A stretch of 64,000 nucleotides of DNA from Streptomyces spectabilis (lineage in GTDB: Bacteria; Actinomycetota; Actinomycetes; Streptomycetales; Streptomycetaceae), in the NCBI RefSeq assembly GCF_008704795.1, contig NZ_CP023690.1, forward strand, positions 4,412,501-4,476,500, in the 5' to 3' direction. How positions within the stretch are numbered: the stretch's first letter is position 1; every line of letters begins with the position of its first letter. Below the pieces are notes generated by a model. The model ran no database searches, was not told where the DNA came from, and was given only the letters and a program-made list of their open reading frames with translations. The position numbers and the translations under genes were made by a program. Positions 1 through 64,000 of the stretch are shown in pieces.

Positions 1-2489
1 ACCTTCGTGCCCTTCTTCGCCGTGTGCGGGACCTTCTTGCCGCCGTCGCCGAGCTCCAGCTTCGCGGTCAGACCGGACCAGCCGACGGCCGTGACGTCCT
101 TGGTGGTGACGACCGGCGTCTCGCCGCCGAGGCCGTCGTCGACGTGGCCGACGACCGTGCCCTTCTTCACCACCGTCTTCGCCGTGAGCGCGTCCTGGCC
201 GCCGCTGATCAGGTCCTTCACGACGTTCGTGACCTGGTCGATGTTGGCGACGCCCGGCTTGCCGAACTGGGCCAGGGCCGCGCCGATGATCACGTGGGTC
301 TTGCCGCCGACCCGCTTCTCCGCGGCGAACAGGATGTTGCCGCCCGCGGCCGTGGTGGTGCCGGTCTTGATGCCGATGGCGACCGTCGGGACGAGGCCGA
401 AGTAGTTCTTCTGCTCGTCGCCGTTGAGGTCGTCGTACTTGGGCTGGCGGGCGATCTCCTTGAACGTCGGGTTCTCCATCGCCACCCGGCCGAGCTTCAC
501 CAGGTCCTCGGCGGTCGACACGGTGGTCTTGTCGAGGCCGCTCGGGTCCGTGTAGTGGGTGTTCGTCATGCCGAGTTCCTTGGCCGTCTCGTTCATCTTG
601 GCCACGAACTTCTTCTCGTCGCCGCCGCTGTCCCAGCGCGCGAGCATCCGCGCGACGTTGTTGGCGGACGGCAGCATGACGGCCTGGAGGGCCTCGTACT
701 GCTTGATCTTCTGGCCCTCGGTCACCTTGACCACGGACTCGTTCTCCGGCTTGCCCTTCTCGTAGTGGCGCTGCGCCTCGGCGTCGACGGTGAGCGTCTT
801 GCCCTCGGTCCCCTTCTTGATGGGGTGGTCGCGCAGGATCAGATACGTCGTCATCACCTTCGCGATGCTCGCGATCGGCACGGGCTTCGCCTTGCCCGAG
901 CTGCCGAAGGTGCCGATGCCGTCCACGTCCATGGCGGCCTGGCCGTCGGCGGGCCAAGGGATGGAGGGCTTGCCGCCGCCGAAGGAGAACGTGTCCTTGG
1001 CGGTCATGGTGAGCTTCGCGTCCGGGAGCGGACGTACGGCCTGTACGACTGCAAACACAATCGCCAGGAGCGCCACGAGCGGCGTCCAGATCTTGAACCG
1101 CCGCACGAGGGTGCGGGTCGGGGTCTCCGCGGGCGGCGGCGTGTTCGTCAGCTCGGCCAGCAGGTCGAGCGGCGGCTTGGGCGGCAGCGGCTGCTGGGTG
1201 GTCGGCTCCGGGGCCTCCGGCGCCGCCGGCTCGGCCGCCCGCGGGGCGGCCGGGGCCGCGGCGGAGGCGGCGGGCGCCTTGGGCGCGCCCTGCGGCGGGG
1301 CCTTCCGCTCGGGGGTGGCACGGGGCTCGTCGAGCGGCTTCAGCGCGACGAACTTGCTGGTCCGCTCGGACTCGGACTCGGCCTTGGGCTTCTCGCCCTT
1401 GGTGTCGCCCTTGGTGTCGCCGAGCTTGAGCATGGTGGTGGGCTGGTCGACACCGGCACCGGAGCCGGAGCCGGTGGGCTTGACGGCCTTGAAGACGGCG
1501 GTGGCCTGGTCGACGGGCTTGTCGTCGCCGGGCTTGTCGGTGGCGTCGGCCTTGGTGTCCGACTTGGCGTCCGACTTGGCGTCCGCGTCCGGCTTGACGG
1601 CCTTGAACACCGCCGTCGCCTGGTCCACGGGACGCTCGTCGGCGTCGTCCGCACCGGTAGCGGACTCGCTCTGACCTGCGGCCCCGGCGGAACCTTCCGC
1701 CTCGGCGGCGTCCTTCTTCGCCCACGACGGCACGGTCTTGAGCACCGCCGTCGCCCGGTCGGCGGGCGGCTCACCGGCGTCGGCCTCGTCGTCGTCAGAG
1801 GTCTCGACCCGCGGCCGGTCGGTCCGGAACACAGCCGTGGCCGTATCGGACTTCGGCTCACCGACGGAGCCCGACTCCGCCTTCGACGAGGCGTCGCCCT
1901 CGCCCTCACCGGCGTCGGACTCCTCGTCACCGGAGGTCTCGACCTGGACAGCCGCGGCCGACTTCGGCTCACCGGCGGAGCCCTCCGCCGTCTTCGACGA
2001 GGTCGCGTCGGCGGTCTTGTCGGCGTCGGCCTCCTCGCCGTCAGAGGTCTCGACCCGCGGCCGGTCGGTCCGGAACACAGCCGTGGCCGTGTCCGACTTC
2101 GGCTCACCGGCAGAGGCCGACTCCGCCTTCGACGAGGCCTTGTCGTCCGCCTCGTCGGCGTCCTCGGCCGCGGCATCCGCCTCAGCGGAAACGTCACCGC
2201 CAGCAGGAACACCGCCCGCCCGGCCGCCCGCGCCGCCCTCGGGCTTCGCTTCGCCCTCGGGTTCCTCGTCGCCCTCCGCGTCCGCGGAGGCGACCCAGGC
2301 CGCCACCGCGTTCCGCAGGCGCGCGTCCCCGTTGGCCTCCTTGGCCGCCTTGGCCTTCGGGGGCGTGGGGGGCGAGGCGGCCGCGTCGTCCTCAGAGGCG
2401 CCCCCGCCAGAAACCGTCTTCGAACTGTCGGGGTACTCGCCCGCCACCGATTCCTCCTCGTACTCGCCGTACTCGCCGTGCTTCGCCAC
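1..2489 (-). CDS. D-alanyl-D-alanine carboxypeptidase (low-molecular-weight PBP), C-terminus cut by window edge
   Basis: Serine peptidase that trims the terminal D-Ala of peptidoglycan stem peptides outside the membrane. All three penicillin-binding motifs are present: S-I-A-K near residue 540, S-A-N near 608 and K-T-G near 705. One membrane segment (about residues 463-485) precedes the catalytic domain, so roughly 460 residues of acidic, Ala/Glu-rich, probably disordered sequence lie in the cytoplasm. That tail is far longer than in E. coli DacA types and holds repeated T-A-V-F-K/R motifs. The GTG at 2489 is the first possible start after an in-frame stop at 2547; its ribosome site is weak. 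The gene continues beyond base 1. Family assignment is firm; the role of the tail is unknown. Confidence 0.93.
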   Translation of the reverse strand, partial: MAKHGEYGEYEEESVAGEYPDSSKTVSGGGASEDDAAASPPTPPKAKAAKEANGDARLRNAVAAWVASADAEGDEEPEGEAKPEGGAGGRAGGVPAGGDVSAEADAAAEDADEADDKASSKAESASAGEPKSDTATAVFRTDRPRVETSDGEEADADKTADATSSKTAEGSAGEPKSAAAVQVETSGDEESDAGEGEGDASSKAESGSVGEPKSDTATAVFRTDRPRVETSDDDEADAGEPPADRATAVLKTVPSWAKKDAAEAEGSAGAAGQSESATGADDADERPVDQATAVFKAVKPDADAKSDAKSDTKADATDKPGDDKPVDQATAVFKAVKPTGSGSGAGVDQPTTMLKLGDTKGDTKGEKPKAESESERTSKFVALKPLDEPRATPERKAPPQGAPKAPAASAAAPAAPRAAEPAAPEAPEPTTQQPLPPKPPLDLLAELTNTPPPAETPTRTLVRRFKIWTPLVALLAIVFAVVQAVRPLPDAKLTMTAKDTFSFGGGKPSIPWPADGQAAMDVDGIGTFGSSGKAKPVPIASIAKVMTTYLILRDHPIKKGTEGKTLTVDAEAQRHYEKGKPENESVVKVTEGQKIKQYEALQAVMLPSANNVARMLARWDSGGDEKKFVAKMNETAKELGMTNTHYTDPSGLDKTTVSTAEDLVKLGRVAMENPTFKEIARQPKYDDLNGDEQKNYFGLVPTVAIGIKTGTTTAAGGNILFAAEKRVGGKTHVIIGAALAQFGKPGVANIDQVTNVVKDLISGGQDALTAKTVVKKGTVVGHVDDGLGGETPVVTTKDVTAVGWSGLTAKLELGDGGKKVPHTAKKGTK
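1794..1844 (-). repeat. 51-bp direct repeat inside the carboxypeptidase gene, copy 1
   Basis: Identical 51-bp block to 2040-2090. Both copies encode the same peptide around A-T-A-V-F-R-T-D-R-P-R in the cytoplasmic tail, separated by about 246 bp. The identity at DNA level suggests a recent internal duplication. Confidence 0.9.
2040..2090 (-). repeat. 51-bp direct repeat inside the carboxypeptidase gene, copy 2
   Basis: Second copy of the block at 1794-1844, same orientation and same reading frame, so recombination between them would delete codons without shifting the frame. Confidence 0.9.
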
Positions 2490-2667
2490 ACCGACCGAGG
2501 CCCGGACCCACTGTCCGAACCATGTACCAGTGTCCTGTGTGAGGGCTTAACCCCCGTGGTAGACGAGAACGACATACCTACTGGTTCCCGTACGTACCGC
2601 CCACGCGCTCTCGACAGACCAATGTGAGAGGGGTCACCCTGTCATTCATCCACGCGGGGAGGCATGG

Positions 2668-3429
2668 ATGGGCAGGAGCCGCAGAACAATTCCGGAGGAG
2701 CTTCTGCTGCTCGCTTTGGACCCGACCACGGGTACCACAGCGCAGCCGCAGTCGCTCGACCTCGGTCTGGCCGGAGCACAGCTAGTGGAGCTGGCGCTGG
2801 CCGGACGGATAGCCCCTGACGGGGATCGTATCGCCGTGGTGATGCCACGGCCCACGGGAGATCCGACTCTGGACTCCGCACTGGAGCTGCTGCGCAGGCG
2901 CGGCAGCCCGGTCCGCGCGGTCCACTGGATCGGCGGGCCCCGCCTGGGGCTGCGCCAGACCTACCTTTCACACCTGGAACGGTGCGGCATGGTGCATGCC
3001 GTGGCGGGCCAGATGTGCGGAGTGCTGCCGACGACTCGCTACCAGGCGACGGACACGGCGATCAGCCGGGAAATCAGGTCCCGGCTCGATTCGGCGATCC
3101 GCACCGGCGTACCGCCGGACCCGCGGACCGCGGCGCTCGCCGCGCTGGCCCACGCGGTCGGCCTCGGCAAGCACCTGTATCCGGGCAACGAGGGACGATC
3201 GTCCCGCTCCCGGCTGCGGGACCTGATCCGGCACGACCCGATGGGCGGCCTCGTGGCGCACGCCGTGATGGACGTCCAGAACGGCGTGGCGGCGCAGCCG
3301 CGCCGCAGCCCCGCGACGGCGGGACAGCAGGGCGCACGGCCGACGGCGAGGGCGGTGACGGAACCCGGCAGGGTGCCGATGCAGCCGCGCCGGGGTGCGG
3401 GAGCCATGGCCCGCGCCGTGGCCCACTGA
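2668..3429 (+). CDS. GPP34 (GOLPH3/VPS74-like) family protein
   Basis: 253 residues. The N-terminal half has the GPP34 pattern: I-P-E-E-L-L-L-L-A-L-D, then the alternating hydrophobic stretch A-G-A-Q-L-V-E-L-A-L-A-G-R-I and a leucine-rich region with G-L-R-Q-T-Y-L. Eukaryotic members bind phosphoinositides at the Golgi; the role of the many actinobacterial copies is unknown. The last 60 residues are Ala/Arg/Pro-rich and probably disordered. ATG 2668 is preferred because GGGGAGG sits 6-8 bases upstream. It is divergent from the carboxypeptidase gene and followed by a hairpin. Confidence 0.85.
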   Translation: MGRSRRTIPEELLLLALDPTTGTTAQPQSLDLGLAGAQLVELALAGRIAPDGDRIAVVMPRPTGDPTLDSALELLRRRGSPVRAVHWIGGPRLGLRQTYLSHLERCGMVHAVAGQMCGVLPTTRYQATDTAISREIRSRLDSAIRTGVPPDPRTAALAALAHAVGLGKHLYPGNEGRSSRSRLRDLIRHDPMGGLVAHAVMDVQNGVAAQPRRSPATAGQQGARPTARAVTEPGRVPMQPRRGAGAMARAVAH

Positions 3430-3441
3430 CCGAGCGGTCGC

Positions 3442-3464
3442 GCACGGGGAGCCGATTCCCGTGC
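3442..3464 (+). terminator. Hairpin terminator after the GPP34 gene
   Basis: Nine-base-pair stem (GCACGGGGA with TTCCCGTGC, one G-T pair) around a 5-base loop, 12 bases after the GPP34 stop. No U tract follows, which is common in Streptomyces. Confidence 0.6.
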
Positions 3465-3893
3465 GGCACAGCACCACGCACCGGGACCGGTACGGGCGCC
3501 GACACCGGCATCGGTACCGGAACCACGGGCGCGCGGCCCGCAGCGGCCGCCGCGCACGGCACCGCACCACGCAGCACCGCACTACGCAGCACCACCGCAC
3601 GCCGCGTCACCCGCACCGTGTGACGCACTCCGCGCCGGTCCCACGAGACCCGGCGCGGGAACCGTCGAGCCGTGCGGGGCCGGACGCCGGTCGCACCGGC
3701 GCCCGGGCCCCGCACGACGGCAACCACCGCACACAACACGCCTGTTGAGAAGCACGCGCGACGCCGTCGGGGCGTCGGCACCCCCACATGACCGCCGTTC
3801 TGCTGTTTCCCAGCGGCGAGTTGCCCCTTGGTGGCACTCTGCTCCACAGCAGACACGCAATGTAGAGGCATATTTGCCGGAGGTGCACTTCCC
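3465..3893 (+). other. Intergenic stretch with a short tandem repeat
   Basis: About 430 bases without a convincing gene. It contains two tandem 15-bp units (ACCGCAC[C/T]ACGCAGC) at 3561-3590 and the unmapped promoter region of the XRE gene. The open frames here show low-complexity His/Arg/Thr composition and no family resemblance. Confidence 0.5.
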
Positions 3894-4751
3894 GTGGCGT
3901 CCAACGTCAATCCCACCGTCAGGCGTCGCCGGCTCGGCCAGGAGCTGCGGCGGCTCCGTGAGCTCAAGGGCATGACGGCGGAGGAGGTGGCGGAGCGCCT
4001 GCTCGTCTCGCAGTCGAAGATCAGCCGCCTTGAGAACGGCCGCCGCTCGATCAGCCAGCGCGACGTGCGCGATCTGTGCGGGGTGTACGAGGTCGAGGAC
4101 CACCGCATCGTCGACTCGCTGATGCAGATGGCCAAGGACTCCCGCCAGCAGGGCTGGTGGCACTCCTTCGGCGACATCCCGTACAGCGTGTACATCGGTC
4201 TGGAGACCGACGCCGCGTCGCTGCGCGTCTACGACCCGCAGGTCGTCCCCGGTCTGCTGCAGAGCAGGCCGTACGCGGAGGCGCTGATCACCGGCGCGCT
4301 GCCGGAGACCACACCGACGGACATCGAGAAACGGGTCCAGGTCCGCATGCGCCGCCAGGAGCGCATCGCCGCGCCGGAGAATCCGCTGCGCCTGTGGACC
4401 GTCCTCGACGAGTCCGCCCTCCGCCGCGTCGTCGGCAACCGCGCGCTGATGCGCGAGCAGTTGGAGTACCTGGTCGAGCAGTCGCAGCTGCCGCACGTGA
4501 CGGTGCAGGTGATCCCCTTCGAGATGGGCGCGCACCCCGGCCTGAATGGGCAGTACGCGATCCTGGAGTTTCCGGACGCGTCGGATTCCAGCGTCGTCTA
4601 CATCGAGGGCGTCACCAGTGACCTGTATCTGGAAAAGGCCAATGACGTGCAGCAGTACAGCGTCATGTACGAGCATTTGCGGGCCCAGGCGCTGAACGTG
4701 GAGCAATCGCGGCAGCTGATCGCGGACATCGCCAAGGACTACGCCCGCTGA
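3894..4751 (+). CDS. XRE-family regulator with DUF5753 sensor domain
   Basis: 285 residues with GTG at 3894, chosen because GGAGGTG lies 10 bases upstream and homology begins there. An N-terminal helix-turn-helix (about residues 13-65, with S-Q-S-K-I-S-R-L-E-N-G) is followed by the DUF5753 domain (V-V-P-G-L-L-Q-S, later V-Q-V-I-P-F). These are WhiJ-like regulators, abundant in Streptomyces and tied to development. The DUF397 gene 283 bases downstream is the usual partner. An upstream in-frame ATG at 3828 has no ribosome site. Confidence 0.88.
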   Translation: MASNVNPTVRRRRLGQELRRLRELKGMTAEEVAERLLVSQSKISRLENGRRSISQRDVRDLCGVYEVEDHRIVDSLMQMAKDSRQQGWWHSFGDIPYSVYIGLETDAASLRVYDPQVVPGLLQSRPYAEALITGALPETTPTDIEKRVQVRMRRQERIAAPENPLRLWTVLDESALRRVVGNRALMREQLEYLVEQSQLPHVTVQVIPFEMGAHPGLNGQYAILEFPDASDSSVVYIEGVTSDLYLEKANDVQQYSVMYEHLRAQALNVEQSRQLIADIAKDYAR

Positions 4752-5034
4752 CATACACCCGCTGACATACGCCCGCCCGGTATTCGGAAGTTGACCTTCC
4801 GCTTATCGCCGAGGGCCGCCCAGCCCGGGAAGCGCCGCACGGTACACCTTTGCCTCGGCGTGACGGAAGACCCCTCTGGAATATGCCATCCGGTTGAGTG
4901 AACGAACCATCCGCCACTCGATGTTGGCGAGTAGCGTCATTCACGCCAACAGAGCAACGCGGATTCCGCGCTGTTGGCGCATCCCGCTCTCCCGCGGGAC
5001 AGCGCAATTCACCAACTGTACAAACGGAGCAAAC

Positions 5035-5244
5035 ATGGCAATCCAGCAAGGCGCGTCGCCCTCGTGGACCAAGTCGTCCTACTCCACCGGGAACGGCGCG
5101 TGCGTCGAGGTCAAGTCCCCCGTTCTGAGCGCCATTTCCGTGCGCGACTCGAAGGTCACGGGCGGCCCGGTCCTCGCCTTCCCGGCCGACTCGTGGAACG
5201 CCTTCGTGACCGAGGTGCGTGAAGGGTCCCACGACCTCGGGTGA
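5035..5244 (+). CDS. DUF397 small protein, partner of the upstream XRE regulator
   Basis: 69 residues with the DUF397 pattern W-T-K-S-S-Y-S-T-G-N-G-A-C-V-E-V followed by I-S-V-R-D-S-K and W-N-A-F. ATG 5035 has ACGGAGC upstream. Family members pair with XRE/DUF5753 proteins and are thought to modulate or be modulated by them; in WhiJ-like loci the small partner is the second component. It is transcribed in the same direction as the regulator, with its own 5' region. Confidence 0.85.
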   Translation: MAIQQGASPSWTKSSYSTGNGACVEVKSPVLSAISVRDSKVTGGPVLAFPADSWNAFVTEVREGSHDLG

Positions 5245-5295
5245 TACGTGCCAGTGAAGGCAACCGCAGCAACAACCGCATAGCTCCACCCGCAG

Positions 5296-5334
5296 AGCCC
5301 TCTCGACTGGTCCGCCGTCCCGGCCGAGGGGGCT
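5296..5334. terminator. Bidirectional hairpin between convergent genes
   Basis: Ten-base arms AGCCCTCTCG and CGAGGGGGCT (one wobble pair) around a 19-base loop, lying between the DUF397 stop (5244) and the stop of the convergent gene at 5353. Confidence 0.6.
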
Positions 5335-5352
5335 CGGCCTTGCCCCCGGGTG

Positions 5353-6279
5353 CTAGCGGAGCTGGTCGACGTACCGGTCCGTGCCCGGCACCGTCGGGAT
5401 GAACGGCGCGAGCAGCTCCACCCGCCCCAGGCCCCCGGCGGCCACCTCCGCCTCGCGCGCCGCGAAGCGCTCCGCCCAGCACGCGCGCGGATCGCACTCC
5501 AGGAACCACAGCAGCGTCAGGCGGGTGTCCACGCCCTCGACCTGCCGCACGTACGTCATCCGGTCGCCCGGCAGCGGCGTCGGGCGGAAGAGGGTCACCA
5601 TGGCGGCGGGCGAATCCCTGAGCGCCCGGGGCAGGTGCCGGGCGCGCAGCCATTCGAGCACCTCCGCGCGCTCCCGCGGCCCCGCGGCGTCGATGACCTC
5701 CAGGACGAGCCCCTGGTACGGGTGGTCCAGGGCGTGCAGGTCGCGCGGCCCGGCGGCGCCGTCGCGGTAGACGGTCGCCTCGTGGTCCTGGAAGGCCGTG
5801 AACACGTGCGTGCGGGCCTGGTGGACACGGCCGTCGCGGTTGAGGCGCTTGTTGATGGCGACGGTCCACTTCATGTGCTCGTCGTAGCGCCCTTCGGTGA
5901 TCCAGTACGTCGACAGATAGCAGCCCGCCGTCACGGGCCGCGCGACCGCGGACTTCTCGGGCACGCGCAGGAGTTGCAGCTCCCGGGTCGCCACCCAGCG
6001 CCGGCCCGCGTACATCCAGGGCATGGCCATCGCGCCCGCGTAGTAGTGGTCGTCCTCGTACCAGCGGTTGTACGCGAACTCGTGGCCCGGGTGCGGTTCG
6101 ACCATGGTGATCAGCGCGTGCCCCGGGCGCACGCCGTACGGGCCGACGGCGGCCAGCTCGCCGTACGCGTCGCCACCGGACGCGGCGGACCGGGTGTCGT
6201 CGGCGGACCGGGGGCCGTCTGCCGGCCGGGAGTCGTCGGTGGACCGGGAGCCGTCTGTGGACCGGGGGTCGTCGCCCAT
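5353..6279 (-). CDS. Conserved hypothetical protein, possible dimeric alpha/beta-barrel fold
   Basis: 308 residues with ATG 6279 preceded by GGGGAGAGG; an upstream in-frame ATG at 6330 would lie on the operator and add only low-complexity residues. The first 40 residues are D/R/S repeats. After that come two similar halves (M-V-E-P-H-P-G-H-E-F-A-Y-N-R-W-Y-E-D-D-H-Y and a later M-V-T-L-F-R-P), suggesting a tandem EthD/ABM-like ferredoxin fold; that is inference. The operator at 6311 lies in its promoter, shared with the divergent SDR, so it probably belongs to the regulon described in the findings. Function unknown. Confidence 0.7.
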   Translation of the reverse strand: MGDDPRSTDGSRSTDDSRPADGPRSADDTRSAASGGDAYGELAAVGPYGVRPGHALITMVEPHPGHEFAYNRWYEDDHYYAGAMAMPWMYAGRRWVATRELQLLRVPEKSAVARPVTAGCYLSTYWITEGRYDEHMKWTVAINKRLNRDGRVHQARTHVFTAFQDHEATVYRDGAAGPRDLHALDHPYQGLVLEVIDAAGPRERAEVLEWLRARHLPRALRDSPAAMVTLFRPTPLPGDRMTYVRQVEGVDTRLTLLWFLECDPRACWAERFAAREAEVAAGGLGRVELLAPFIPTVPGTDRYVDQLR

Positions 6280-6310
6280 GCCTCTCCCCTTCTTCGGCGC
6301 GGACCCATAC

Positions 6311-6327
6311 TCTGACGCCCCGTCAGA
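6311..6327. promoter_or_regulatory. Regulon operator site, perfect copy
   Basis: TCTGACG-CCC-CGTCAGA, both arms perfect. It lies between divergent genes, 31 bases upstream of the 6279 start and 26 bases upstream of the SDR start at 6354. Confidence 0.8.
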
Positions 6328-6353
6328 CATAAGGCCAGAGCCGGGAGGCCCGC

Positions 6354-7139
6354 ATGCCGCTGCTCCAGGGAAAGACCGTGATCGTCTCCGGTGTCGGCGC
6401 CGGGCTCGGCCACGAGGTGGCCGCGGCCGTCGTGGCCGAGGGCGGCAACGCCGTGCTCGGCGCCCGCACGGAGGCGAACCTCGCCAAGACCGCCGCCGAG
6501 GTGGACCCCGGGGGCGCCCGCGTCGCGTACCTGCCGACGGACATCACCGAGGAGGTCCAGTGCGGGGCGCTCGCGGACCTCGCCGTCGAGCGGTTCGGCG
6601 ACATCGACGCGCTGGTCCAGGTCGCGGCGTCCGACAGCCACTTCGGCGGGCTCCAGGACGCCGACTTCACCGCCTGGGCGGGCGTCCTGGACGTGAACCT
6701 GCTCGGCTCGCTGCGCATGACCCGGGCGTGCCTGCCCGCCCTGAAGGAGCGCGGCGGCTCGGTCGTCCTCATCGGTACGCAGTCGTCGGTGGCGGCGCCC
6801 TCCCAGGTGCGGCAGGCGGCGTACGCGGCGTCGAAGGGCGCGCTGACCTCGGCGATGTACTCCCTGGCGCGCGAGCTGGGCCCGCACCGGATCCGGGTCA
6901 ACACCGTGCAGCCCGGCTGGATGTGGGGCCCGCCGGTGGAGGCGTACGTGACCCTGACCGCGCGGGCCGAGGGCGTGCCGGAGGCCGAGGTGAAGCGGCG
7001 GCTCACCGAGCGCATGGCGCTGCCCGACCTCGCCACGGACGGGGACGTGGCGCAGGCGTGCGTGTTCCTCGCGTCGGACCGGGCGCGGGCCATCACCGGG
7101 CAGTCGCTCCTGGTGAACGCGGGAGAGCTGATGCGCTGA
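6354..7139 (+). CDS. Short-chain dehydrogenase/reductase
   Basis: 261 residues, classical SDR length. The cofactor loop is G-V-G-A-G-L-G at residues 13-19, the catalytic Ser precedes Y-A-A-S-K, and the protein ends in the usual C-terminal G-Q-S-L-L-V-N-A-G. The N-N-A-G motif is replaced by V-A-A-S, which is uncommon. GGGAGG lies 8 bases before the ATG. It would oxidise or reduce an alcohol/ketone pair with NAD(P). The operator at 6311 places it with the lipid-type catabolic genes further right. Confidence 0.88.
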   Translation: MPLLQGKTVIVSGVGAGLGHEVAAAVVAEGGNAVLGARTEANLAKTAAEVDPGGARVAYLPTDITEEVQCGALADLAVERFGDIDALVQVAASDSHFGGLQDADFTAWAGVLDVNLLGSLRMTRACLPALKERGGSVVLIGTQSSVAAPSQVRQAAYAASKGALTSAMYSLARELGPHRIRVNTVQPGWMWGPPVEAYVTLTARAEGVPEAEVKRRLTERMALPDLATDGDVAQACVFLASDRARAITGQSLLVNAGELMR

Positions 7140-7402
7140 GGCCCCGGCACCGCCAGGCCCCCACCCCTGCCCCCGGCCCGTCGCCGGGGGCTTTCCCGGC
7201 CCTCATTTGGTCACGTACATGAATCGAGATCGTCATCCCGAACGATTTTACTTCCTCTTGACCGTGCGGGCGGTTGTCCGCGCCACGCGGCCGAACCGAC
7301 GATGAGCGGGCCCTTCCCGGCCGTTCCCGCGCCGCACGGGTGAAGTTCCCACCAGATCAACGGAGTTGACCTAGTTCACAAGGCGGACCCCGGGAGGGGG
7401 AT

Positions 7403-8965
7403 ATGAACGGACTCGACTGGGCCGTGCTCATCGGCTACTTCGGCGTGATGGTCGCGATCGGCGTCTGGTCCCACAAGCGCGTGGACAACGTCAGCGACTT
7501 CTTCACCGCGGGCGGCAAGATGCCGTGGTGGCTGTCCGGCATCTCGCACCACATGTCCGGCTACAGCGCGGTGATGTTCACCGGCTACGCAGGAATCGCC
7601 TACACCTACGGCGTCACGTCCTTCGTCACCTGGTCCTTCCCCATCGCGCTCGGCATCGCGATCGGCTCCCGCCTTTTCGCCCCGCGCATCAACCGGCTGC
7701 GCTCGCGCCTGCACGTGGCGTCCCCCCTCGAATACCTCAAGAACCGCTACGACCTGCCCACCCAGCAGGCCCTCGCCTGGTCCGGCATGCTCCTGAAGAT
7801 CGTGGACGTGGGCGCGAAGTGGGCGGCGATCGCGACGCTCCTGTCCGTGTTCACCGGCGTCTCCCTGAACCAGGGCATCCTCATCACCGGTGCCGTCACC
7901 GCCGTCTACTGCACCATCGGCGGCCTGTGGGCGGACGCCCTGACCGAGCTGGGCCAGTTCGTCATCCAGTTGCTCGCCGGGATCGCGATGTTCGTGGCCG
8001 TGGTCGTGGAGCTGGGCGACTACGGCGGCTTCTTCGGCGTCTGGGACCGCCCCGAGCTGGACGGCCACGAGAAGCCCCTGATCGGCCCGTACGGCACGGT
8101 GTTCCTGCTCGCCTTCCTCTTCATCAAGCTCTTCGAGTACAACGGCGGCATGCTCAACCAGGCCCAGCGCTACATGGCCACGGCCAACGCCCGCGAGGCC
8201 TCGCGGTCCGCGAAGCTGTCCGCCGTGCTGTGGCTGGTGTGGCCGCTGGTGCTGTTCTTCCCGATGTGGATGTCGCCGCTCCTCGTCGACGCGAAGAAGC
8301 CCGACGGCTCGGACTCGTACGCCCTGATGACCGAACAGCTCCTTCCGCACGGCCTGTTGGGCCTGGTCATCGTCGGCTTCTTCTCGCACACGATGGCCAT
8401 GTGCTCCTCCGACGCCAACGCCATCGCGGCCGTCTTCACCCGGGACGTGGCACCCGTCCTGTCGCGCAGGGCCCGGCAGTGGACGGACCGCGCGGGACTC
8501 CTCGCCGCCCGCCTCACCACGGTCGTCTTCCTCGGCCTCTCCATGGCGGTGGCCACGCAGGTCAACTCCCCCACCTTCAACGACATCATCACCGTCGTCA
8601 TCAAGTGGGTCGCCGGACTCATGGGCCCCATCGCCATCCCGATGATGCTGGGCCTCCTGCGCACCTTCCGCCGCTCGGGCCCCACGGCCGCGCTCACCAG
8701 CTGGGCCCTGGGGCTGCTCGCCTTCTGGCTGGTCAACTACCCCGTCCACTGGAACGTCGACGGCGGCGTACCCCTCCAGTACCAGGTGTCCATACCGCTG
8801 GCGGTCTCGCTGGTCCTGTACGTCGTCATCGGCTGGGTGAAACCGGAGGACACCCCCGAGCGCGACGCGCTCATCGAGCGCATCAACACGGACGGCGACT
8901 CCGCCGCCGCGGCTCTCCCCCTGCCCGGCCAGGCAGAGCCCGCCCCTTCGAAGCCGGTGTCGTAG
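7403..8965 (+). CDS. Sodium:solute symporter (SSS family)
   Basis: 520 residues with about 13 membrane segments starting at residue 6. SSS features include the early D-F-F-T-A-G-G-K-M-P-W-W motif and the glycine-rich G-Y-S-A-V-M-F-T-G-Y-A-G helix. The family uses the sodium gradient to import sugars, amino acids, vitamins or organic acids; the substrate here cannot be read from sequence. GGGAGGGGG precedes ATG 7403. It is a single-gene unit closed by a strong hairpin at 9020. Confidence 0.9.
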   Translation: MNGLDWAVLIGYFGVMVAIGVWSHKRVDNVSDFFTAGGKMPWWLSGISHHMSGYSAVMFTGYAGIAYTYGVTSFVTWSFPIALGIAIGSRLFAPRINRLRSRLHVASPLEYLKNRYDLPTQQALAWSGMLLKIVDVGAKWAAIATLLSVFTGVSLNQGILITGAVTAVYCTIGGLWADALTELGQFVIQLLAGIAMFVAVVVELGDYGGFFGVWDRPELDGHEKPLIGPYGTVFLLAFLFIKLFEYNGGMLNQAQRYMATANAREASRSAKLSAVLWLVWPLVLFFPMWMSPLLVDAKKPDGSDSYALMTEQLLPHGLLGLVIVGFFSHTMAMCSSDANAIAAVFTRDVAPVLSRRARQWTDRAGLLAARLTTVVFLGLSMAVATQVNSPTFNDIITVVIKWVAGLMGPIAIPMMLGLLRTFRRSGPTAALTSWALGLLAFWLVNYPVHWNVDGGVPLQYQVSIPLAVSLVLYVVIGWVKPEDTPERDALIERINTDGDSAAAALPLPGQAEPAPSKPVS

Positions 8966-9019
8966 CGCCTTCTGCCGTCCCTCGTCCGCGGGTGGCTTCG
9001 CGCTGACGCGCTCGCTTCT

Positions 9020-9055
9020 CCCGCCCGCCCGCCCCTTTTGGGGCGGGCGGGCGGG
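9020..9055 (+). terminator. Strong hairpin after the symporter gene
   Basis: Perfect 16-bp stem of CCCG repeats (CCCGCCCGCCCGCCCC) with a TTTT loop, followed on this strand by AAAAA. It sits 55 bases after the symporter stop. The perfect stem favours termination even without a U tract. Confidence 0.7.
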
Positions 9056-9137
9056 AAAAATCCGCCGCGGAGCGGCGGAACACCACGACGGCGGCGCACC
9101 CGGCAGCGGGCCCGCACCGGCATGGTGAGATGCCCCC

Positions 9138-10142
9138 ATGCTCAGCGCGAGACGCATACTCATCGTGGCGTACGACGACTCCCAGATCCTCGATGTCGCC
9201 TGTCCCAGCGGGGCGTTGGACCTGGCCAACCGGCACGGGGCCGACCCGCCGTACGAGATCGAGCTCGGGACCGTCGGGCGCGCCCCCGCGAGGAGCAGTG
9301 CCGGGATCGCCCTCGGGGCCTGCCGGAGCCTGGAGGAGGTGGCCGGGCCGCTTGACACGCTGCTCGTGGCGGGCGGCGGCGGGTACGCGCGGGCGGCGGC
9401 CGACACCCGCCTGGTCACCCAGGTCCGGCGGCTCGCGCGCGCGAGCCGCCGGGTCGCGTCCGTGTGCACCGGCGCCTACGTCCTGGCCGCCGCGGGCCTG
9501 TTGGACCACCGCCGCGCCACCACGCACTGGCGCTACGGCGCCGAACTGGCCGCGCGGCACCCGGCGGTGGCCGTCGACACCGCCCCGCTGTACATACGCG
9601 ACGGCAACGTCTACACCGCGGCGGGCGTCACCAGCGCCCTCGACCTCACCCTGTCCCTGATCGAGGACGACCACGGCCCGACCCTGGCGCGGGCCGTCGC
9701 CCGCGAGCTGGTCTCGTATCTGCACAGGCCCGCCGACCAGGCGCAGATCAGCATGTTCCTCGCGGCGCCGCCGCCGGGCGACCGCCTGGTCCGCGATCTG
9801 GCGGTGCACATCGCCGCGCACCTGGCCGAGGACCTGTCCCCGGCCGCGCTCGCCGCCCGCGCGGGCGTGAGCACCCGGCATCTGACGCGCCTGTTCGCCG
9901 CGCACCTCGGCACCACCCCGGCCCGCGCGGTGCGCGCCGCCCGCACCGAGGCGGCCGCGCACCTCGTACGCTCCAGCGCGCTGCCCCTCGCCGCGATCGC
10001 CCGCCGCTGCGGCTTCGGCTCCGCGCAGACGCTGCGCCAGGCCTTTCTCGACGCGTACGGCGTCAGCGGGGACACGATGCGCAAGATGCCGGACATGCCA
10101 CGGCCGCGGGCGGGCTCCCGGCGGCAGACTCCCGGGGCATGA
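9138..10142 (+). CDS. GlxA-family transcriptional regulator (DJ-1/PfpI domain plus AraC HTH)
   Basis: 334 residues. Residues 1-190 form a DJ-1/PfpI amidotransferase-like domain with the nucleophile-elbow sequence V-C-T-G-A-Y-V-L. Residues about 220-315 form an AraC double helix-turn-helix (L-A-A-R-A-G-V-S-T-R-H-L-T-R-L-F). Such regulators are cytosolic and respond to small molecules. The stop overlaps the next start by four bases (ATGA), so the two DJ-1 proteins are translationally coupled and probably act on the same signal. Confidence 0.9.
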   Translation: MLSARRILIVAYDDSQILDVACPSGALDLANRHGADPPYEIELGTVGRAPARSSAGIALGACRSLEEVAGPLDTLLVAGGGGYARAAADTRLVTQVRRLARASRRVASVCTGAYVLAAAGLLDHRRATTHWRYGAELAARHPAVAVDTAPLYIRDGNVYTAAGVTSALDLTLSLIEDDHGPTLARAVARELVSYLHRPADQAQISMFLAAPPPGDRLVRDLAVHIAAHLAEDLSPAALAARAGVSTRHLTRLFAAHLGTTPARAVRAARTEAAAHLVRSSALPLAAIARRCGFGSAQTLRQAFLDAYGVSGDTMRKMPDMPRPRAGSRRQTPGA

Positions 10143-10915
10143 CGCACCCCACGACACGCCGCACCGTGCTGCGCTCCACCGCCGCCACGGCCGCGCTCGC
10201 CACCGCGGGAATCGCCGCGCGGACCGCCCCCGCCCATGCCGACGCACCCCGCGAGCCCGGCACCGCGGGCCCCCGGATCGGCATCCTCCTCTACGACGGC
10301 TACAGCCTCCTCGACCCCACGGGCCCCGCCGAGGTGCTCTCGCGCGTGCCGGGCGCGAGCGTCACGATGGTGGCCGAGCGGCGCGGCCCGGTGCGCACCG
10401 ACACCGGTGACGTGGCCGTCGTCGCGGACCGCTCCCTCGACGAGGCGGGCCGCCTGGACGTGCTCCTCGTCCCCGGCGCGGGCAACCGCGGCCTCATCGC
10501 GGCGATGCGGAACCAGACCCTCCTGAAGTGGATCCGCGCCACGAACCGGCACACCCGCTTCACCACCTCCGTGTGCACGGGCTCCCTGGTGCTGGCCTCC
10601 GCCGGGCTGCTCGACGGCCGCCGCGCGACGACGTACTGGGCATCGGCGGAGTACCTGGAGAAGACCTTCGACGTGACGTACGTACCCGAACGCTACGTGG
10701 AGTCGGGGAAGTTCCTCACGTCGGCCGGGGTCTCGGCGGGGATCGACATGGCGCTGCACCTCGCGGCGCGGCTCACCGACGACGACACCGCGCGGGCGAT
10801 TCAGCTGGCGGTCGAGTACGACCCGCGTCCGCCCTTCGATGCGGGCGACTGGCGTCGGGCCAGTGCGGAGTTGAGGGCCCGGGCCCTCAAGCTCCTGGAG
10901 GACTCTCAGGTGTAG
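10139..10915 (+). CDS. Exported DJ-1/PfpI family protein (Tat signal)
   Basis: 258 residues. The N-terminus has a twin-arginine pattern (T-R-R-T-V-L-R) followed by an Ala-rich hydrophobic stretch and A-H-A cleavage site near residue 34, so export by Tat is likely. The mature part is a DJ-1/PfpI domain with V-C-T-G-S-L-V-L. It overlaps the regulator by 4 bases. An extracytoplasmic DJ-1 protein coupled to a cytosolic DJ-1 regulator suggests related substrates, perhaps nitriles or amides; that is inference. Confidence 0.85.
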   Translation: MTHPTTRRTVLRSTAATAALATAGIAARTAPAHADAPREPGTAGPRIGILLYDGYSLLDPTGPAEVLSRVPGASVTMVAERRGPVRTDTGDVAVVADRSLDEAGRLDVLLVPGAGNRGLIAAMRNQTLLKWIRATNRHTRFTTSVCTGSLVLASAGLLDGRRATTYWASAEYLEKTFDVTYVPERYVESGKFLTSAGVSAGIDMALHLAARLTDDDTARAIQLAVEYDPRPPFDAGDWRRASAELRARALKLLEDSQV

Positions 10916-10927
10916 AACCTCGTTCGT

Positions 10928-10979
10928 CTGCGGGTTCGTCGTGGCTGGTCGCGCAGTTCCCCGCGCCCCTTTGGGGCGC
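10928..10979 (+). repeat. Dispersed Streptomyces intergenic repeat with terminator hairpin, copy A
   Basis: 52-bp element ending in the hairpin GCGCCCC-TTT-GGGGCGC, 12 bases after the DJ-1 gene. It matches the reverse strand of 58579-58630 at nearly every position. From memory this element recurs between genes in many Streptomyces genomes and probably acts as a terminator. Confidence 0.8.
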
Positions 10980-11000
10980 GCCCCAAAGGCGCGCCCCCCG

Positions 11001-12119
11001 TCACGCTCTCGGGTAGCGGGCCAGCCAGCCTGGGGACGCGCCTGCTGGGCTGTGGAGGGCGGGTCCCTGGGTCATCTCCATGGCGAAGTCGTCCGCGAGT
11101 TCCAGGACGGTGGCGCGGCCCTCCAGTTCGGTGAGCCAGCCGGGCGGCAGCGCGGTCTCGCCGTGCAGGGCGCCGAGCAGCGCCCCGCACAGCGCGCCCG
11201 CCGCCGTGGAGGACGCGCCGTGGTTGACGGCGAGGCGCAGGCCGTGGCGGACGTCCTCGCCCACGAGGGCGCAGTACACGGCGGCGGAGAGCACGCCCTC
11301 CGCGTCGCCCTCGCCGATCAGCTCCTCGACGCGGGCCGCGTTCGGCATGCCCTGCCGTACGGCGCCGAGCGCGTGCCGCAGACCGTCGGTGACGGGCTGG
11401 TGGCCCGGCCGCGCGGCGAGCAGCGAAAGGGCGCGCTGCACGGCCCCGTCGAGGGACTCGCCCCGGGCAAGACCGTGCACGAGGACGGCGTGCGCGCCCG
11501 CGGCGAGGTAGGCCTGCGGGTGCCCGTGCGTCTGCACGGCGCACTCCACGGCGAGCTGCAGCACGAGCTGCGGCTCCCACCCCACGAGCAGCCCGAAGGC
11601 CGCGGACCTGGCGGCGGCCTCCGCTCCGCGCTCGCCCGGGTTCTTGGGCACGTCGAGCGTGCCCATGCGGTCGTCGGCGAGCCCGGTGAGACAGGCGCGG
11701 GCGGGCGCGCGGCGCGAGTACAGCCACTCCTCGCGCGCCAGCCAGCCGTCCTCCTTGCGCCGCTCGTCGGGCCCCCAGTCGTGCTGGGTGACGGCCCACC
11801 GCAGATAGGCCCGGTGCAGATCGGTCGGCGGGTGCCAGGCTCCCGTGTCGCGCCGCACCTGGGCCCGGATGAGCCCGTCCACGGTGAAAAGCGACAGCTG
11901 CGTGACGGCGGTGACGGCGCCGCGCCTGCCGTGCGCGGGCGCGAGTTCGGTGAGGCCCTCGGCGCCGTGCGCGGCCCGGATCTCCGCCAGGTCCGCCCCG
12001 TCCACGGGCGCGCCGAGCGCGTCCCCGACGGCGGCCGCGAGCAGCGTGCCGCGGACCCGGCTGCGGAAGTCCTGCTGCTCGGTGCGGCCCCACACCCCCG
12101 TGGTTGCTACGGCACTCAC
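11001..12119 (-). CDS. ADP-ribosylglycohydrolase-fold protein lacking metal ligands
   Basis: 372 residues from GTG 12119 (AAAGGGGG upstream; an ATG at 12161 has no ribosome site). The helical DraG/ARH fold is recognisable from G-D-A-L-G-A-P near residue 33 and the C-terminal G-A-L-C-G-A-L-L-G-A-L-H-G. Active enzymes bind two Mg ions with T-D-D-T and D-T-D motifs. Here those positions read T-A-V-T and A-S-S-T, so hydrolase activity is doubtful. It may bind ADP-ribose or ADP-ribosylated protein instead. It stands alone, convergent with the DJ-1 gene. Confidence 0.8.
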   Translation of the reverse strand: MSAVATTGVWGRTEQQDFRSRVRGTLLAAAVGDALGAPVDGADLAEIRAAHGAEGLTELAPAHGRRGAVTAVTQLSLFTVDGLIRAQVRRDTGAWHPPTDLHRAYLRWAVTQHDWGPDERRKEDGWLAREEWLYSRRAPARACLTGLADDRMGTLDVPKNPGERGAEAAARSAAFGLLVGWEPQLVLQLAVECAVQTHGHPQAYLAAGAHAVLVHGLARGESLDGAVQRALSLLAARPGHQPVTDGLRHALGAVRQGMPNAARVEELIGEGDAEGVLSAAVYCALVGEDVRHGLRLAVNHGASSTAAGALCGALLGALHGETALPPGWLTELEGRATVLELADDFAMEMTQGPALHSPAGASPGWLARYPRA

Positions 12120-12223
12120 CGAACCCCCTTTCCCGTGCCTCGGCGTCCGACTCCGCAGCACTGTAATCGAACGGGAACGGTGGGTTCAGGGTGCACGTGG
12201 TTTGTGCGGAAGGTGCGGTTTCC

Positions 12224-12664
12224 CTAGTTCCCGTCGGGAGTTGGGCGGTGTTCGACGTATTCGACGACGGTGCCGTCGGGGTGCCGCACGGTGAAGCCCG
12301 TGCCGGTCGGGACCCGGTGCGGCGGGTCCAGGACCTCCGTGCCCTCCTCCGCCGCGAGCCGGGCCAGATACGTCTCGGCGGAGTCGACGATCAGCGTGCC
12401 GTCCGTGGCCCGGAACGGCGCGAGCGTCTCCTCGTCGCCCTCGACGAGCAGGAAGCTCCCGACGACGGCGAGCGTGAGCCGCTTCTCCGGATACGTGAAC
12501 CGCATGTCCCGCTCCACGCCGAGCAGCCGCTCGTAGAAGGAGGTGACGGACTCCAGGGTGCCGAGGGGGGTGTAGACGCGGATGAGGGTGCGGGGCGCGG
12601 CGAAGCCGGAGGAGTCGTTGACGCGGCGCCAGACGGTGGGGGTGAGGTCGGTGTCGTTGCTCAT
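12224..12664 (-). CDS. VOC (glyoxalase-like) family protein
   Basis: 146 residues from ATG 12664. Two half-domain patterns are visible: L-E-S-V-T-S-F-Y-E-R-L-L-G near the N-terminus and H-P-D-G-T-V-V-E-Y-V-E-H at the C-terminus, typical of a single vicinal-oxygen-chelate module. Substrate unknown. Divergent from the MmyB-type regulator with a 69-base shared upstream region, so that regulator may control it. Confidence 0.8.
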   Translation of the reverse strand: MSNDTDLTPTVWRRVNDSSGFAAPRTLIRVYTPLGTLESVTSFYERLLGVERDMRFTYPEKRLTLAVVGSFLLVEGDEETLAPFRATDGTLIVDSAETYLARLAAEEGTEVLDPPHRVPTGTGFTVRHPDGTVVEYVEHRPTPDGN

Positions 12665-12733
12665 GCGCCAAGGCTCGCGCGGGGAATGCCCGCCGACCAG
12701 GCGGGTGTTCATGGGGTGAGTGGAGGTAACACG

Positions 12734-13630
12734 ATGACGGACCCGGCGCCGCCCCCGACAACCACCCGGCCCGCGCCCGCGGCACCCACCCGGCCCGCGC
12801 CCGCGGCACCGACGCGGCCCGCGACCCTGGCGACCGACCCCGCCGCGCTCCGGCGGGAGCTGGGTGGCTTCCTGCGTGCTCACCGCGAGCGCGTGGCCCC
12901 GGCCGACGTGGGGCTCCCGGGCACGGCGCGGCGTCGCACGTCCGGCCTGCGCCGCGAGGAGGTCGCGGCGCTCTCGGGCGTCTCGGTGGCCTGGTACACC
13001 TGGCTGGAGCAGGGCCGCGTCGACACCTCGCGGCAGGTCCTCGACGCGGTGGCGCGGACCCTGCGCCTGGACGCCGCGGCGCACCGCCACGCCCTCGGCC
13101 TGGCGGGCTTCGCCACCTTCGAGACGGGCCCCTCCACGCCGGTGGACCACCAGCCCATGCTGGACGGCTGGGCCACCCCCGCCGCGCTCCTCGACCCGGC
13201 CCTGGACCTGCGCGCCTGGAACGGCCCGTACGCGGCGCTCTGGCCCGACCCGGCCCACGTGCCCCCGGCCCGCCGCAACCTCCTGCTGCTCCTGGCCACC
13301 GACCCGGGCCACCAGCGCGTCCTGCCCGACTGGGAGCCGCTGGCCACGGACCTCTACCGCCACTTCCGCACCCGCGCGGACCGCGAGCCCCCGGCGTCCC
13401 GCAGCCACGAGGTGACCGCCCTGCTGCGCGCGGAGCGCCCCGAGCTCGACGCCTGGTGGGCCTGCCGCTCAGTGGCCGACTTCGCACCGCGCGCCGTCAC
13501 CCTCACCGCTCCCGACGGCGACGTACGCCCGTACGAGATGACCCTCCTGCTCACCCCGGAGCCGCGGGGCGGGGCGGTCCTGGTGCAGACGCCGGTCGGC
13601 GGAGGCCCTCGCGCACCGGGTCGTACCTGA
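12734..13630 (+). CDS. MmyB-type XRE transcriptional regulator
   Basis: 298 residues; ATG 12734 follows GGAGG. After a Pro/Ala/Thr linker of about 35 residues comes a helix-turn-helix with T-S-G-L-R-R-E-E-V-A-A-L-S-G-V-S and W-L-E-Q-G-R, then the MmyB-like ligand-binding domain (D-L-R-A-W-N, R-N-L-L-L-L-L). In methylenomycin-type and related regulators this C-terminal PAS-like domain binds a small lipid-like ligand. It probably regulates the divergent VOC gene and itself. Confidence 0.88.
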   Translation: MTDPAPPPTTTRPAPAAPTRPAPAAPTRPATLATDPAALRRELGGFLRAHRERVAPADVGLPGTARRRTSGLRREEVAALSGVSVAWYTWLEQGRVDTSRQVLDAVARTLRLDAAAHRHALGLAGFATFETGPSTPVDHQPMLDGWATPAALLDPALDLRAWNGPYAALWPDPAHVPPARRNLLLLLATDPGHQRVLPDWEPLATDLYRHFRTRADREPPASRSHEVTALLRAERPELDAWWACRSVADFAPRAVTLTAPDGDVRPYEMTLLLTPEPRGGAVLVQTPVGGGPRAPGRT

Positions 13631-13690
13631 CCGACGGCCCGTGCGCCAATCCTGTTGACCGCCCCCGGCAGGCAGTGCTGGAGTCGGCGC

Positions 13691-14431
13691 GTGGACAGCA
13701 TCCCCGCCAACCGGCGGCTCTGGAACCGGATCAGCAGCGCCTACCAGCACAAGCACGACCCGCACATCGGCGCCGCGCCCCGGCTGTGGGGCATGTACTC
13801 CATCCCCGACGCGCACCTGAACGCCCTGGGCGACGTCACCGGCAAGCGCGTCCTCGAACTCGGCTGCGGCGCCGGCCAGTGGTCCAGGGCGCTCGCCGCC
13901 GAGGGCGCCACCGTGGTCGGGCTCGACCTGTCCGAAGCCCAGCTCACCGCGGCGGCCCGCGCCATGGGAGCGGACCGCTACCCCCTGGTGCAAGGCGCCG
14001 CCGAACACCTCCCCTTCGCCGCCGAAAGCTTCGACCTGGTGTTCTGCGACTTCGGCGGGCTCAGCTGGGCACCCCCGCACCTGGCCGTCCCCCAGGCCGC
14101 CCGCGTCCTGCGCCCGGGCGGGCGCCTGGTGTTCAACGTCGCCAGCCCCTGGTTCGAAGCGTGCTACGACGACGCCGCGAGCCGCGTGACGACCACGCTG
14201 CAACAGGACTACTTCGGGCTGAACACCATCGCCGAGGGCGGCGGCGCGACCAGCTATCAGCTCACCTACGGCGACTGGGTCAGGGTCCTGCGCCGCGCGG
14301 GCCTCGTCATCGACGACCTCATCGAGCCACGCCCCGACCCCGAAACACCCAACGGCTACAACGAGACCGACCCACCCGACTGGGCCCACCGCTGGCCCGC
14401 GGAACTGCTCTGGGTGACCCACAAACCGTAA
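13691..14431 (+). CDS. Class I SAM-dependent methyltransferase
   Basis: 246 residues from GTG 13691 with GGAG eight bases upstream; a TTG at 13655 is possible but lacks a ribosome site. The Rossmann SAM-binding loop V-L-E-L-G-C-G-A-G-Q-W-S is near residue 50, followed by the acidic loop G-L-D-L-S and post-motif L-R-P-G-G-R-L-V-F. Belongs to the methyltransferase-11 group; substrate not predictable. It lies 60 bases after the regulator and convergent with the next gene. Confidence 0.87.
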   Translation: MDSIPANRRLWNRISSAYQHKHDPHIGAAPRLWGMYSIPDAHLNALGDVTGKRVLELGCGAGQWSRALAAEGATVVGLDLSEAQLTAAARAMGADRYPLVQGAAEHLPFAAESFDLVFCDFGGLSWAPPHLAVPQAARVLRPGGRLVFNVASPWFEACYDDAASRVTTTLQQDYFGLNTIAEGGGATSYQLTYGDWVRVLRRAGLVIDDLIEPRPDPETPNGYNETDPPDWAHRWPAELLWVTHKP

Positions 14432-14443
14432 GTCCCGCCGGGC

Positions 14444-15022
14444 TCACACCGGGCGGCCGCCACCCTCGTTGAGGAACGACTGGTGGAGCGTGTACCGCTT
14501 GGAGGCGCGGCCGCCGGTGCGTACGGCCGCTCCGAAGGAGGCGGCGTCGGTCCACTCCTCGATGACGAAGGTCTCCTCGCCGTCCGCCGTCAGGTGGACG
14601 TGCGCCGCGAACAGGCCCGGTGCCGCCACGACCGCGCCCACCGCCGTCCTGGTCACCGCGAGCACGCAGGGCGGGCGGCCGCCGTGGTGCACCACGCTGC
14701 GGTGGAGGCGGGTCCGGTGGAGCCCCGGCCGCTCGATGCCCGGCACCAGCGAGTCGACCCGGCTCACGAGCGCGCCGCGCCGGGCCCGCGCCCACGTCAG
14801 GTGCTCCTCGTCGCTGGTCCACTGGGCGTAGAAGAGCAGGTCCGTGCCGTCCGTCGCGCGGAACACGTGCTGGGCGAGCAGCGCGGACGGCCACTCCCCC
14901 GCCGCCCACTCCTCGACCACCGCGTCGGCGGCGGCCCACGTCCGCTCGGGCGTGGCCGTGATCCACTCACTGATCAGCGCGGTCCCCGCTGCGGGGTGGA
15001 CGAGTTCCAGGAAGGGTGTCAT
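14444..15022 (-). CDS. Tandem antibiotic-biosynthesis-monooxygenase-like (ABM fold) protein
   Basis: 192 residues from ATG 15022. Two similar halves are visible, each with a strand-helix-strand pattern ending in F-Y-A-Q-W-T and F-V-I-E-E-W-T, as expected for two fused dimeric alpha/beta-barrel (ABM) units. Single-domain relatives oxidise quinols or bind haem, but many have no known role. The fold assignment is moderate and the function unknown. Confidence 0.65.
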   Translation of the reverse strand: MTPFLELVHPAAGTALISEWITATPERTWAAADAVVEEWAAGEWPSALLAQHVFRATDGTDLLFYAQWTSDEEHLTWARARRGALVSRVDSLVPGIERPGLHRTRLHRSVVHHGGRPPCVLAVTRTAVGAVVAAPGLFAAHVHLTADGEETFVIEEWTDAASFGAAVRTGGRASKRYTLHQSFLNEGGGRPV

Positions 15023-15152
15023 GGTCAGCGACCCTCGTACGTCAAGCGCGCTTGAGGTCAAGCGGCAACGTCCGGCCGGGGCGTCGGCGGGCACGGGGCC
15101 GGGTTCCGGGTGCGGCTCCTCTTCGGCGTCTTTGGCGTCGGGCCCGACCGGG

Positions 15153-15599
15153 TCACGGTTCCGCGCGATCCGGTACGAGTTCGGCCCACACCGTCTTGCA
15201 CCCGGAGGGCGCCGGAACCACGCCCCAGCGGTCGGCGCACCCCGCGACGATGCGCAGCCCGCGCCCCGACTCCTCCTGATCCCCCGGGTCCTGGATACCC
15301 GGGACCCGGTCGCCCCGGGCGTCACTCACCTCGATCCGGAGCCTCCCGGCCGCGTCGAGCCGGAGCGTCAGGCGGAAGCCACGGCCCGGCACGCGGCCGT
15401 GCGCGACGGCGTTCGCGGCGAGTTCGGCGACGATGTGCGATGCCTCGGCCGACGGGCAACCCCAGGCGTCAAGTTGACGCTCCGTGAGTAGCCGGGCAAG
15501 GCGGGCTCCCCTCCGGGAGGAGGTCAGCAGCAGCGTGAAGTGCCGTGCCTGGACGGCGGCTTGAGTCATTTCACCATTCACATCACTCAGCGTGGTCAC
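15153..15599 (-). CDS. ATP-binding anti-sigma-type protein (HATPase_c)
   Basis: 148 residues. The GHKL ATPase pattern is clear: E-L-A-A-N-A-V-A-H-G (N box) and G-R-G-L-R-I-V (G box), as in RsbW/SpoIIAB-like kinases. Proteins of this short type are common next to XRE/DUF5753 genes in Streptomyces and form the third part of WhiJ-like loci. Here it is divergent from such a regulator at 15695. The start could be GTG 15599 (AGGA close upstream) or ATG 15569. Confidence 0.85.
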   Translation of the reverse strand: MTTLSDVNGEMTQAAVQARHFTLLLTSSRRGARLARLLTERQLDAWGCPSAEASHIVAELAANAVAHGRVPGRGFRLTLRLDAAGRLRIEVSDARGDRVPGIQDPGDQEESGRGLRIVAGCADRWGVVPAPSGCKTVWAELVPDRAEP

Positions 15600-15694
15600 T
15601 CCTGTCTACCCTGACCAGCAGGGAAGCCGGTACGCAGAGCGACTGTCCGGGTACCGCTCGGAGCCGTCCGGCTCGTACGCGGAAGGTGGGCCGC

Positions 15695-16504
15695 ATGGAG
15701 GACGAGGAAGCCGCGGCGGTACTCAAGGCGGTGGGCCGCCAGGTCAAGGCGTGGCGCGAGGCGGCGGGCATGACCCAGGCGGAGCTGGGCGCGGCCATCG
15801 GGTACGGCGACGAGATGGTGTCGTCGGTGGAGCGGGGCCGGCGCGTGCCGAAGCCGGAGTTCCTGGAGGGGGCGGACGAGGTCCTGGGAGCCGGCGGCAA
15901 GATCGCGGCGATGAAGAAGGACGTGGAGGAGGCGAGGTACCCGAAGAAGGTTCGGGATCTGAAGAAGCTGGAGGAGGAGTCGGTGGAGCTTGGGGCCTAC
16001 GCCAGCCATCACATCCACGGGCTGCTTCAGACCCCGGAGTACGCGCAGGCGTTGTACGCGATGCGACGCCCCTCCTACACGGAGGAGGAGATCGAGCGCC
16101 ACGTCGGCGCTCGCATGGCCAGGAAGTCCATCTTCGAGCGCGTCCCCCGGCCACTGATCACCTTCGTCCAGGAGGAGGTGACATTGCGGCGTCCGATCGG
16201 GGGCAGAATGGTCCTGCGGCAGCAGCTCGAACACCTGTTGGGTGTCAGCAGGTTGAGGCACGTGGAGATCCAGGTGATGCCGACTGGCTGTGAGGACCAC
16301 GCTGGAATGGCAGGCTCGCTCCAGCTACTGAAGCTACGGAACGGCAAGACGCTCGGACACACAGAAGCGCAGCTTTCCAACAGGCTGATCAGCGAATCCC
16401 GCGAAGTCCAGATCGTCGAAATGCGCTATGGAATGATCCGGGCACAGGCCCTCCCGCCACAGGAGTCCCTGGTCTTCATCGAGAACGTACTGGGAGAGAC
16501 ATGA
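15695..16504 (+). CDS. XRE-family regulator with DUF5753 domain
   Basis: 269 residues from ATG 15695 with GGAAGGTGGG upstream. The helix-turn-helix covers about residues 10-65 (A-G-M-T-Q-A-E-L-G-A-A-I-G-Y). DUF5753 follows, with the typical I-H-G-L-L-Q-T-P-E-Y and I-Q-V-M-P-T. The stop overlaps the DUF397 start by four bases, so both are made together; the divergent HATPase gene completes a three-part WhiJ-like module. Confidence 0.9.
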   Translation: MEDEEAAAVLKAVGRQVKAWREAAGMTQAELGAAIGYGDEMVSSVERGRRVPKPEFLEGADEVLGAGGKIAAMKKDVEEARYPKKVRDLKKLEEESVELGAYASHHIHGLLQTPEYAQALYAMRRPSYTEEEIERHVGARMARKSIFERVPRPLITFVQEEVTLRRPIGGRMVLRQQLEHLLGVSRLRHVEIQVMPTGCEDHAGMAGSLQLLKLRNGKTLGHTEAQLSNRLISESREVQIVEMRYGMIRAQALPPQESLVFIENVLGET

Positions 16505-16785
16505 CCTCCACCCCGGCCACCGGAACCTTCGCGCTGAAGTGGCGCAAGAGCAGCTACAGCAGCAACGACGGCCCCGAGTGCGTTGAAGTCGCCCAGGATT
16601 GGCGTAAGAGCAGCCACAGCGGAAGCGACGACGCGGACTGCGTCGAAGTCGCCATAGCCAGCCCCGGCCCGGGGCCCACCGTGCACATCCGTGACTCCAA
16701 GAACAAGAACGGAGCCCAGGTGGCCGTCGAAGGCGCGGCCTGGGCTCCGTTCGTCGGCTTCGCGGCGGGGACTCAGACCGTGTAG
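16501..16785 (+). CDS. Double DUF397 protein
   Basis: 94 residues coupled to the preceding XRE gene by an ATGA overlap. It carries the DUF397 core twice: W-R-K-S-S-Y-S-S-N-D-G-P-E-C-V-E-V-A at residues 14-31 and W-R-K-S-S-H-S-G at 34-41 with C-V-E-V-A, then I-R-D-S-K and W-A-P-F-V once. So the first half-motif has been duplicated and the C-terminal half is single. It overlaps the convergent lectin gene by 13 bases at the 3' end. Confidence 0.87.
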   Translation: MTSTPATGTFALKWRKSSYSSNDGPECVEVAQDWRKSSHSGSDDADCVEVAIASPGPGPTVHIRDSKNKNGAQVAVEGAAWAPFVGFAAGTQTV

Positions 16786-17072
16786 GCGGTCCAGCCGACC
16801 GTCTCCGTGGTGTGCTTGCCGTCGGCGGTGACGCCGCCGCCGTAGATCTCGTTGAAGCGGACCTTGAAGCCCTTGTTGGTCACTTCGTGCAGGCGGACGC
16901 CGGGGGTCTCAGGACCGTTGAAGGTCTGCACGGTGACCTGGACGACGACGTCCGTACCGCTGGGGAACGGGGTCGGGAAGGTGACCTGCTTGAAGGTGTC
17001 GGTCTTCCCGCCCTGTGTTTCGGTGGAGTGGGACGAGTCCATGGTCAGCTTGCCGCTCTGGATCATGCTCAT
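16773..17072 (-). CDS. H-type lectin domain protein
   Basis: 99 residues from ATG 17072. The pattern K-Q-V-T-F-P-T-P-F-P-S-G-T-D-V-V-V-Q-V-T followed by F-K-V-R-F-N-E-I and a C-terminal V-G-W-T-A-Y matches the H-type (discoidin/snail agglutinin) lectin fold. Such lectins trimerise and bind N-acetylgalactosamine in invertebrates; bacterial roles are unknown. No signal peptide is seen, so it is probably cytosolic or leaves by another route. Its ribosome site GAGAGGGG lies inside a hairpin. Confidence 0.75.
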   Translation of the reverse strand: MSMIQSGKLTMDSSHSTETQGGKTDTFKQVTFPTPFPSGTDVVVQVTVQTFNGPETPGVRLHEVTNKGFKVRFNEIYGGGVTADGKHTTETVGWTAYTV

Positions 17073-17078
17073 GGTGGT

Positions 17079-17103
17079 ACCCCTCTCTCGCACGCGAGGG
17101 GGT
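17079..17103 (-). promoter_or_regulatory. Hairpin covering the lectin ribosome-binding site
   Basis: Arms ACCCCTC and GAGGGGGT (one bulged G) flank a 10-base loop just upstream of the lectin ATG. On the coding strand the GAGAGGGG ribosome site is the 3' arm, so folding would hide it. Confidence 0.5.
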
Positions 17104-17288
17104 GCCGGTCGGCACTCCCGGTATGTCCCTGTGCGAAGAGGGATTCAAGCAGCGGGTCGGTGGGCCAGAAAGGGCGGTTTCGGGACATTCGCCCGAGAGG
17201 TGACGGCACCCTGAGATCCGTCAGGGTGTTCCCTGATCTCTCCGGGAGGCCATTGCCGGGCCGCCGGGCCCCCGCGCAGACTGGACGC

Positions 17289-17885
17289 ATGGTAGATGCA
17301 GCTATGCGGGTGTCGCACCGGGAGCGGGACCAGGCGGTGGAGATCCTGCGGGTCGCGGCGGGTGACGGGCGGCTGACGGGGGCCGAGTTGGAGGAGCGGG
17401 TGGAGGCGGCGCTCGCGGCGCGGACGGTCGGTGACCTCAGGGACCTGACGGCGGACCTGCCGTGGGAGGGCATGCCGCCGCAGCCGGCCGAAGTGCTCCG
17501 GATAGACCAGCGCTTCGGGGAGGGCAAGCGGACGGGCGGGTGGCGGGTGCCGCGCCGGATGGAGGTGCGGCTGATGTTCACGGACCTGAAGCTGGACTTC
17601 ACGGAGGCCGTGATCGCGCACAGCACGCTGGAGATCGAGGTGGATCTGCGGATCGGCGGGAATCTGACGCTGGTCACGCCGCCGGGGGTCGTGGTCGACG
17701 CGGACGGGATCACCAAGAGCCGGGGCGAGATCAAACTCCCCCCGGTCCCGGGCCCGGAGACCCCCGTCCACCTGCGCGTCCTGCTGACCGGCACGTCGAC
17801 CGGCGGCGACATAGTGGCCCGCCCACCCCGCCGCCTCCCCTGGCAACGCCACCGCGCCAAGCCGGGTGCGGGCGACACGGGCTGA
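17289..17885 (+). CDS. DUF1707 (SHOCT-like) domain protein
   Basis: 198 residues from ATG 17289. Residues 8-60 are the DUF1707 module: M-R-V-S-H-R-E-R-D-Q-A-V-E-I-L, G-R-L-T-G-A-E-L-E-E-R-V, A-A-R-T-V-G-D-L-R-D-L-T-A-D-L. The rest is a beta-rich domain like the cell-wall-active C-terminal domain often fused to DUF1707 (repeated I-E-V-D-L-R-I-G-G-N-L). No membrane segment is present. Function not established. Confidence 0.85.
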   Translation: MVDAAMRVSHRERDQAVEILRVAAGDGRLTGAELEERVEAALAARTVGDLRDLTADLPWEGMPPQPAEVLRIDQRFGEGKRTGGWRVPRRMEVRLMFTDLKLDFTEAVIAHSTLEIEVDLRIGGNLTLVTPPGVVVDADGITKSRGEIKLPPVPGPETPVHLRVLLTGTSTGGDIVARPPRRLPWQRHRAKPGAGDTG

Positions 17886-17987
17886 CCCTGAAATCATGCA
17901 AGCTCCCGCAAGTCAACTGCGAGGCCTGACTGGTTGCGGGCAGGCTTGTGCCCGGAGACCATCTCCACGGCCAAGCAGGAGGTCACG

Positions 17988-18215
17988 ATGACACTGCACA
18001 TGCTTGGGAAGGACCCCGAGTCGCCCGACGGCAAGTCCGCGACGGTCTACTACGACGACGTGAAAGACCGATACCTGGTCCAAGGGCTGAAGGTACTCGA
18101 CAAGGAGCGGCTGTCGCAGATGGATCTCCCGGACCACGAGACCGTCGTGGAGATCCCGAAGTACATGGTGGCGTTCTTCCCGGAGGTGAACAGTGGTGGG
18201 GGAACCGACGTTTGA
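17988..18215 (+). CDS. Small hypothetical protein, first gene of a DUF6879/XRE module
   Basis: 75 residues from ATG 17988 with GGAGG eight bases upstream. No recognised domain; an acidic N-terminus is followed by Y-Y-D-D-V-K-D-R-Y-L-V-Q-G. Its end overlaps the DUF6879 gene by 23 bases, and the XRE regulator follows, so all three appear to be one operon. By position it is analogous to the DUF397 partners of the other two XRE modules, but shows no DUF397 motif. Confidence 0.75.
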   Translation: MTLHMLGKDPESPDGKSATVYYDDVKDRYLVQGLKVLDKERLSQMDLPDHETVVEIPKYMVAFFPEVNSGGGTDV

Positions 18216-18720
18216 GGACCTGTTCCGGCAGGCCAAGCACTCCGCCGTGCACTTGGAGATGCGGGACGGGTACATGCGGTCCGATCCGGAGTTCGTCGCC
18301 TGGTCCCGTGACCCTCACAGCGTTCCGGCGCGGCACGACCCGGTCTCGCGCCACTGGCTCGCGCTGATGAGGGAGACCACCGACCGTGGCGTCGCCGTAC
18401 GCCGGGCCCGGATCTTCTCGGAACCGATGAGCGACTACTTGCGGTTCGAGCACCACCTCACCGCGGGCAACGTGGGAGCAGGGGAACAGGTCCGCTGGCT
18501 GCCACGACGCAGGGCTTCGGACTTGGCGCTGCCTGGCAACGACTTCTGGCTCTTCGACGACGCGCTGGTCCTGTTCCTGCACTTCACGGGCGAGGGCGAA
18601 CTGTCCCCAGAGGGCGACGAGGAGCGCACGCGTGACCCGGGCGTAGTGCGCCTCTGTTCCACGGCCTTCGAGTCCGTATGGGACCGCGCCATCCCGCATG
18701 AGGAGTACAGGCCGGTGTGA
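18193..18720 (+). CDS. DUF6879 family protein
   Basis: 175 residues from GTG 18193 with GGAGG six bases upstream. It has the DUF6879 pattern F-E-D-L-F-R-Q-A-K-H-S-A-V-H-L-E-M-R-D-G-Y, R-A-R-I-F-S-E-P, and D-F-W-L-F-D-D near residue 117. These proteins are regularly encoded beside XRE/DUF5753 regulators in Streptomyces and probably act with them; mechanism unknown. Seventeen bases separate it from the regulator. Confidence 0.85.
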   Translation: MVGEPTFEDLFRQAKHSAVHLEMRDGYMRSDPEFVAWSRDPHSVPARHDPVSRHWLALMRETTDRGVAVRRARIFSEPMSDYLRFEHHLTAGNVGAGEQVRWLPRRRASDLALPGNDFWLFDDALVLFLHFTGEGELSPEGDEERTRDPGVVRLCSTAFESVWDRAIPHEEYRPV

Positions 18721-18737
18721 TCCGGGCCTGATGTTCC

Positions 18738-19589
18738 ATGCCGCCACTGCCACCGTCCAGCATCCAGCAGGCCCGCGCGGCTCTCGGCGGGCGTCTTCGC
18801 GACATCCGCAAGGACGCCGGCCTGACCGCTCGGGCCCTGGCAGCGGCAGCCGGATGGCATGAATCGAAGAGCTCCCGGCTTGAGAACGGCAAGACGTCGC
18901 CGTCCGACGCCGACATTCGCATCTGGACGAGTATCTGCCGGGCAGAGGAGCAGACGGCGGATCTCATCGCGACGGCCCGCGGCATCGACGGCATGTACGT
19001 CGAATGGCGCCGCATGGAGCGAGCCGGACTCAGACGTGTCCAGGAGTCCGTGCTCCCGCTGTACGAGCGAACGCTTTGGTTTCGCTTCTACCAGTCGCAA
19101 GTCGTTCCCGGCCTGCTGCAGACCGCGGACTACACGCATGCGGTCCTCACCACGCTCGTCGCCCTGCGCAGCGCCCCCGACGACATCGAGGAAGCCGTAT
19201 CGGCCCGCATGGGGCGTCAGCACGTGCTCCGCTCCGGCGGACGCCGGTTCGCCTTCGTGATCGAGGAGTGGGTTCTCCGATCGGTCATCGGCAGCCCGAA
19301 CGTCATGGTGAACCAGCTCCGCCACCTGATCGGCATGACGTCGGTTCCCATGCTGAGCCTGGGTGTTGTCCCTATGGGTGTCACACGCGGAAATGCGTGG
19401 CCGTGTGAATCCTTCTCCATGTACGACGACAAGCAGGTCGCTTGCGAACTGGTCTCAGCAGGTCTGACGGTGACGCAGCCGTGCGAGATCGCCGAGTACG
19501 CCAGGACCTTCGCCGAGCTGGCAGGAATCGCTGTCTACGGCGCGTCTGCCAGAAATCTCATCACAGAGGCGATCGACGCCATCAGGTGA
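18738..19589 (+). CDS. XRE-family regulator with DUF5753 domain
   Basis: 283 residues from ATG 18738. Helix-turn-helix at about residues 16-65 (S-S-R-L-E-N-G-K-T), then DUF5753 with V-V-P-G-L-L-Q-T-A-D-Y-T and V-V-P-M-G-V. Third such regulator within 16 kb, here with DUF6879 as partner instead of DUF397. Cotranscribed with the two preceding small genes. Confidence 0.9.
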   Translation: MPPLPPSSIQQARAALGGRLRDIRKDAGLTARALAAAAGWHESKSSRLENGKTSPSDADIRIWTSICRAEEQTADLIATARGIDGMYVEWRRMERAGLRRVQESVLPLYERTLWFRFYQSQVVPGLLQTADYTHAVLTTLVALRSAPDDIEEAVSARMGRQHVLRSGGRRFAFVIEEWVLRSVIGSPNVMVNQLRHLIGMTSVPMLSLGVVPMGVTRGNAWPCESFSMYDDKQVACELVSAGLTVTQPCEIAEYARTFAELAGIAVYGASARNLITEAIDAIR

Positions 19590-19829
19590 AGCTACGCAAG
19601 TCCGTAGAAGTTCATTGAGCGCCGACTCTCCCCTTCCATACCTTCAAAACATGCCCCAGAAATCAATGGGTTGAAGGAACGAGGCGACGACACCGACAAC
19701 ACCGACATCGAAGACGGTGACGGCCAGGGCGGTGGCGGCTCACCCGGCCATTGACCACACCCGAGCAACTCGGCCCCCGGCCCCGGCTGGGGGCACCCGC
19801 CACCATCGTTTCGCCGGTCAGGAAGGCAC

Positions 19830-20311
19830 TTGCCAGTGCATCTGCTGTGCGTGGACTGGGACTTCTTCTTTCCCGTTTCCACGAGGCGGGCGTTGAACTG
19901 CCCCGCTGTCACGGGTACGAGGACTTCTGGGACCGCTTCACCCTCGCCCCCGCCGCCACCGTTTGGTACGCGGACTCCAACGCGTGGGCCGCCCATGTCT
20001 TCCCCTCCGACATCGGAGGGCAAGGCTGCTGGACCAGCGTCCATTTGGCCAGGCCCACAGAAGAGCCCGTTATCCCCGTGAGCATGAGCATCGACAGCGG
20101 GGAAGCCCCGACCGTCACGTTCGAGGCGGTCTTCGTATGCCGTTCCCGTGCCTGGGTTCCAAGCTGGTGCGACCACCAGTTCACGGAGTTTCTTGAAGCT
20201 TGTCCAGCACGACTGGTTGAGCACCCCGAGAACGTGTGGAGGCATCCTCGCGACGATGTTGAGCGCATGGAGCGGTTGTCCACGCGAACGGGTCAATTCA
20301 AGCACCGATGA
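19830..20311 (+). pseudogene. Broken gene of a C-V-D-W-D-F-F-F-P family, frameshifted and internally deleted
   Basis: The start of a recognisable Streptomyces protein family (L-L-C-V-D-W-D-F-F-F-P-V) is read in one frame from 19830. The continuation G-Y-E-D-F-W-D-R-F, Y-A-D-S-N-A-W-A-A-H and V-F-V-C-R-S-R-A-W-V-P-S-W is read in another frame up to 20311. From memory intact relatives are much longer and have a D-W-G-H segment and a D-A-H-H-D segment between these blocks; both are missing here. A deletion scar near 19875 with a frame change explains this. A TTG-started frame from 19751 could still make a 186-residue product. Confidence 0.6.
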
Positions 20312-20374
20312 CGACATGAGCGGACCGACCAGGGCCTCTCAGCAGTCCTCTTGAACTCCCGCAGGGGGCGACCG

Positions 20375-20860
20375 TTGCACCACCACGGATACCTGTGGGC
20401 GGGCCCGAAACAGCGCTTCGACGACGAGGCCCTGCGGCGGCCCGCGCACCCCGACCCGCCCCCGCCCGGGAGCCGGCCCGAGCTGGTCCAGCGGCACCGC
20501 GAAGTGGCCGCCGAGTTTCCCAGGACGGACCTGCCGCCGCTGGAGACGGCCTACTGGCTGGTCAAACCGGCGGGCCTGGTCAGGGGAACATGGCAGGCAC
20601 CGCAGGACGCGGCCCGCTGGCTCTCCGGTCAACTGGCCGCCCATGCGGAGCGTTTCGCCTCCTCGGCGGAGCGCAGCCCCACGCGCCTGAAGGCACTGGA
20701 GCACTCCGCCGCCGCACGGCTCGCGCGGGGCGGCGACGTCTCCCACGGCTTCTACCTGGAACGCCCCACGTTCCTGTCACTGGCCCTGGTGTGCTGCACC
20801 CCGAACCACGCGATGCCGCACCTTGCGTGCCCCCTCTCACTAGAGGTGGGCAGCGGCTGA
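20375..20860 (+). CDS. Conserved hypothetical protein next to the broken gene
   Basis: 161 residues from TTG 20375, chosen for AGGGGG ten bases upstream; TTG 20351 is an alternative. It begins H-H-H-G-Y-L-W-A-G-P-K-Q-R-F-D and ends G-F-Y-L-E-R-P-T-F-L-S-L-A-L-V-C-C. I recognise it as a Streptomyces-restricted family but know no function. It may once have been paired with the upstream broken gene. Confidence 0.6.
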   Translation: MHHHGYLWAGPKQRFDDEALRRPAHPDPPPPGSRPELVQRHREVAAEFPRTDLPPLETAYWLVKPAGLVRGTWQAPQDAARWLSGQLAAHAERFASSAERSPTRLKALEHSAAARLARGGDVSHGFYLERPTFLSLALVCCTPNHAMPHLACPLSLEVGSG

Positions 20861-20978
20861 GGCTGGGCTTCCGGTTCTGATTGTTCAAGGTTGTGCAACC
20901 CTCTCGTCACCTCGGCTGTCTCTTCTCTGTCGGCTCTGATCAACGTGATCCGAAGGGCCACCAGTCACAGGAGGAACA

Positions 20979-22430
20979 GTGCGTCGCTCCCTCGTCGTCG
21001 CCATCGCGGCCGCCGCCATCGCCGCGCCGCTGGCGATAGGCACCGGCACCGCGTCCGCCGCGCCCAAGGCGAAGGCGGCCACGGCGCCGGTCGTCGACTT
21101 CAACAAGGACGGCTACGCCGACCTCGTGCTCGGCGCGGCGAACGCGACGGTCGGCGGGAAGCAGGAAGCCGGGTACGTGGCCGTCGTGTACGGGTCCAAG
21201 AGCGGGGCCGGGCAGGCGCACCGGAAGGTCGTCGACCGGGCCGGCGCCGGGGTGCCCGGGGACGTCACCGAGTACGGACGCTTCGGCAAGGAGCTGACCG
21301 CCGCCGACCTCGACGGGGACGGGTACACGGACCTGGTCGTCGGCGCCGCCTCGGGCGGCACGGTGGTGCTGTGGGGCTCCGCCGCCGGGCTCACGGACGC
21401 CGCCGCCGAACTGCCGGGCGCGGGCGGCTCCCTCGCCGTCGGTGACTTCGACGGCGACGGGCACCGCGACCTGGTGACGCAGGAGTACAAGGCCGCGCCC
21501 GAGAGCGACGACACCGGCATGACCGTCTCGTACGGGCCGTTCACGCGCGGCGGCGAGGCGGCCAGGAAGGACGCGATCGGCTTCGGGTCGTTCCGCGAGC
21601 TCGGCGAGTTCGTCGCGGGCGATCTGGACGGCGACGGCGTCGACGACCTCGTCACCAGCCACGGCTTCGAGGACCGGGCGTACGGCAGCCGGTTCTGGAA
21701 GGGCGCCAAGTCCGGCCTCGGCCACACGTACAAGGGCCTCAAGGCGTCCGTGGGCGGTGCCGTCGCGGACGTGGACGGCGACGGCTACGGCGACTTCGTC
21801 ACCCGTGACAACGGCAGCAGCAACGAGGACCTCGACTCCGATGCGGGCACCGTCCGCGTCGACTACGGCAGCAAGGACGGGCCCGCCGCGACCCGCACCA
21901 CGAAGATCACCCAGGACAGCCCGGGCGTGCCCGGCGTCGGGGAGAGGGGCGGGTACGTCGGCGACGTGTACTACAGCGGCGACCAGTTCGGCGCCTCGAT
22001 CAGCGCGGGCGACGCCGACGGCGACGGCTACGCCGACATCGCCGTCGGCGTCCCCGGCGAGGACGTCACCGCCGCTAGAAAGAACGTTCTAGACAGCGGC
22101 AACATAGTTCTACTCAAGGGCGCCAAGAGCGGCCTCAGTGGCAAGGGCGCCCAGGCCTTCACCCAGACCACGCCCGGCGTCCCCGGCGCCTCCGAGAAGA
22201 GCGACAAGTTCGGCGCCGAAGTCCTGCTGTCCGACGTCAACGGCGACAAGAAGGCCGACCTGACCGTCACCGCCCCCTGGGAGGACGGCACATACCGGGA
22301 CTCCGGCGCCGCCTGGGTGTTCAAGGGCGCCGCCACCGGCCTGACGACGGCCGGGATCAGCTCCTTCGGCCCGGCCGCGCTCGGCGCGCCCGAGAAGGAC
22401 GCCCGCCTGGGCGAGCGCCTCGCGCGCTAG
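20979..22430 (+). CDS. Secreted FG-GAP repeat (integrin-like beta-propeller) protein 1
   Basis: 483 residues from GTG 20979 (GGAGGAAC upstream). A Sec signal peptide ends near residue 28 (A-S-A-A-P). The mature protein has about seven FG-GAP repeats, each with a calcium-binding D-x-D/N-x-D-G loop such as D-F-N-K-D-G-Y-A-D-L and D-V-D-G-D-G-Y-G-D-F. Expected to be an extracellular beta-propeller; ligand unknown. A short patch of rare codons lies at 22072-22118. It is followed 56 bases later by a close paralogue. Confidence 0.9.
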   Translation: MRRSLVVAIAAAAIAAPLAIGTGTASAAPKAKAATAPVVDFNKDGYADLVLGAANATVGGKQEAGYVAVVYGSKSGAGQAHRKVVDRAGAGVPGDVTEYGRFGKELTAADLDGDGYTDLVVGAASGGTVVLWGSAAGLTDAAAELPGAGGSLAVGDFDGDGHRDLVTQEYKAAPESDDTGMTVSYGPFTRGGEAARKDAIGFGSFRELGEFVAGDLDGDGVDDLVTSHGFEDRAYGSRFWKGAKSGLGHTYKGLKASVGGAVADVDGDGYGDFVTRDNGSSNEDLDSDAGTVRVDYGSKDGPAATRTTKITQDSPGVPGVGERGGYVGDVYYSGDQFGASISAGDADGDGYADIAVGVPGEDVTAARKNVLDSGNIVLLKGAKSGLSGKGAQAFTQTTPGVPGASEKSDKFGAEVLLSDVNGDKKADLTVTAPWEDGTYRDSGAAWVFKGAATGLTTAGISSFGPAALGAPEKDARLGERLAR

Positions 22431-22486
22431 CGCCCGCACCACCACCCCTGACACACCAGCTCCGTACGCACACCACAGGAGAAACC

Positions 22487-23950
22487 TTGCGCCGCTCCCT
22501 CATCGCAGCCGTCGCGGCGGCCGCGGTCGCCGCACCGCTCATGCTCACCGCGACGGGCACCGCGTCCGCCGCGCCCCGGCCCCCCAAGGCGCCGGTGACG
22601 GACTTCAACAAGGACGGGTACGCCGACCTCGCGATCAGCGCCGCGTACGGCACCGCCGGCGGAAAGAAGAACGCCGGGTACGTCGCCGTCGTGTACGGGT
22701 CCAAGAACGGGCCCGACCGCGCGCACCCGCGCATCATCGACCGCACCACCCAGGGCGTGCCCGGCGACGCCCGCGAGGACGACCAGTTCGGCGGCCAACT
22801 GGTCACCGGCGACTTCAACAAGGACGGCTACACCGACCTCGTCGTCGGCGGTCACCCCATGACCAAGGCGGTCCTCCTGTGGGGTTCCGCCGCCGGTCTG
22901 ACCGGGACCTCCGGCGAGGTCGCGAACGGCGCCTACGGCAACATCACGGCCGGTGACTTCGACGGCGACGGGAACCGCGACCTGGTGAACGAGGTCTACC
23001 CGGCGCACGACAACGACCGGGCCACCCTGTCCGTCTCCTACGGCCCGTTCACGGCCCAGGGCCACCCGGCCAGGAAGAAGGCCGTGCGCGTCCCCACGGA
23101 GCCCGGGCTCCTGGACGTGGTGGCCGGGGACCTGAACGGCGACGGCGTCGACGACCTCGTCACCAACGACGGCGACGAGGACGGGCCGTTCGCGAGCCGC
23201 TTCTGGAAGGGCACGCGCAACGGCCTCAGCGGCACCTCCGCGAAGGCCCTCAAGCCCTCCCGGGGCGGCGTCGTCGCGGACGTCGACGGCGACGGGTACG
23301 GCGACTTCGTCACCCGCGCGGTCAGCGGCGACGGCGAGGTGCAGTCCGACGACGAGGGCACCGTCCGCGTCGACTACGGCCACAAGAACGGGCCCGCCGC
23401 CACCCGCAGCGTGAAGATCACCCAGGACAGCCCGGGCGTGCCCGGCGCGGGCGAGCGGGGCGGCCCCATCCCCGGCGAGGGCGGCGAGTACCACCGCGGC
23501 GACCGGTTCGGCGCCGACCTCGGCGCGGGCGACGTCAACGGCGACGGCTACGCCGACATCGCCGTCGGCGTCCCCGGCGAGGACGTCAAGGCGGGCGCCG
23601 CCGAGGCCTACGACGCGGGCGGCGTCATCCTGCTCAAGGGCGCCAAGAGCGGCCTCAGCGGCAAGGGCTCCCAGGCCTTCACCCAGTCCACGGCGGGCGT
23701 GCCCGGCGTGTCCGAGACGGGCGACGGCTTCGGTAGCCGCGTCCTGCTCTCCGACGTCGACGGCGACAAGAAGGCCGACCTGACCGCCACCGCGTCCCAG
23801 GAGGACACCACCGTCCAGGACGTGGGCGCCGCCTGGGTCCTCAAGGGCACGAAGTCCGGCCTGACGGCCACCGGCAGCACGTCCTTCGGCCCGAACGCCC
23901 TCGGCGCCGCGACCGAGCGCGGCTACTTCGGGGCGTGGCTGGGCCGCTGA
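22487..23950 (+). CDS. Secreted FG-GAP repeat protein 2, tandem paralogue
   Basis: 487 residues from TTG 22487 with CAGGAG upstream. Same architecture as the preceding protein: signal peptide ending in A-S-A-A-P, then about seven calcium-loop FG-GAP repeats. Whole blocks such as I-T-Q-D-S-P-G-V-P-G and L-L-K-G-A-K-S-G-L-S-G-K-G are identical, so the pair arose by tandem duplication. Both probably share one transcript. Confidence 0.9.
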   Translation: MRRSLIAAVAAAAVAAPLMLTATGTASAAPRPPKAPVTDFNKDGYADLAISAAYGTAGGKKNAGYVAVVYGSKNGPDRAHPRIIDRTTQGVPGDAREDDQFGGQLVTGDFNKDGYTDLVVGGHPMTKAVLLWGSAAGLTGTSGEVANGAYGNITAGDFDGDGNRDLVNEVYPAHDNDRATLSVSYGPFTAQGHPARKKAVRVPTEPGLLDVVAGDLNGDGVDDLVTNDGDEDGPFASRFWKGTRNGLSGTSAKALKPSRGGVVADVDGDGYGDFVTRAVSGDGEVQSDDEGTVRVDYGHKNGPAATRSVKITQDSPGVPGAGERGGPIPGEGGEYHRGDRFGADLGAGDVNGDGYADIAVGVPGEDVKAGAAEAYDAGGVILLKGAKSGLSGKGSQAFTQSTAGVPGVSETGDGFGSRVLLSDVDGDKKADLTATASQEDTTVQDVGAAWVLKGTKSGLTATGSTSFGPNALGAATERGYFGAWLGR

Positions 23951-23960
23951 CGCCTCCGGC

Positions 23961-24557
23961 TCAACCGGCGCGCGCCTCCAGCGAGTCCAGCCACGCGGTG
24001 AGGCGCGCGCCCTCCCGGGTCATGATCTCCGGGTCCCGCAGGGCGTTGGCCAGGAGCGACATGCCCTGGTACGCGGAGACGAAGGTGACGGCCAGGGCGT
24101 CGGGGTCCGGCAGGGCCAGGGCGCGGAACTGGTCCGCGGCCCAGTCGAGGAGGCGCCGGATCACCGCGGCGGCCGCCGCGTCGAGGACCCCGTCGGCACG
24201 CTTGTCGAGTTCGACGGCCAGCGTGCCAGTGGGGCAGCCGAGCCGCGCGGCGACCTCGCGCCGCTCGACCCACGCCGCGACGAGGGCCTTGAGGCGCTCG
24301 CGCGGGTCCGGCAGCTCGTCGAGCCCCGCCGTGATCTCGTCCAGGCGCGTGCTGTGCTCGGAAAGGGCGGCGCGGACCAGCTCGTCCTTGGTCTTGAAGT
24401 AGTAGTAGACGTTCCCGACGGGCACGTCCGCCGCGCGCGCGATGTCGGCGAGCGTGGTGCGTTCGACGCCCTGCTCGTGCAGCACCTGGGCGGCCGCGGC
24501 AGCGAGCCGCCGCCGCTTGTCGGCCCCACGCGCCCTCGGCTTCACTGAGTCGGTCAC
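23961..24557 (-). CDS. TetR-family repressor, divergent from an NmrA-like gene
   Basis: 198 residues from GTG 24557. N-terminal TetR helix-turn-helix (T-L-A-D-I-A-R-A-A-D-V-P-V-G-N-V-Y-Y-Y-F-K-T-K), then an all-helical ligand domain. Reading could start at 24623, but that would run across the likely operator. It almost certainly represses itself and the divergent reductase at 24650 through the site at 24612. Confidence 0.9.
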   Translation of the reverse strand: MTDSVKPRARGADKRRRLAAAAAQVLHEQGVERTTLADIARAADVPVGNVYYYFKTKDELVRAALSEHSTRLDEITAGLDELPDPRERLKALVAAWVERREVAARLGCPTGTLAVELDKRADGVLDAAAAAVIRRLLDWAADQFRALALPDPDALAVTFVSAYQGMSLLANALRDPEIMTREGARLTAWLDSLEARAG

Positions 24558-24611
24558 CCGACTAACTATAGGCAGGCGGCGAACGACCGTGCTACGGTCA
24601 CACCCATCGAG

Positions 24612-24631
24612 TAAGTCAGTCAACTAACTAA
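24612..24631. promoter_or_regulatory. Probable TetR operator in the tetR/NmrA divergent region
   Basis: TAAGTCAGTCAACTAACTAA, an imperfect palindrome rich in AGTNAGT/ACTNACT half-sites. It sits 18 bases before the NmrA start. A related ACTAACTATAG lies at 24561-24571. Unlike the regulon operator elsewhere in the window. Confidence 0.6.
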
Positions 24632-24649
24632 CTAATTCCGGGAGACTCC

Positions 24650-25495
24650 ATGATCGTGGTGACGGGTGCGACGGGCAACATCGGCCGGACGCTGGTTCCC
24701 CTGCTGGCCGACGCGGGCGAGGAGGTCGTCGCGGTGTCGCGGCGGGACCGCTCCGCGGACCTGCCCGCCGGCGTGCGGCACGCCCGTGCGGACGTCGGGG
24801 ACGCGGCGGGCATGCGGCCGGTCCTGGACGGCGCGGACGCGCTCTTCCTCCTGCTCGGCGGGGAGTTGAACAGCCGCGGCGAGAGCCCGGAGGCCCTCGT
24901 CGAGGCGGCCGCGCGGGGCGGGGTCAAGCGGATCGTCCTGGTGTCGTCGCAGCTCAACTCCACCCGCCCCGAGGCTCCTTCGCACGCGCGCCTGCGGGAC
25001 TTCGAGGCCGCCGTGCGCGGCTCGGGGCTCGGCTTCACGGTCCTGCGCCCGGGCGGCTTCGCCTCGAACGCCCTCGCGTGGGCCGGGGCGGTCCGCGCCG
25101 AGCGCACGGTCCACGCCCCGTTCGCCGACGTGGCGCTGCCCGTCGTGGACCCGGCGGACATCGCGGAGGTGGCGGCGGCCGCGCTGCGCGAGGACGGGCA
25201 CGCGGGGCGTACGTACGAGCTGACCGGGCCGGAGGCCGTCAGCCCGCGCCGGCAGGCCGAGGCGATCGCTCACGTCCTGGGCGAGGAGGTGGCGTTCGTG
25301 GAGCTGTCCCGCGAGCAGGCCCACGCCCACCTGGCGCGGTTCATGCCGGAGGAGGTCATCGGCGGGACCCTGGACGTCCTCGGTGTCCCGCTGCCCGCCG
25401 AGCGGCAGGTCAGCGGCGACGTGGAGCGGGTCATCGGCCGTCCGGCCCGCTCGTTCGCCCAGTGGGCGGCGCGCAACGCGGCCGCCTTCCGGTAG
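24650..25495 (+). CDS. NmrA/QOR2-like atypical SDR
   Basis: 281 residues from ATG 24650 (GGGAGA upstream). The N-terminal G-A-T-G-N-I-G-R loop binds NAD(P). No Y-x-x-x-K catalytic pair is seen, as usual for NmrA-type proteins, which reduce quinones or sense redox state. Control by the divergent TetR suggests induction by an electrophile or quinone; that is inference. Confidence 0.87.
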   Translation: MIVVTGATGNIGRTLVPLLADAGEEVVAVSRRDRSADLPAGVRHARADVGDAAGMRPVLDGADALFLLLGGELNSRGESPEALVEAAARGGVKRIVLVSSQLNSTRPEAPSHARLRDFEAAVRGSGLGFTVLRPGGFASNALAWAGAVRAERTVHAPFADVALPVVDPADIAEVAAAALREDGHAGRTYELTGPEAVSPRRQAEAIAHVLGEEVAFVELSREQAHAHLARFMPEEVIGGTLDVLGVPLPAERQVSGDVERVIGRPARSFAQWAARNAAAFR

Positions 25496-25498
25496 CGG

Positions 25499-25897
25499 CT
25501 AGCCCCACACCCGCGAGCACAGGACCAGGTGGTAGCCGTCCGGGTCGGTGACCGTCACGCCGTACTCGTCCCAGTACGGGTTGTGCGCGGCGACCCGGGT
25601 GCCGCCCGCCGCGACCAGGCGGTCCACCAGGGCCTCGGCCACCGGCTCGCCCAGGTAGACCACGAACAGGTCGTCCACCGTCGGGGTCGGGTCCAGCGGC
25701 TTCTCGGGGTCGTGGGTCAGCTCGAAGTGCCAGGAGCCGCCCTGCGGGCCGACCATCAGCAGGTCGTGCTTGCCGGGGACGCGCTCGGTGGACCGCCACA
25801 GGACGGCGAGGCCGAGTGCGTCCACGTAGAAGCGCTCGGCGGCGGCGAGGTCCCGCGAGGGGCGGGCCACGCGCACGTGCGTCGTCGCGTCGATCAT
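25499..25897 (-). CDS. VOC family protein
   Basis: 132 residues from ATG 25897. Glyoxalase-fold halves: R-P-S-R-D-L-A-A-A-E-R-F-Y-V-D-A-L-G-L and V-T-D-P-D-G-Y-H-L-V-L. Start overlaps the end of the cupin gene by four bases, so the two are translated together. Convergent with the NmrA gene. Substrate unknown. Confidence 0.85.
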   Translation of the reverse strand: MIDATTHVRVARPSRDLAAAERFYVDALGLAVLWRSTERVPGKHDLLMVGPQGGSWHFELTHDPEKPLDPTPTVDDLFVVYLGEPVAEALVDRLVAAGGTRVAAHNPYWDEYGVTVTDPDGYHLVLCSRVWG

Positions 25898-26427
25898 CGC
25901 GCGGCCTCCGTCTTCGCGGCCTCCAGGGCGGCGCGCCACACCGGGCTGTCCACGTAGTGGTTGTCGAAGCGCTCGCTCGACTCGGCTATCTCCTTGAAGT
26001 CGGCCTCGCCGCGCAGCACGCGGCCGAGCAGGCGCAGGTAGTCGAAGCGGCCCATGCCCGGCGTGAAGACGAACAGGACGTCCGCCTCGTGGCCCGGCGC
26101 CGCCGCGAAGGCGTGCGGGGTGTGCGGCGGGACGGCCAGGAAGTCGCCCGCGTTCAGGACCTTGATCTCCTCGCCGAGCAGCACCTGGAGGGAGCCGCTG
26201 ATCACGAAGAACAGCTCCGTGGCCTTGGTGTGGAAGTGGGCCGGGGCACCCACCGCGCCCGTGGCGAAGGTCGAGCGGTAGCTGGTGAAGCCCGCGGCGC
26301 CGCCCGCCTCGCCCAGGAGGGTCATGACGCTGCTCGGGTCGGCGCAGGTCTCGGCCTCGGCGTGGCGGGTCAGCACCGGCTCGAAGGTCGTGGTGGCGGT
26401 GTTCGCGGTGGCTGCGTTCTCGTTCAT
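25894..26427 (-). CDS. Cupin domain protein
   Basis: 177 residues from ATG 26427. A single cupin barrel with the two metal-binding motifs: H-F-H-T-K-A-T-E-L-F-F-V-I-S-G and G-D-F-L-A-V-P-P-H-T-P-H-A-F. First gene of a two-gene operon with the VOC protein; both belong to metal-dependent dioxygenase-type folds, so a shared small-molecule substrate is plausible. Confidence 0.87.
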   Translation of the reverse strand: MNENAATANTATTTFEPVLTRHAEAETCADPSSVMTLLGEAGGAAGFTSYRSTFATGAVGAPAHFHTKATELFFVISGSLQVLLGEEIKVLNAGDFLAVPPHTPHAFAAAPGHEADVLFVFTPGMGRFDYLRLLGRVLRGEADFKEIAESSERFDNHYVDSPVWRAALEAAKTEAAR

Positions 26428-26514
26428 GATCAGAACTCTATGGCCAGAATGACTCCCCGAACAGGTCACTTTGGCTTGAAAATCATGGGTCAATTCTGCA
26501 GAGGGGCTGCCGGC

Positions 26515-29109
26515 CTACACGTCGAGGACCGGCAGGAGCTCCGGCAGGTGGCCGTCCGACGCGGCGGCCGCCCGCACGCGCTCGTCGGGGACCTCCCCGT
26601 ACAGGGTCGTGCGCGGCTTCGCGGGCCGCCCCGCGGCCTCCGCGATCGCGACGAGGTCCTTGACCGAGCGGTACGAGCCGTAACCGGAGCCCGCCATCCG
26701 GGAGATGGTCTCCTCCATCAGCGTGCCGCCCAGGTCGTTCGCGCCGGAGCGCAGCATCTCGGCGGCGCCCTCCGTGCCGAGCTTCACCCAGCTGGTCTGG
26801 ATGTTGGGGATGTGGGGGTGGAGCAGGAGCCGGGCCATGGCCGTCACGGCGCGGTTGTCGCGGGTGGTGGGGCCCGGCCGGGCGATGCCCGCCAGATAGA
26901 CGGGCGCGTTCGTGTGGATGAAGGGCAGCGTCACGAACTCCGTGAAGCCGCCGGTCTCCCGCTGGATCGCGGCCAGGGTGCGGAAGTGCCCGAGCCAGTG
27001 CCGGGGCTGGTCGACGTGGCCGTACATCATCGTGGACGAGGAGCGCAGGCCCACCTCGTGGGCGGTCTTGACGACCTCGATCCACGTGGCGGCCGGGAGC
27101 TTGCCCTTGGTGAGGATCCAGCGGACCTCGTCGTCGAGGATCTCGGCGGCCGTGCCGGGGATGGAGTCCAGGCCCGACTCCTTGGCGCGCTGGAGCCACT
27201 CGCGGATCGACAGGCCCGTGCGGGTCGCGCCGTTGACGACCTCCATCGGGGAGAAGGCGTGCACGTGCATGCCCGGCACGCGCTCCTTCACGGCCCCGGC
27301 GATGTCGAAGTAGGCCGTACCGGGCAGGTCCGGGTGGATGCCGCCCTGCATGCACACCTCGACGGCGCCGACGTCCCAGGCCTGGGCGGCGCGGTCGGCG
27401 ACCTGGGAGAGGGACAGGGTGTAGGCGTCGGCGTCGGTGCGGCGCTGCGCGAAGGCGCAGAAGCGGCAGCCGGTGTAGCAGACGTTCGTGAAGTTGATGT
27501 TCCGCGTGACGATGTACGTGACGTCGTCGCCCACCACGGACTTGCGGACGTCGTCGGCGACGGAGCAGAGCGCGTCCAGGGCGGCCCCGTCCGCGTGCAG
27601 CAGGGTCAGGGCCTCGGCGTCGGTGAGGCGGGTGGGGTCGTCGGCGGCCGTGGCGAGGGCGGAGCGGACGTCGCCGTCGAGGCGTGAGGGCACCATGCCG
27701 GGGGCGGCCTGCTCGCGCAGCGCCTCCCAGTCGCCGTACACCTCGTCGAAGTCGTCGCGCCGGTCGGCGGTGCGGCCCTCCGTGTCGATGGTGCGGTGCA
27801 GGTCGGTGCGGCCGGAGGAGGCCACGTACCCCTCGTCGGGCTCCTGCCAGGGCAGGCCGCGCACCTCGGCGTCGGGGTTCGCGAGCCCCGACTCCAGAGC
27901 GAGCGCGTCCACGTGCGGGCGCAGGCGCGGGTCGAGCCAGGGCTCGCCGCGCCGGACGAACTCGGGGTAGACGCAGAGGCGTTCGCGCAGCTCGAAGCCC
28001 TCTGCCGCGGACTGCTCGGCGAGCGCCTCGATCTGCGGCCAGGGCTTCTCGGGGTTGACGTGGTCGATGGTGAGCGGCGAGACGCCGCCCCAGTCGTCGA
28101 TCCCGGCGCGGATGAGGCGGCCGTACTCGCCGTCGACGAGGTTCGGCGGGGCCTGGACGCAGCCGGAGGGGCCCATGACGTGCCGGGCGACGGCGACCGT
28201 GGCGACCAGGTCGTCGATCTCGGCGTCGGGCATGCCGCGCATCGCCGTGTCCGGCTTGGCGCGGAAGTTCTGGATGATCAGTTCCTGGACGCCGTGGTAC
28301 GAGCGCGCCACGCGGCGCAGCGCGAAGAGGGACTCCGCGCGCTCCTCGTACGTCTCGCCGATGCCGATGAGCAGCCCGCTGGTGAAGGGCACGGAGGAAC
28401 GGCCCGCGTCCTCAAGGACGCGCAGCCGGACGGCCGGTTCCTTGTCGGGCGAGCCGTGGTGGGGGCCGCCGGGCTCGGACCACAGCCGCTCGGCCGTCGT
28501 CTCCAGCATCATGCCCATCGAAGGCGCCACCGGCTTCAGGCGCTGGAAGTCCGTCCACGACATCACACCCGGGTTGAGGTGGGGCAGCAGGCCCGTCTCC
28601 TCCAGGATGCGGATCGATATGGCCCGTACGTACGCGATCGTGTCGTCGTAGCCGTGCGCGTCCAGCCACTCGCGCGCCTCGGGCCAGCGGTCCTCGGGCT
28701 TGTCGCCGAGGGTGATGAGGGCTTCCTTGCAGCCGAGCGCGGCGCCCTTGCGGGCGATGTCGAGGACCTCGTCCGGGGACATGAACATGCCGTGCCCGGC
28801 CCGGCGCAGCTTGCCCGGCACGGTGACGAACGTGCAGTAGTGGCACTTGTCCCGGCACAGCCGCGTCAGCGGGACGAACACGCTCTTCGAGTACGTGATG
28901 ACCCCGGCGCGGCCCGCCGCCCGAAGGCCCGCGTCCCGCACCCGGGCCGCCGACGCCGACAGGTCCTGGAGGTCCTCGCCGCGCGCCTGGAGCAGCACGG
29001 CGGCCTCCGTCACGTCCAGCGTGACGCCGTCCCTGGCCCGCCTCAGGGCCCGCCGCATGGCGTTGGCTGTGGGACGTCCGGCGTCGGCGGGCTGTGCGCT
29101 GTTGGTCAT
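26515..29109 (-). CDS. fbiC: Bifunctional FO synthase (CofH/CofG fusion)
   Basis: 864 residues. Two radical SAM domains fused as in actinobacterial FbiC: the CofG-like half with C-R-D-K-C-H-Y-C near residue 86 and the CofH-like half with C-Y-T-G-C-R-F-C near residue 557. They join 5-amino-6-ribitylaminouracil and tyrosine to make FO, the deazaflavin chromophore of coenzyme F420. ATG 29109 matches the start I remember for S. coelicolor; an in-frame ATG lies at 29121. It supplies the cofactor for the luciferase-like and Ddn-like enzymes in this window. Confidence 0.96.
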
Positions 29110-29343
29110 GTCCTTGAGCATACGAGCGACAACACGTGACACCTACAGGCACTTCCGCCAGGTCGCGGCGGGCGCGCGGGCGCCGTCGCACGCGGCCCGC
29201 CGCCGCGCGCGAGCGCCCCCGTCGTCCCCACCCGTAAACCTGTCGATTCCCTTCCCTTACAGGGGAGTTCACGGCTCAATACCAGGGTTGCACGCACCAC
29301 TCATGTCTCGTCGTCACCGTCGCCACCGACCTGGGGAGCCACC

Positions 29344-30861
29344 ATGTGCGAGGACGAACGCCACCTGAACAGACGGGCGCTGCTCGTGACGGGGGCGGCC
29401 ACCGCCCTTACGTTGGGAACCGTGAGCTTCGCAGACGACGCGGCAGCCGCCGAGCGGCGGTCCGGCAAGGAGACGAAGACCGTCAGGGGCACGCTGCCGA
29501 CCGGTTCGCCCGACTTCGTCTACCTCCCGGTGGACGTGCCGCGCGGCGTGCGGGAGATCCACGTCGCCTACACCTACGAGAAACCGCCCGTCCCGGCGGG
29601 CACCGTCGGCAACGCCCTGGACATCGGCGTCTTCGACGAGCGCGGCACGGACCTCGGCGGCAAGGGCTTCCGGGGCTGGTCGGGCGGCGCCCGCACGGAG
29701 TTCTTCGTCCGCGCCGACGACGCGACCCCCGGCTATATCCCCGGGCCCGTGCGGGCGGGCCGCTGGCACATCGCGCTCGGCCCGTACACGGTGGCGCCGC
29801 AGGGCCTGCCGTACGAGGTGACCATCACCCTCACCTACGGCGCCCCCGGCACCACCCCGAAGCCCGTGTACCCGCCGGAGCGGGCCGGGGGGCGGGGCCG
29901 CGCCTGGTACCGCGGCGACTGCCATCTGCACACCTGGTACTCGGACGGGCGCCGCACCCCGGCCGAGATCGGCGCCCTCGCCCGCGCGGCGGGCCTGGAC
30001 TTCATCAACTCCTCGGAGCACAACACGCACTCGGCGCACGCCCACTGGTCCGAGGTCGCGGGGGACGACCTCCTCGTCCTGCTCGGCGAGGAGATCACCA
30101 CCCGCAACGGCCACGTCCTCGCGATCGGCACGGAGCCCGGCACGTTCGTCGACTGGCGCTACCGGGCCCGCGACAACCGCTTCGGCCACTACGCCCGCGC
30201 CGTCCGCCGCTCCGGGGGCCTCGTGGTGCCCGCGCACCCGCACGCCACCTGCGTCGGCTGCAACTGGAAGTTCGGCTTCGGCGAGGCGGACGCGGTCGAG
30301 GTGTGGAACGGCGCCTACTCGCCCGAGGACGAGGTCGCCCTCTCCGAGTGGGACAACGCCCTGGTGGCGGCCGCGCGCGGCGGGCGCCGCTGGACACCGG
30401 CGATGGGCAACAGCGACGCCCACCGCGACCCGGACCCGGTGGGCCGCCCGCAGACCGTCGTCCTCGCCGACGACCTGACGCGCGAGGCCGTCCAGGAGGG
30501 CATCCGCGCGGGCCGCTCCTACATCGCCGAGGCCAAGGAGGTCGAGCTGGCCTTCTCCGCAACCGGCGGCAAGGGCCGGCACGCGGGCATCGGCGAGCGC
30601 CTGCGCGTGGACGCCGACGCCCCCGTGACGGTGCGCCTGGACGTGAAGGGCGCCCCCGGCTGCACGATCCGCTTCGTGACGGACCAGGGCGTGCTGTTCA
30701 CGAGCCCGCCCCTGCCGGAGTCCGGCACCGGCTCCGCCGAGTGGCGCACCACGGCCTCCTACGCGGCGTACGTACGCGCCGAGGTCCGCAAACCGCAGGT
30801 GGCGCCCCCGCTCCCGGGCCCGATGCGGGCGCTCACGAACCCGATCTTCCTGGGCCGCTGA
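29344..30861 (+). CDS. Exported CehA/McbA-type PHP-domain metallohydrolase
   Basis: 505 residues from ATG 29344. N-terminal twin-arginine-like signal (N-R-R-A-L-L-V-T-G, cleavage near residue 37). A beta-sandwich domain precedes the PHP domain with C-H-L-H-T-W-Y-S-D-G, S-E-H-N-T, H-P-H-A and G-N-S-D-A-H metal motifs. CehA and McbA cleave carbamate esters; other relatives are phosphoesterases. Substrate here unknown. Its stop abuts that of the convergent gene. Confidence 0.88.
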   Translation: MCEDERHLNRRALLVTGAATALTLGTVSFADDAAAAERRSGKETKTVRGTLPTGSPDFVYLPVDVPRGVREIHVAYTYEKPPVPAGTVGNALDIGVFDERGTDLGGKGFRGWSGGARTEFFVRADDATPGYIPGPVRAGRWHIALGPYTVAPQGLPYEVTITLTYGAPGTTPKPVYPPERAGGRGRAWYRGDCHLHTWYSDGRRTPAEIGALARAAGLDFINSSEHNTHSAHAHWSEVAGDDLLVLLGEEITTRNGHVLAIGTEPGTFVDWRYRARDNRFGHYARAVRRSGGLVVPAHPHATCVGCNWKFGFGEADAVEVWNGAYSPEDEVALSEWDNALVAAARGGRRWTPAMGNSDAHRDPDPVGRPQTVVLADDLTREAVQEGIRAGRSYIAEAKEVELAFSATGGKGRHAGIGERLRVDADAPVTVRLDVKGAPGCTIRFVTDQGVLFTSPPLPESGTGSAEWRTTASYAAYVRAEVRKPQVAPPLPGPMRALTNPIFLGR

Positions 30862-31494
30862 TCACCCCTTGCCCTGCGGCACCACCCGTACGTTGAAGGT
30901 GTGGGTGCCGAGGGCTCCCATGATGGCCACGAAGAGCAGGGCGAAGTGTTCCTGGCCGCGCGATGTTTCGATGCCGCCGAGGTCCAGCTGCGACGCCGGG
31001 CTCCACCCCAGGTCGGTGAGGAGGGTGCCGGTCACCGCCTTGGCGGCGGGGTCGTCGCCGGAGAGGAAGACGGTGCTCTCCTCGGCCAGGTCGTCCGGCG
31101 CGACCATGGCGGAGGAGTCCATCGTGGAGAGGGTCTTGACCACCCGGGCCGCCGGGAAGGCCCGCTGGATCTCCTCGCCGAGGGACACGCCGGTGTGGGT
31201 GAGGGCGAAGCCGTCGTCCTCGACTGTGAAGCCCACGGCGATGTCGACGAGCACCTTGCCGTCGAGGACGTCGGCGCCCGCCGCGCGCAGCAGGGCCACG
31301 GAGTCCGCGCCGGGCGTCGCGTTCACGACCACCTCGGCGCCGGCCGCCGCCTCCCGCACCTCCGCCACCGGGAGGCCAAGGTCCTTCCTGGCCTCGGGGT
31401 CGCGCGAGCCGAGCACCACCTCGTGTCCGGCGGCGGCCCAGGCCTTGGCGAGGGCGCGGCCGACGTTTCCGGTTCCGATCACTCCGATTCTCAT
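30862..31494 (-). CDS. NADPH:F420 oxidoreductase-like NAD(P)-binding protein
   Basis: 210 residues, Rossmann fold G-T-G-N-V-G-R-A at residues 7-14, with G-S-R-D-P-E following strand 2. Similar to F420-dependent NADP reductases (Fno) but also to the wider pyrroline-carboxylate-reductase-like N-terminal domain family. Two LLM oxidoreductases and fbiC nearby make a role in hydride exchange between NADPH and F420 plausible, not proven. Confidence 0.8.
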   Translation of the reverse strand: MRIGVIGTGNVGRALAKAWAAAGHEVVLGSRDPEARKDLGLPVAEVREAAAGAEVVVNATPGADSVALLRAAGADVLDGKVLVDIAVGFTVEDDGFALTHTGVSLGEEIQRAFPAARVVKTLSTMDSSAMVAPDDLAEESTVFLSGDDPAAKAVTGTLLTDLGWSPASQLDLGGIETSRGQEHFALLFVAIMGALGTHTFNVRVVPQGKG

Positions 31495-31602
31495 GTCCGG
31501 GACGGTAGTTGGGGCCGCGACCGGCCCGTATCCGTCCCGGGGACCAGCCGGGGACCACTCCGGACCTAGTCCCCCGGTCCCGTAGCGGCCGGTCCCCCGC
31601 GG

Positions 31603-33075
31603 TCACCCCGCCCAGACCACGGACTGCGTCTCGCTGTACGCGGCAAGGGCGTAGGACCCGCAGTCGCGGCCCACCCCGCTGGCCTTGAAGCCGCCGAAGG
31701 GGGCCTCCATGTTGCGGGCGATGGTGTTCACGCCGACGCCGCCCGAGCGCAGCCGCCGCGCGACGCGGAAGGCGCGGGCCACGTCCGCCGACCAGACGTA
31801 GGAGAGCAGGCCGTAGTCGCTGTCGTTGGCGAGGTCCACCGCCACCTCCTCCGCGGCCTGCGGGGAGGCGCCGTCGAAGGGGACGGCCACGACGACCGGG
31901 CCGAAGATCTCCTCCCGGACCACGCGCATGCCGGGGGCGCAGTCGGCGAGCAGCGCCGGGGCGACGTAGAAGCCCGGGCCCGGCGGCCGCGTGCCGCCGG
32001 TGACCAGGCGCGCGCCCTCCTTGCGGCCGAGCTCCACGTACGACTCGACGCGGTCCCGGTGCGCCGCCGAGATGACCGGGCCGACCACGGTGCCCCGCGC
32101 CCGCGGATCGCCGACCTTCAGGTACGACGCGTACGCGGCGAGCTTCTCCAGGAGCGGCTCGTACACGGCGCGCTGGACGATCACCCGGGTCGGTGCCGTG
32201 CAGATCTGGCCGCTGTAGAAGGAGAACGTGGTGCCGATCCCGGCGACCGCCGCGTCCAGGTCCGCGTCCGCGAAGACGATCGCGGCCCCCTTGCCGCCCA
32301 GCTCCATGAGCTGCCGCTTCATGCCGCGCCCGCAGGCCTCGCCGATGCGCCGCCCGACGGCCGTGGAGCCGGTGAAGCTCACCATGTCGACGTCGGCGCA
32401 CTCCACGGCCGCCTCGCCGACGGCGGTGGAGGTGCCGCTGACCACGTTCACCACACCGGGCGGGGCCCCGGCCTCGGTCAGGGCGGCGGCCATCCGGTAG
32501 ACGGACAGCGGGTCCTGGGGGGCCGGTTTCACGAGGACGGTGTTGCCCATCGCCAGGGCGGGGGCCACCTTGCCCACCGCGTTGGCCCAGGGGTTGTTGT
32601 ACGAGGTGACGCAGGTGACCACGCCGACCGGCTGGCGGATCGCCACGGCGCCGACGGCGGCGGCGCGGCCCAGCGGCCCCGCCTCGTTCACCTGCGGCGG
32701 CAGGGCGGCCTCGACGGGTTCGAGGGCCCCCTTCGCATACCGCCTGAAGCGGGCCGCGGCCACCGCGACCTGCATCGAGCGCGCCGTCGCCGTGGTCGCG
32801 CCGGTCTCGGCCCGGGCGAGCGCGGTGAGCGCGTCGGCGTCCCGCTGGAGGAGGCCCGCGGCCCGGTCGAGGACCGCCGCGCGCTCCTCGGGGGCCGTGC
32901 GCGACCACGGCCCGAAGGCCTCCCGCGCGGCCGCGGCGGCCTGCCGGACCTGCGCGGGGCTCGCCTCGGGCGCGCGGCCCACGACCTCCTCGCTCGCCGG
33001 GTCGAGCACGTCGTAGTGGCCGCCGTCGGGGGCGACCGGCTCGCCGCCGATGAACAGGCTCTCGGTGACGGTCAC
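31603..33075 (-). CDS. NAD(P)-dependent aldehyde dehydrogenase
   Basis: 490 residues, full ALDH length. Catalytic Cys in S-G-Q-I-C-T-A-P-T, general-base Glu in M-E-L-G-G-K-G, and the cofactor motif F-T-G-S-T-A-V-G-R. Start is GTG 33075, overlapping the amidohydrolase stop by four bases (GTGA). Third gene of the operon LLM, amidohydrolase, ALDH, which would turn an aldehyde from the preceding step into a carboxylic acid. Confidence 0.93.
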   Translation of the reverse strand: MTVTESLFIGGEPVAPDGGHYDVLDPASEEVVGRAPEASPAQVRQAAAAAREAFGPWSRTAPEERAAVLDRAAGLLQRDADALTALARAETGATTATARSMQVAVAAARFRRYAKGALEPVEAALPPQVNEAGPLGRAAAVGAVAIRQPVGVVTCVTSYNNPWANAVGKVAPALAMGNTVLVKPAPQDPLSVYRMAAALTEAGAPPGVVNVVSGTSTAVGEAAVECADVDMVSFTGSTAVGRRIGEACGRGMKRQLMELGGKGAAIVFADADLDAAVAGIGTTFSFYSGQICTAPTRVIVQRAVYEPLLEKLAAYASYLKVGDPRARGTVVGPVISAAHRDRVESYVELGRKEGARLVTGGTRPPGPGFYVAPALLADCAPGMRVVREEIFGPVVVAVPFDGASPQAAEEVAVDLANDSDYGLLSYVWSADVARAFRVARRLRSGGVGVNTIARNMEAPFGGFKASGVGRDCGSYALAAYSETQSVVWAG

Positions 33076-34805
33076 TTGGTGGCCACCGTCCGCGTGTCCC
33101 GGCCCGACCTGAGGACCCGGCCGGGCACCGCGCCCGTCACCACGTCGTCGCGGATCGCCTCGACGCCGTTGACCCACACGGCCCGCACCCCGAGCGCCTT
33201 GGAGTCCAGGCGCGGGCTGTCCCCCGGCAGGTCGTGCACGAGCGTCGCGGCGCCCGCGGCGATGGTCTCCGGGTCGAAGAGGACGAGGTCCGCGTGGTAG
33301 CCCTCCGTGACCCGGCCGCGCTCGCGCAGGCCGAAGAGGGTCGCCGGGTCGTCCGTGAGCATCCGCACCGCCCGCTCCAGGCCGACGAGCCTGCGGCCGC
33401 GCAGACAGTCGCCGAGGAACCGCGTCGTGTACGGCGCCCCGCACATGCGGTCCAGGTGCGCCCCGGCGTCGGAGCCGCCGAGCAGGACGTCCTCGTGCTC
33501 CCAGGTCCGGGCGCGCAGCGCCCACGACGCGGGGTCGTTGTCGGTCGGCATGGGCCACAGGACGGTCCGAAGCCGGTCGTTGGCGCAGATGTCGACGAGG
33601 CAGGCGAAGGGCTCCTGGCCGCGCTCGGCGGCGATGTCGCCGACCACCCGGCCCGCGAGCCCGGCGTTGGCGTCGGAGTACGTGTCCCCGATGACGTACC
33701 GGTCGAAGTGCGCGAGCCGCCGGAAGACGCCCGCCTCCTCGCCGGTGGCGCGCCGCAGCAGCTCCGCGCGTACGTCCGGATCCCGCAGGCGCGCGATGCG
33801 CTCGGGTATCGGAAGCCCCAGGACGTCCCCCCACCCGGGGATGAGGTTCAGGGCGCAGAACGTGCCCAGGGACATGTTCATCGGCGTGAGGATCGGCATG
33901 GTCAGGGCGACGATCCGGCCGCCCGCCTTCCTGGCGCGCTCGCTGGGTTCGAGCTGGCGCGGCACGCGGTCGGGCACGGCCGCGTCGATGGTGAGCACGT
34001 TCCAGTTCAGCGGCCGCCCCGCGGCCGCGCTCAGCTCCACGAGCAGATCGACCTCGGCGTCGTCGAACCGGTCGAGGCACCCCGCGACGATCGCCTCCAG
34101 CTGGGTGCCCTCGTGCTCGCCGACCGCCCGCGCGAGGGCGAGCAGCTCGGCGGGGCGCGCGTGCCGGGACGCCACCGGCGCGCCGTCGCCGTCCGAGTGC
34201 GTCGACGACTGGGTCGTGGACAGGCCCCAGGCTCCCGCATCCATGGCCTCGTGCAGCAGCGCGACCATCCGCTGAAGCTGCTCGTCCGACGGCTGCCCGC
34301 CCACGGCGTCGGCTCCCATCACGTACCGCCGCAGCGCGCAGTGGCCGACCATGAACCCGGCGTTGACGGCGATCCGCCCCTCCAGTGCGTCCAGATACTC
34401 CCCGAAGGACCGCCACGACCAGGGCGCGCCCTCTTCGAGCGCCACCAGCGACATGCCCTCGACCTTGGACATCATCCGGCGCGTGTAGTCGGCGTCCTCG
34501 GGCCGCGCCGGATTGAGCGGCGCGAGCGTGAACCCGCAGTTGCCGCCCGCGACGGTCGTCACGCCGTGGTTCAGCGACGGCGTGGCGTACGGATCCCAGA
34601 AGAGCTGCGCGTCGTAGTGCGTATGCGGATCCACGAACCCGGGCGCGAGCACGAGGCCGTGGGCGTCCTCGCTGGTACGGCTCTCCTGGGTGACCCCCGG
34701 GGCGACGACGGCGACCCGGCCGTCCTTGATGCCCACGTCGGCCACGCGGGCCGCGGCGCCGGTTCCGTCGACGACGGTGGCCCCCGTGATGAGGTGGTCA
34801 AGCAT
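33072..34805 (-). CDS. D-aminoacylase-type amidohydrolase (amidohydrolase 3)
   Basis: 577 residues from ATG 34805. Metal motif H-T-H-Y-D-A-Q near residue 61 and G-S-D-A-G-A-H near residue 464 are typical of the N-acyl-D-amino-acid deacylase branch. The name of the family overstates what is known; many members hydrolyse other amides or rings. Translationally coupled to the aldehyde dehydrogenase downstream and 76 bases after the LLM oxidoreductase. Confidence 0.88.
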   Translation of the reverse strand: MLDHLITGATVVDGTGAAARVADVGIKDGRVAVVAPGVTQESRTSEDAHGLVLAPGFVDPHTHYDAQLFWDPYATPSLNHGVTTVAGGNCGFTLAPLNPARPEDADYTRRMMSKVEGMSLVALEEGAPWSWRSFGEYLDALEGRIAVNAGFMVGHCALRRYVMGADAVGGQPSDEQLQRMVALLHEAMDAGAWGLSTTQSSTHSDGDGAPVASRHARPAELLALARAVGEHEGTQLEAIVAGCLDRFDDAEVDLLVELSAAAGRPLNWNVLTIDAAVPDRVPRQLEPSERARKAGGRIVALTMPILTPMNMSLGTFCALNLIPGWGDVLGLPIPERIARLRDPDVRAELLRRATGEEAGVFRRLAHFDRYVIGDTYSDANAGLAGRVVGDIAAERGQEPFACLVDICANDRLRTVLWPMPTDNDPASWALRARTWEHEDVLLGGSDAGAHLDRMCGAPYTTRFLGDCLRGRRLVGLERAVRMLTDDPATLFGLRERGRVTEGYHADLVLFDPETIAAGAATLVHDLPGDSPRLDSKALGVRAVWVNGVEAIRDDVVTGAVPGRVLRSGRDTRTVATK

Positions 34806-34827
34806 GGTGAGACGGCCTCCCAATCAA

Positions 34828-34852
34828 GCCCGTCCGGCGTTTGAGGACGAGC
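34828..34852 (-). repeat. Dispersed Streptomyces intergenic repeat (GTCCGGCG type), copy 1
   Basis: A 25-bp element containing GTCCGGCGTTTGAGGACGAG between the LLM and amidohydrolase genes. A reverse-oriented relative is at 59945-59970. From memory it is widespread between Streptomyces genes. Confidence 0.7.
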
Positions 34853-34881
34853 CGCGAAGCGGCAACAACGGGGGACGGGAG

Positions 34882-35997
34882 CTAGGCCGCACGGAACCGG
34901 CTCGTGCGGTGCACGGGATCCGTATCGATCTTGGGAATCACGTGCTCGCCGATCAGCCGGATCGTCCGCAGCGTGTCCTCGCGGGGCATCCCCGCCGGAA
35001 GCCCGAAGGACAGCTGGTCGGCCCCGGCCCGCTCCCACCGCTCGCACTGCCGAAGGACCTCGTCCGGGTCCCCGCAGATCATCAGCTCCTCGGCGATGAG
35101 CAGTTCGACGATCTCCTCGGTGTAGGCGGGCAGGACCTCGGGCCAGCGCGGGATGCCCTCGGGCCGGGGGAACGTGTCGTGGTAGCGGAAGACCAGGGAC
35201 TGGAGGTAGTTCAGCTCGCTGTCGACGGCGGTGCGCACGGCCTCCTCGTGCGTGGGCGCGCAGATCGCCGTGGACGTCACCATCACGTTGTCGTTGACGA
35301 AGCCCCCGACGGGGTCGGCGTCCCGGATCGCCGTCTTGTACTGCTCCAGGACCCACTCCATGTCGGAGACCTTCTGCACGCTGAAGCCGAGCACGCCGAG
35401 GCCCTTCTTCGCCGCCATGGCGTACGACGACGGGGACCCGGCCGCGTACCACATGGCGGGGTGGGACGCCCCGTACGGCTTGGGGAACACCTTGCGCGGC
35501 GGCAGCGACCAGTGCTTGCCCCGGAACCCCTCGTACTCCTCCTGGAGCCACATCTTGGGGAACTCGGCGATGGTCTCTTCCCAGATCTCCTTGGTGTGGT
35601 TCATGTCCGTGATGCCCGGCAGGAAGCCGAGGATCTCGTGCGATCCGGCGCCGCGCCCGCTGCCGAACTCGAACCGGCCCTCGCTGAGGTGGTCGAGCAT
35701 GGCCACCTTCTCGGCGACCTTCACCGGGTGGTTGACCTGGGCGAGGGGGTTGAAGATGCCCGAGCCCAGGTGGATGCGCTCGGTGGCGTGCGCCAGATAG
35801 CCGAGGAAGACGTCGTTGGCCGAGAGGTGCGAGTACTCCTCCAGGAAGTGGTGCTCGGAGGCCCACGCGTACTTGAAGCCCGCCTTGTCCGCCGCGATGA
35901 CGTACTCGGTCTCCTCCATCAGCGCCCGGTGCTCGGCCAGCGGGTCGGTCTGGGCCCGCCGGCCGACGTATCCCTGTACAAAGAGCCCGAATTCCAA
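34882..35997 (-). CDS. LLM-class flavin/F420-dependent oxidoreductase
   Basis: 371 residues from TTG 35997. Luciferase-like TIM barrel with the characteristic W-A-S-E-H-H-F near residue 45, G-S-G-R-G-A-G-S-H and G-S-P-S-S-Y. Members are two-component flavin monooxygenases or F420-dependent dehydrogenases; the LLM group with E-H-H is often the former. First gene of the operon, with operators at 36021 and 36096 in its promoter. Confidence 0.88.
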   Translation of the reverse strand: MEFGLFVQGYVGRRAQTDPLAEHRALMEETEYVIAADKAGFKYAWASEHHFLEEYSHLSANDVFLGYLAHATERIHLGSGIFNPLAQVNHPVKVAEKVAMLDHLSEGRFEFGSGRGAGSHEILGFLPGITDMNHTKEIWEETIAEFPKMWLQEEYEGFRGKHWSLPPRKVFPKPYGASHPAMWYAAGSPSSYAMAAKKGLGVLGFSVQKVSDMEWVLEQYKTAIRDADPVGGFVNDNVMVTSTAICAPTHEEAVRTAVDSELNYLQSLVFRYHDTFPRPEGIPRWPEVLPAYTEEIVELLIAEELMICGDPDEVLRQCERWERAGADQLSFGLPAGMPREDTLRTIRLIGEHVIPKIDTDPVHRTSRFRAA

Positions 35998-36020
35998 GGC
36001 GGTTCACCGTCCTCATCATT

Positions 36021-36037
36021 TCTGACGGACCGTCAGA
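36021..36037. promoter_or_regulatory. Regulon operator site, perfect copy
   Basis: TCTGACG-GAC-CGTCAGA, perfect arms, 24 bases upstream of the LLM start at 35997. Lies 75 bases from a second site. Confidence 0.8.
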
Positions 36038-36095
36038 TCGATTGCTCCGACTGTTCCACCGGCGACCGGGAGCGTCAAGGGTGGCGCCCGGCCGA

Positions 36096-36112
36096 ACTGA
36101 CGCTCCGTCAGA
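36096..36112. promoter_or_regulatory. Regulon operator site overlapping the SDR stop codon
   Basis: ACTGACG-CTC-CGTCAGA. It includes the stop codon of the SDR gene at 36108-36110 and is seven helical turns from the site at 36021, so a looped or cooperative arrangement is possible. Confidence 0.7.
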
Positions 36113-36893
36113 AGACGTTGACCCCGGCCAGCCAGCCGCCGTCGATCACGAACGGCTGCCCGGTGATGTACGCCGAGTCCTCCTCGGCGGTGAGGAACAG
36201 CGCGAGCCGCGCCACCTCGTGCGCCTGCCCGACCCGGCCGAGCGGCACGTGCCTGCGGTACAGCGCGTCCAGGCCCCGGGACGCCTTCTCCGCGTCCGCC
36301 TCCGGGTCGAGCTGGGCGGGGTTGCTCATGGCGGTGTCGATGGCGCCGGGGCAGATCGCGTTCACACGGATGCCCCGGGACGCCAGCTCGATCGCGGCGA
36401 CGCGCGTCAGGCCGACGATCGCGTGCTTGGTCGCGCTGTACGCCCCGATGTACGCCATGCCCGTGAGCCCCGCGTACGAGGCGGTGTTCACGATCGTGCC
36501 GCCGCCCGCGTCCCCGATGTGCGGGGCCACCGACTTGATGCCGAGGAACACCCCGGTCTGGTTGACCTGGACGACGCGCTGGAACTCCTCCAGGGGCGTG
36601 TTGACCAGCTCGTTGAAGCGCAGGATGCCCGCGTTGTTGACCAGCCCGTCGACCTTGCCGAAGGCGTGCTCCGTCGCCTCCACGGCGGCCCGCCAGCCGC
36701 CCTCGCTCCCCACGTCCAGGTGGACGTACCGGGCCGCGTCCCCCAGCTCCTTGGCCAGCGCCTCCCCCTGCTCGTCCAGGACGTCCCCGATGACGACCCG
36801 GGCCCCCTCCGCGACGAAGAGCCGCGCCTCCTGCTCCCCCTGGCCGCGCGCCCCACCGGTGACGATGACGACGCGTCCGTCGAGCTTGCCCAT
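36108..36893 (-). CDS. SDR, 3-alpha/20-beta-hydroxysteroid-dehydrogenase-like
   Basis: 261 residues. G-G-A-R-G-Q-G cofactor loop, N-N-A-G, catalytic Ser in N-T-A-S-Y and Y-S-A-T-K, then C-P-G-A-I-D-T and C-terminal Y-I-T-G-Q-P-F-V-I-D-G-G. This is the subfamily that includes bacterial hydroxysteroid dehydrogenases, though specificity cannot be read. It follows the next LLM gene by 11 bases and shares its operon. Confidence 0.9.
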   Translation of the reverse strand: MGKLDGRVVIVTGGARGQGEQEARLFVAEGARVVIGDVLDEQGEALAKELGDAARYVHLDVGSEGGWRAAVEATEHAFGKVDGLVNNAGILRFNELVNTPLEEFQRVVQVNQTGVFLGIKSVAPHIGDAGGGTIVNTASYAGLTGMAYIGAYSATKHAIVGLTRVAAIELASRGIRVNAICPGAIDTAMSNPAQLDPEADAEKASRGLDALYRRHVPLGRVGQAHEVARLALFLTAEEDSAYITGQPFVIDGGWLAGVNVF

Positions 36894-36904
36894 CCGGGTC
36901 CCCT

Positions 36905-37867
36905 TCAGCCGAGCAGCGGCGCGACCTGTGCGCCGAACGCCGCCATCTGGTCGGTGAGTTCACTGCGGCTCCGGCTGCGGAACCGCACCTGGATCTGGTG
37001 CACGCCCATCGCCGCGTACGCGCGCAGCGAGTCGGCGAGGGCGGCCGGCTCGCCGGTGAGGGTGCGCCGCCCGACATGCCAGGACGGCTCGCCCACGTAC
37101 AGGGGCTCGGTGATGGCGCCGACCGTGATCGGCTCCTCGACGCCCGCCCCTTCGCGCAGCCGCGTCAGCTCGGCGATCCGCGCGGGCAGCCGGTCGCGCG
37201 GATCGCCCTGGGGCAGCCAGCCGTCGCCGCGCGTGGCGGCGCGGCGCACGGCGGCCGGGGAGGAGCCGCCGACCCAGATCGGCACCCGCTGTCCGGCGGG
37301 GCGCGGCCGCTGCCCGAGGTCCGCGAAGTCGTAGGCGGGGCCGTGGTGCTCGGGGTACTCCTCCGGGCCGAGAGCGGCCCTGAGCGCGTCCACCGTCTCG
37401 TCGAGCAGCGGCCCGCGCCGGGCGAAGTCCACGCCGAGCGCGGCGAACTCCTCCGGCACGTGGCCCGCGCCGACGCCGAGGATCAGCCGGCCGCCGCTGA
37501 GGTGGTCCAGGGTCGCGTACTGCTTGGCGGTGAGCAGCGGGTGCCGCAGGCCGACCACCGCGACGTGGCTGAGGAGCCGGACGCGCTCGGTGACCGCCGC
37601 GAGGTGGGCGAGCGTGGCCACGGGGTCGTACCAGGTCGTGCCCATCGCGTCGGCGAGCCGCCGCGGGATCGCCACGTGGTCGCAGCACGCCACGTACGCG
37701 AACCCCGCCCGGTCCGCCGCCCGCGCCACCGCCACCAGGTCGGCCGCGCCCGCGCCCGCCTCCCACGCCTCGGCGAACACCACGCTGCGGGCCTGCACCG
37801 GCAGTTGCATGCCATAGACGAGACGGCCCGGAGGAAAGGCTTCCGCACTACCCGGCACCGGTGCCAT
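36905..37867 (-). CDS. LLM-class F420-dependent oxidoreductase
   Basis: 320 residues from ATG 37867 (GGAG five bases upstream). The pattern A-C-C-D-H-V-A-I-P, G-V-G-A-G-H-V-P-E-E-F and W-V-G-G-S-S-P-A-A-V-R-R-A is typical of the F420-dependent branch (Mycobacterium LLM-F420 group). First gene of an operon with the SDR; the operator at 37933 is 66 bases upstream. Confidence 0.9.
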   Translation of the reverse strand: MAPVPGSAEAFPPGRLVYGMQLPVQARSVVFAEAWEAGAGAADLVAVARAADRAGFAYVACCDHVAIPRRLADAMGTTWYDPVATLAHLAAVTERVRLLSHVAVVGLRHPLLTAKQYATLDHLSGGRLILGVGAGHVPEEFAALGVDFARRGPLLDETVDALRAALGPEEYPEHHGPAYDFADLGQRPRPAGQRVPIWVGGSSPAAVRRAATRGDGWLPQGDPRDRLPARIAELTRLREGAGVEEPITVGAITEPLYVGEPSWHVGRRTLTGEPAALADSLRAYAAMGVHQIQVRFRSRSRSELTDQMAAFGAQVAPLLG

Positions 37868-37932
37868 AGGAACTCCATCCCTTGCCCTGATCCGGCGGTA
37901 CGTCATCCCTCTTGCCGCCCCACATGGTCGTA

Positions 37933-37949
37933 CCTGACGCCCCATCAGA
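37933..37949. promoter_or_regulatory. Regulon operator site
   Basis: CCTGACG-CCC-CATCAGA, two mismatches between arms. It lies 66 bases upstream of the LLM start at 37867. Confidence 0.65.
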
Positions 37950-38113
37950 CAAGGCCCGCGAGCGGCACGGGACATCCCGCCCCTGCGAAGCCCCGGCCCC
38001 TCACCGGCGGGGGAAGGTCACTCACGGAGAGATCGCGATTACCCCTGGTTCGCACCGGCTGCCCCGCTAGGCTGGAACGCGCGGAGATCCAGCCAGTGAG
38101 GGACGGAAGGACG

Positions 38114-38662
38114 ATGGCGATGACAGTTCTCGACCGCCTCTGGCGGGACGTGGAAGCGCAGACCAACATCGAGGGCTTTGTCGTCGAGATCATCGACGGA
38201 AAGGTGATCATGACCCCGCAGAGCCCGGCACAGTCGAACACGATCCTCAACGTGGTCATGCAGGCCCACACCATCCTGCAGGGCGCCCCCATCGTCTTCG
38301 ATGTAGGCATCGACTTCCCCGGCGAGACGTCGACAGCTCCCGACATCACCATCCTTGATGAGGACGCCGAGCCCCGCGGCAAGCGCTACATCTGCCAGGA
38401 CGTGATCGCCGCCATCGAGGTCGTCTCCACGGAGTCCGACGACAACGATTACGTCACCAAGGTCGCGAAGTACAGCCGCTTCGGCATCGAGACGTACCTC
38501 ATCCTCGACCCGTTCAAGAAGCTGTGCACGCTGTACGAAGGCTCCGGCGCCACCGGTTACCGCAAGAAGACCGAGTACCCGTACGGGGCTGCCGTCGACC
38601 TGAAGCTCTCCGACGGCCGCAAGTTCACGCTGGACACCAGCGGGTTCCCCGTGGAGGACTGA
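38114..38662 (+). CDS. Uma2-family (DUF820) putative restriction-like endonuclease
   Basis: 182 residues from ATG 38114 (GGAAGG upstream). PD-(D/E)XK nuclease pattern: A-P-D-I-T-I-L near residue 78, I-E-V-V-S near 102, then K-V-A-K-Y and a G-I-x-x-Y-L-I-L-D segment. Uma2 proteins are numerous in Streptomyces and cyanobacteria; activity is unproven. It is the only rightward gene in this block and has no operator, so it is probably unrelated to its neighbours. Confidence 0.88.
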   Translation: MAMTVLDRLWRDVEAQTNIEGFVVEIIDGKVIMTPQSPAQSNTILNVVMQAHTILQGAPIVFDVGIDFPGETSTAPDITILDEDAEPRGKRYICQDVIAAIEVVSTESDDNDYVTKVAKYSRFGIETYLILDPFKKLCTLYEGSGATGYRKKTEYPYGAAVDLKLSDGRKFTLDTSGFPVED

Positions 38663-38671
38663 GCGGCCCCC

Positions 38672-39949
38672 TCAGGCCCCGGGGCCCGGCCACAGCCCGT
38701 CGGGGGTGAGGCCGAGGAGGTCGATGGCGTTGCCGCGCACGATGCGCTCCACGTCCTCCGGGGCCAGCTGCCCCATCTGCGCCTCCCCGACCTCGCGCGA
38801 CTTCGGCCAGGTGGAGTCCGAGTGCGGGTAGTCGGTCTCGTACAGGACGTTCCCGACGCCGATCGCGTCGAGGTTCCGCAGGCCGAAGGCGTCGTCGAAG
38901 AAGCAGCCGTGGACGTGCTCGGCGAACAGCTCGGACGGCGGCCTGCGGACCTTGTCGGCGACGCCGCCCCAGGCGCGGTTCTCCTCCCACACCACGTCCG
39001 CACGCTCCATGATGTAGGGAATCCAGCCGATCTGCCCCTCGGCGTACATGACGCGGAGGCGCGGGAAGCGCTCGAACTTCCCGCTCATCAGCCAGTCGAC
39101 CATCGAGAAGCAACAGTTCGCGAACGTGATGGTGGAGCCGACGGCGGGCGGCGCGTCGGCCGACGTGGAGGGCATCTTGCTGGAGGACCCGATGTGCATG
39201 GCCACGACCGTGCCGGTCTCGTCGCAGGCGGCGAGGAAGGGGTCCCAGTAGTCGGTGTGGATCGACGGAAGCCCCAGGTGCGGGGGTATCTCCGAGAATG
39301 CCACGGCCCGCACGCCGCGGGCGGCGTTGCGCCGCACCTCGGCGGCCGCCAGCTCCGCGTCCCACAGCGGGATCAGGGTGAGCGGTATCAGCCGTCCTTC
39401 GGCCGCGGGCCCGCACCACTCCTCCACCATCCAGTCGTTATACGCGCGCACACAGTGAAGACCCAGGTCACGATCCTTCGCCTCGGTGAACGTCTGGCCG
39501 CAGAAGCGCGGGAAGGTGGGGAAGCACAGACCGGACTGGACGTGGTTGACGTCCATGTCGGCGAGCCGCTCCGGGACGCTGTGGGAGCCGGGGCGCATCT
39601 GCTCGTAGGTGATGACTTCCAGCCGGATCTCGTCACGGGAGTAGCCGACGGCCGTGTCGAGGCGGGTCAGGGGCCGGTGCAGATCCTCGTACACCCACCA
39701 GTCCCCGATGGGGCCTTCCTCCCCTTTCGCGCCCATCACCGGGGCGAACTTACCGCCCAGGAACGACATTTCCCTCAAGGGGGCGCGGACGATGCGCGGA
39801 CCCCGGTCGCGGTACTTCCGCGGCAGCCGGTCCCGCCAGACGTGCGGGGGCTCCACCGTGTGGTCGTCCACCGAGATGATCCGGGGGAACGGGGGCTTGG
39901 TGACGGCGGCGTCCCGGGTGCTCTCCGCAGTGTTCTCCACGGTCTCCAT
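38672..39949 (-). CDS. Amidohydrolase-2-type metal-dependent hydrolase
   Basis: 425 residues from ATG 39949. Amidohydrolase_2 barrel like the ACMS decarboxylase family: I-S-V-D-D-H-T-V-E-P near residue 27 (D-D-H-x-V-E-P instead of the usual D-x-H), M-H-I-G in the middle and E-T-D-Y-P-H-S-D near residue 375. Such enzymes hydrolyse or decarboxylate ring-cleavage products. The operator is 21 bases upstream, so it belongs to the regulon. Confidence 0.88.
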   Translation of the reverse strand: METVENTAESTRDAAVTKPPFPRIISVDDHTVEPPHVWRDRLPRKYRDRGPRIVRAPLREMSFLGGKFAPVMGAKGEEGPIGDWWVYEDLHRPLTRLDTAVGYSRDEIRLEVITYEQMRPGSHSVPERLADMDVNHVQSGLCFPTFPRFCGQTFTEAKDRDLGLHCVRAYNDWMVEEWCGPAAEGRLIPLTLIPLWDAELAAAEVRRNAARGVRAVAFSEIPPHLGLPSIHTDYWDPFLAACDETGTVVAMHIGSSSKMPSTSADAPPAVGSTITFANCCFSMVDWLMSGKFERFPRLRVMYAEGQIGWIPYIMERADVVWEENRAWGGVADKVRRPPSELFAEHVHGCFFDDAFGLRNLDAIGVGNVLYETDYPHSDSTWPKSREVGEAQMGQLAPEDVERIVRGNAIDLLGLTPDGLWPGPGA

Positions 39950-39969
39950 GCCGACCACGGTAGCGCGTA

Positions 39970-39986
39970 TCTGACGATCCGTCAGT
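39970..39986. promoter_or_regulatory. Regulon operator site
   Basis: TCTGACG-ATC-CGTCAGT, one mismatch between arms, 21 bases upstream of the amidohydrolase start, where it would cover the promoter. Confidence 0.78.
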
Positions 39987-40110
39987 TGTCCGAATCCCGT
40001 CACTGGTGCGATGACCCTGTGAGAGCCGTCTCGCACGGCTGACGCATTCGCCCTCGACAAGGCAAACTGTGCACCGCAACACGTCGTACGGGCAGGGCAG
40101 GCCCGTATCA

Positions 40111-40157
40111 GGCACAGCAGGCACGAACCGGGCACAGCCGGGCACAGTTGGGCGTAT
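40111..40157 (+). repeat. Helically phased GGCACAG repeats upstream of afsR
   Basis: GGCACAG-type heptamers begin at 40111, 40120, 40131, 40141 and 40151 (the second and last diverged), with spacings of 9, 11, 10 and 10 bases. They end about 50 bases before the afsR start. The spacing resembles sites for regulators that bind one face of the helix. Confidence 0.5.
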
Positions 40158-40204
40158 TTGATCAGACATAGGCAACTGCGTGCGGCAGGGCAGCAGGGGG
40201 AGCG

Positions 40205-43200
40205 ATGGACGGTCTACCGCGGGTTCCGGAGCAGCGGCGTCCGGCGGCGGGAAGCGCTTCGCTTGGCGCGGGCCAGGAGCCGGACCCCGGCACGGGCCCG
40301 GCCGGGCCCCCACCTGCCACGCCCCACGGGCCCACCCCTGCCCCGGGCCGCCCCACGCGCGGCGGCCGAGGCAAGAAGGGCCTGGCCGCGGGGCCTCTCG
40401 CCGCCGGCGCGGTGGACAACGCGGGTGCGGCTGGTGCCTCTGGCACGGCAGGTGCGGTAGGTGCCTCAGGCGCGGCGGGTACCGCGGGCGCGGCGGGTGC
40501 AGCAGGTGCCGCAGGCGCGGTAGGCACCGCGGGTGTTGCGGGCACCGCGGGCCCGACGGGTGCCGCAGGCACGGCAGGTGCCGCAGGCACGGCAAGCGCA
40601 GCGGTCTCGGCGGGTGCCGCGGGTGCCGCAGGCACAGCGGGGGCCGCAGGCACAGCGGGGGCCGCGGGCGCGGTGGGCTCGGGCGGGGGTGGGGTTCAGC
40701 CAACCGCACGGTTCAGCGTGCTGGGGCCCGTCCGGGCCTGGCTCGGCGACGAGTCGCTGTCCACCGGGTCCCCGCAGCAGCGCGCGCTGCTCGCCGCCCT
40801 GCTCCTGCGCGACGGCCGCACGGCCACCGCCTCCGAACTCATCGACGCCATCTGGGGCGAGGAGCCCCCGTCCCAGGCCCTCGCCGCGATCCGCACCTAC
40901 GCGTCCCGGCTGCGCAAGGTGCTCCCGACCGGCGCCCTGGTCAGCGAGTCCGGCGGCTACGCCGTGCGCGCCGCCGACGGCGCGCTCGACCTCGCCGAGG
41001 CCGAGACCCTGTGGACCGCCGCCGAACGGGCCCGCGCCCAGGGCGACCTGTGCCAGGCCCGCGCCCTCGTCAACCAGGCCCTGTCCCTGTGGGACGGCGA
41101 GCCCCTCGCGAACGTCCCCGGACCGTACGCCGACGCCCAGCGCACCCGCCTGGAGGAGTGGCGCCTGCAACTGGTCGAGGCCCGCCTCGACATGGACCTC
41201 GAACAGGGCTGCCACGCCGAGTCCGTCTCCGAACTCACCGCCCTCACCGCCGCGCACCCGCTGCGCGAGCGCCTGCGCGAACTCCTGATGCTGGCCCTCT
41301 ACCGCTCCGGACGCCAGGCCGAGGCCCTCGCCGTCTACGCCGACACCCGCCGCCTGCTCGCCGACGAGCTCGGCGTCGACCCGCGCCCCGGCCTCCAGGA
41401 GCTCCAGCAGCGCATCCTCCAGGCCGACCCGGCCCTCGCCGAGCCCTCGGCCCCCGCCGCCGAGCCGTCCGCCGGGGTGATCCGGCCCGCGCAACTGCCC
41501 GCCACCGTGCAGGACTTCACCGGCCGCGTCTCCTTCGTCAAGGAGCTGAGCGACATCCTCTCCACGGCCGAGGGCCGCGTCATGGCCGTCTCGGCCCTCG
41601 CGGGCATCGGCGGCGTCGGCAAGACCACCCTCGCCGTGCACGTCGCGCACGCCGCGCGCCCGCACTTCCCCGACGGCCAGCTGTACGTCGACCTCCAGGG
41701 CGCGGGCCCCAGAGTCGCCGAGCCCGAGACGGTCCTCGGCGCCTTCCTGCGCGCCCTCGGCACAGCCGACCCCGACATCCCGGACACCCTGGAGGAGCGG
41801 GCCGCCCTGTTCCGCTCCGTCCTGGACGGCCGCCGCGTCCTCGTCCTGCTCGACAACGCCCGCGACGCCGCCCAGGTCCGGCCCCTCCTGCCCGGCACGG
41901 AGGGCTGCGCCGCCCTGGTCACGTCCCGCACCCGCATGGTGGACCTGGCCGGGGCCCACCTCGTCGACCTGGACGTGATGTCCCCCGACGAGGCACTCCA
42001 GCTCTTCACGAAGATCGTCGGCGAGGAGCGGGTCGCCTCCGAGCGGGAGGCGGCCCTCGACGTGGTCGCCGCCTGCGGCTTCCTGCCCCTGGCCATCCGC
42101 ATCGCGGCCTCACGGCTCGCGGCCCGCCGCACCTGGACCGTCTCCACCCTGGCCGCGAAGCTGGCCGACGAGCGCCGCCGCCTCGACGAGCTCCAGGCGG
42201 GCGACCTCGCCGTCGAGGCCACCTTCGAACTCGGCTACGGCCAGCTGGAGCCCGTCCAGGCCCGCGCCTTCCGCCTCCTGGGCCTCGCCGACGGCCCCGA
42301 CATCTCCCTCACCGCCGCCGCCGCGATGCTCGACCTCCCGCCGGAGGACGCCGAGGACCTCCTGGAGTCCCTGGTCGACACCTCCCTCCTGGAGTCCGCC
42401 GCCCCCGGCCGCTACCGCTACCACGACCTCCTCCGCCTCTACGCCCGCGCCTGCGCCGAACGCGACGAGCTCCCGCCCAGCGAACGCGAGGCCGCGCTCT
42501 CCCGCCTCCTGGACTTCTACCTGGCCTCGGCAGCCCGGGTGTACGCGATCGAACGTCCCGGTGACCGGACAGTTGATCACCTGGAGTCCGTCGACCACCC
42601 CGTACGCGGCTTCGCGGAAGACGACAAGGCCCTCGACTGGCTGCACGCGGAGGCGGCCTGCATCCTGGCCTGCGTACAGCAGTCCCTGGGGCACGCCGGG
42701 CTGCGGCGCGCGGTGGACCTGCTGCTCGCGGCCAAGGACCTGGTGGAGTCGGGGGCGAGTTCGCACCGCTTCGAGCTGGTGACCCGGGCGGCCTGCGACG
42801 CCGCCCACCGGGCCGAGGACGCCCATGCCGAGGGCCGGGCCCGCGTGACCCTCGGCCAAGTACTCAACAAGCTCGGCTCCTTCGAGCAGGCTGCCGTGGA
42901 ACTGCAGCGCGTCGCGGACCACGCCGAGACCACCGAGGACCCCTGGACGCGGGGCAACGCGGCGAACGAGCTGGCCATCGCCGTGGGCTGCATGAACCAG
43001 CACTCCGGCAGCGAGCCGCACGTGCTCAAGACCATCGAGACGCACGTCCTGCGCGCCATCGAGGCCTTCCGGCTCGACGGCAACCGCCACAGCGAGGCGA
43101 GCGCCCTGTGCAACTGGTCCCGCGTCCTCGCGATGATGGGGCGCACCGACCAGTCCATCGACCTCGCCCGCCAGGGCGTGGAACTCTACGACGAACTCGG

Positions 43201-43612
43201 GCTCAGCTTCCGGGTCGCCAACGCCCGCTACGCGCTGGGGATCAGCCTCAGCCAGGCCGGCCGTCACGCGGAGGCGCTCGCCCAGCTCACCGAGGCCCAC
43301 CGGGTCTTCGCGGAGAACCGCCAGCGGCTGTGGGAGGGCACCGCGCACTACCGCATCGCCCAGACCCACCTGGCGGCGCGCCGCCCGGCACAGGCCGCGA
43401 AACACGCCGAGCAGGCCCTCGCCACCGGCTGCGTCGGCGGCGACTGGATGCGCGCCAACGTCCTCACCGTGCTCGGCAGGGCGCTCGACACCCTCGGGCA
43501 GATCGACCGCGCCCGGGCCTGCTGGAGCAAGGCCCTGGCCCTGCACGAGCAGACCGGGGCGCCGGAGGCGGACGAGGTGCGCGTCCTGCTGCGTCCGGTC
43601 GCGGCCGCGTAG
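40205..43612 (+). CDS. afsR: AfsR, SARP-type global regulator of secondary metabolism
   Basis: 1135 residues from ATG 40205. After M-D-G-L-P-R-V-P-E-Q-R-R-P, an insertion of Gly/Ala repeats (about 74-163) precedes the SARP DNA-binding winged helix and BTAD (about 170-430). An NB-ARC ATPase follows, with Walker A G-I-G-G-V-G-K-T-T near 467, L-V-L-L-D-N and G-F-L-P-L-A. C-terminal TPRs begin near 850. AfsR, phosphorylated by AfsK, activates afsS and so antibiotic production. The ortholog I remember from S. coelicolor is about 993 residues, the difference being mostly the insertion. afsS follows 203 bases later. Confidence 0.95.
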   Translation: MDGLPRVPEQRRPAAGSASLGAGQEPDPGTGPAGPPPATPHGPTPAPGRPTRGGRGKKGLAAGPLAAGAVDNAGAAGASGTAGAVGASGAAGTAGAAGAAGAAGAVGTAGVAGTAGPTGAAGTAGAAGTASAAVSAGAAGAAGTAGAAGTAGAAGAVGSGGGGVQPTARFSVLGPVRAWLGDESLSTGSPQQRALLAALLLRDGRTATASELIDAIWGEEPPSQALAAIRTYASRLRKVLPTGALVSESGGYAVRAADGALDLAEAETLWTAAERARAQGDLCQARALVNQALSLWDGEPLANVPGPYADAQRTRLEEWRLQLVEARLDMDLEQGCHAESVSELTALTAAHPLRERLRELLMLALYRSGRQAEALAVYADTRRLLADELGVDPRPGLQELQQRILQADPALAEPSAPAAEPSAGVIRPAQLPATVQDFTGRVSFVKELSDILSTAEGRVMAVSALAGIGGVGKTTLAVHVAHAARPHFPDGQLYVDLQGAGPRVAEPETVLGAFLRALGTADPDIPDTLEERAALFRSVLDGRRVLVLLDNARDAAQVRPLLPGTEGCAALVTSRTRMVDLAGAHLVDLDVMSPDEALQLFTKIVGEERVASEREAALDVVAACGFLPLAIRIAASRLAARRTWTVSTLAAKLADERRRLDELQAGDLAVEATFELGYGQLEPVQARAFRLLGLADGPDISLTAAAAMLDLPPEDAEDLLESLVDTSLLESAAPGRYRYHDLLRLYARACAERDELPPSEREAALSRLLDFYLASAARVYAIERPGDRTVDHLESVDHPVRGFAEDDKALDWLHAEAACILACVQQSLGHAGLRRAVDLLLAAKDLVESGASSHRFELVTRAACDAAHRAEDAHAEGRARVTLGQVLNKLGSFEQAAVELQRVADHAETTEDPWTRGNAANELAIAVGCMNQHSGSEPHVLKTIETHVLRAIEAFRLDGNRHSEASALCNWSRVLAMMGRTDQSIDLARQGVELYDELGLSFRVANARYALGISLSQAGRHAEALAQLTEAHRVFAENRQRLWEGTAHYRIAQTHLAARRPAQAAKHAEQALATGCVGGDWMRANVLTVLGRALDTLGQIDRARACWSKALALHEQTGAPEADEVRVLLRPVAAA
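40424..40693 (+). repeat. GCGGGYGCC-like triplet repeats encoding a collagen-like Gly/Ala tract in afsR
   Basis: About 270 bases of 9-18 bp imperfect tandem repeats encode G-A-A/G-T-A/G-A-V triplets (Gly every third residue, interrupted twice). The tract joins the short conserved N-terminus to the DNA-binding domain. Confidence 0.85.
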
Positions 43613-43627
43613 GGCCTTCTTCGAGCA

Positions 43628-43669
43628 CGTTCATCGAACGTTTATGACGGGCTGCCACTCTCTTATTAC
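43628..43669 (+). promoter_or_regulatory. afsS promoter with AfsR/PhoP-type direct repeat
   Basis: Heptamers CGTTCAT (43628) and CGTTTAT (43639) form an 11-bp-period direct repeat, the spacing SARPs recognise. The second overlaps a -35-like TTTATG (43641); TATTAC at 43664 is a -10 candidate with 17-base spacing. AfsR binds over the -35 region of afsS in S. coelicolor, and PhoP competes at an overlapping 11-bp repeat. Transcription start is inferred. Confidence 0.75.
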
Positions 43670-43734
43670 AACGATCCGTCGCGTCGGGGGGCAGACGGGT
43701 CGCGTGGGCCCCACAGCTATCGTGAGCGGCCCTG

Positions 43735-43780
43735 GACCGCCCGCTCGGCGACCCTCGGGGGAGTTGCCGAGCGGGCGGTC
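43735..43780 (+). terminator. Perfect 15-bp hairpin in the afsS leader
   Basis: Arms GACCGCCCGCTCGGC and GCCGAGCGGGCGGTC are exact complements around a 16-base loop. It lies about 60 bases after the predicted afsS promoter and 35 bases before the afsS ATG. It could end afsR transcription, attenuate afsS, or stabilise its mRNA. Confidence 0.7.
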
Positions 43781-43815
43781 TAGTCCCGGAGCCCCGCACC
43801 AAGCTGGAGTCACGC

Positions 43816-43995
43816 ATGAGCGACAACAAGAAGAAGAAAGTCCTCAAGCCCATGGGGGACGGGCACATGCCCGCACCGCCTGAGGACGGACCGATAGTCC
43901 CGACCGGCGATGGTCACATGCCCACCCCTCCCAAGGGCGGCGCGACCACGAAGGGTGACGGCCACATGCCGGCGCCGCCGACGAAGGACGCCTGA
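43816..43995 (+). CDS. afsS: AfsS, small pleiotropic activator with GDGHMP repeats
   Basis: 59 residues from ATG 43816 (GGAG upstream). After a Lys-rich start the peptide contains three copies of G-D-G-H-M-P-x-P-P, at residues 14-22, 31-39 and 47-55. AfsS (about 63 residues in S. coelicolor, also AfsR2) carries the same kind of repeat and triggers antibiotic synthesis when AfsR activates it; its molecular partner is unknown. No signal peptide, so cytosolic. The position directly after afsR and the SARP-type promoter support the call. Confidence 0.93.
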   Translation: MSDNKKKKVLKPMGDGHMPAPPEDGPIVPTGDGHMPTPPKGGATTKGDGHMPAPPTKDA

Positions 43996-44107
43996 GACTT
44001 TCATCCTGACGGGGATCGGCCGCGGCGGCGCGGAGGGGGAGCCGCCGCGGCCGAGGCGTATCCGGACCTGCTTGCTTGCGCAGTAACACAGAGGGATTTA
44101 CCGGGAG

Positions 44108-44140
44108 TTGTTCGAACAAAAGCTCCCATATGCGGCTAGA
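44108..44140 (+). promoter_or_regulatory. Promoter with TTGTTCGAACAA palindrome before the second repeat peptide
   Basis: Perfect 12-bp palindrome at 44108-44119, itself flanked by GGGAG and CTCCC, overlaps the expected -35 position; TAGAGT at 44135 is a -10 candidate. No AfsR-type 11-bp repeat is visible, so control differs from afsS. Confidence 0.55.
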
Positions 44141-44177
44141 GTCGTCAGTGAAAGTCTGCCCCCTCCAAGGAGTTGGA

Positions 44178-44378
44178 ATGACTAAATCCAGAAAGATCCT
44201 CGTCACGCTGGCCGTGGTAGCCGCAGCCTCGGCGGGAGCGTCCGCGCCCGCCTTCGCCGACAGCCACAGCCCGGTGGCACCGCACAAGGAGGGCCACGGA
44301 GTGGTCACCCCGCTGGGCGACGGACACTTCCCGGCGCCGCCCGGTGATGGCCAGATGCCGTCCACACCACGGAACTGA
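44178..44378 (+). CDS. Exported small peptide with AfsS-like GDGHFP repeat
   Basis: 66 residues from ATG 44178 with AAGGAG upstream. A clear Sec signal peptide (K-S-R-K then a hydrophobic Ala/Val core) ends at A-F-A near residue 27. The mature peptide of about 39 residues has G-D-G-H-F-P-A-P-P-G-D-G-Q-M-P, the same motif as AfsS, plus two His-rich stretches. Unlike AfsS it should leave the cytoplasm. Function unknown; it lies 182 bases after afsS with its own promoter. Confidence 0.8.
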   Translation: MTKSRKILVTLAVVAAASAGASAPAFADSHSPVAPHKEGHGVVTPLGDGHFPAPPGDGQMPSTPRN

Positions 44379-44484
44379 GCGCCCCCGGGGCCGAGCCGCC
44401 CGCTCGGCCCCGGAGCCGTTCCGGGGGGCGGGAAGGGGCGGAAATCGTTGGACAGGGCGGGCGTCGTGGCCCATAGTCCGGCGC

Positions 44485-44871
44485 ATGACCACACTGGTGC
44501 GCCACGTCACAGTCGACTGTTCCGACGCCTACAAGCTGGCGTCCTTCTGGGCCGAGGTCCTGGAGGGATCGCTGGCGGACGACGACTCTCCGGGGGACCC
44601 GGAGGTATTGGTGAGCACGCCCGCCGGGCCGACGCTCCTGTTCATCACCGTGCCCGAGGCCAAGACCGTGAAGAACCGCGTCCACTTCGACCTCCAGCCG
44701 CAGGAGCGCTCCCGCGACGAGGAGGTGGAGCGGCTCCTGGAACTGGGGGCGACGGTGTTCGCCGACCACCGGAGGCCCGACGGGCTCGGCTGGGTGACCC
44801 TGGCCGACATCGAGGGCAACGAGTTCTGCGTGGAGCGCAGCGCGGCCGAACGGGCCGCGACCGGCGGCTGA
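44485..44871 (+). CDS. VOC (glyoxalase-like) family protein
   Basis: 128 residues from ATG 44485. Pattern L-A-S-F-W-A-E-V-L and L-A-D-I-E-G-N-E-F-C-V marks the glyoxalase_6-type VOC fold, common in Streptomyces. Convergent with the CoA ligase gene 12 bases away. Substrate unknown. Confidence 0.85.
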   Translation: MTTLVRHVTVDCSDAYKLASFWAEVLEGSLADDDSPGDPEVLVSTPAGPTLLFITVPEAKTVKNRVHFDLQPQERSRDEEVERLLELGATVFADHRRPDGLGWVTLADIEGNEFCVERSAAERAATGG

Positions 44872-44883
44872 GCCGGGGCCCGG

Positions 44884-46500
44884 TCAGCCCGTGGCGCCGC
44901 GGTGGCGCAGCTCGCCCTTGAGGACCTTGCCGCTCGCGTTGCGGGGCAGGTCCGGCACGAACTCCACCTGCCGCGGCACCTTGTAGTTCGCCATCTCCCG
45001 CCGCGACCAGGCGATCACGTCGTCGGCGGTGAGCGTCGCGCCGGGACGGCGCACCACGTACGCCTTGCCGACCTCGCCCAGGCGCGCGTCCGCGACCCCG
45101 ACCACGGCGACGTCGGCCACGTCGGGGTGGACGCCGAGGAGTTGCTCTATCTCGGCGGGGTAGGCGTTGAAGCCGCCGACGACGAACATGTCCTTGATCC
45201 GGTCCGTGATGCGGAGGTTGCCGTCCGCGTCGAGGACGCCCACGTCACCCGTCCGCAGCCAGCCGTCGCCGGTCAGGACCTTCTTGGTCTCGGACGGGTC
45301 CTCGTAGTACCCGCTCATCACGTGGTGACCGCGCACCAGGACCTCGCCGGGGCTGCCCGGCGGCAGCGTCTCCCCCGCCGGCGACACGATCCGCACCTCG
45401 GTGCCGGGTATCGCACGGCCGGACGTCGAGGCGACGACCTCCCCGGGGTCGTCCCGGCGGCACATGGTGACGATGCCGCTGGCCTCGGAGAGCCCGTACG
45501 CCGTCAGGACGGTGGCGATGCGCAGCTCGGTGCGGAGCCGCTCCACCAGGCGCAGCGGCACGACCGCGGCGCCCGTCACCACGAGCCGCAGCGCGGACAG
45601 GTCGTGGGCGCCGCGCGCGGGGTGGTCGAGGAGCGCCTGGTGCAGGGTGGGCGGCCCTGGCAGGACGGAGACGCGCTCGGCGGCCACGTTCGCGAGGACG
45701 GCGTCCACGTCGAACACCGGCTGCGGGATCATCGTGGCGCCCCGCATCAGGCAGGCGATGATCCCGGCCTTGTAGCCGAAGGTGTGGAAGAAGGGGTTCA
45801 CGATCAGATAGCGGTCCCCTTCGCGCAGGCCCGCGAGGTCGCTCCAGATCTCGTAGCAGCGCAGGGTCTGGGCGTGGGTGATCACCGCGCCCTTGGGGCG
45901 TCCCGTGGTGCCCGAGGTGTAGACGATGTCCGAGGGCCAGGTGGACTCGACGGCCTCCGCGCGGGCCCGCACCTCGGCGCCCGGCACCGCGTCGCCGCCC
46001 GCGAGGAAGTCCTTCCAGGTGCGGAAGTCGGCGGGGGCGTCGTCGGCGAGCACCACCACCTCCTCCAGGTGCGGCAGGCCGGGCAGCGGCCCGTCGCCGG
46101 TGCCGTCACCGGCCGCGCGCCGCAGCGAGGCGACGTACGACGTGCCGAGGAAGGTGCCGGTGACGAAGAGCAGCCGGGCGCGCGAGCGGCGCAGGACGTA
46201 GGCCGCCTCCGTGCCCTTGAAGCGGGTGTTGATCGGCACGAGCACGGCGCCCGCGCTGACCGCGCCGAGGGCCGACACGATCCAGTCGAGGGTGTTGGGG
46301 GCCCAGACGGCGACGCGGTCCCCGGCCCGCACCCCGCGCGCCAGACACGCGGCCGCGGCCCGCTCGACGCGCTCGCCCAGCTCCTCGTACGTCACGCGCG
46401 TACGGCCCTCCACGACCGCCTCCCGGTCGCCAAAGCGCCGCACCGCCGCCCGGACCAGGCCCGGGACGCTGCCCCACTCCAGGTCACCGCGCATGCTCAC
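44884..46500 (-). CDS. FadD3-like acyl-CoA ligase (AMP-dependent synthetase)
   Basis: 538 residues from GTG 46500, seven bases after GGAGGG; ATG 46494 is an alternative. ANL enzyme motifs: the AMP loop Y-T-S-G-T-T-G-R-P-K-G, T-A-Y-G-L-S-E, T-G-D-V-G and the C-terminal Lys in N-A-S-G-K-V-L-K. The enzyme would activate a free acid as CoA thioester through an acyl-AMP. Length and motifs resemble FadD3, which acts on steroid ring-derived acids, but specificity is open. Divergent from the thiolase operon across a shared operator at 46521. Confidence 0.9.
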   Translation of the reverse strand: MSMRGDLEWGSVPGLVRAAVRRFGDREAVVEGRTRVTYEELGERVERAAAACLARGVRAGDRVAVWAPNTLDWIVSALGAVSAGAVLVPINTRFKGTEAAYVLRRSRARLLFVTGTFLGTSYVASLRRAAGDGTGDGPLPGLPHLEEVVVLADDAPADFRTWKDFLAGGDAVPGAEVRARAEAVESTWPSDIVYTSGTTGRPKGAVITHAQTLRCYEIWSDLAGLREGDRYLIVNPFFHTFGYKAGIIACLMRGATMIPQPVFDVDAVLANVAAERVSVLPGPPTLHQALLDHPARGAHDLSALRLVVTGAAVVPLRLVERLRTELRIATVLTAYGLSEASGIVTMCRRDDPGEVVASTSGRAIPGTEVRIVSPAGETLPPGSPGEVLVRGHHVMSGYYEDPSETKKVLTGDGWLRTGDVGVLDADGNLRITDRIKDMFVVGGFNAYPAEIEQLLGVHPDVADVAVVGVADARLGEVGKAYVVRRPGATLTADDVIAWSRREMANYKVPRQVEFVPDLPRNASGKVLKGELRHRGATG

Positions 46501-46520
46501 CCATCCCCCTCCGCCACGTA

Positions 46521-46537
46521 GCTGACTATCCGTCAGA
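46521..46537. promoter_or_regulatory. Regulon operator between CoA ligase and thiolase operon
   Basis: GCTGACT-ATC-CGTCAGA. It is 21 bases upstream of the ligase start and 65 bases upstream of the thiolase start, so one site can control both directions. Confidence 0.75.
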
Positions 46538-46601
46538 TTAGCTGTAGCCTGGCGCGCTGTCAGCAGCGTGGTGCACCGCTCAGGCGTGTGGAGGTACCCG
46601 G

Positions 46602-47852
46602 ATGACTTCCCCCAGAAAACCTCGGACAACCGACGGTTCCACAGGACCCGCGGCCACCGGAAGGGCCGCACGGCCCACGGGTCGTGTCAGAAGGCCCGAG
46701 GGAACGGCCTCCCTCAAGGACGCCACGGCGATCGTCGGCATCGGGCAGACCCCCTTCGCCCGGCAACTCCCCGAGAGCGAGAAGGCCTTGGCGTGCCGTG
46801 CCGTCCTGGCCGCCCTCGCCGACGCGGGCATCTCCCCCGCCGAGGTCGACGCCTTCGCCTCGTACACCATGGAGGAGACCGACGAGGTGGAGGTGGCGAA
46901 GGCCATCGGCGCCGGTGACGTGACCTTCTTCAGCAAAGCGGGGTACGGGGGCGGCGGTTCCTGCGCCACGCTCGCCCATCTCGCCGCCGCGATCACCACG
47001 GGGCAGGCCACGGTCGGCGTCGCCTGGCGGTCCCGCAAGCGCGGCAGCGGACCCCGCCCCTGGAAGAACACCACGACCCAACTCCCCACCCCCGCCCAGT
47101 GGACCCGGCCCTTCGGGCTCCTTCGTCCTGTCGACGAGATAGCGATGCTCACCCGCCGCTATATGCACGAGTACGGCGCGAGCCGCGATCACCTCTTCAA
47201 CGTGGCCCTGGCCTGCAGGAATCGCGCCAACCAGAATCCCGCCGCGATCATGTACGAGCGTCCGCTCACCCGGGACATGTATATGACCTCGCGGTGGATC
47301 AGCGAACCGCTCTGCCTCTTCGACAACTGCCTGGAGACCGACGGGGCGCTGGCCTGCGTCCTCGTCTCCGCCGCCCGCGCCCGCGACTGCCGCCACCGGC
47401 CCGTGTACGTCCACTCCGCCGCCCAGGGGCTGCCCGCCCAGCACCACGGCATGGTCAACTACTGGAACGACGACCCGCTCTCCGGACCCGCCTGGACCGC
47501 CGCCCGACACCTGTGGAAACACGCCGACTTCGGCCCCGAGGACGTCGACGTCGCCCAGATCTACGACGCGTTCACCGCCCTGGTCCCGCTCTCCCTGGAG
47601 GGCTACGGCTTCTGCGACCGGGGCGAGGGCGGCGCGTTCACCGAGGGCGGCGCCCTGGAGATCGGCGGCCGCCTCCCCCTCAACACGGCGGGCGGCGGCC
47701 TCAGCGAGGCGTACGTGCACGGCTTCAACCTGATCACGGAAGGCGTACGGCAGTTGCGGGGCGCGAGCACGGCACAGGTGCCCGGGGCGGCGACGTGCCT
47801 GGTCACGGCGGGCGAGGGGGTGCCGACGTCAGCGGTGCTCCTGCGCAACTGA
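46602..47852 (+). CDS. Ltp2-like lipid-transfer thiolase (retro-aldolase type)
   Basis: 416 residues from ATG 46602 (GGAGG seven bases upstream). The thiolase-fold lipid-transfer protein pattern is present: D-V-A-Q-I-Y-D-A-F near residue 318 and N-T-A-G-G-G-L-S-E near 366. Ltp2 proteins, paired with a DUF35 protein, split the C-C bond of steroid side-chain beta-hydroxyacyl-CoA. A DUF35 gene follows 26 bases later and an enoyl-CoA hydratase after it. A Cys (about residue 121) sits where true thiolases have their nucleophile, unlike in the paralogue at 57378. Confidence 0.88.
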   Translation: MTSPRKPRTTDGSTGPAATGRAARPTGRVRRPEGTASLKDATAIVGIGQTPFARQLPESEKALACRAVLAALADAGISPAEVDAFASYTMEETDEVEVAKAIGAGDVTFFSKAGYGGGGSCATLAHLAAAITTGQATVGVAWRSRKRGSGPRPWKNTTTQLPTPAQWTRPFGLLRPVDEIAMLTRRYMHEYGASRDHLFNVALACRNRANQNPAAIMYERPLTRDMYMTSRWISEPLCLFDNCLETDGALACVLVSAARARDCRHRPVYVHSAAQGLPAQHHGMVNYWNDDPLSGPAWTAARHLWKHADFGPEDVDVAQIYDAFTALVPLSLEGYGFCDRGEGGAFTEGGALEIGGRLPLNTAGGGLSEAYVHGFNLITEGVRQLRGASTAQVPGAATCLVTAGEGVPTSAVLLRN

Positions 47853-47878
47853 GGAGCTACCGAGGAGCTGTGATCCCC

Positions 47879-48322
47879 ATGAACGAACCCCTGCTGACCC
47901 CCGTCGTCGACGACGACGGCGCCCCCTTCTGGGAGTACGCGGCCCGCGGCGAGCTGCGCGTCCAGGCCTGCGCGGCGGACGGCTGCGGCCAACTCCGCTT
48001 CCCGCCCCGCCCCTGCTGCCCGCACTGCGGGTCCTTCGCCACGAGCTGGCGCCGGATGAGCGGCAAGGGCCGGATCTGGTCGTACGTCGTCCCGCACCCG
48101 CCGCTCCTGCCCGCGTACGCCGCGCTCGTCCCCTACCACCCGGTCGTCGTGGAGCTCGCCGACGCCCCGCTCGTCCGGCTCGTCGGCAACCTCGTCGCGC
48201 GGGCGGGGGCGCCGCTGGACTCCGTGCCGCCGGGCAGGGTCCGCGTCGGGGCCCGGGTCCAGGTCGTCTTCGCCGACCAGGGCGGCGTCGTCGTGCCGCG
48301 CTGGGTCCTGGAGCGACCGTGA
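47879..48322 (+). CDS. DUF35 Zn-ribbon/OB-fold acyl-CoA-binding protein
   Basis: 147 residues from ATG 47879 (GAGGAG 11 bases upstream; a GTG at 47870 is possible). Zinc ribbon C-x4-C ... C-P-H-C-G at about residues 31-51, then an OB fold. DUF35 proteins are obligate partners of lipid-transfer thiolases, as ChsH2 or the Ltp2 partner. The stop overlaps the hydratase start by four bases. Confidence 0.88.
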   Translation: MNEPLLTPVVDDDGAPFWEYAARGELRVQACAADGCGQLRFPPRPCCPHCGSFATSWRRMSGKGRIWSYVVPHPPLLPAYAALVPYHPVVVELADAPLVRLVGNLVARAGAPLDSVPPGRVRVGARVQVVFADQGGVVVPRWVLERP

Positions 48323-49104
48323 CGGCGGCGTCCGCGGGCCTGCGGGTGGAGCGGGACCAGGACACCGGCGTGGCCGTCGTCACCCTGGACCGCCCGGCCC
48401 GCCACAACGCTATCGATCTCCCCATGGCGGCCGAACTCGCCTCCGCCTGGCGGCAGTTGCGCTACGACGACACCGTCCGGGCCGTGGTCCTCACCGGCGC
48501 GGGCGACCGGGCGTTCTGCACGGGCATCGACCGCGGGGCCGAGGTGCCGCAGCCGTCATCGCCCTACTCCCTCGACGACCCGCTGCTCACGGTCGGGCCC
48601 AAGGCCAACGACCTGTGGAAGCCGGTGCTCGCCGCCGTCAACGGCATGGCCTGCGGCGGGGCCTTCTATCTGCTGGGCGAGGCGGAGTTCGTCCTCGCCG
48701 CCGAGCACGCCACGTTCTTCGATCCGCATACGACGTACGGGATGGTCAGCGCGTACGAGACCATCCACATGGCGCAGCGGATGCCGTTCGGGGAGGTGGC
48801 GCGCATGGCCCTCATGGGGGCGGCCGAGCGGATGTCCGCGCAGCGGGCGTACGAGGTGGGGCTCGTCTCCGAGCTGTGCCCCGGCGACGGGCTGCTCCCG
48901 GCGGCCCTCCGGGCGGCGGCGACCGTCGCCTCCTTCCCCACCGAGGCCGTGCAGGGCACGGTGCGGGCGCTCTGGTCCACCAAGGCGGCGGCCCGGGCGG
49001 GGGCCCTCCCCCTGGCTCCCCACCTCATCACCCTCGGCAACGCCCCGCCCGCCCACCAGACGACCCTCTTCACCACCCGCCCCCACACCTACGACCTCCG
49101 CTGA
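48319..49104 (+). CDS. Enoyl-CoA hydratase/isomerase (crotonase family)
   Basis: 261 residues from GTG 48319 (GTGA overlap with the DUF35 gene). Crotonase features: F-C-T-G-I-D-R-G (oxyanion loop variant) and N-G-M-A-C-G-G-A-F-Y near residue 110. It hydrates a 2-enoyl-CoA to the 3-hydroxyacyl-CoA that a lipid-transfer retro-aldolase would then cleave, so the three genes form a logical sequence. The usual paired Glu residues are not both obvious, so isomerase activity is possible. Confidence 0.88.
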   Translation: MTAASAGLRVERDQDTGVAVVTLDRPARHNAIDLPMAAELASAWRQLRYDDTVRAVVLTGAGDRAFCTGIDRGAEVPQPSSPYSLDDPLLTVGPKANDLWKPVLAAVNGMACGGAFYLLGEAEFVLAAEHATFFDPHTTYGMVSAYETIHMAQRMPFGEVARMALMGAAERMSAQRAYEVGLVSELCPGDGLLPAALRAAATVASFPTEAVQGTVRALWSTKAAARAGALPLAPHLITLGNAPPAHQTTLFTTRPHTYDLR

Positions 49105-51042
49105 CCCCACGAGCCCCGGCCGGCCGGCGCACTGGGGCTGCCACGCCTGTGCCCCGTGCGCTGGGCCTGCCACGCCTGTGCCCCGTGCGCCGGGCCTGGC
49201 CACACTGGTGCGCCTGGACCAAAGCCGCGCTCCGTGCACCCGGGGCGCTCCCACCCACCCGGGCCCCAGCTCCGTGGCGGGGGCCGCGCCCGAACCGCTT
49301 GGCACGGTCCCACCCACCCGCCCCCACCCGGGCCCAGCGCCACCCTCTCCAGCCCCGAGCCGCGCTCCACCCGCCCGCCCCGACCACAGGGCACACCGAG
49401 CCTCTCCGCGCCGGACAGCCCCGGCGCCCAACCTGCCCCGCCCCGGGCACCCAGCCGGGCTCCCCTCCACCAAGCCGCAGCCACGCTCCAAGTACCAAGG
49501 GCACCCCCACCATCCGCCCCCGCTCAGCACCCGCCCCCAGGCACCTCACGCCGAGAGCAGCCCCACCCGCGCCCCGGGCGTGAGCCGCATGCCACAGCCC
49601 GGAACGGCCCCACCACCTGCCCCGCTGGGGCACGAGCCCGACGACAGCTGCGCCGGGGTCACGTGCGGGACAGCCCTCTGGGACACAGGCCCCAGCGGCA
49701 GCACCCCAAGTCCGAGCCGAGCACCACGTGCCGGGGTAGTCCCGCTACCCGCAACGACCCAAGCCTGAGCTTCACTCCGCATGCCCGGGATGGTCCCGCC
49801 CCCCCCACCCCCGCCGAGTGGCACTTCAGGCCGGGCCTTGCGCAGCCGGGGCGGACAACGCCGTTGCGGTAGCGGCAGGGGCGCTCCGCGCCGGGGCCGG
49901 GCGAACGGAGCCCGGCGGGGGCGGGTGGCGGGACAGCGCCAAGCTCGTTGAGCACGGCTCGGGTTGGGGCGCTGCCGCTGAGGCCGTGCTCCAGGTGGGG
50001 CCGGGCTCGGGGCGCTGCGGCTGCTGCCCTGCGGCTTGCCGGGGGGGGCCGTCCCCGGCGCGTGAAGCCTGACAGAGGCTCGAGCTGGGGGCGCTGCCGA
50101 TGGCGTTCCGTGAACCGGTGTGCCCTGGCGGGGGCGGGTGGCGGGACCGCGCCAAGCTGTTCGAGCGTGGCCTGGCTCGGGGCGCCGCCGATGTCGGCCT
50201 GCGCCTTGCGACCCCAATGAGGCCGGGGCCCCCGGGCACATGGAGCGCGGCCGCTGGGTTCCAGGCAGGGCACGGGGCTGGACCGTCCCGGGCCTGGGGG
50301 ACACGGCTCCTTGTCGAAGCGCTGCGGCTGCCGCCCTGCGGGCTCTCGCCCCCAGCGGGAGCGTTCCGAGGGCGCGGAGCGCTGTCGTTGGGCCCGTGCC
50401 TTGGGGGCGGGACTGCCCCGGGCGTGTGTGTGGGTGCACCGGGCGGGGTGAAGCGCTGTCGCTGTGGCCCGTGTTCCGGGTGGGAGCAAGGTTGCTGCCT
50501 GCCGTTGGTGGCCTGGGGGGCGATGGCACGGGGGTGAGCGGTCGTGAACCTGGCCATGGCGGGCAGGCCGAACCCAAGTGGGCGGCCTCGCTGGGGCAGT
50601 CCGACCCTTGTCGGTTGGGCGGACCCTGGCGGGCAGGCCCAGGCCCCGATGGGTGGTGGGCTTCGGCAAGGCCATAGCTCAGGGCGGGTGGGTGGGACTG
50701 CCCCGGGCGCGCGCAGCGCGACCCCGGCACGGAGCTGGGCCCAGGGCGGAGGCCGGGACCGGAGCCGGGGCCAAGGCCGGGACGGAACCGAAGTCAGGGC
50801 TGGGGCGGGGCCGGAGCCAAGGCCGGGGCAGGGACGGAACCGAAGTCGGGGCGGGGCGGATTCGGAGCCACGGCGGGGCCAAAGCCCAGGCTGAGCCAGA
50901 GCCGGGGCCAAGGCCAAGGGCGAACCGGGGCCGGGGCGGAAGCGGAGCGGGGCCAAGGCCGGGCCGGGGCCGAGGCCGAAGCCGGAGCCAAGGCCGGAGC
51001 TGGGGCTGGGGCCGGGGTGGGGCCAAGGCTGGGGTCGGGGGG
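49105..51042. repeat. 1.9-kb low-complexity repeat region with a strand-composition switch
   Basis: No credible gene. 49105 to about 49800 is strongly C-rich on this strand and about 49815-51042 strongly G-rich. The halves are built from related units in opposite orientation: GGCGGGTGGCGGGAC and GCGCCAAGC recur near 49918 and 50129, and a variant appears inverted near 49260-49330. The final 300 bases are GGAGCCAAGGCCGGGG-like tandem units. Long open frames in all phases reflect lack of AT, not coding. It separates the thiolase operon from afsK. Confidence 0.8.
49135..49191 (+). repeat. Two near-identical tandem units at the start of the repeat region
   Basis: GGG(C)CTGCCACGCCTGTGCC... repeats as 28- and 29-bp units, a clean example of the tandem duplications that make up the region. 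Confidence 0.8.
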
Positions 51043-53487
51043 TTAGCGGGCTGTGGCTGTGCCTCGTTCCGCGTCGAGCGCGTACACGCACCGGTCCTTG
51101 CTGCACGCATAAACCACCCCGTCCCGCACCACCGGCGCCCCCGTGATCTCACCACCGGTGGCGAGCTTCCAGCGGAGGCGGCCGTCGTCGGCCTTGAGGG
51201 TGTAGAGGAGGTGGTCGGTGGCGCCGAAGTGGATGCGGCGGTCGGCGACGACCGGGGAGCCGACGACCTCGCCGCCCGCCTGGAAGCGCCACTTGGGGGT
51301 GCCGGTGACGGCGTCGAGGGTGTAGAGGCCCTTGCCGCTGCCGACGTGGACATGCCCGTCGGCGACCAGGACGGGGTCGACGGAGGAGCGGGACTCGGTG
51401 GCGATGCGCCAGCGGTCGCGGCCGTCCGTGGCGTCGAGGGCGTACACGGTGCCCAGGTAGTCGGCGAGGTAGACGCCGCCCCCGGTGACGGCGGGCCCCG
51501 GCGCGAAGGCGGGCGGGGAGAGGAACGCGGCGGGCGCCTCGAAGTGCCAGCGCACATGTCCGGCCGCGACGTCCAGGGCGAGGACGCGGGTGCCCGCGGC
51601 CACGTACACGAAGCCGTCGTCGGCCTGGGTCACGCGGACGGGCACGCCGCCGCAGGACGCGGCGTCGCCGATGGGGTACGACCAGCGCTCGATGCCGCTG
51701 CGGGCGTCGACGGCGCGGAGCCGGGCGTCCTTCCAGACGTACACCGTGCCGTCGCGGATGACGGGCGCGGCCTCGGGCGTCTCGAACTCGGTCTGGGCGC
51801 CGGTGATCTCCCAGAGCTTCTCGCCGTTGGCGGCCTCCCAGCCCTGGACGCCGCCGCCGCGCGTGGCGGTGACGACGGTGCCCCGGTCGGCCTGGAGGGC
51901 GTACACCCAGGCGTCGGTGGACAGGCGCCACAGGTCGGTGCCGTCGGAGCCGTCGAGGGCGTAGAGGGTGGGCCCGTCGGACGCGTGGATGCGGCCGTCC
52001 GCGACGGCCATGGACCAGGCGACGTCGCGGGTCTTGAAGCTGCGCCGCCCGGTGCCCACGTCGAGGGCGTGGACCTCGAAGGAGGTGACGTAGACGAGGT
52101 TCCCGGCGACGGCGGGCGTGCCCCACACGTCGTTCGACATGCGGAACCGCCAGGGCCGCCAGGAGCCGCCCGCGGCGGCCCCGGCGCCGGTGGGCGCGGC
52201 GGCGGGCCCGGTGCCGTTGGCGCGCGGCTGCGCCGGGGCGGGCGCCGCGGAGCGGGACCAGGATCCGGCGAGCCCGGAGGGCTGCGGCGCGGCGGCGGCG
52301 CGGGCCTCGGCGACCCGGGGCCCGGGCCCGATCGGCACCGGGGCGCCCGCGAGCTGCACGGGCCCGGCGTCGGGCAGGCCCCCGTGGAGGTCGGGCGCGC
52401 CGCCGTGGAAGGGGGCGCGCGACGCGGCGTGCGAGGGCGCGGACGGGGCCGCCTGCGACGGGGCGTGCGCGGGCATGGCGGGCGCCTGCCGCGGCGGGGG
52501 CGGCATGGACACGGGCGCGGACGCGGCCCCGGCGCGGCTGTTGCGCCCCACGGAGCCCGCGGTGGCGGCGGCGCGCGCGGGCGGCCGTCCGCCGCGCCGG
52601 GCCTCGATGAGGGCCACGGCCCGCTCGGGCAGCCAGGCGGACGCGGTGCCGCTGTCGTCGCCGGAGCTCTCGGAGGCGAACAGGTGCGGGGCGAGCTGGG
52701 CCTGGAGGTCGGCGGGGCTGGGCCGCAGCGTGGCGTCCATCTGCATGCAGGACTCGATGAGCGGCCGCAGCTCGTCGGGCAGGCCCTCCAGGTCGGGGCC
52801 CTCGCGAAGGAGCATGAAGACGGTCTCGACGGGGTTGGCGCCGTGGAACGGCGCGTGCCCGGTGGCGGCGAAGACGAGGGTGGAGCCGAGGGAGAAGACA
52901 TCGCTGGCGCCGGTGACGCTGCGGGAGTCCTTCGCCTGCTCGGGCGACATGTAGGCGGGGGTGCCGACCGCGACGTTCGTCATGGTCAGACGAGTGTTGG
53001 AGACGCCGGACGCGATGCCGAAGTCGATGACGCGGGGGCCGTCCTCGACGACGAGGACGTTGGACGGCTTCAGGTCGCGGTGCACCAGGCCCGCGCCGTG
53101 GATGGACTCCAGGGCCTCGGCGACGCCCGCGGCGAGCCAGCGCACGGCCTGGGTGGGCAGCGGCCCGTGCTCGTTCACTATCTCTTCGAGCGAGGGCGCG
53201 GGCACGTACGCCGTGGCGAGCCAGGGCACGGCGGCGCGCGGGTCGGCGTCCACCACCGCGGCCGTGTAGAAGCCGGAGACGGCGCGCGCGGCCTCCACCT
53301 CGCGCGTGAAGCGGACCCGGAACAGCTGGTCCTCGGCGAGCTCCGTCCGCACCGTCTTGATCGCCACGCGCCGTCCGGACGCGGAGCGCGCGAGATATAC
53401 GAGCCCCATGCCGCCGGCACCGAGCCGCCCAAGGACCTCGAACGGGCCGATCCGCCGCGGATCGTGCTGCGTCAGCTGGTCCACCAC
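51043..53487 (-). CDS. afsK: AfsK, serine/threonine protein kinase with PQQ-like beta-propeller
   Basis: 814 residues from GTG 53487 (GGAGG ten bases upstream; starts M-V-D-Q-L-T-Q-H-D). Kinase domain about 12-270 with G-R-L-G-A-G-G-M-G, V-A-I-K-T, H-R-D-L-K-P-S-N and D-F-G. A Pro/Ala linker reaches about residue 440, followed by seven or so PQQ-type repeats (V-Y-A-L-D, L-Y-T-L, W-K-L). No membrane helix. AfsK autophosphorylates and phosphorylates AfsR, in response to signals including S-adenosylmethionine. About 6.7 kb separates it from the small peptide gene after afsS. Confidence 0.94.
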   Translation of the reverse strand: MVDQLTQHDPRRIGPFEVLGRLGAGGMGLVYLARSASGRRVAIKTVRTELAEDQLFRVRFTREVEAARAVSGFYTAAVVDADPRAAVPWLATAYVPAPSLEEIVNEHGPLPTQAVRWLAAGVAEALESIHGAGLVHRDLKPSNVLVVEDGPRVIDFGIASGVSNTRLTMTNVAVGTPAYMSPEQAKDSRSVTGASDVFSLGSTLVFAATGHAPFHGANPVETVFMLLREGPDLEGLPDELRPLIESCMQMDATLRPSPADLQAQLAPHLFASESSGDDSGTASAWLPERAVALIEARRGGRPPARAAATAGSVGRNSRAGAASAPVSMPPPPRQAPAMPAHAPSQAAPSAPSHAASRAPFHGGAPDLHGGLPDAGPVQLAGAPVPIGPGPRVAEARAAAAPQPSGLAGSWSRSAAPAPAQPRANGTGPAAAPTGAGAAAGGSWRPWRFRMSNDVWGTPAVAGNLVYVTSFEVHALDVGTGRRSFKTRDVAWSMAVADGRIHASDGPTLYALDGSDGTDLWRLSTDAWVYALQADRGTVVTATRGGGVQGWEAANGEKLWEITGAQTEFETPEAAPVIRDGTVYVWKDARLRAVDARSGIERWSYPIGDAASCGGVPVRVTQADDGFVYVAAGTRVLALDVAAGHVRWHFEAPAAFLSPPAFAPGPAVTGGGVYLADYLGTVYALDATDGRDRWRIATESRSSVDPVLVADGHVHVGSGKGLYTLDAVTGTPKWRFQAGGEVVGSPVVADRRIHFGATDHLLYTLKADDGRLRWKLATGGEITGAPVVRDGVVYACSKDRCVYALDAERGTATAR

Positions 53488-53668
53488 TTGCCTGCCACCT
53501 CCCCGTACCCGGCCGCCGTTCCACAGCGGCCTCGTGCAGCGTCTCACCACCGAGCCGCTCGGGCGGCACGCACCCTGATTCTTCCTGTCCCGGGCGATGG
53601 TTGCGAACCCGGGGCAACATCGGGATGTTTACGGACAAAAGCCGCGCAAGGGTACTGGATGGGGGACT

Positions 53669-54463
53669 TCAGTCCTGGAGGATGCCGAATGTCGCCCCTT
53701 GGTTGTCGACGAGCACGGCCACCCTGCCGTACCGCATGTCGAACGGCTCGGTCCGCACCCGCCCGCCGAGACGTCGTGCCGCGGCGGCCGTCGCGTCGCA
53801 GTCCGCCACGCTGAAGTAGCTGAGGAAGTGCGCGGGCATCTCCGCGGGCACGGCGCCCGACATCACGGCGCGGCCCCCGACCGCGGTCCCGGGCCCGGCC
53901 TCGGCGCCCTCCGGCGACCAGATGCGGAATTCCTCACTGCCGACCTCGCCACCGACATCGCCGCCGACCTCGACGTCGTCGACGCCGTACGCGAAGACGG
54001 ACTCGTAGAACGGGTCCACGGCACTCTTGTCGCGTACGTACACCTCGGTCCAGCAGTAGGCGCCCGGCTCCCGGAGCCTGCCGAAGCCGTGGTGGCTCCC
54101 CGCCTGCCAGAGGCCGAAGACCGCGCCCTCGGGGTCGGTCACGAGCCCCATCGTGCCGAAGGGACCCACCGGCACCGGCTCCGTGATCACCTGCCCGCCC
54201 GCGGCCGTGACCCGGGCGGCGGCCGTGGCCGCGTCGGGCGTCGCCAGATAGACCGTCCAGGTGGTCGGCATGCGGCCGTCGGGCTTGGCGGCGAGCGCGG
54301 CGACCGGCTCACCGTCGAGCAGCGCCTGGGTGTAGTGCCCGTACTCGGCGCCCGCGCCCTCGTCGAAGGTCCACCCGAAGAGCTCACCGTAGAAACGCTT
54401 GCCGCCCTCCACGTCGGGCAGCATCGCGTCCACCCAGCAGGGGACGCCTTCCGCGAATTCCAT
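53669..54463 (-). CDS. kbpA: Double VOC-domain protein, probable KbpA (AfsK-binding protein)
   Basis: 264 residues from ATG 54463 (GAGGAAACGG upstream). Two glyoxalase modules, each with F-Y-G-E-L-F-G-W or F-Y-E-S-V-F-A-Y and a second-strand D-P-E-G-A-V-F-G-L-W motif, as in proteins annotated as Cfp30B-like hydroxylases. KbpA of S. coelicolor (about 252 residues, encoded just upstream of afsK) binds AfsK and inhibits its autophosphorylation. Position and length fit; the symbol rests on these. Confidence 0.7.
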   Translation of the reverse strand: MEFAEGVPCWVDAMLPDVEGGKRFYGELFGWTFDEGAGAEYGHYTQALLDGEPVAALAAKPDGRMPTTWTVYLATPDAATAAARVTAAGGQVITEPVPVGPFGTMGLVTDPEGAVFGLWQAGSHHGFGRLREPGAYCWTEVYVRDKSAVDPFYESVFAYGVDDVEVGGDVGGEVGSEEFRIWSPEGAEAGPGTAVGGRAVMSGAVPAEMPAHFLSYFSVADCDATAAAARRLGGRVRTEPFDMRYGRVAVLVDNQGATFGILQD

Positions 54464-54738
54464 AGAACCGTTTCCTCAGCTCCTGCCGCGGCGCTTGCCG
54501 TCGGCCCGCCCGGAAGGCCTTCCTATGGCTTCCGTCACAGTCAAGCTAACCGCACGGCCGGGACCGCGCAGCCCATCGAATCGAACATGCGTCCCATTCA
54601 TTTCGGACGGCGCGCACCTCCCCTCACGGGCGCCCTCCGGCGCACTCAGAACCCTCTCCAGCGCCCCTGTGCCACCGCTCCAACCCCATTTGCACTCGGT
54701 CGAATCGCGCTCCGATCACCCCTCGGTAAGCTGACGGC

Positions 54739-55386
54739 ATGACAGGACAGGTACGAACCGTCGACGGCCGAGTGGCCGGTCGACGCGGTCAGGCGACACG
54801 TCAGAAACTGCTCGACTGCCTGAGCGAGATGCTCAGCTCCTCCCCCTACCGCGACGTGAAGGTCATCGATGTCGCCCGGAAGGCGGGCACTTCACCGGCG
54901 ACGTTCTACCAGTACTTCCCGGACGTCGAAGGCGCGGTCCTGGAGATCGCCGAGCAAATGGCCACCGAGGGCGCGGAGTTGACCCACCTCCTGGAGGGCC
55001 GCTCCTGGGTCGGCAAGGCAGCCTTGCAGACGTCGCAGGACCTCGTCGACGGCTTCCTGGAGTTCTGGCGGAAGAACGACGCGATCCTCCGGGTGGTCGA
55101 CCTGGGCGCCGCCGAGGGCGACAAGCGCTTCTACAAGATCCGGATGAAGATCCTGAACTCGGTGAACAACTCCCTTGCGGACACCGTCAAGGAGCTCCAG
55201 TCCAAGGGCAAGGTCGACAAGGACGTGAGCCCCGCCGCGATGGCCGGCTCGCTGGTGGCGATGCTCGCCGCGGTGGCGTCCCATCAGCGCGGATTCCAGA
55301 CATGGGGCGTCAAACAGGCCGAACTGAAGCCGAATCTGGCCGTGTTGGTCCATATGGGCGTCACGGGCAAGAAGCCCACGAAGTAA
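54739..55386 (+). CDS. TetR-family regulator upstream of the afsK locus
   Basis: 215 residues from ATG 54739. TetR helix-turn-helix A-R-K-A-G-T-S-P-A-T-F-Y-Q-Y-F-P-D-V-E preceded by R-R-G-Q-A-T-R-Q-K-L-L. The ligand domain is helical with F-L-E-F-W-R-K-N and no catalytic features. It lies inside the stretch carrying the 17-bp operators, flanked on the right by the acyl-CoA dehydrogenase cluster, and so is a candidate for their repressor. Its own upstream region lacks the operator, so the link is inference. Confidence 0.9.
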   Translation: MTGQVRTVDGRVAGRRGQATRQKLLDCLSEMLSSSPYRDVKVIDVARKAGTSPATFYQYFPDVEGAVLEIAEQMATEGAELTHLLEGRSWVGKAALQTSQDLVDGFLEFWRKNDAILRVVDLGAAEGDKRFYKIRMKILNSVNNSLADTVKELQSKGKVDKDVSPAAMAGSLVAMLAAVASHQRGFQTWGVKQAELKPNLAVLVHMGVTGKKPTK

Positions 55387-55498
55387 CGGCCGCGGCCCCT
55401 CACGTCCTGTCACCCCGGCGCGGTCACACCGGGCCGCGCCGCACGGGGCTGCGCCCCCTTTCCCCTTGCCTCCGTTCTCGGCGCCTCGCGCCTCGACC

Positions 55499-55993
55499 TC
55501 ACCCGCCGGACGGGCCTTCCGTCCGGCGTTCGAGGCGGAATATCCGGATCTCCCGGTCCACCCGCTTCTGGTACGCCGCGTACGGCGGCCAGAACTCCAG
55601 GGCCGCCGCCCAGGCGCGGGCCCGCTCGTCGCCCGTGAGCAGCCGGGCCCGCACCGGCACGTCCCGGCCCCGCCAGCTGATCTCCGCCTCCGGGTGGGCC
55701 AGCAGATTGGCGGTCCACGCGGGGTGGGCGGGGCGCCCGAAGTTGGAGCCGACCAGCAGCCAACCGCCCTCCCGCCACTCCACACAGGCCAGCGGCGTCC
55801 GCCGCGCGAGTCCGCTTCTGGCACCCCGCGCCGTGAGCACGAGCCCCGGCAGCATGCGCGCGCTCAGCAGCACCCTTCCGCGCGTGAGCCGGTGCACCGC
55901 GCGGTCCACGGCGGGCACCACGTGCGGGGCGACCCGGGCGAAGGCGCGGGTCGCCGACACCCTCCGTACGAACCGGACGCCGGGCGCGGCCAT
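55499..55993 (-). CDS. Deazaflavin (F420)-dependent nitroreductase-family protein
   Basis: 164 residues from ATG 55993. Ddn-like split-barrel pattern: L-L-T/L-T-A-R-G-A-R-S-G, R-R-T-P-L-A-C, G-G-W-L-L-V-G-S-N-F-G-R-P-A-H-P-A-W and N-L-L-A-H-P-E-A. These enzymes use reduced F420, made with the help of fbiC in this window. TGATG overlap with the acyl-CoA dehydrogenase means one operon. Confidence 0.88.
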   Translation of the reverse strand: MAAPGVRFVRRVSATRAFARVAPHVVPAVDRAVHRLTRGRVLLSARMLPGLVLTARGARSGLARRTPLACVEWREGGWLLVGSNFGRPAHPAWTANLLAHPEAEISWRGRDVPVRARLLTGDERARAWAAALEFWPPYAAYQKRVDREIRIFRLERRTEGPSGG

Positions 55994-57231
55994 CAGACCG
56001 CCACCCGCGCGGACGCCACGGCGTCGGCCTGCCCCGTGAACAGTCCGGCGCGTTCGGCCGCGTACGCCCGCAGCCGGTGCGCGGGGCCGAAGAGCAGCTC
56101 GTCGCCCGACGCCCGTTTGAAGAACAGGTGCGCGTCGTGCTCCCAGGTGAAGCCGATCCCGCCGTGCAGCTGGACGGCCTCCGACGCCGCCGTCCGCAGC
56201 GCGTCGAGGGCACACGCGAGCGCGATCCCCGCGACGGGCTCGGGCGTCACCCCCTCCAGGCCCGGCGGAACCGCCGCGCCCGCCGCCCACGCCGCGTAGT
56301 ACGCCGCGGAGCGCGCCGCGCACACCGCCACGTACACGTCCGCGAGGCGGTGCTTCACCGCCTGGAACGATCCGACCGGGCGGCCGAACTGCTCGCGCTC
56401 CTTGACGTGTCCGAGGGTGCGCGCGAGCGCCTCGTCCGCGGCGCCGACGGCCTCGGCGGCGAGCACCGCGGCGGCCCGCTCCCCCACGTCCGCGAGGGCG
56501 GGGAGCACGTCGTCGCCCGCGCCTTCACCCAGCAACTCCGCCTCTACGTCCCGGAGTTCGAGACGGGCCCGGGCGCGCGTCTCGTCGAGGGCGGTCCGCC
56601 GGGTGCGGACGAGCCCGGGGGCTTCGCCGCGTACGAGGAACAGCAGGGTCCGCGAGCGGGCGAAGCCGCCGGTGTGCGCGGCGACGAGCAGCAGCCCCGC
56701 GCTGTGCCCGTCGAGGACCTGGTCCACCTGTCCGTACAGCCGCCAGGAGCCGGTGGCGGCGGTGGCCTGGACGCCGCCCGCGCGGCCGCCGCCCGCCCAG
56801 GCGCCGCCGTTGTCGCCGGTGAGGCCGAGCGCGGCGCCGAGCGCCGCCCCGGGCACGGCGAGGGCGGCCGTGAGGTCGCCGGACGCGACCCGGGGCAGGA
56901 GCGCGGCGCGCTGCCCATCGGTGCCGAGGCGGAGCAGCAGCGGCGCGGCGAGCACGGCGGTGGCGAACAGCGGCGACGGGGCGAGCGTCCGGCCCAGCTC
57001 CTCCCCGGCCAGGGCGAGTTCGGTGACCCCGCAGCCCGCACCGCCGTACTCCTCGGGCAGCGCGAGCCCGGACAGGCCGAGCCGCCCCGCGAGGGCGCCC
57101 CAGAGCGCGGCGTCGTACCCGGCGGGGGTGCGTACGGCGGCGCGGACCCCGTCGGCGGCCCGGCGCTTGGTGACGACCTCGCGCACGGCGCGGCGGATCT
57201 CGTCCTGCTCCACTGTGCAGGCGGCGTCCAT
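55993..57231 (-). CDS. Acyl-CoA dehydrogenase, FadE-type
   Basis: 412 residues from ATG 57231. FAD acyl-CoA dehydrogenase pattern: L-P-E-E-Y-G-G-A-G, R-E-Q-F-G-R-P-V-G-S-F-Q-A-V-K-H and E-A-V-Q-L-H-G-G-I-G-F-T-W-E. The usual catalytic Glu position in the C-terminal domain reads D-A-H-L-F-F-K-R-A, as in steroid-side-chain FadE subunits that work as heteromers. The C-terminal domain is otherwise short for a lone enzyme. Operator 57263 is 32 bases upstream. Confidence 0.87.
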   Translation of the reverse strand: MDAACTVEQDEIRRAVREVVTKRRAADGVRAAVRTPAGYDAALWGALAGRLGLSGLALPEEYGGAGCGVTELALAGEELGRTLAPSPLFATAVLAAPLLLRLGTDGQRAALLPRVASGDLTAALAVPGAALGAALGLTGDNGGAWAGGGRAGGVQATAATGSWRLYGQVDQVLDGHSAGLLLVAAHTGGFARSRTLLFLVRGEAPGLVRTRRTALDETRARARLELRDVEAELLGEGAGDDVLPALADVGERAAAVLAAEAVGAADEALARTLGHVKEREQFGRPVGSFQAVKHRLADVYVAVCAARSAAYYAAWAAGAAVPPGLEGVTPEPVAGIALACALDALRTAASEAVQLHGGIGFTWEHDAHLFFKRASGDELLFGPAHRLRAYAAERAGLFTGQADAVASARVAV

Positions 57232-57262
57232 CGGCGGGCTCCTCCCCGGGCGGCACACCCGT

Positions 57263-57279
57263 ATCTGACGAACCGTCAC
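57263..57279. promoter_or_regulatory. Regulon operator upstream of acyl-CoA dehydrogenase
   Basis: TCTGACG-AAC-CGTCACG, two mismatches in the right arm, 32 bases before the acyl-CoA dehydrogenase start. A second site for the divergent thiolase is 79 bases away. Confidence 0.7.
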
Positions 57280-57357
57280 GTGCGGCGACGGGCCGACATG
57301 TTAGGACCGCGAGGGACAGATGCCCAGGCCCGCGACGGCCTCCCGCCGCCCGGGTCG

Positions 57358-57374
57358 TCTGATGTACCGTCAGA
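57358..57374. promoter_or_regulatory. Regulon operator abutting the thiolase start codon
   Basis: TCTGATG-TAC-CGTCAGA ends three bases before ATG 57378. No ribosome site fits in that space, so the thiolase mRNA may be leaderless, or the true start lies further in. Confidence 0.75.
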
Positions 57375-57377
57375 TCC

Positions 57378-58562
57378 ATGCCGAGCCCCTCGCGCACAGG
57401 AACCCGCAAGGTCGCCGTCGTGGGGGTCGCCCTCGCCGACTGCGGCCGCGTGGACGACGCCACGCCCTACGCCCTGCACGCCCAGGCCGCCCGGCGCGCG
57501 CTCGCCGACGCCGGGCTCGGCCGGGACGCCGTGGACGGGCTCGCCTCCGCGGGCCTCGGCACGCTCGCACCCGTCGAGGTCGCGGAGTATCTGGGCCTCC
57601 GCCCGCGCTGGGTGGACTCCACCGCCGTGGGCGGCGCCACCTGGGAGGTCATGGCGGCGCACGCGGCGGACGCGATCGCGGCGGGGCACGCCAACGCCGT
57701 CCTGCTCGTGTACGGCTCGACGGCGCGCGCGGACGTCAGGGCGGGCCGCCGCACGGGCAACCTGTCCTTCGGGGCGCGCGGCCCCCTCCAGTTCGAGGTC
57801 CCCTACGGGCACTCGCTGATCGCCAAGTACGCGATGGCGGCCCGGCGCCACATGCACGAGTACGGCACCACGCTCGAGCAGCTCGCGTCCGTGGCCGTGC
57901 AGGCGCGGGCCAACGCGGCGACCAACCCGGAGGCGATGCACCGCGCGCCGATCACGGTCGACGACGTGCTCGGCGGGCCCATGATCGCCGACCCGTTCAC
58001 CAGGCTGCACTGCTGTCTGCGCTCCGACGGCGGCTGCGCGGTCCTGCTCGCGGCCGAGGACCTCGTGCGCGACTGCGCGCCCCGGCCCGTCTGGGTCCTC
58101 GGCACCGGCGAGCACGTCTCGCACACCGCCATGTCCGAGTGGCGGGACTTCACCGTCTCCCCCGCGGCCGTCAGCGGGCGGCTCGCCTTCGAGCGGGCCG
58201 GGGTGCGGCCCGCCGACATCGACGTGGCGCAGATCTACGACGCCTTCACCTATATGACCCTGGTGACGCTTGAGGACCTCGGGTTCTGCGCGAAGGGCGA
58301 GGGCGGCGCGTTCGTGGAGAAGGGGCGCCTTCTGCGGGGCGGCGAGCTGCCGACCAACACCGACGGCGGCGGGCTCTCCGCCCAGCACCCCGGCATGCGC
58401 GGCCTGTTCCTGCTCGTGGAGGCGGTGCGGCAGCTGCGCGGCGACGCGGGCGAGGCCCGCCAGGTCCGGGGCCCGAACGGCCGCCTCCCCCAACTGGCGG
58501 TGGCATCGGGCACAGGCGGCTGGTTCTGCTCATCGGGAACGGTGGTCCTAGGCCGCGACTGA
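57378..58562 (+). CDS. Lipid-transfer thiolase (Ltp2-like), second copy
   Basis: 394 residues from ATG 57378. Same fold as 46602: D-V-A-Q-I-Y-D-A-F near residue 282 and N-T-D-G-G-G-L-S near 329. The nucleophile position has A-T-W in place of S-C-A, so this copy lacks the thiolase Cys, consistent with retro-aldol chemistry rather than thiolysis. Its presumed DUF35 partner is not adjacent but at 60071, and is expressed from its own operator. No Shine-Dalgarno sequence precedes the ATG. Confidence 0.88.
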   Translation: MPSPSRTGTRKVAVVGVALADCGRVDDATPYALHAQAARRALADAGLGRDAVDGLASAGLGTLAPVEVAEYLGLRPRWVDSTAVGGATWEVMAAHAADAIAAGHANAVLLVYGSTARADVRAGRRTGNLSFGARGPLQFEVPYGHSLIAKYAMAARRHMHEYGTTLEQLASVAVQARANAATNPEAMHRAPITVDDVLGGPMIADPFTRLHCCLRSDGGCAVLLAAEDLVRDCAPRPVWVLGTGEHVSHTAMSEWRDFTVSPAAVSGRLAFERAGVRPADIDVAQIYDAFTYMTLVTLEDLGFCAKGEGGAFVEKGRLLRGGELPTNTDGGGLSAQHPGMRGLFLLVEAVRQLRGDAGEARQVRGPNGRLPQLAVASGTGGWFCSSGTVVLGRD

Positions 58563-58578
58563 GCGGGCCGGACGGGAG

Positions 58579-58630
58579 CGCCCCGAAGGGGCGCGGGGAA
58601 CTGCGCGCCCAGCCAGGACGAACCCGCAGG
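58579..58630 (-). repeat. Dispersed Streptomyces intergenic repeat, copy B
   Basis: Reverse-oriented twin of 10928-10979 (about 48 of 52 positions the same), including the GCGCCCC-GAA-GGGGCGC hairpin 16 bases after the thiolase stop, where it may act as terminator. Confidence 0.8.
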
Positions 58631-58724
58631 CGATCGACGGCAAGGCACCGCAGAGCCTGCGGAGGCGGCCGGCGTATCGGGAGGGGGGAGGTGATCGAGG
58701 GGCCCGTGGGCGCACAATCGAGCC

Positions 58725-59393
58725 ATGACGACGACGGACGGCTTTCGCGACCTGCTCAGATCCCAGAAGGTGTGGGACACCGAACTCCCCGTCTTCGACC
58801 CGGCGGCCGCACCCGACGCACCGCTCGGCCTCTTCCACCGCTGGTTCGCCGAGGCGGTGGCCGCGGGACAGGCCGAGCCGCACACCATGACCCTGGCGAC
58901 CTCGGACGAGGCGGGCCGCGCCGACGCGCGCACCGTCATGCTGCACGACGCCGACGCCGCGGGCTGGCACTTCGCCTCGCACGACATCAGCCGCAAGGGC
59001 CGCCAGCTCGCGCGCGTGCCGCACGCGGCCCTGCACTTCTACTGGCCCGCCCAGGCCCGCCAGATCCGGCTGCGCGGCCCGGTCGCCGTCGCCCCGCACG
59101 CCGAGGCCCTCGCGGACCTGCACGCCCGGACGACGGGGGCGCTCGCCGCGGCGCTCGTCGGACACCAGAGCGAAGTCCTCGGCTCGCGCGCCGAGTTGAC
59201 GCGGGCGTCGGAGGCCGCCTGGGAGCGGGCGGCGGAGCGACCGGACGCCGACGCGCCGAGCTGGACACTGTACGTACTGGCCCCCGATGAGGTGGAGTTC
59301 TTCCAAGGGGACGCCCGACGGCGGCACGTACGCCTCCGGTACCGGGCGGGGGACCAACAGGGGGGCTGGCTGAGGGAGTTGCTGTGGCCGTGA
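58725..59393 (+). CDS. PdxH-like pyridoxine/pyridoxamine 5'-phosphate oxidase family protein
   Basis: 222 residues from ATG 58725. FMN split-barrel pattern: M-T-L-A-T-S-D, A-R-T-V-M-L-H-D, W-H-F-A-S-H-D-I-S-R-K-G and R-Q-I-R-L-R-G-P-V, with the C-terminal P-N-P oxidase tail R-L-R-Y-R-A-G. Would oxidise pyridoxine or pyridoxamine phosphate to PLP, but the length and divergence leave room for another flavin-dependent role. Overlaps the acetyltransferase gene by ten bases. Confidence 0.82.
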   Translation: MTTTDGFRDLLRSQKVWDTELPVFDPAAAPDAPLGLFHRWFAEAVAAGQAEPHTMTLATSDEAGRADARTVMLHDADAAGWHFASHDISRKGRQLARVPHAALHFYWPAQARQIRLRGPVAVAPHAEALADLHARTTGALAAALVGHQSEVLGSRAELTRASEAAWERAAERPDADAPSWTLYVLAPDEVEFFQGDARRRHVRLRYRAGDQQGGWLRELLWP

Positions 59394-59908
59394 CCGAAGA
59401 GGAAGGCCTGACCGGAGAAGGCGCCGGTCCCGTGCTGCGCCCCGCCCGCGCGGAGGACGCCGCCGCGGTCGCCGCGATCTGGCACGCGGGCTGGAGCGAC
59501 GGCCATCTGGGGCACGTGCCGGAGGCGCTCCTCACGGTCCGCACCCCGCAGTCGTTCGTGCTGCGCGCCCCGCGCCGCGTCGACGACACGGTGGTCGCGC
59601 TCGTCGGCGGGGTGCACGCCGGGTTCGTGATGGTGGTCGACGACGAGGTCGAGCAGGTCTACGTGGCCGCCGCGCACCGGGGCACGGGCGTGGCCGCGGC
59701 CCTGCTCGCCGAGGCCGAGCGCGTGGTCGCCGCCAAGGGCCACCGGCGCGCCTGGCTCGCGGTCGTCGACGGCAACGCCCGCGCGCGGCGCTTCTACGAA
59801 CGCCACGGCTGGCGCGACGAGGGCCTCTTCGAATACCTGGCCGCGAGCGCCACAGGACCCATCCGCGTCCCGTGCCACCGCTATGTGAAACAGGTCGCCG
59901 CGCCGTAG
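59384..59908 (+). CDS. GNAT-family N-acetyltransferase
   Basis: 174 residues from GTG 59384 (GGGAG upstream; GTG 59390 is an alternative). GNAT core with V-E-Q-V-Y-V-A-A-A-H-R-G-T-G-V-A-A-A-L (acetyl-CoA binding) and N-A-R-A-R-R-F-Y-E-R-H-G-W. Coupled to the preceding oxidase gene; substrate unknown. Confidence 0.88.
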   Translation: MAVTEEEGLTGEGAGPVLRPARAEDAAAVAAIWHAGWSDGHLGHVPEALLTVRTPQSFVLRAPRRVDDTVVALVGGVHAGFVMVVDDEVEQVYVAAAHRGTGVAAALLAEAERVVAAKGHRRAWLAVVDGNARARRFYERHGWRDEGLFEYLAASATGPIRVPCHRYVKQVAAP

Positions 59909-59944
59909 CCACCGGGCTGCGGACCGGCCTCATCGGCCTTCGGC

Positions 59945-59970
59945 CTCGTCCTCAAGCGCCGGACGGGCTG
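59945..59970 (+). repeat. Dispersed Streptomyces intergenic repeat (GTCCGGCG type), copy 2
   Basis: Inverse of 34828-34852: CTCGTCCTCAAGCGCCGGAC and GGGCTG. It lies 37 bases after the acetyltransferase stop. Confidence 0.7.
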
Positions 59971-60060
59971 AATGGCGCCAGTGCGGACCGGACCCTGTCC
60001 GCGGGCCGACACGGGACGGCCGACCCGCGCCGGAGCCCTGCCGGCCCGTCCGGCCCCGGA

Positions 60061-60078
60061 CGGGCTGAATTCAGCCCG
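60061..60078 (-). terminator. Perfect 18-bp palindrome over the DUF35 stop codon
   Basis: CGGGCTGAATTCAGCCCG is fully self-complementary and contains the stop codon of the leftward DUF35 gene. It could form a hairpin that ends that transcript, though a loop-free palindrome can also be a protein site. Confidence 0.5.
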
Positions 60079-60493
60079 GTTCGAACACCGGCACCGCCAG
60101 GCCCTCCGCCGCCTCGCGGAAGGCGACGCGCAGCTCCATGCCGATCCGCAGGTCCCGCTCCGGGCAGCGGACGACCTCGGTCATCATCCGCGGGCCCTCC
60201 GCGAGGTCGACGACGGCGGCGACGTACGGCACGCGCGCGTCGAAGGGCGGCAGGTCGTTGCGGTGGACGACGGACCAGGTGTAGAGCGTGGCGCGGCCGC
60301 GGGACGGCTCCCAGGTGACGTCCTCGCTCCAGCAGTGCGGGCAGAACTCGCGCGGGTAGTGGTGCGCGCGCCCGCAGCCGGGCGCGCGGCAGCGGCGGAT
60401 CAGCAGCAGCCCCTCGGCGGCCGCGTCCCAGTAGGTCCGGGTGAAGGCGTCAACTTCGGGGAGGTCGGAGCGGGGTCGTCCGTCGCCCGTCAT
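60071..60493 (-). CDS. DUF35 Zn-ribbon/OB-fold acyl-CoA-binding protein, second copy
   Basis: 140 residues from ATG 60493. Zinc ribbon C-R-A-P-G-C-G and C-P-H-C near residues 35-54, then an OB-fold with V-P-Y-V-A-A-V-V-D-L. By family it should partner the thiolase at 57378. Operator 60574 lies 81 bases upstream. Confidence 0.88.
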   Translation of the reverse strand: MTGDGRPRSDLPEVDAFTRTYWDAAAEGLLLIRRCRAPGCGRAHHYPREFCPHCWSEDVTWEPSRGRATLYTWSVVHRNDLPPFDARVPYVAAVVDLAEGPRMMTEVVRCPERDLRIGMELRVAFREAAEGLAVPVFEPG

Positions 60494-60573
60494 CGGCCGG
60501 GGCGTGCGGTGCCGCTGGGGCGGTGGGTGTCCATGCGGGAATCTCTCCTGATCAGCGGGGCCGAAGAGGCGTA

Positions 60574-60590
60574 ACTGATGGGGTGTCAGT
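60574..60590. promoter_or_regulatory. Regulon operator upstream of the second DUF35 gene
   Basis: ACTGATG-GGG-TGTCAGT, the weakest copy (two arm mismatches), 81 bases before the DUF35 start. Confidence 0.55.
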
Positions 60591-60661
60591 TCAGCGCAAC
60601 GGTCAGGCCGCGCGCAAGAGGCCGTCGTACGTGATCAATTCGCAACCGGTTTCGGACTTGT

Positions 60662-60682
60662 CCGTCACCCATCAAGTGACGG
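60662..60682. promoter_or_regulatory. Inverted repeat upstream of the flavin monooxygenase
   Basis: CCGTCAC-N7-GTGACGG, perfect arms, 19 bases before the ATG at 60701. It uses the same GTCA/TGAC core as the regulon operator but with arms reversed and a wider spacer, so it may be a different site. Confidence 0.5.
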
Positions 60683-60700
60683 CGTGGCTACTCTCCCGTC

Positions 60701-61894
60701 ATGGCCGACTCGAACCCACCGCCCCCCAGCACCGACCGGCCCCTCCCGGAGAGACCAGGGCCGGTCCGCCCCGTGTACGTCATCGGCGGCGGCCCCGGCG
60801 GCCTCGCCGTCGCGGCCGCGCTGCGCGCACGCGGCGTACGCGCCGTGGTGCTTGAGAAGTCCGACCGCGTCGGCGCGTCCTGGCGCGGCCACTACGACCG
60901 CCTCCGGCTGCACACCACGCGCCGCCTCTCCGCGCTGCCCGGCCTCGCGATGCCGCGCTCGTTCGGCCGCTGGGTCCGCAGGGACGACGTGGTCCGCTAT
61001 CTGGAGAAGTACGCGGAGCACCACGAACTGGACGTCGTCACCGGCGTCGAGGTGACCCGCCTGGAGCGCACGGCCGACGACGACGGCTGGCTCCTGCGGG
61101 CCACCGGAGGGCGCGAGCTGACCGGCCGCGCGGTGATCGTCGCCACCGGCTACAACCACACCCCGCACGTCCCCGACTGGCCCGGCGCCGACACCTTCCC
61201 CGGCGACCTCCGGCACGCCTCCGCCTACCGCGACCCCACCCCCTACGCCGGCCAGGACGTCCTCGTCGTCGGCGTCGGCAACACGGGCGCGGAGATCGCC
61301 GTCGACCTCGCGGAGGGCGGCGCCGCCCGCGTCCGCCTCGCCGTGCGCACCGCGCCGCACATCGTGCGCCGCTCCACCGCGGGCTGGCCCGCGCAGCGCT
61401 CCGGCATCCTGTGCCGCAGGCTGCCGGTGCCGGTCGTCGACCGGCTCGGCCGCGCCATCGCCCGCGTCAGCGTGCCCGACCTGTCCGCGCACGGCCTGCC
61501 GCGCCCCGCGACCGGCCTGTACTCGCGCGCCCGAGACGGCGCCATCCCGGTGCAGGACGTCGGGCTCATCGACGCGGTGCGCGCGGGCCGGGTCGAACCC
61601 GTCGCCGCCGTCGAGTCCTTCGAGGGCGGCAAGGTGCTCCTCGCCGACGGCAGCCGCGTCGGGCCCGACGCCGTCATCGCCGCCACCGGCTACCGCCGCG
61701 CCCTGGAGCCCCTCCTCGGCCACCTCGGCGTCCTCGACGCGCGCGGCCGCCCCCGCGCGCACGGCCCGCGCACCGCCCCCGAGGCCCCGGACCTGTACTT
61801 CACCGGCTTCACCAACCCCATCAGCGGAATGCTGCGGGAGCTGGCGAGGGACGCGGGCCGGATCGCCCGCGCAGTGGCGCGGTCCGCGGCCTAG
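60701..61894 (+). CDS. Flavin-containing monooxygenase (YUCCA/Baeyer-Villiger-like)
   Basis: 397 residues from ATG 60701. Two dinucleotide loops: FAD site I-G-G-G-P-G-G-L-A at about 28-36 and NADPH site V-G-V-G-N-T-G-A near 189, with A-T-G-Y-N-H-T-P-H-V-P and a C-terminal F-T-G-F-T-N-P-I-S-G. Such class B monooxygenases add oxygen to heteroatoms or ketones. Divergent from the DUF35 gene across the region with the operator at 60574. Confidence 0.9.
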   Translation: MADSNPPPPSTDRPLPERPGPVRPVYVIGGGPGGLAVAAALRARGVRAVVLEKSDRVGASWRGHYDRLRLHTTRRLSALPGLAMPRSFGRWVRRDDVVRYLEKYAEHHELDVVTGVEVTRLERTADDDGWLLRATGGRELTGRAVIVATGYNHTPHVPDWPGADTFPGDLRHASAYRDPTPYAGQDVLVVGVGNTGAEIAVDLAEGGAARVRLAVRTAPHIVRRSTAGWPAQRSGILCRRLPVPVVDRLGRAIARVSVPDLSAHGLPRPATGLYSRARDGAIPVQDVGLIDAVRAGRVEPVAAVESFEGGKVLLADGSRVGPDAVIAATGYRRALEPLLGHLGVLDARGRPRAHGPRTAPEAPDLYFTGFTNPISGMLRELARDAGRIARAVARSAA

Positions 61895-62087
61895 GCCTGG
61901 CCCCGGGCACCCGTACGCAACCGGCCAGTTGCCCGAGGCGCTCTTGGCAGGCGGTGGTTCGTACGGTTCGGTGGAAGGGCGGGTGCGCAACCGCCGCAGC
62001 GGCCCCACGCGCCCCGCCGGGCGGAGCCCTGCCGCGCGCCGGTCGCGGAGCCCGCCGCCCGCCACGGACTTTGCCCGCAGCCCCATT

Positions 62088-62104
62088 CCTGACAGGCCGT
62101 CAGT
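62088..62104. promoter_or_regulatory. Regulon operator, first of a tandem pair
   Basis: CCTGACA-GGC-CGTCAGT. Centre lies 24 bases from the centre of the next site. Confidence 0.68.
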
Positions 62105-62111
62105 TCAGTAA

Positions 62112-62128
62112 TCTGACTAAGCGTCAGT
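62112..62128. promoter_or_regulatory. Regulon operator, second of a tandem pair
   Basis: TCTGACT-AAG-CGTCAGT, 94 bases upstream of the ATG at 62223. The 24-base spacing places both sites about two helical turns apart on nearly the same face. Confidence 0.72.
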
Positions 62129-62222
62129 TACGAGTCCCGGCACTGTCGCAGCCGCCCGCGGCCCCCGTCCACCGGGGCCCGGCCGGCCCAGTCGTCGCTG
62201 TCACACAGGAGCGGGCGTACCG

Positions 62223-64000
62223 ATGCTTGGATCGACGTACGGCACCTTCACCTCCGACCCCCGCCGCGCACGCGCCGTCGCCTGCGGCAACCTCCCCGCC
62301 GCCACCGTCCACGGCCGTGCCGCCACCCCCGGAGACCTGGACGTCAGCGGGCGCCCGCTGTACGCCGACGCCCCCGATCTCGACCGCTTCTTCCGGCCGG
62401 AAACCGTCGCCGTCATCGGCGCGTCCGACGCCGAGGGGCGGCCCCACACCGGCATCACCCGCAAGCTCGTCGACTGGGCCGGGCGCGTCGGCGCCCGTCT
62501 GTACCCGGTGCACCCCACCCGGCCCGCCGTCTTCGGCATCCCCTGCGCCCGCTCGGTCGCGGACCTGCCGGGCCCCGTCGACGTGGCGGTCGTCCTGGTG
62601 CGCGACCCGCTGCCCGTCGTCGAGGAACTCGCCGAGGCCAAGGCGCGCTTCGCGGTCGTCTTCGCCTCCGGCTTCGCCGAGACCGGCGCGGCGGGCGCCG
62701 CCGCGCAGGCCCGGCTCGCCGCCGCCGTGAGCCGCTCGGGCCTGCGCCTGCTCGGCCCGAACACCAACCTCAACGCCTTCGAGGAGTTCCGCGAGGACCT
62801 CCAAGGCCCCGCCATCGCCCTCATCACCCAGTCCGGCCACCAGGGCCGCCCCCTGTTCACCCTCCAGGAGCTGGGCATCCGCCTCTCCCACTGGGCGCCC
62901 ACCGGCAACGAGGCCGATCTGGAGACCGCCGACTTCGTCTCGTACTTCGCCGAGCAGCCGGACGTCGGCGCCATCGCCGCGTACGTGGAGGGCCTCAAGG
63001 ACGGCCGCGCCTTCCTGCTCGCCGCCGACCGGGCCGCCCGGCGCGGCGTCCCGGTCGTCGCCGTCAAGGTCGGCCGCACCGAGACCGGCGCCCGCACGGC
63101 CGCGTCCCACACCGGCAAGCTGACCGGTGCCGACACCGTCGTGGACGCGGCGATGCGGCAGTTCGGCGTGATACGCGTCGACGGGCTCGACGAACTCCAG
63201 GACACCGCGGCCCTGTTGGCCCGTGCCCGGCCGCCCCGCGCGGACGGCGTGGCCGTCTACTCGATCTCCGGCGGCACGGGCGCGCACTTCGCCGACCTCG
63301 CGACGGCTGCGGGCCTCAGTCTGCCGACGCTCGCGGAGCCGAAGCAGACCGAGCTCCACCAGTGGATCCCGCACTATCTGAACGTCTCCAACCCCATCGA
63401 CAACGGCGGCCACCCCGTCGGCGACTGGCGCGGCCGCAAGATCATCGACGCGATCCTGGCCGACCCCGCGATCGGCGTCCTGATCTGCCCCATCACGGGT
63501 CCGTTCCCGCCGATGAGCGACCGCCTCGCCGAGGACCTGGTCGCCGCGGCGGAGGAGACGGACAAGCTGATCTGCGTGGTCTGGGGCTCCCCGGTGGGCA
63601 CGGAGGAGGCCTACCGCTCCACGCTGCTCGGCTCGTCCCGCGTCGCCACCTTCCGCACCTTCGCCAACTGCGTCACGGCCGTGCGCGCGTACGTGGACCA
63701 CCACCGCTTCACCACGGCCTACCGCTCCCCCTTCGACGAGGCGCCGCGCACCGCCTCGCCCTCCTCCCGCAAGGCCGAGGCCCTGATGCGCCCCGGCCAG
63801 CTGCTCAGCGAGCACGCCGGGAAGCAGCTCCTGCGCGCGTACGGCATCCGCGTGCCGCGCGAGCAGCTCGTCACCAGCGCGGCCGGGGCCGTGCGCGCCG
63901 CCGGGCAGGTCGGCTACCCCGTCGTCATGAAGGCCTCCGGCGCGCGCATCGCCCACAAGACCGAACTCGGCCTCGTCCGGATCGGCCTGACCTCCGCGAG
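62223..64000 (+). CDS. NDP-forming acyl-CoA synthetase (acetate-CoA ligase type), C-terminus cut by window edge
   Basis: 592 residues visible from ATG 62223 (AGGAG 12 bases upstream). Order: CoA-binding Rossmann domain (E-T-V-A-V-I-G-A-S near residue 61), succinyl-CoA synthetase-like domains (T-Q-S-G-H, S-H-T-G-K-L with its conserved His), then the start of the ATP-grasp domain (G-Y-P-V-V-M-K-A-S) where the window ends. It would activate an acid through a phosphohistidine. Controlled by the tandem operators at 62088 and 62112. Confidence 0.85.
   Translation, partial: MLGSTYGTFTSDPRRARAVACGNLPAATVHGRAATPGDLDVSGRPLYADAPDLDRFFRPETVAVIGASDAEGRPHTGITRKLVDWAGRVGARLYPVHPTRPAVFGIPCARSVADLPGPVDVAVVLVRDPLPVVEELAEAKARFAVVFASGFAETGAAGAAAQARLAAAVSRSGLRLLGPNTNLNAFEEFREDLQGPAIALITQSGHQGRPLFTLQELGIRLSHWAPTGNEADLETADFVSYFAEQPDVGAIAAYVEGLKDGRAFLLAADRAARRGVPVVAVKVGRTETGARTAASHTGKLTGADTVVDAAMRQFGVIRVDGLDELQDTAALLARARPPRADGVAVYSISGGTGAHFADLATAAGLSLPTLAEPKQTELHQWIPHYLNVSNPIDNGGHPVGDWRGRKIIDAILADPAIGVLICPITGPFPPMSDRLAEDLVAAAEETDKLICVVWGSPVGTEEAYRSTLLGSSRVATFRTFANCVTAVRAYVDHHRFTTAYRSPFDEAPRTASPSSRKAEALMRPGQLLSEHAGKQLLRAYGIRVPREQLVTSAAGAVRAAGQVGYPVVMKASGARIAHKTELGLVRIGLTSA

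Follow-up and report, generated by a model that had tools for sequence, protein, structure and literature searches.

KstR recognizes the operator TNNAACNNGTTNNA, and EthR of Mycobacterium tuberculosis uses a long operator and has a single-operon target, upstream of one monooxygenase gene. The KstR2 regulon lists echA20, ipdAB and fadD3 in the available text of PMC7807495. A further steroid-responsive TetR protein beside KstR and KstR2 is SRTF1 of Nocardioides simplex, which responds to progesterone according to the accessible parts of PMC7062782 and PMC7807495. Two TetR proteins have been described in Streptomyces coelicolor: SCO4421, which is whiA-dependent, expressed in spore chains and without overt mutant phenotype (available sections of PMC3878966), and SCO4385, whose 23-bp consensus, searched for genome-wide, gave six matches, each with two mismatches and in a coding region (available sections of PMC12093943).

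Here, we analyzed a 64-kb stretch of the Streptomyces spectabilis chromosome (the window), for which a preliminary description had listed eleven copies of one inverted repeat. A TetR protein encoded at 54739–55386 is very likely the repressor of a dispersed CoA-thioester regulon and would act via the predicted operator TCTGACG-N3-CGTCAGA. No relevant literature match was found for the operator sequence, and this regulon was not described in the available portions of the literature on SCO genes, PF19352, SRTF1 and KstR/EthR in Streptomyces. The operator, candidate regulator and predicted targets presented here belong to a TetR branch without an assigned catabolic function in the literature searched.

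Operator sites and predicted targets in the window

Scanning the window with up to three mismatches recovered ten of the eleven listed sites (two exact, three with one mismatch, four with two and one with three). The window had 13 matches in total; shuffled sequences (n=100) averaged 4.6 and never exceeded 11. The 3-bp spacing was identical at all eleven sites, as the preliminary description had it, and nine had no more than two mismatches; counting 62088 and 60574 as copies was generous, both being degenerate, and the site given at 57263 starts at 57264. A scoring matrix derived from 44 intergenic sites in Streptomyces loci placed the eleven sites at ranks 1–9, 11 and 12 within the window, a ranking that is partly circular because the matrix contains the window's own best sites. 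Scores of at least 7 occurred 11 times versus 1.5 expected; 60574 scored 6.6. Proximity of the sites to start codons held after refinement of the starts.

One exact operator (6311..6327, mismatch scan and matrix) lies in the divergent promoter of a short-chain dehydrogenase (SDR; 6354..7139, + strand) and a protein without a Pfam match (5353..6279, − strand), whose homologues in five other genomes are 77–81% identical and keep this position. When the region was aligned with five other Streptomyces genomes, both half-sites fell in the main conserved block. The other exact operator (36021..36037, mismatch scan and matrix) is located 23 bp 5' of the TTG start (35997) of an LLM (luciferase-like) oxidoreductase gene (34882..35997, − strand); judging from the spacing, genes for an Amidohydro_3 protein (33072..34805, − strand) and an aldehyde dehydrogenase (31603..33075, − strand) likely belong to the operon behind it. 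A second site for this LLM gene (36096..36112, one mismatch) overlaps the stop of another SDR gene (36108..36893, − strand). Scan and matrix also detected a site with two mismatches (37933..37949), 65 bp 5' of the ATG (37867) of an LLM oxidoreductase of the TIGR03619 family (36905..37867, − strand), and the mismatch scan one with a single mismatch (39970..39986) 5' of an Amidohydro_2 gene (38672..39940, − strand).

The operator at 46521..46537 (two mismatches) occupies the divergent promoter between a FadD3-family acyl-CoA ligase (44884..46494, − strand; 781.6 bits, cut-off 657) and the operon of a lipid-transfer-protein thiolase (46602..47852, + strand; 571.1 bits, cut-off 469), downstream of which are a DUF35/ChsH2-type protein (47870..48322, + strand) and an enoyl-CoA hydratase (48319..49104, + strand). 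An acyl-CoA dehydrogenase gene (FadE, 55993..57231, − strand), whose best NCBIfam match was IpdE2 with 188 bits, under the cut-off of 450 for that family, is preceded by a site with two mismatches (57264..57280, mismatch scan), and a thiolase-like gene (57378..58562, + strand) by one with a single mismatch (57358..57374, mismatch scan and matrix), 3 bp 5' of its ATG. The degenerate site ACTGATGGGGTGTCAGT (60574..60590, four mismatches, matrix) lies between genes for a DUF35/ChsH2-type protein (60071..60493, − strand) and a flavin-containing monooxygenase (60701..61894, + strand); the matching divergent region of genome G053 (monooxygenase/small protein-DUF35) has a 1-mismatch site (L199:3739). 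Finally, the mismatch scan detected a degenerate site (62088..62104, three mismatches) and one with two mismatches (62112..62128) 5' of a CoA-binding/ATP-grasp ligase gene (62223..63998, + strand) that reaches the window edge.

Placement of the operator in the genome and in Streptomyces

Gene calls came from a simple composition-based script rather than a published gene finder. In the whole genome, sites with at most one mismatch were located at 14 distinct places, all intergenic (compared to 15.3% of random positions), and 11 of these preceded a start by no more than 150 bp (8.2% for random positions in the same loci). A separate genome count gave 15 such places; the 15th was not located, and the final 20 kb of chromosomal sequence contain none. 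Acyl-CoA or oxidoreductase genes adjoin 12 of the 14, which supports the earlier proposal, made from the window, of scattered acyl-CoA genes controlled by a TetR-type dimer. Random or coding placement had been named in advance as evidence against the motif, and all located best matches were in promoters, none in coding sequence.

Sites with two mismatches in this genome were intergenic in 22 of 40 cases, and about half of them look like chance. The 18 that were not intergenic would favour chance palindromes in promoters without a single regulator. However, exact sites were present in 49 of 61 Streptomyces genomes compared to 0 for the reversed-motif control, and the conserved block at 6311 and the function bias of downstream genes also counter this explanation, which is contradicted by the controls and has almost no probability left. 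Several of the 2-mismatch sites fall within genes and do not fit a regulon, and further sites without a fit were observed at 205 (chromosome end), 10535/10558 and 7954965 (between ABC transporter genes).

The candidate regulator and its distribution

The proposed regulator (P0002; 54739..55386, + strand), taken as the SCO4421 orthologue, consists of an N-terminal TetR_N helix-turn-helix and an all-helical ligand domain (TetR_C_38, PF19352). The palindrome to which it is predicted to bind overlaps or adjoins promoters. The protein was present in all 61 Streptomyces genomes, and its presence therefore cannot discriminate within this genus. Among 172 fresh genomes, site and PF19352 occurred together in 40, the site alone in 1, the protein alone in 7 and neither in 124 (p ~1e-30); 198 genomes of another class gave 44, 3, 8 and 143, respectively. 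In a set of 296 genomes, 20 had the exact site and 20 had PF19352, with 16 in common. PF19352 without exact sites was observed in G109, G160, G228 and G303 and in eight genomes of the second sample. Conversely, G431 had two exact sites without PF19352. Four other genomes had one exact site each and no PF19352; two of these sites were in coding sequence (ABC transporter, ribosomal protein) and two beside no recognisable target.

Genes inherited together are inseparable by co-occurrence alone, and a TetR query returned more than 100 first-look candidates in most Streptomyces genomes, two of which were examined here; another regulator co-inherited with the PF19352 TetR could thus read the site. 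This is improbable given the physical linkage and promoter sites in distant genomes. In seven genomes, the nearest exact site was between 121 bp and 26 kb away from the TetR gene (combined p 2e-8, with two genomes lacking a measurable distance entered as p=1). Of 39 distant loci, 8 had an operator in the promoter of the TetR gene itself (6/26 and 2/13, the former compared to about 0.035 expected). The recognition helix GTSPATFYQYF is also strongly conserved alongside the conserved operator: it was found in 20/20 Streptomyces loci and in 7/13 and 22/26 other loci, the remainder having one to three changes. In Streptomyces, the promoter of the TetR gene had no operator in 30 loci. The match at 54789, which ranked tenth in the window with the matrix, falls within the open reading frame of the TetR, where the codons specify GQATRQK, and 2 of 30 loci keep it with at most two mismatches; for these reasons it was not counted as an autoregulatory operator.

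The KstR orthologue of S. spectabilis is a separate protein (P0001, L003:10293-10916, at 3.13 Mb, 146 bits to KstR), which has KstR2 chains among its PDB matches. P0002 had no KstR2 chain among its matches and no KstR chain among its ten, and is not the KstR orthologue. We considered that P0001 might read the operator with shifted DNA specificity, as its gene sits in a stretch with further sites (3.11–3.14 Mb) and its occurrence is correlated with that of the site in the set of 296 genomes (outside Streptomyces, 9/4/9/265). However, G043 (21 sites) and G336 (4 exact sites) had no KstR match at the thresholds used, nine non-Streptomyces genomes had the orthologue and no exact sites, and a KstR-type box, TAGAACAAGTTTCA, is present upstream of the orthologue itself, the KstR-type form being AACNNGTT. 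This protein, whose distribution fits the site less well than that of the PF19352 TetR, was set aside for that reason as a highly improbable regulator.

The operator and the TetR branch also occur in other actinobacterial classes, including Microthrixaceae, and there the operator precedes the same gene families; the operator is older than Streptomyces. Of 30 downstream genes scanned in distant genomes, 27 encode acyl-CoA, oxidoreductase, aldehyde dehydrogenase or amidohydrolase enzymes and one is the TetR itself. The echA20-ipdAB operon has an operator in 5/5 distant loci retrieved versus 0/3 Streptomyces loci retrieved.

Within Streptomyces, 12 of the 61 genomes kept the TetR with an intact helix, yet had four or fewer sites. 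In ten of these, FadE and thiolase homologues were missing from the flanks of the TetR gene, which were covered up to ~10 kb in either direction. Such target-gene loss explains only part of the low counts: the same was true of 4/8 fetched genomes with at least seven sites (G016, G027, G043 and G049); in G016 and G027 the locus stops at a contig end. FadE was also missing near the TetR in G002. The residual sites of the low-site genomes had no common target, except that the SDR/cyclase promoter site was retained in G035.

Predicted function and comparison with known TetR systems

We infer that a dimer of the PF19352 TetR occupies the palindrome over or beside the promoters of dispersed operons for CoA-thioester catabolism and, when bound, would repress them; an acyl-CoA pathway intermediate may enter the C-terminal pocket and free the protein from DNA. 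The substrate of the regulon could well be steroid- or isoprenoid-like, given that cyp125 and, in distant classes, the echA20-ipdAB operon are among the predicted targets. A considerable, if slightly lesser, chance exists that this TetR is the regulator and that its regulon works in the general degradation of fatty acids or xenobiotics instead. The LLM, amidohydrolase and aldehyde dehydrogenase genes have no steroid specificity, and the steroid pathway is missing in 55/57 Streptomyces genomes (available text of PMC4810484). On the other side, cyp125, the FadD3-family ligase, a FadE closest to 4x28 and echA20-ipdAB are all among the predicted targets.

Tentatively, the TetR may act across the phylum as a third regulator of the catabolism of steroids (or related polycyclic isoprenoids), one that predates the mycobacterial arrangement. 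If so, the ring C/D operon controlled by KstR2 in mycobacteria would be under this TetR in distant classes, and lipid catabolism of Streptomyces would be tied to sporulation, the orthologue being whiA-dependent and expressed in spore chains. The data suggest controls beyond KstR, KstR2 and SRTF1 for steroid-type catabolism in Actinobacteria, and the operator can serve in genome mining to find CoA-thioester pathways that are unassigned. The function of SCO4421 is testable in a laboratory strain, for which a deletion mutant exists.

Among the known systems, SCO4421 shares its neighbourhood with the window gene, both being TetR genes close to afsK. SCO4385, a TetR whose locus number places it in the same part of the chromosome, was set aside as regulator from its published 23-bp consensus (available sections of PMC12093943). 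SRTF1, for which a palindrome of 22 bp and three sites within a single gene island have been reported, is set apart by this description rather than by operator sequence, as four short words looked for in the available text of the SRTF1 paper were not present. P0002 has the EthR fold, but is only about 20% identical to EthR, and a 17-bp palindrome at many promoters contrasts with the long operator and single operon of that protein. The regulon proposed here resembles those of KstR and KstR2 of Mycobacterium and Rhodococcus in having a TetR-type repressor, dispersed targets and the same enzyme families. At echA20-ipdAB, operator placement would suggest KstR2-like control in the distant loci, and the Streptomyces loci have no site. 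The proposed system differs from them in its C-terminal domain (PF19352), in the separate KstR orthologue of the genome and in its operator, TCTGACGNNNCGTCAGA, as opposed to TNNAACNNGTTNNA for KstR.

Placement of the operator in the window and the chromosome

The eleven sites of the preliminary description proved to be real copies of the 17-bp operator TCTGACG-N3-CGTCAGA, ten of them with no more than three mismatches and the site at 60574 with four. A scoring matrix built from 44 intergenic sites, which showed a central A/T and weak outer A/T beyond these letters, placed them at ranks 1–9, 11 and 12 within the window, where 11 scores of at least 7 were observed versus 1.5 expected. The window occupies positions 4,412,501–4,476,500 of a 9.81-Mb chromosome assembled as a single contig. 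Over the whole chromosome, four exact and ten one-mismatch places were located (a separate count gave 15 places at ≤1 mismatch; the placement figures cover the 14 located). All 14 were intergenic, compared to 15.3% of random positions, and 11 were no more than 150 bp 5' of a start, compared to 8.2%; as the loci were picked around sites, these random percentages describe the loci and not the whole genome. The proposed concentration at acyl-CoA-type genes was also borne out: 12 of the 14 places adjoined acyl-CoA or oxidoreductase genes (SDR, LLM, MaoC, thiolase, DUF35, amidohydrolase, FadE, CoA ligase and nitronate monooxygenase), and of the remaining two, one was at chromosome base 205 and one lay between ABC transporter genes. 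More site clusters occurred at 4.48–4.49 Mb and 3.11–3.14 Mb. Only 22 of the 40 two-mismatch places examined were intergenic, so many of these are chance matches.

Close to the left end of the chromosome lay a pair of operator-like palindromes spaced 23 bp apart (L005:10535-10574, matrix scores 17.3 and 21.2), neither of which was followed by a called gene within 250 bp. The match at base 205 is a third one at this end.

Conservation of sites and targets

Exact sites were detected in 49 of 61 Streptomyces genomes, and the reversed pattern in none. At ≤1 mismatch, 49 genomes had 7–32 places and 12 had 1–4, compared to 0–2 per genome for the reversed control. The site midpoint fell outside called genes in 29 of 30 exact-site loci examined, and gene pairs of the window recurred at many of these loci. 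In the SDR promoter, the main block conserved across six genomes contained both half-sites. The operator here is common to the SDR gene and a divergent gene (5353-6279, minus strand) whose protein had no Pfam match; homologues with 77–81% identity occupied the equivalent position in five other Streptomyces genomes.

The exact site was present in 20 of 296 genomes of the phylum, and site-rich genomes outside Streptomyces had as many as 10 sites in 4.2 Mb, ahead of the same gene families. A set of 20 stretches from eight distant genomes contained 31 sites, all but one with a gene within 250 bp. Among 30 downstream genes scanned in the distant loci, 27 encoded enzymes of the listed families: eight acyl-CoA dehydrogenases, three DUF35-type proteins, three SDRs, two each of ECH, AMP-ligases, LLM and Amidohydro_3, and single thiolase, Amidohydro_2, CoA-transferase III, IpdA-type CoA-transferase and ALDH proteins. 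One encoded a TetR_C_38 TetR and two had no Pfam match.

The candidate regulator

Two TetR genes were examined as candidates: a KstR orthologue at 3.13 Mb (L003:10293-10916, 146 bits to KstR) and the TetR of the window (54739-55386, plus strand), which has the TetR_C_38 domain (PF19352). PF19352 was found in 20 of the 296 genomes, 16 of which had the exact site (Fisher 2e-19; this and the other Fisher p-values for co-occurrence are overstated, as the tests treat related genomes as independent). Without Streptomyces, nine genomes had both site and PF19352, four the site only, two the protein only and 272 neither (p 1.2e-12); the corresponding figures for KstR, compared in this first sample only, were 9, 4, 9 and 265 (p 1e-9). 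At the thresholds applied, KstR was not matched in G043 (21 sites) or G336 (4 exact sites), two genomes with the site. In a second sample of 198 genomes of another class, analyzed for PF19352 only, the figures were 44, 3, 8 and 143, and 40, 1, 7 and 124 in the 172 genomes absent from the first (p about 1e-30). Agreement across classes is a stronger point than the p-values. Misfits included PF19352 without exact sites in four genomes of the first sample and eight of the second. Four first-sample genomes had a single exact site without PF19352: one site was in an ABC gene, one in a ribosomal protein gene, and the other two had no recognisable target next to them. Separately, G431 had two exact matches and no PF19352 match, and in G109 (C74:75370-75759) the PF19352 match runs across one TGA stop, which may reflect decay of the gene or an assembly error.

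In seven distant genomes, the distance between the TetR gene and the nearest exact site ranged from 121 bp to 26 kb (combined p 6.5e-10; 1.6e-8 with two distance-less genomes set to p=1). In 6 of 26 fresh loci, the centre of an operator lay 33 to 116 bp ahead of the estimated TetR start, with about 0.035 expected (chance rate 0.0059 per kb), and 2 of 13 earlier loci had an operator at the TetR's own promoter; no operator was found upstream of TetR in the Streptomyces TetR loci. The recognition helix GTSPATFYQYF was identical in 20/20 Streptomyces, 7/13 distant and 22/26 other-class loci, and the remaining helices had one to three letters changed, mostly outside SPATFYQYF. The Streptomyces genomes with no more than four operator matches (G009, G026, G028, G030, G035, G036, G042, G044, G046, G047, G050 and G051) still encoded the TetR, and its recognition helix was intact.

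The median site-to-start distance was 45 bp in the distant loci and 86 bp with own-genome gene calls, and the site at 57358 was 3 bp from an ATG; we therefore infer repression. A dimer bound at such sites would block the promoter, and an acyl-CoA intermediate, the predicted ligand, would relieve this block; binding and direction are likewise predicted.

We take the kinase gene at 51043-53487 to be afsK and, from gene neighbourhood, the TetR of the window to be a putative SCO4421 orthologue. According to PMC3878966, SCO4421 encodes a TetR in the vicinity of afsK; its expression was reduced in a whiA mutant, its promoter was active in spore chains and no phenotype of its own mutant was detected. 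No description of the operator or regulon was found in the literature searched, which consisted mostly of papers accessible without subscription.

Comparison with steroid catabolism

Several observations point towards a steroid-type substrate. The CoA ligase at 44884-46494 scored above the FadD3-family cut-off, and the P450 behind a two-mismatch site (L004:3201) was CYP125-like, with about 501–513 bits to its ten best solved chains, all CYP125 or steroid C26-monooxygenase entries. An exact site also lay between the matching thiolase and P450 genes of G034 (L051; matched by N-terminal sequence only). The FadE at L001:11588-12730 was closest to 4x28, presumably ChsE4-ChsE5, and IpdA was identified by its match (322 bits) to 6con, which we take to be IpdAB. 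IpdA homologues occurred in 11 of 12 genomes searched. Among eight loci examined, the echA20-ipdAB region had an operator in all five distant ones (two exact, three with 2 mismatches); contrary to these other classes, none was present at this operon in the three Streptomyces loci (L266, L267 and L268). The own-genome IpdA homologue, at 7.760 Mb, had no site with ≤2 mismatches nearby in the genome-wide list. Absence of a steroid pathway from 55 of 57 Streptomyces genomes, as found in PMC4810484, counts against the steroid reading. In G336 (L154), Amidohydro_3, LLM and ALDH genes were grouped with operators, as at 31603-35997 in the window, which points to a shared branch outside the recognised steroid genes. 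Upstream of the KstR orthologue, a KstR-type box (L003:10031-10044, TAGAACAAGTTTCA) was also present, suggesting that two steroid-type TetR systems may coexist in this genome.
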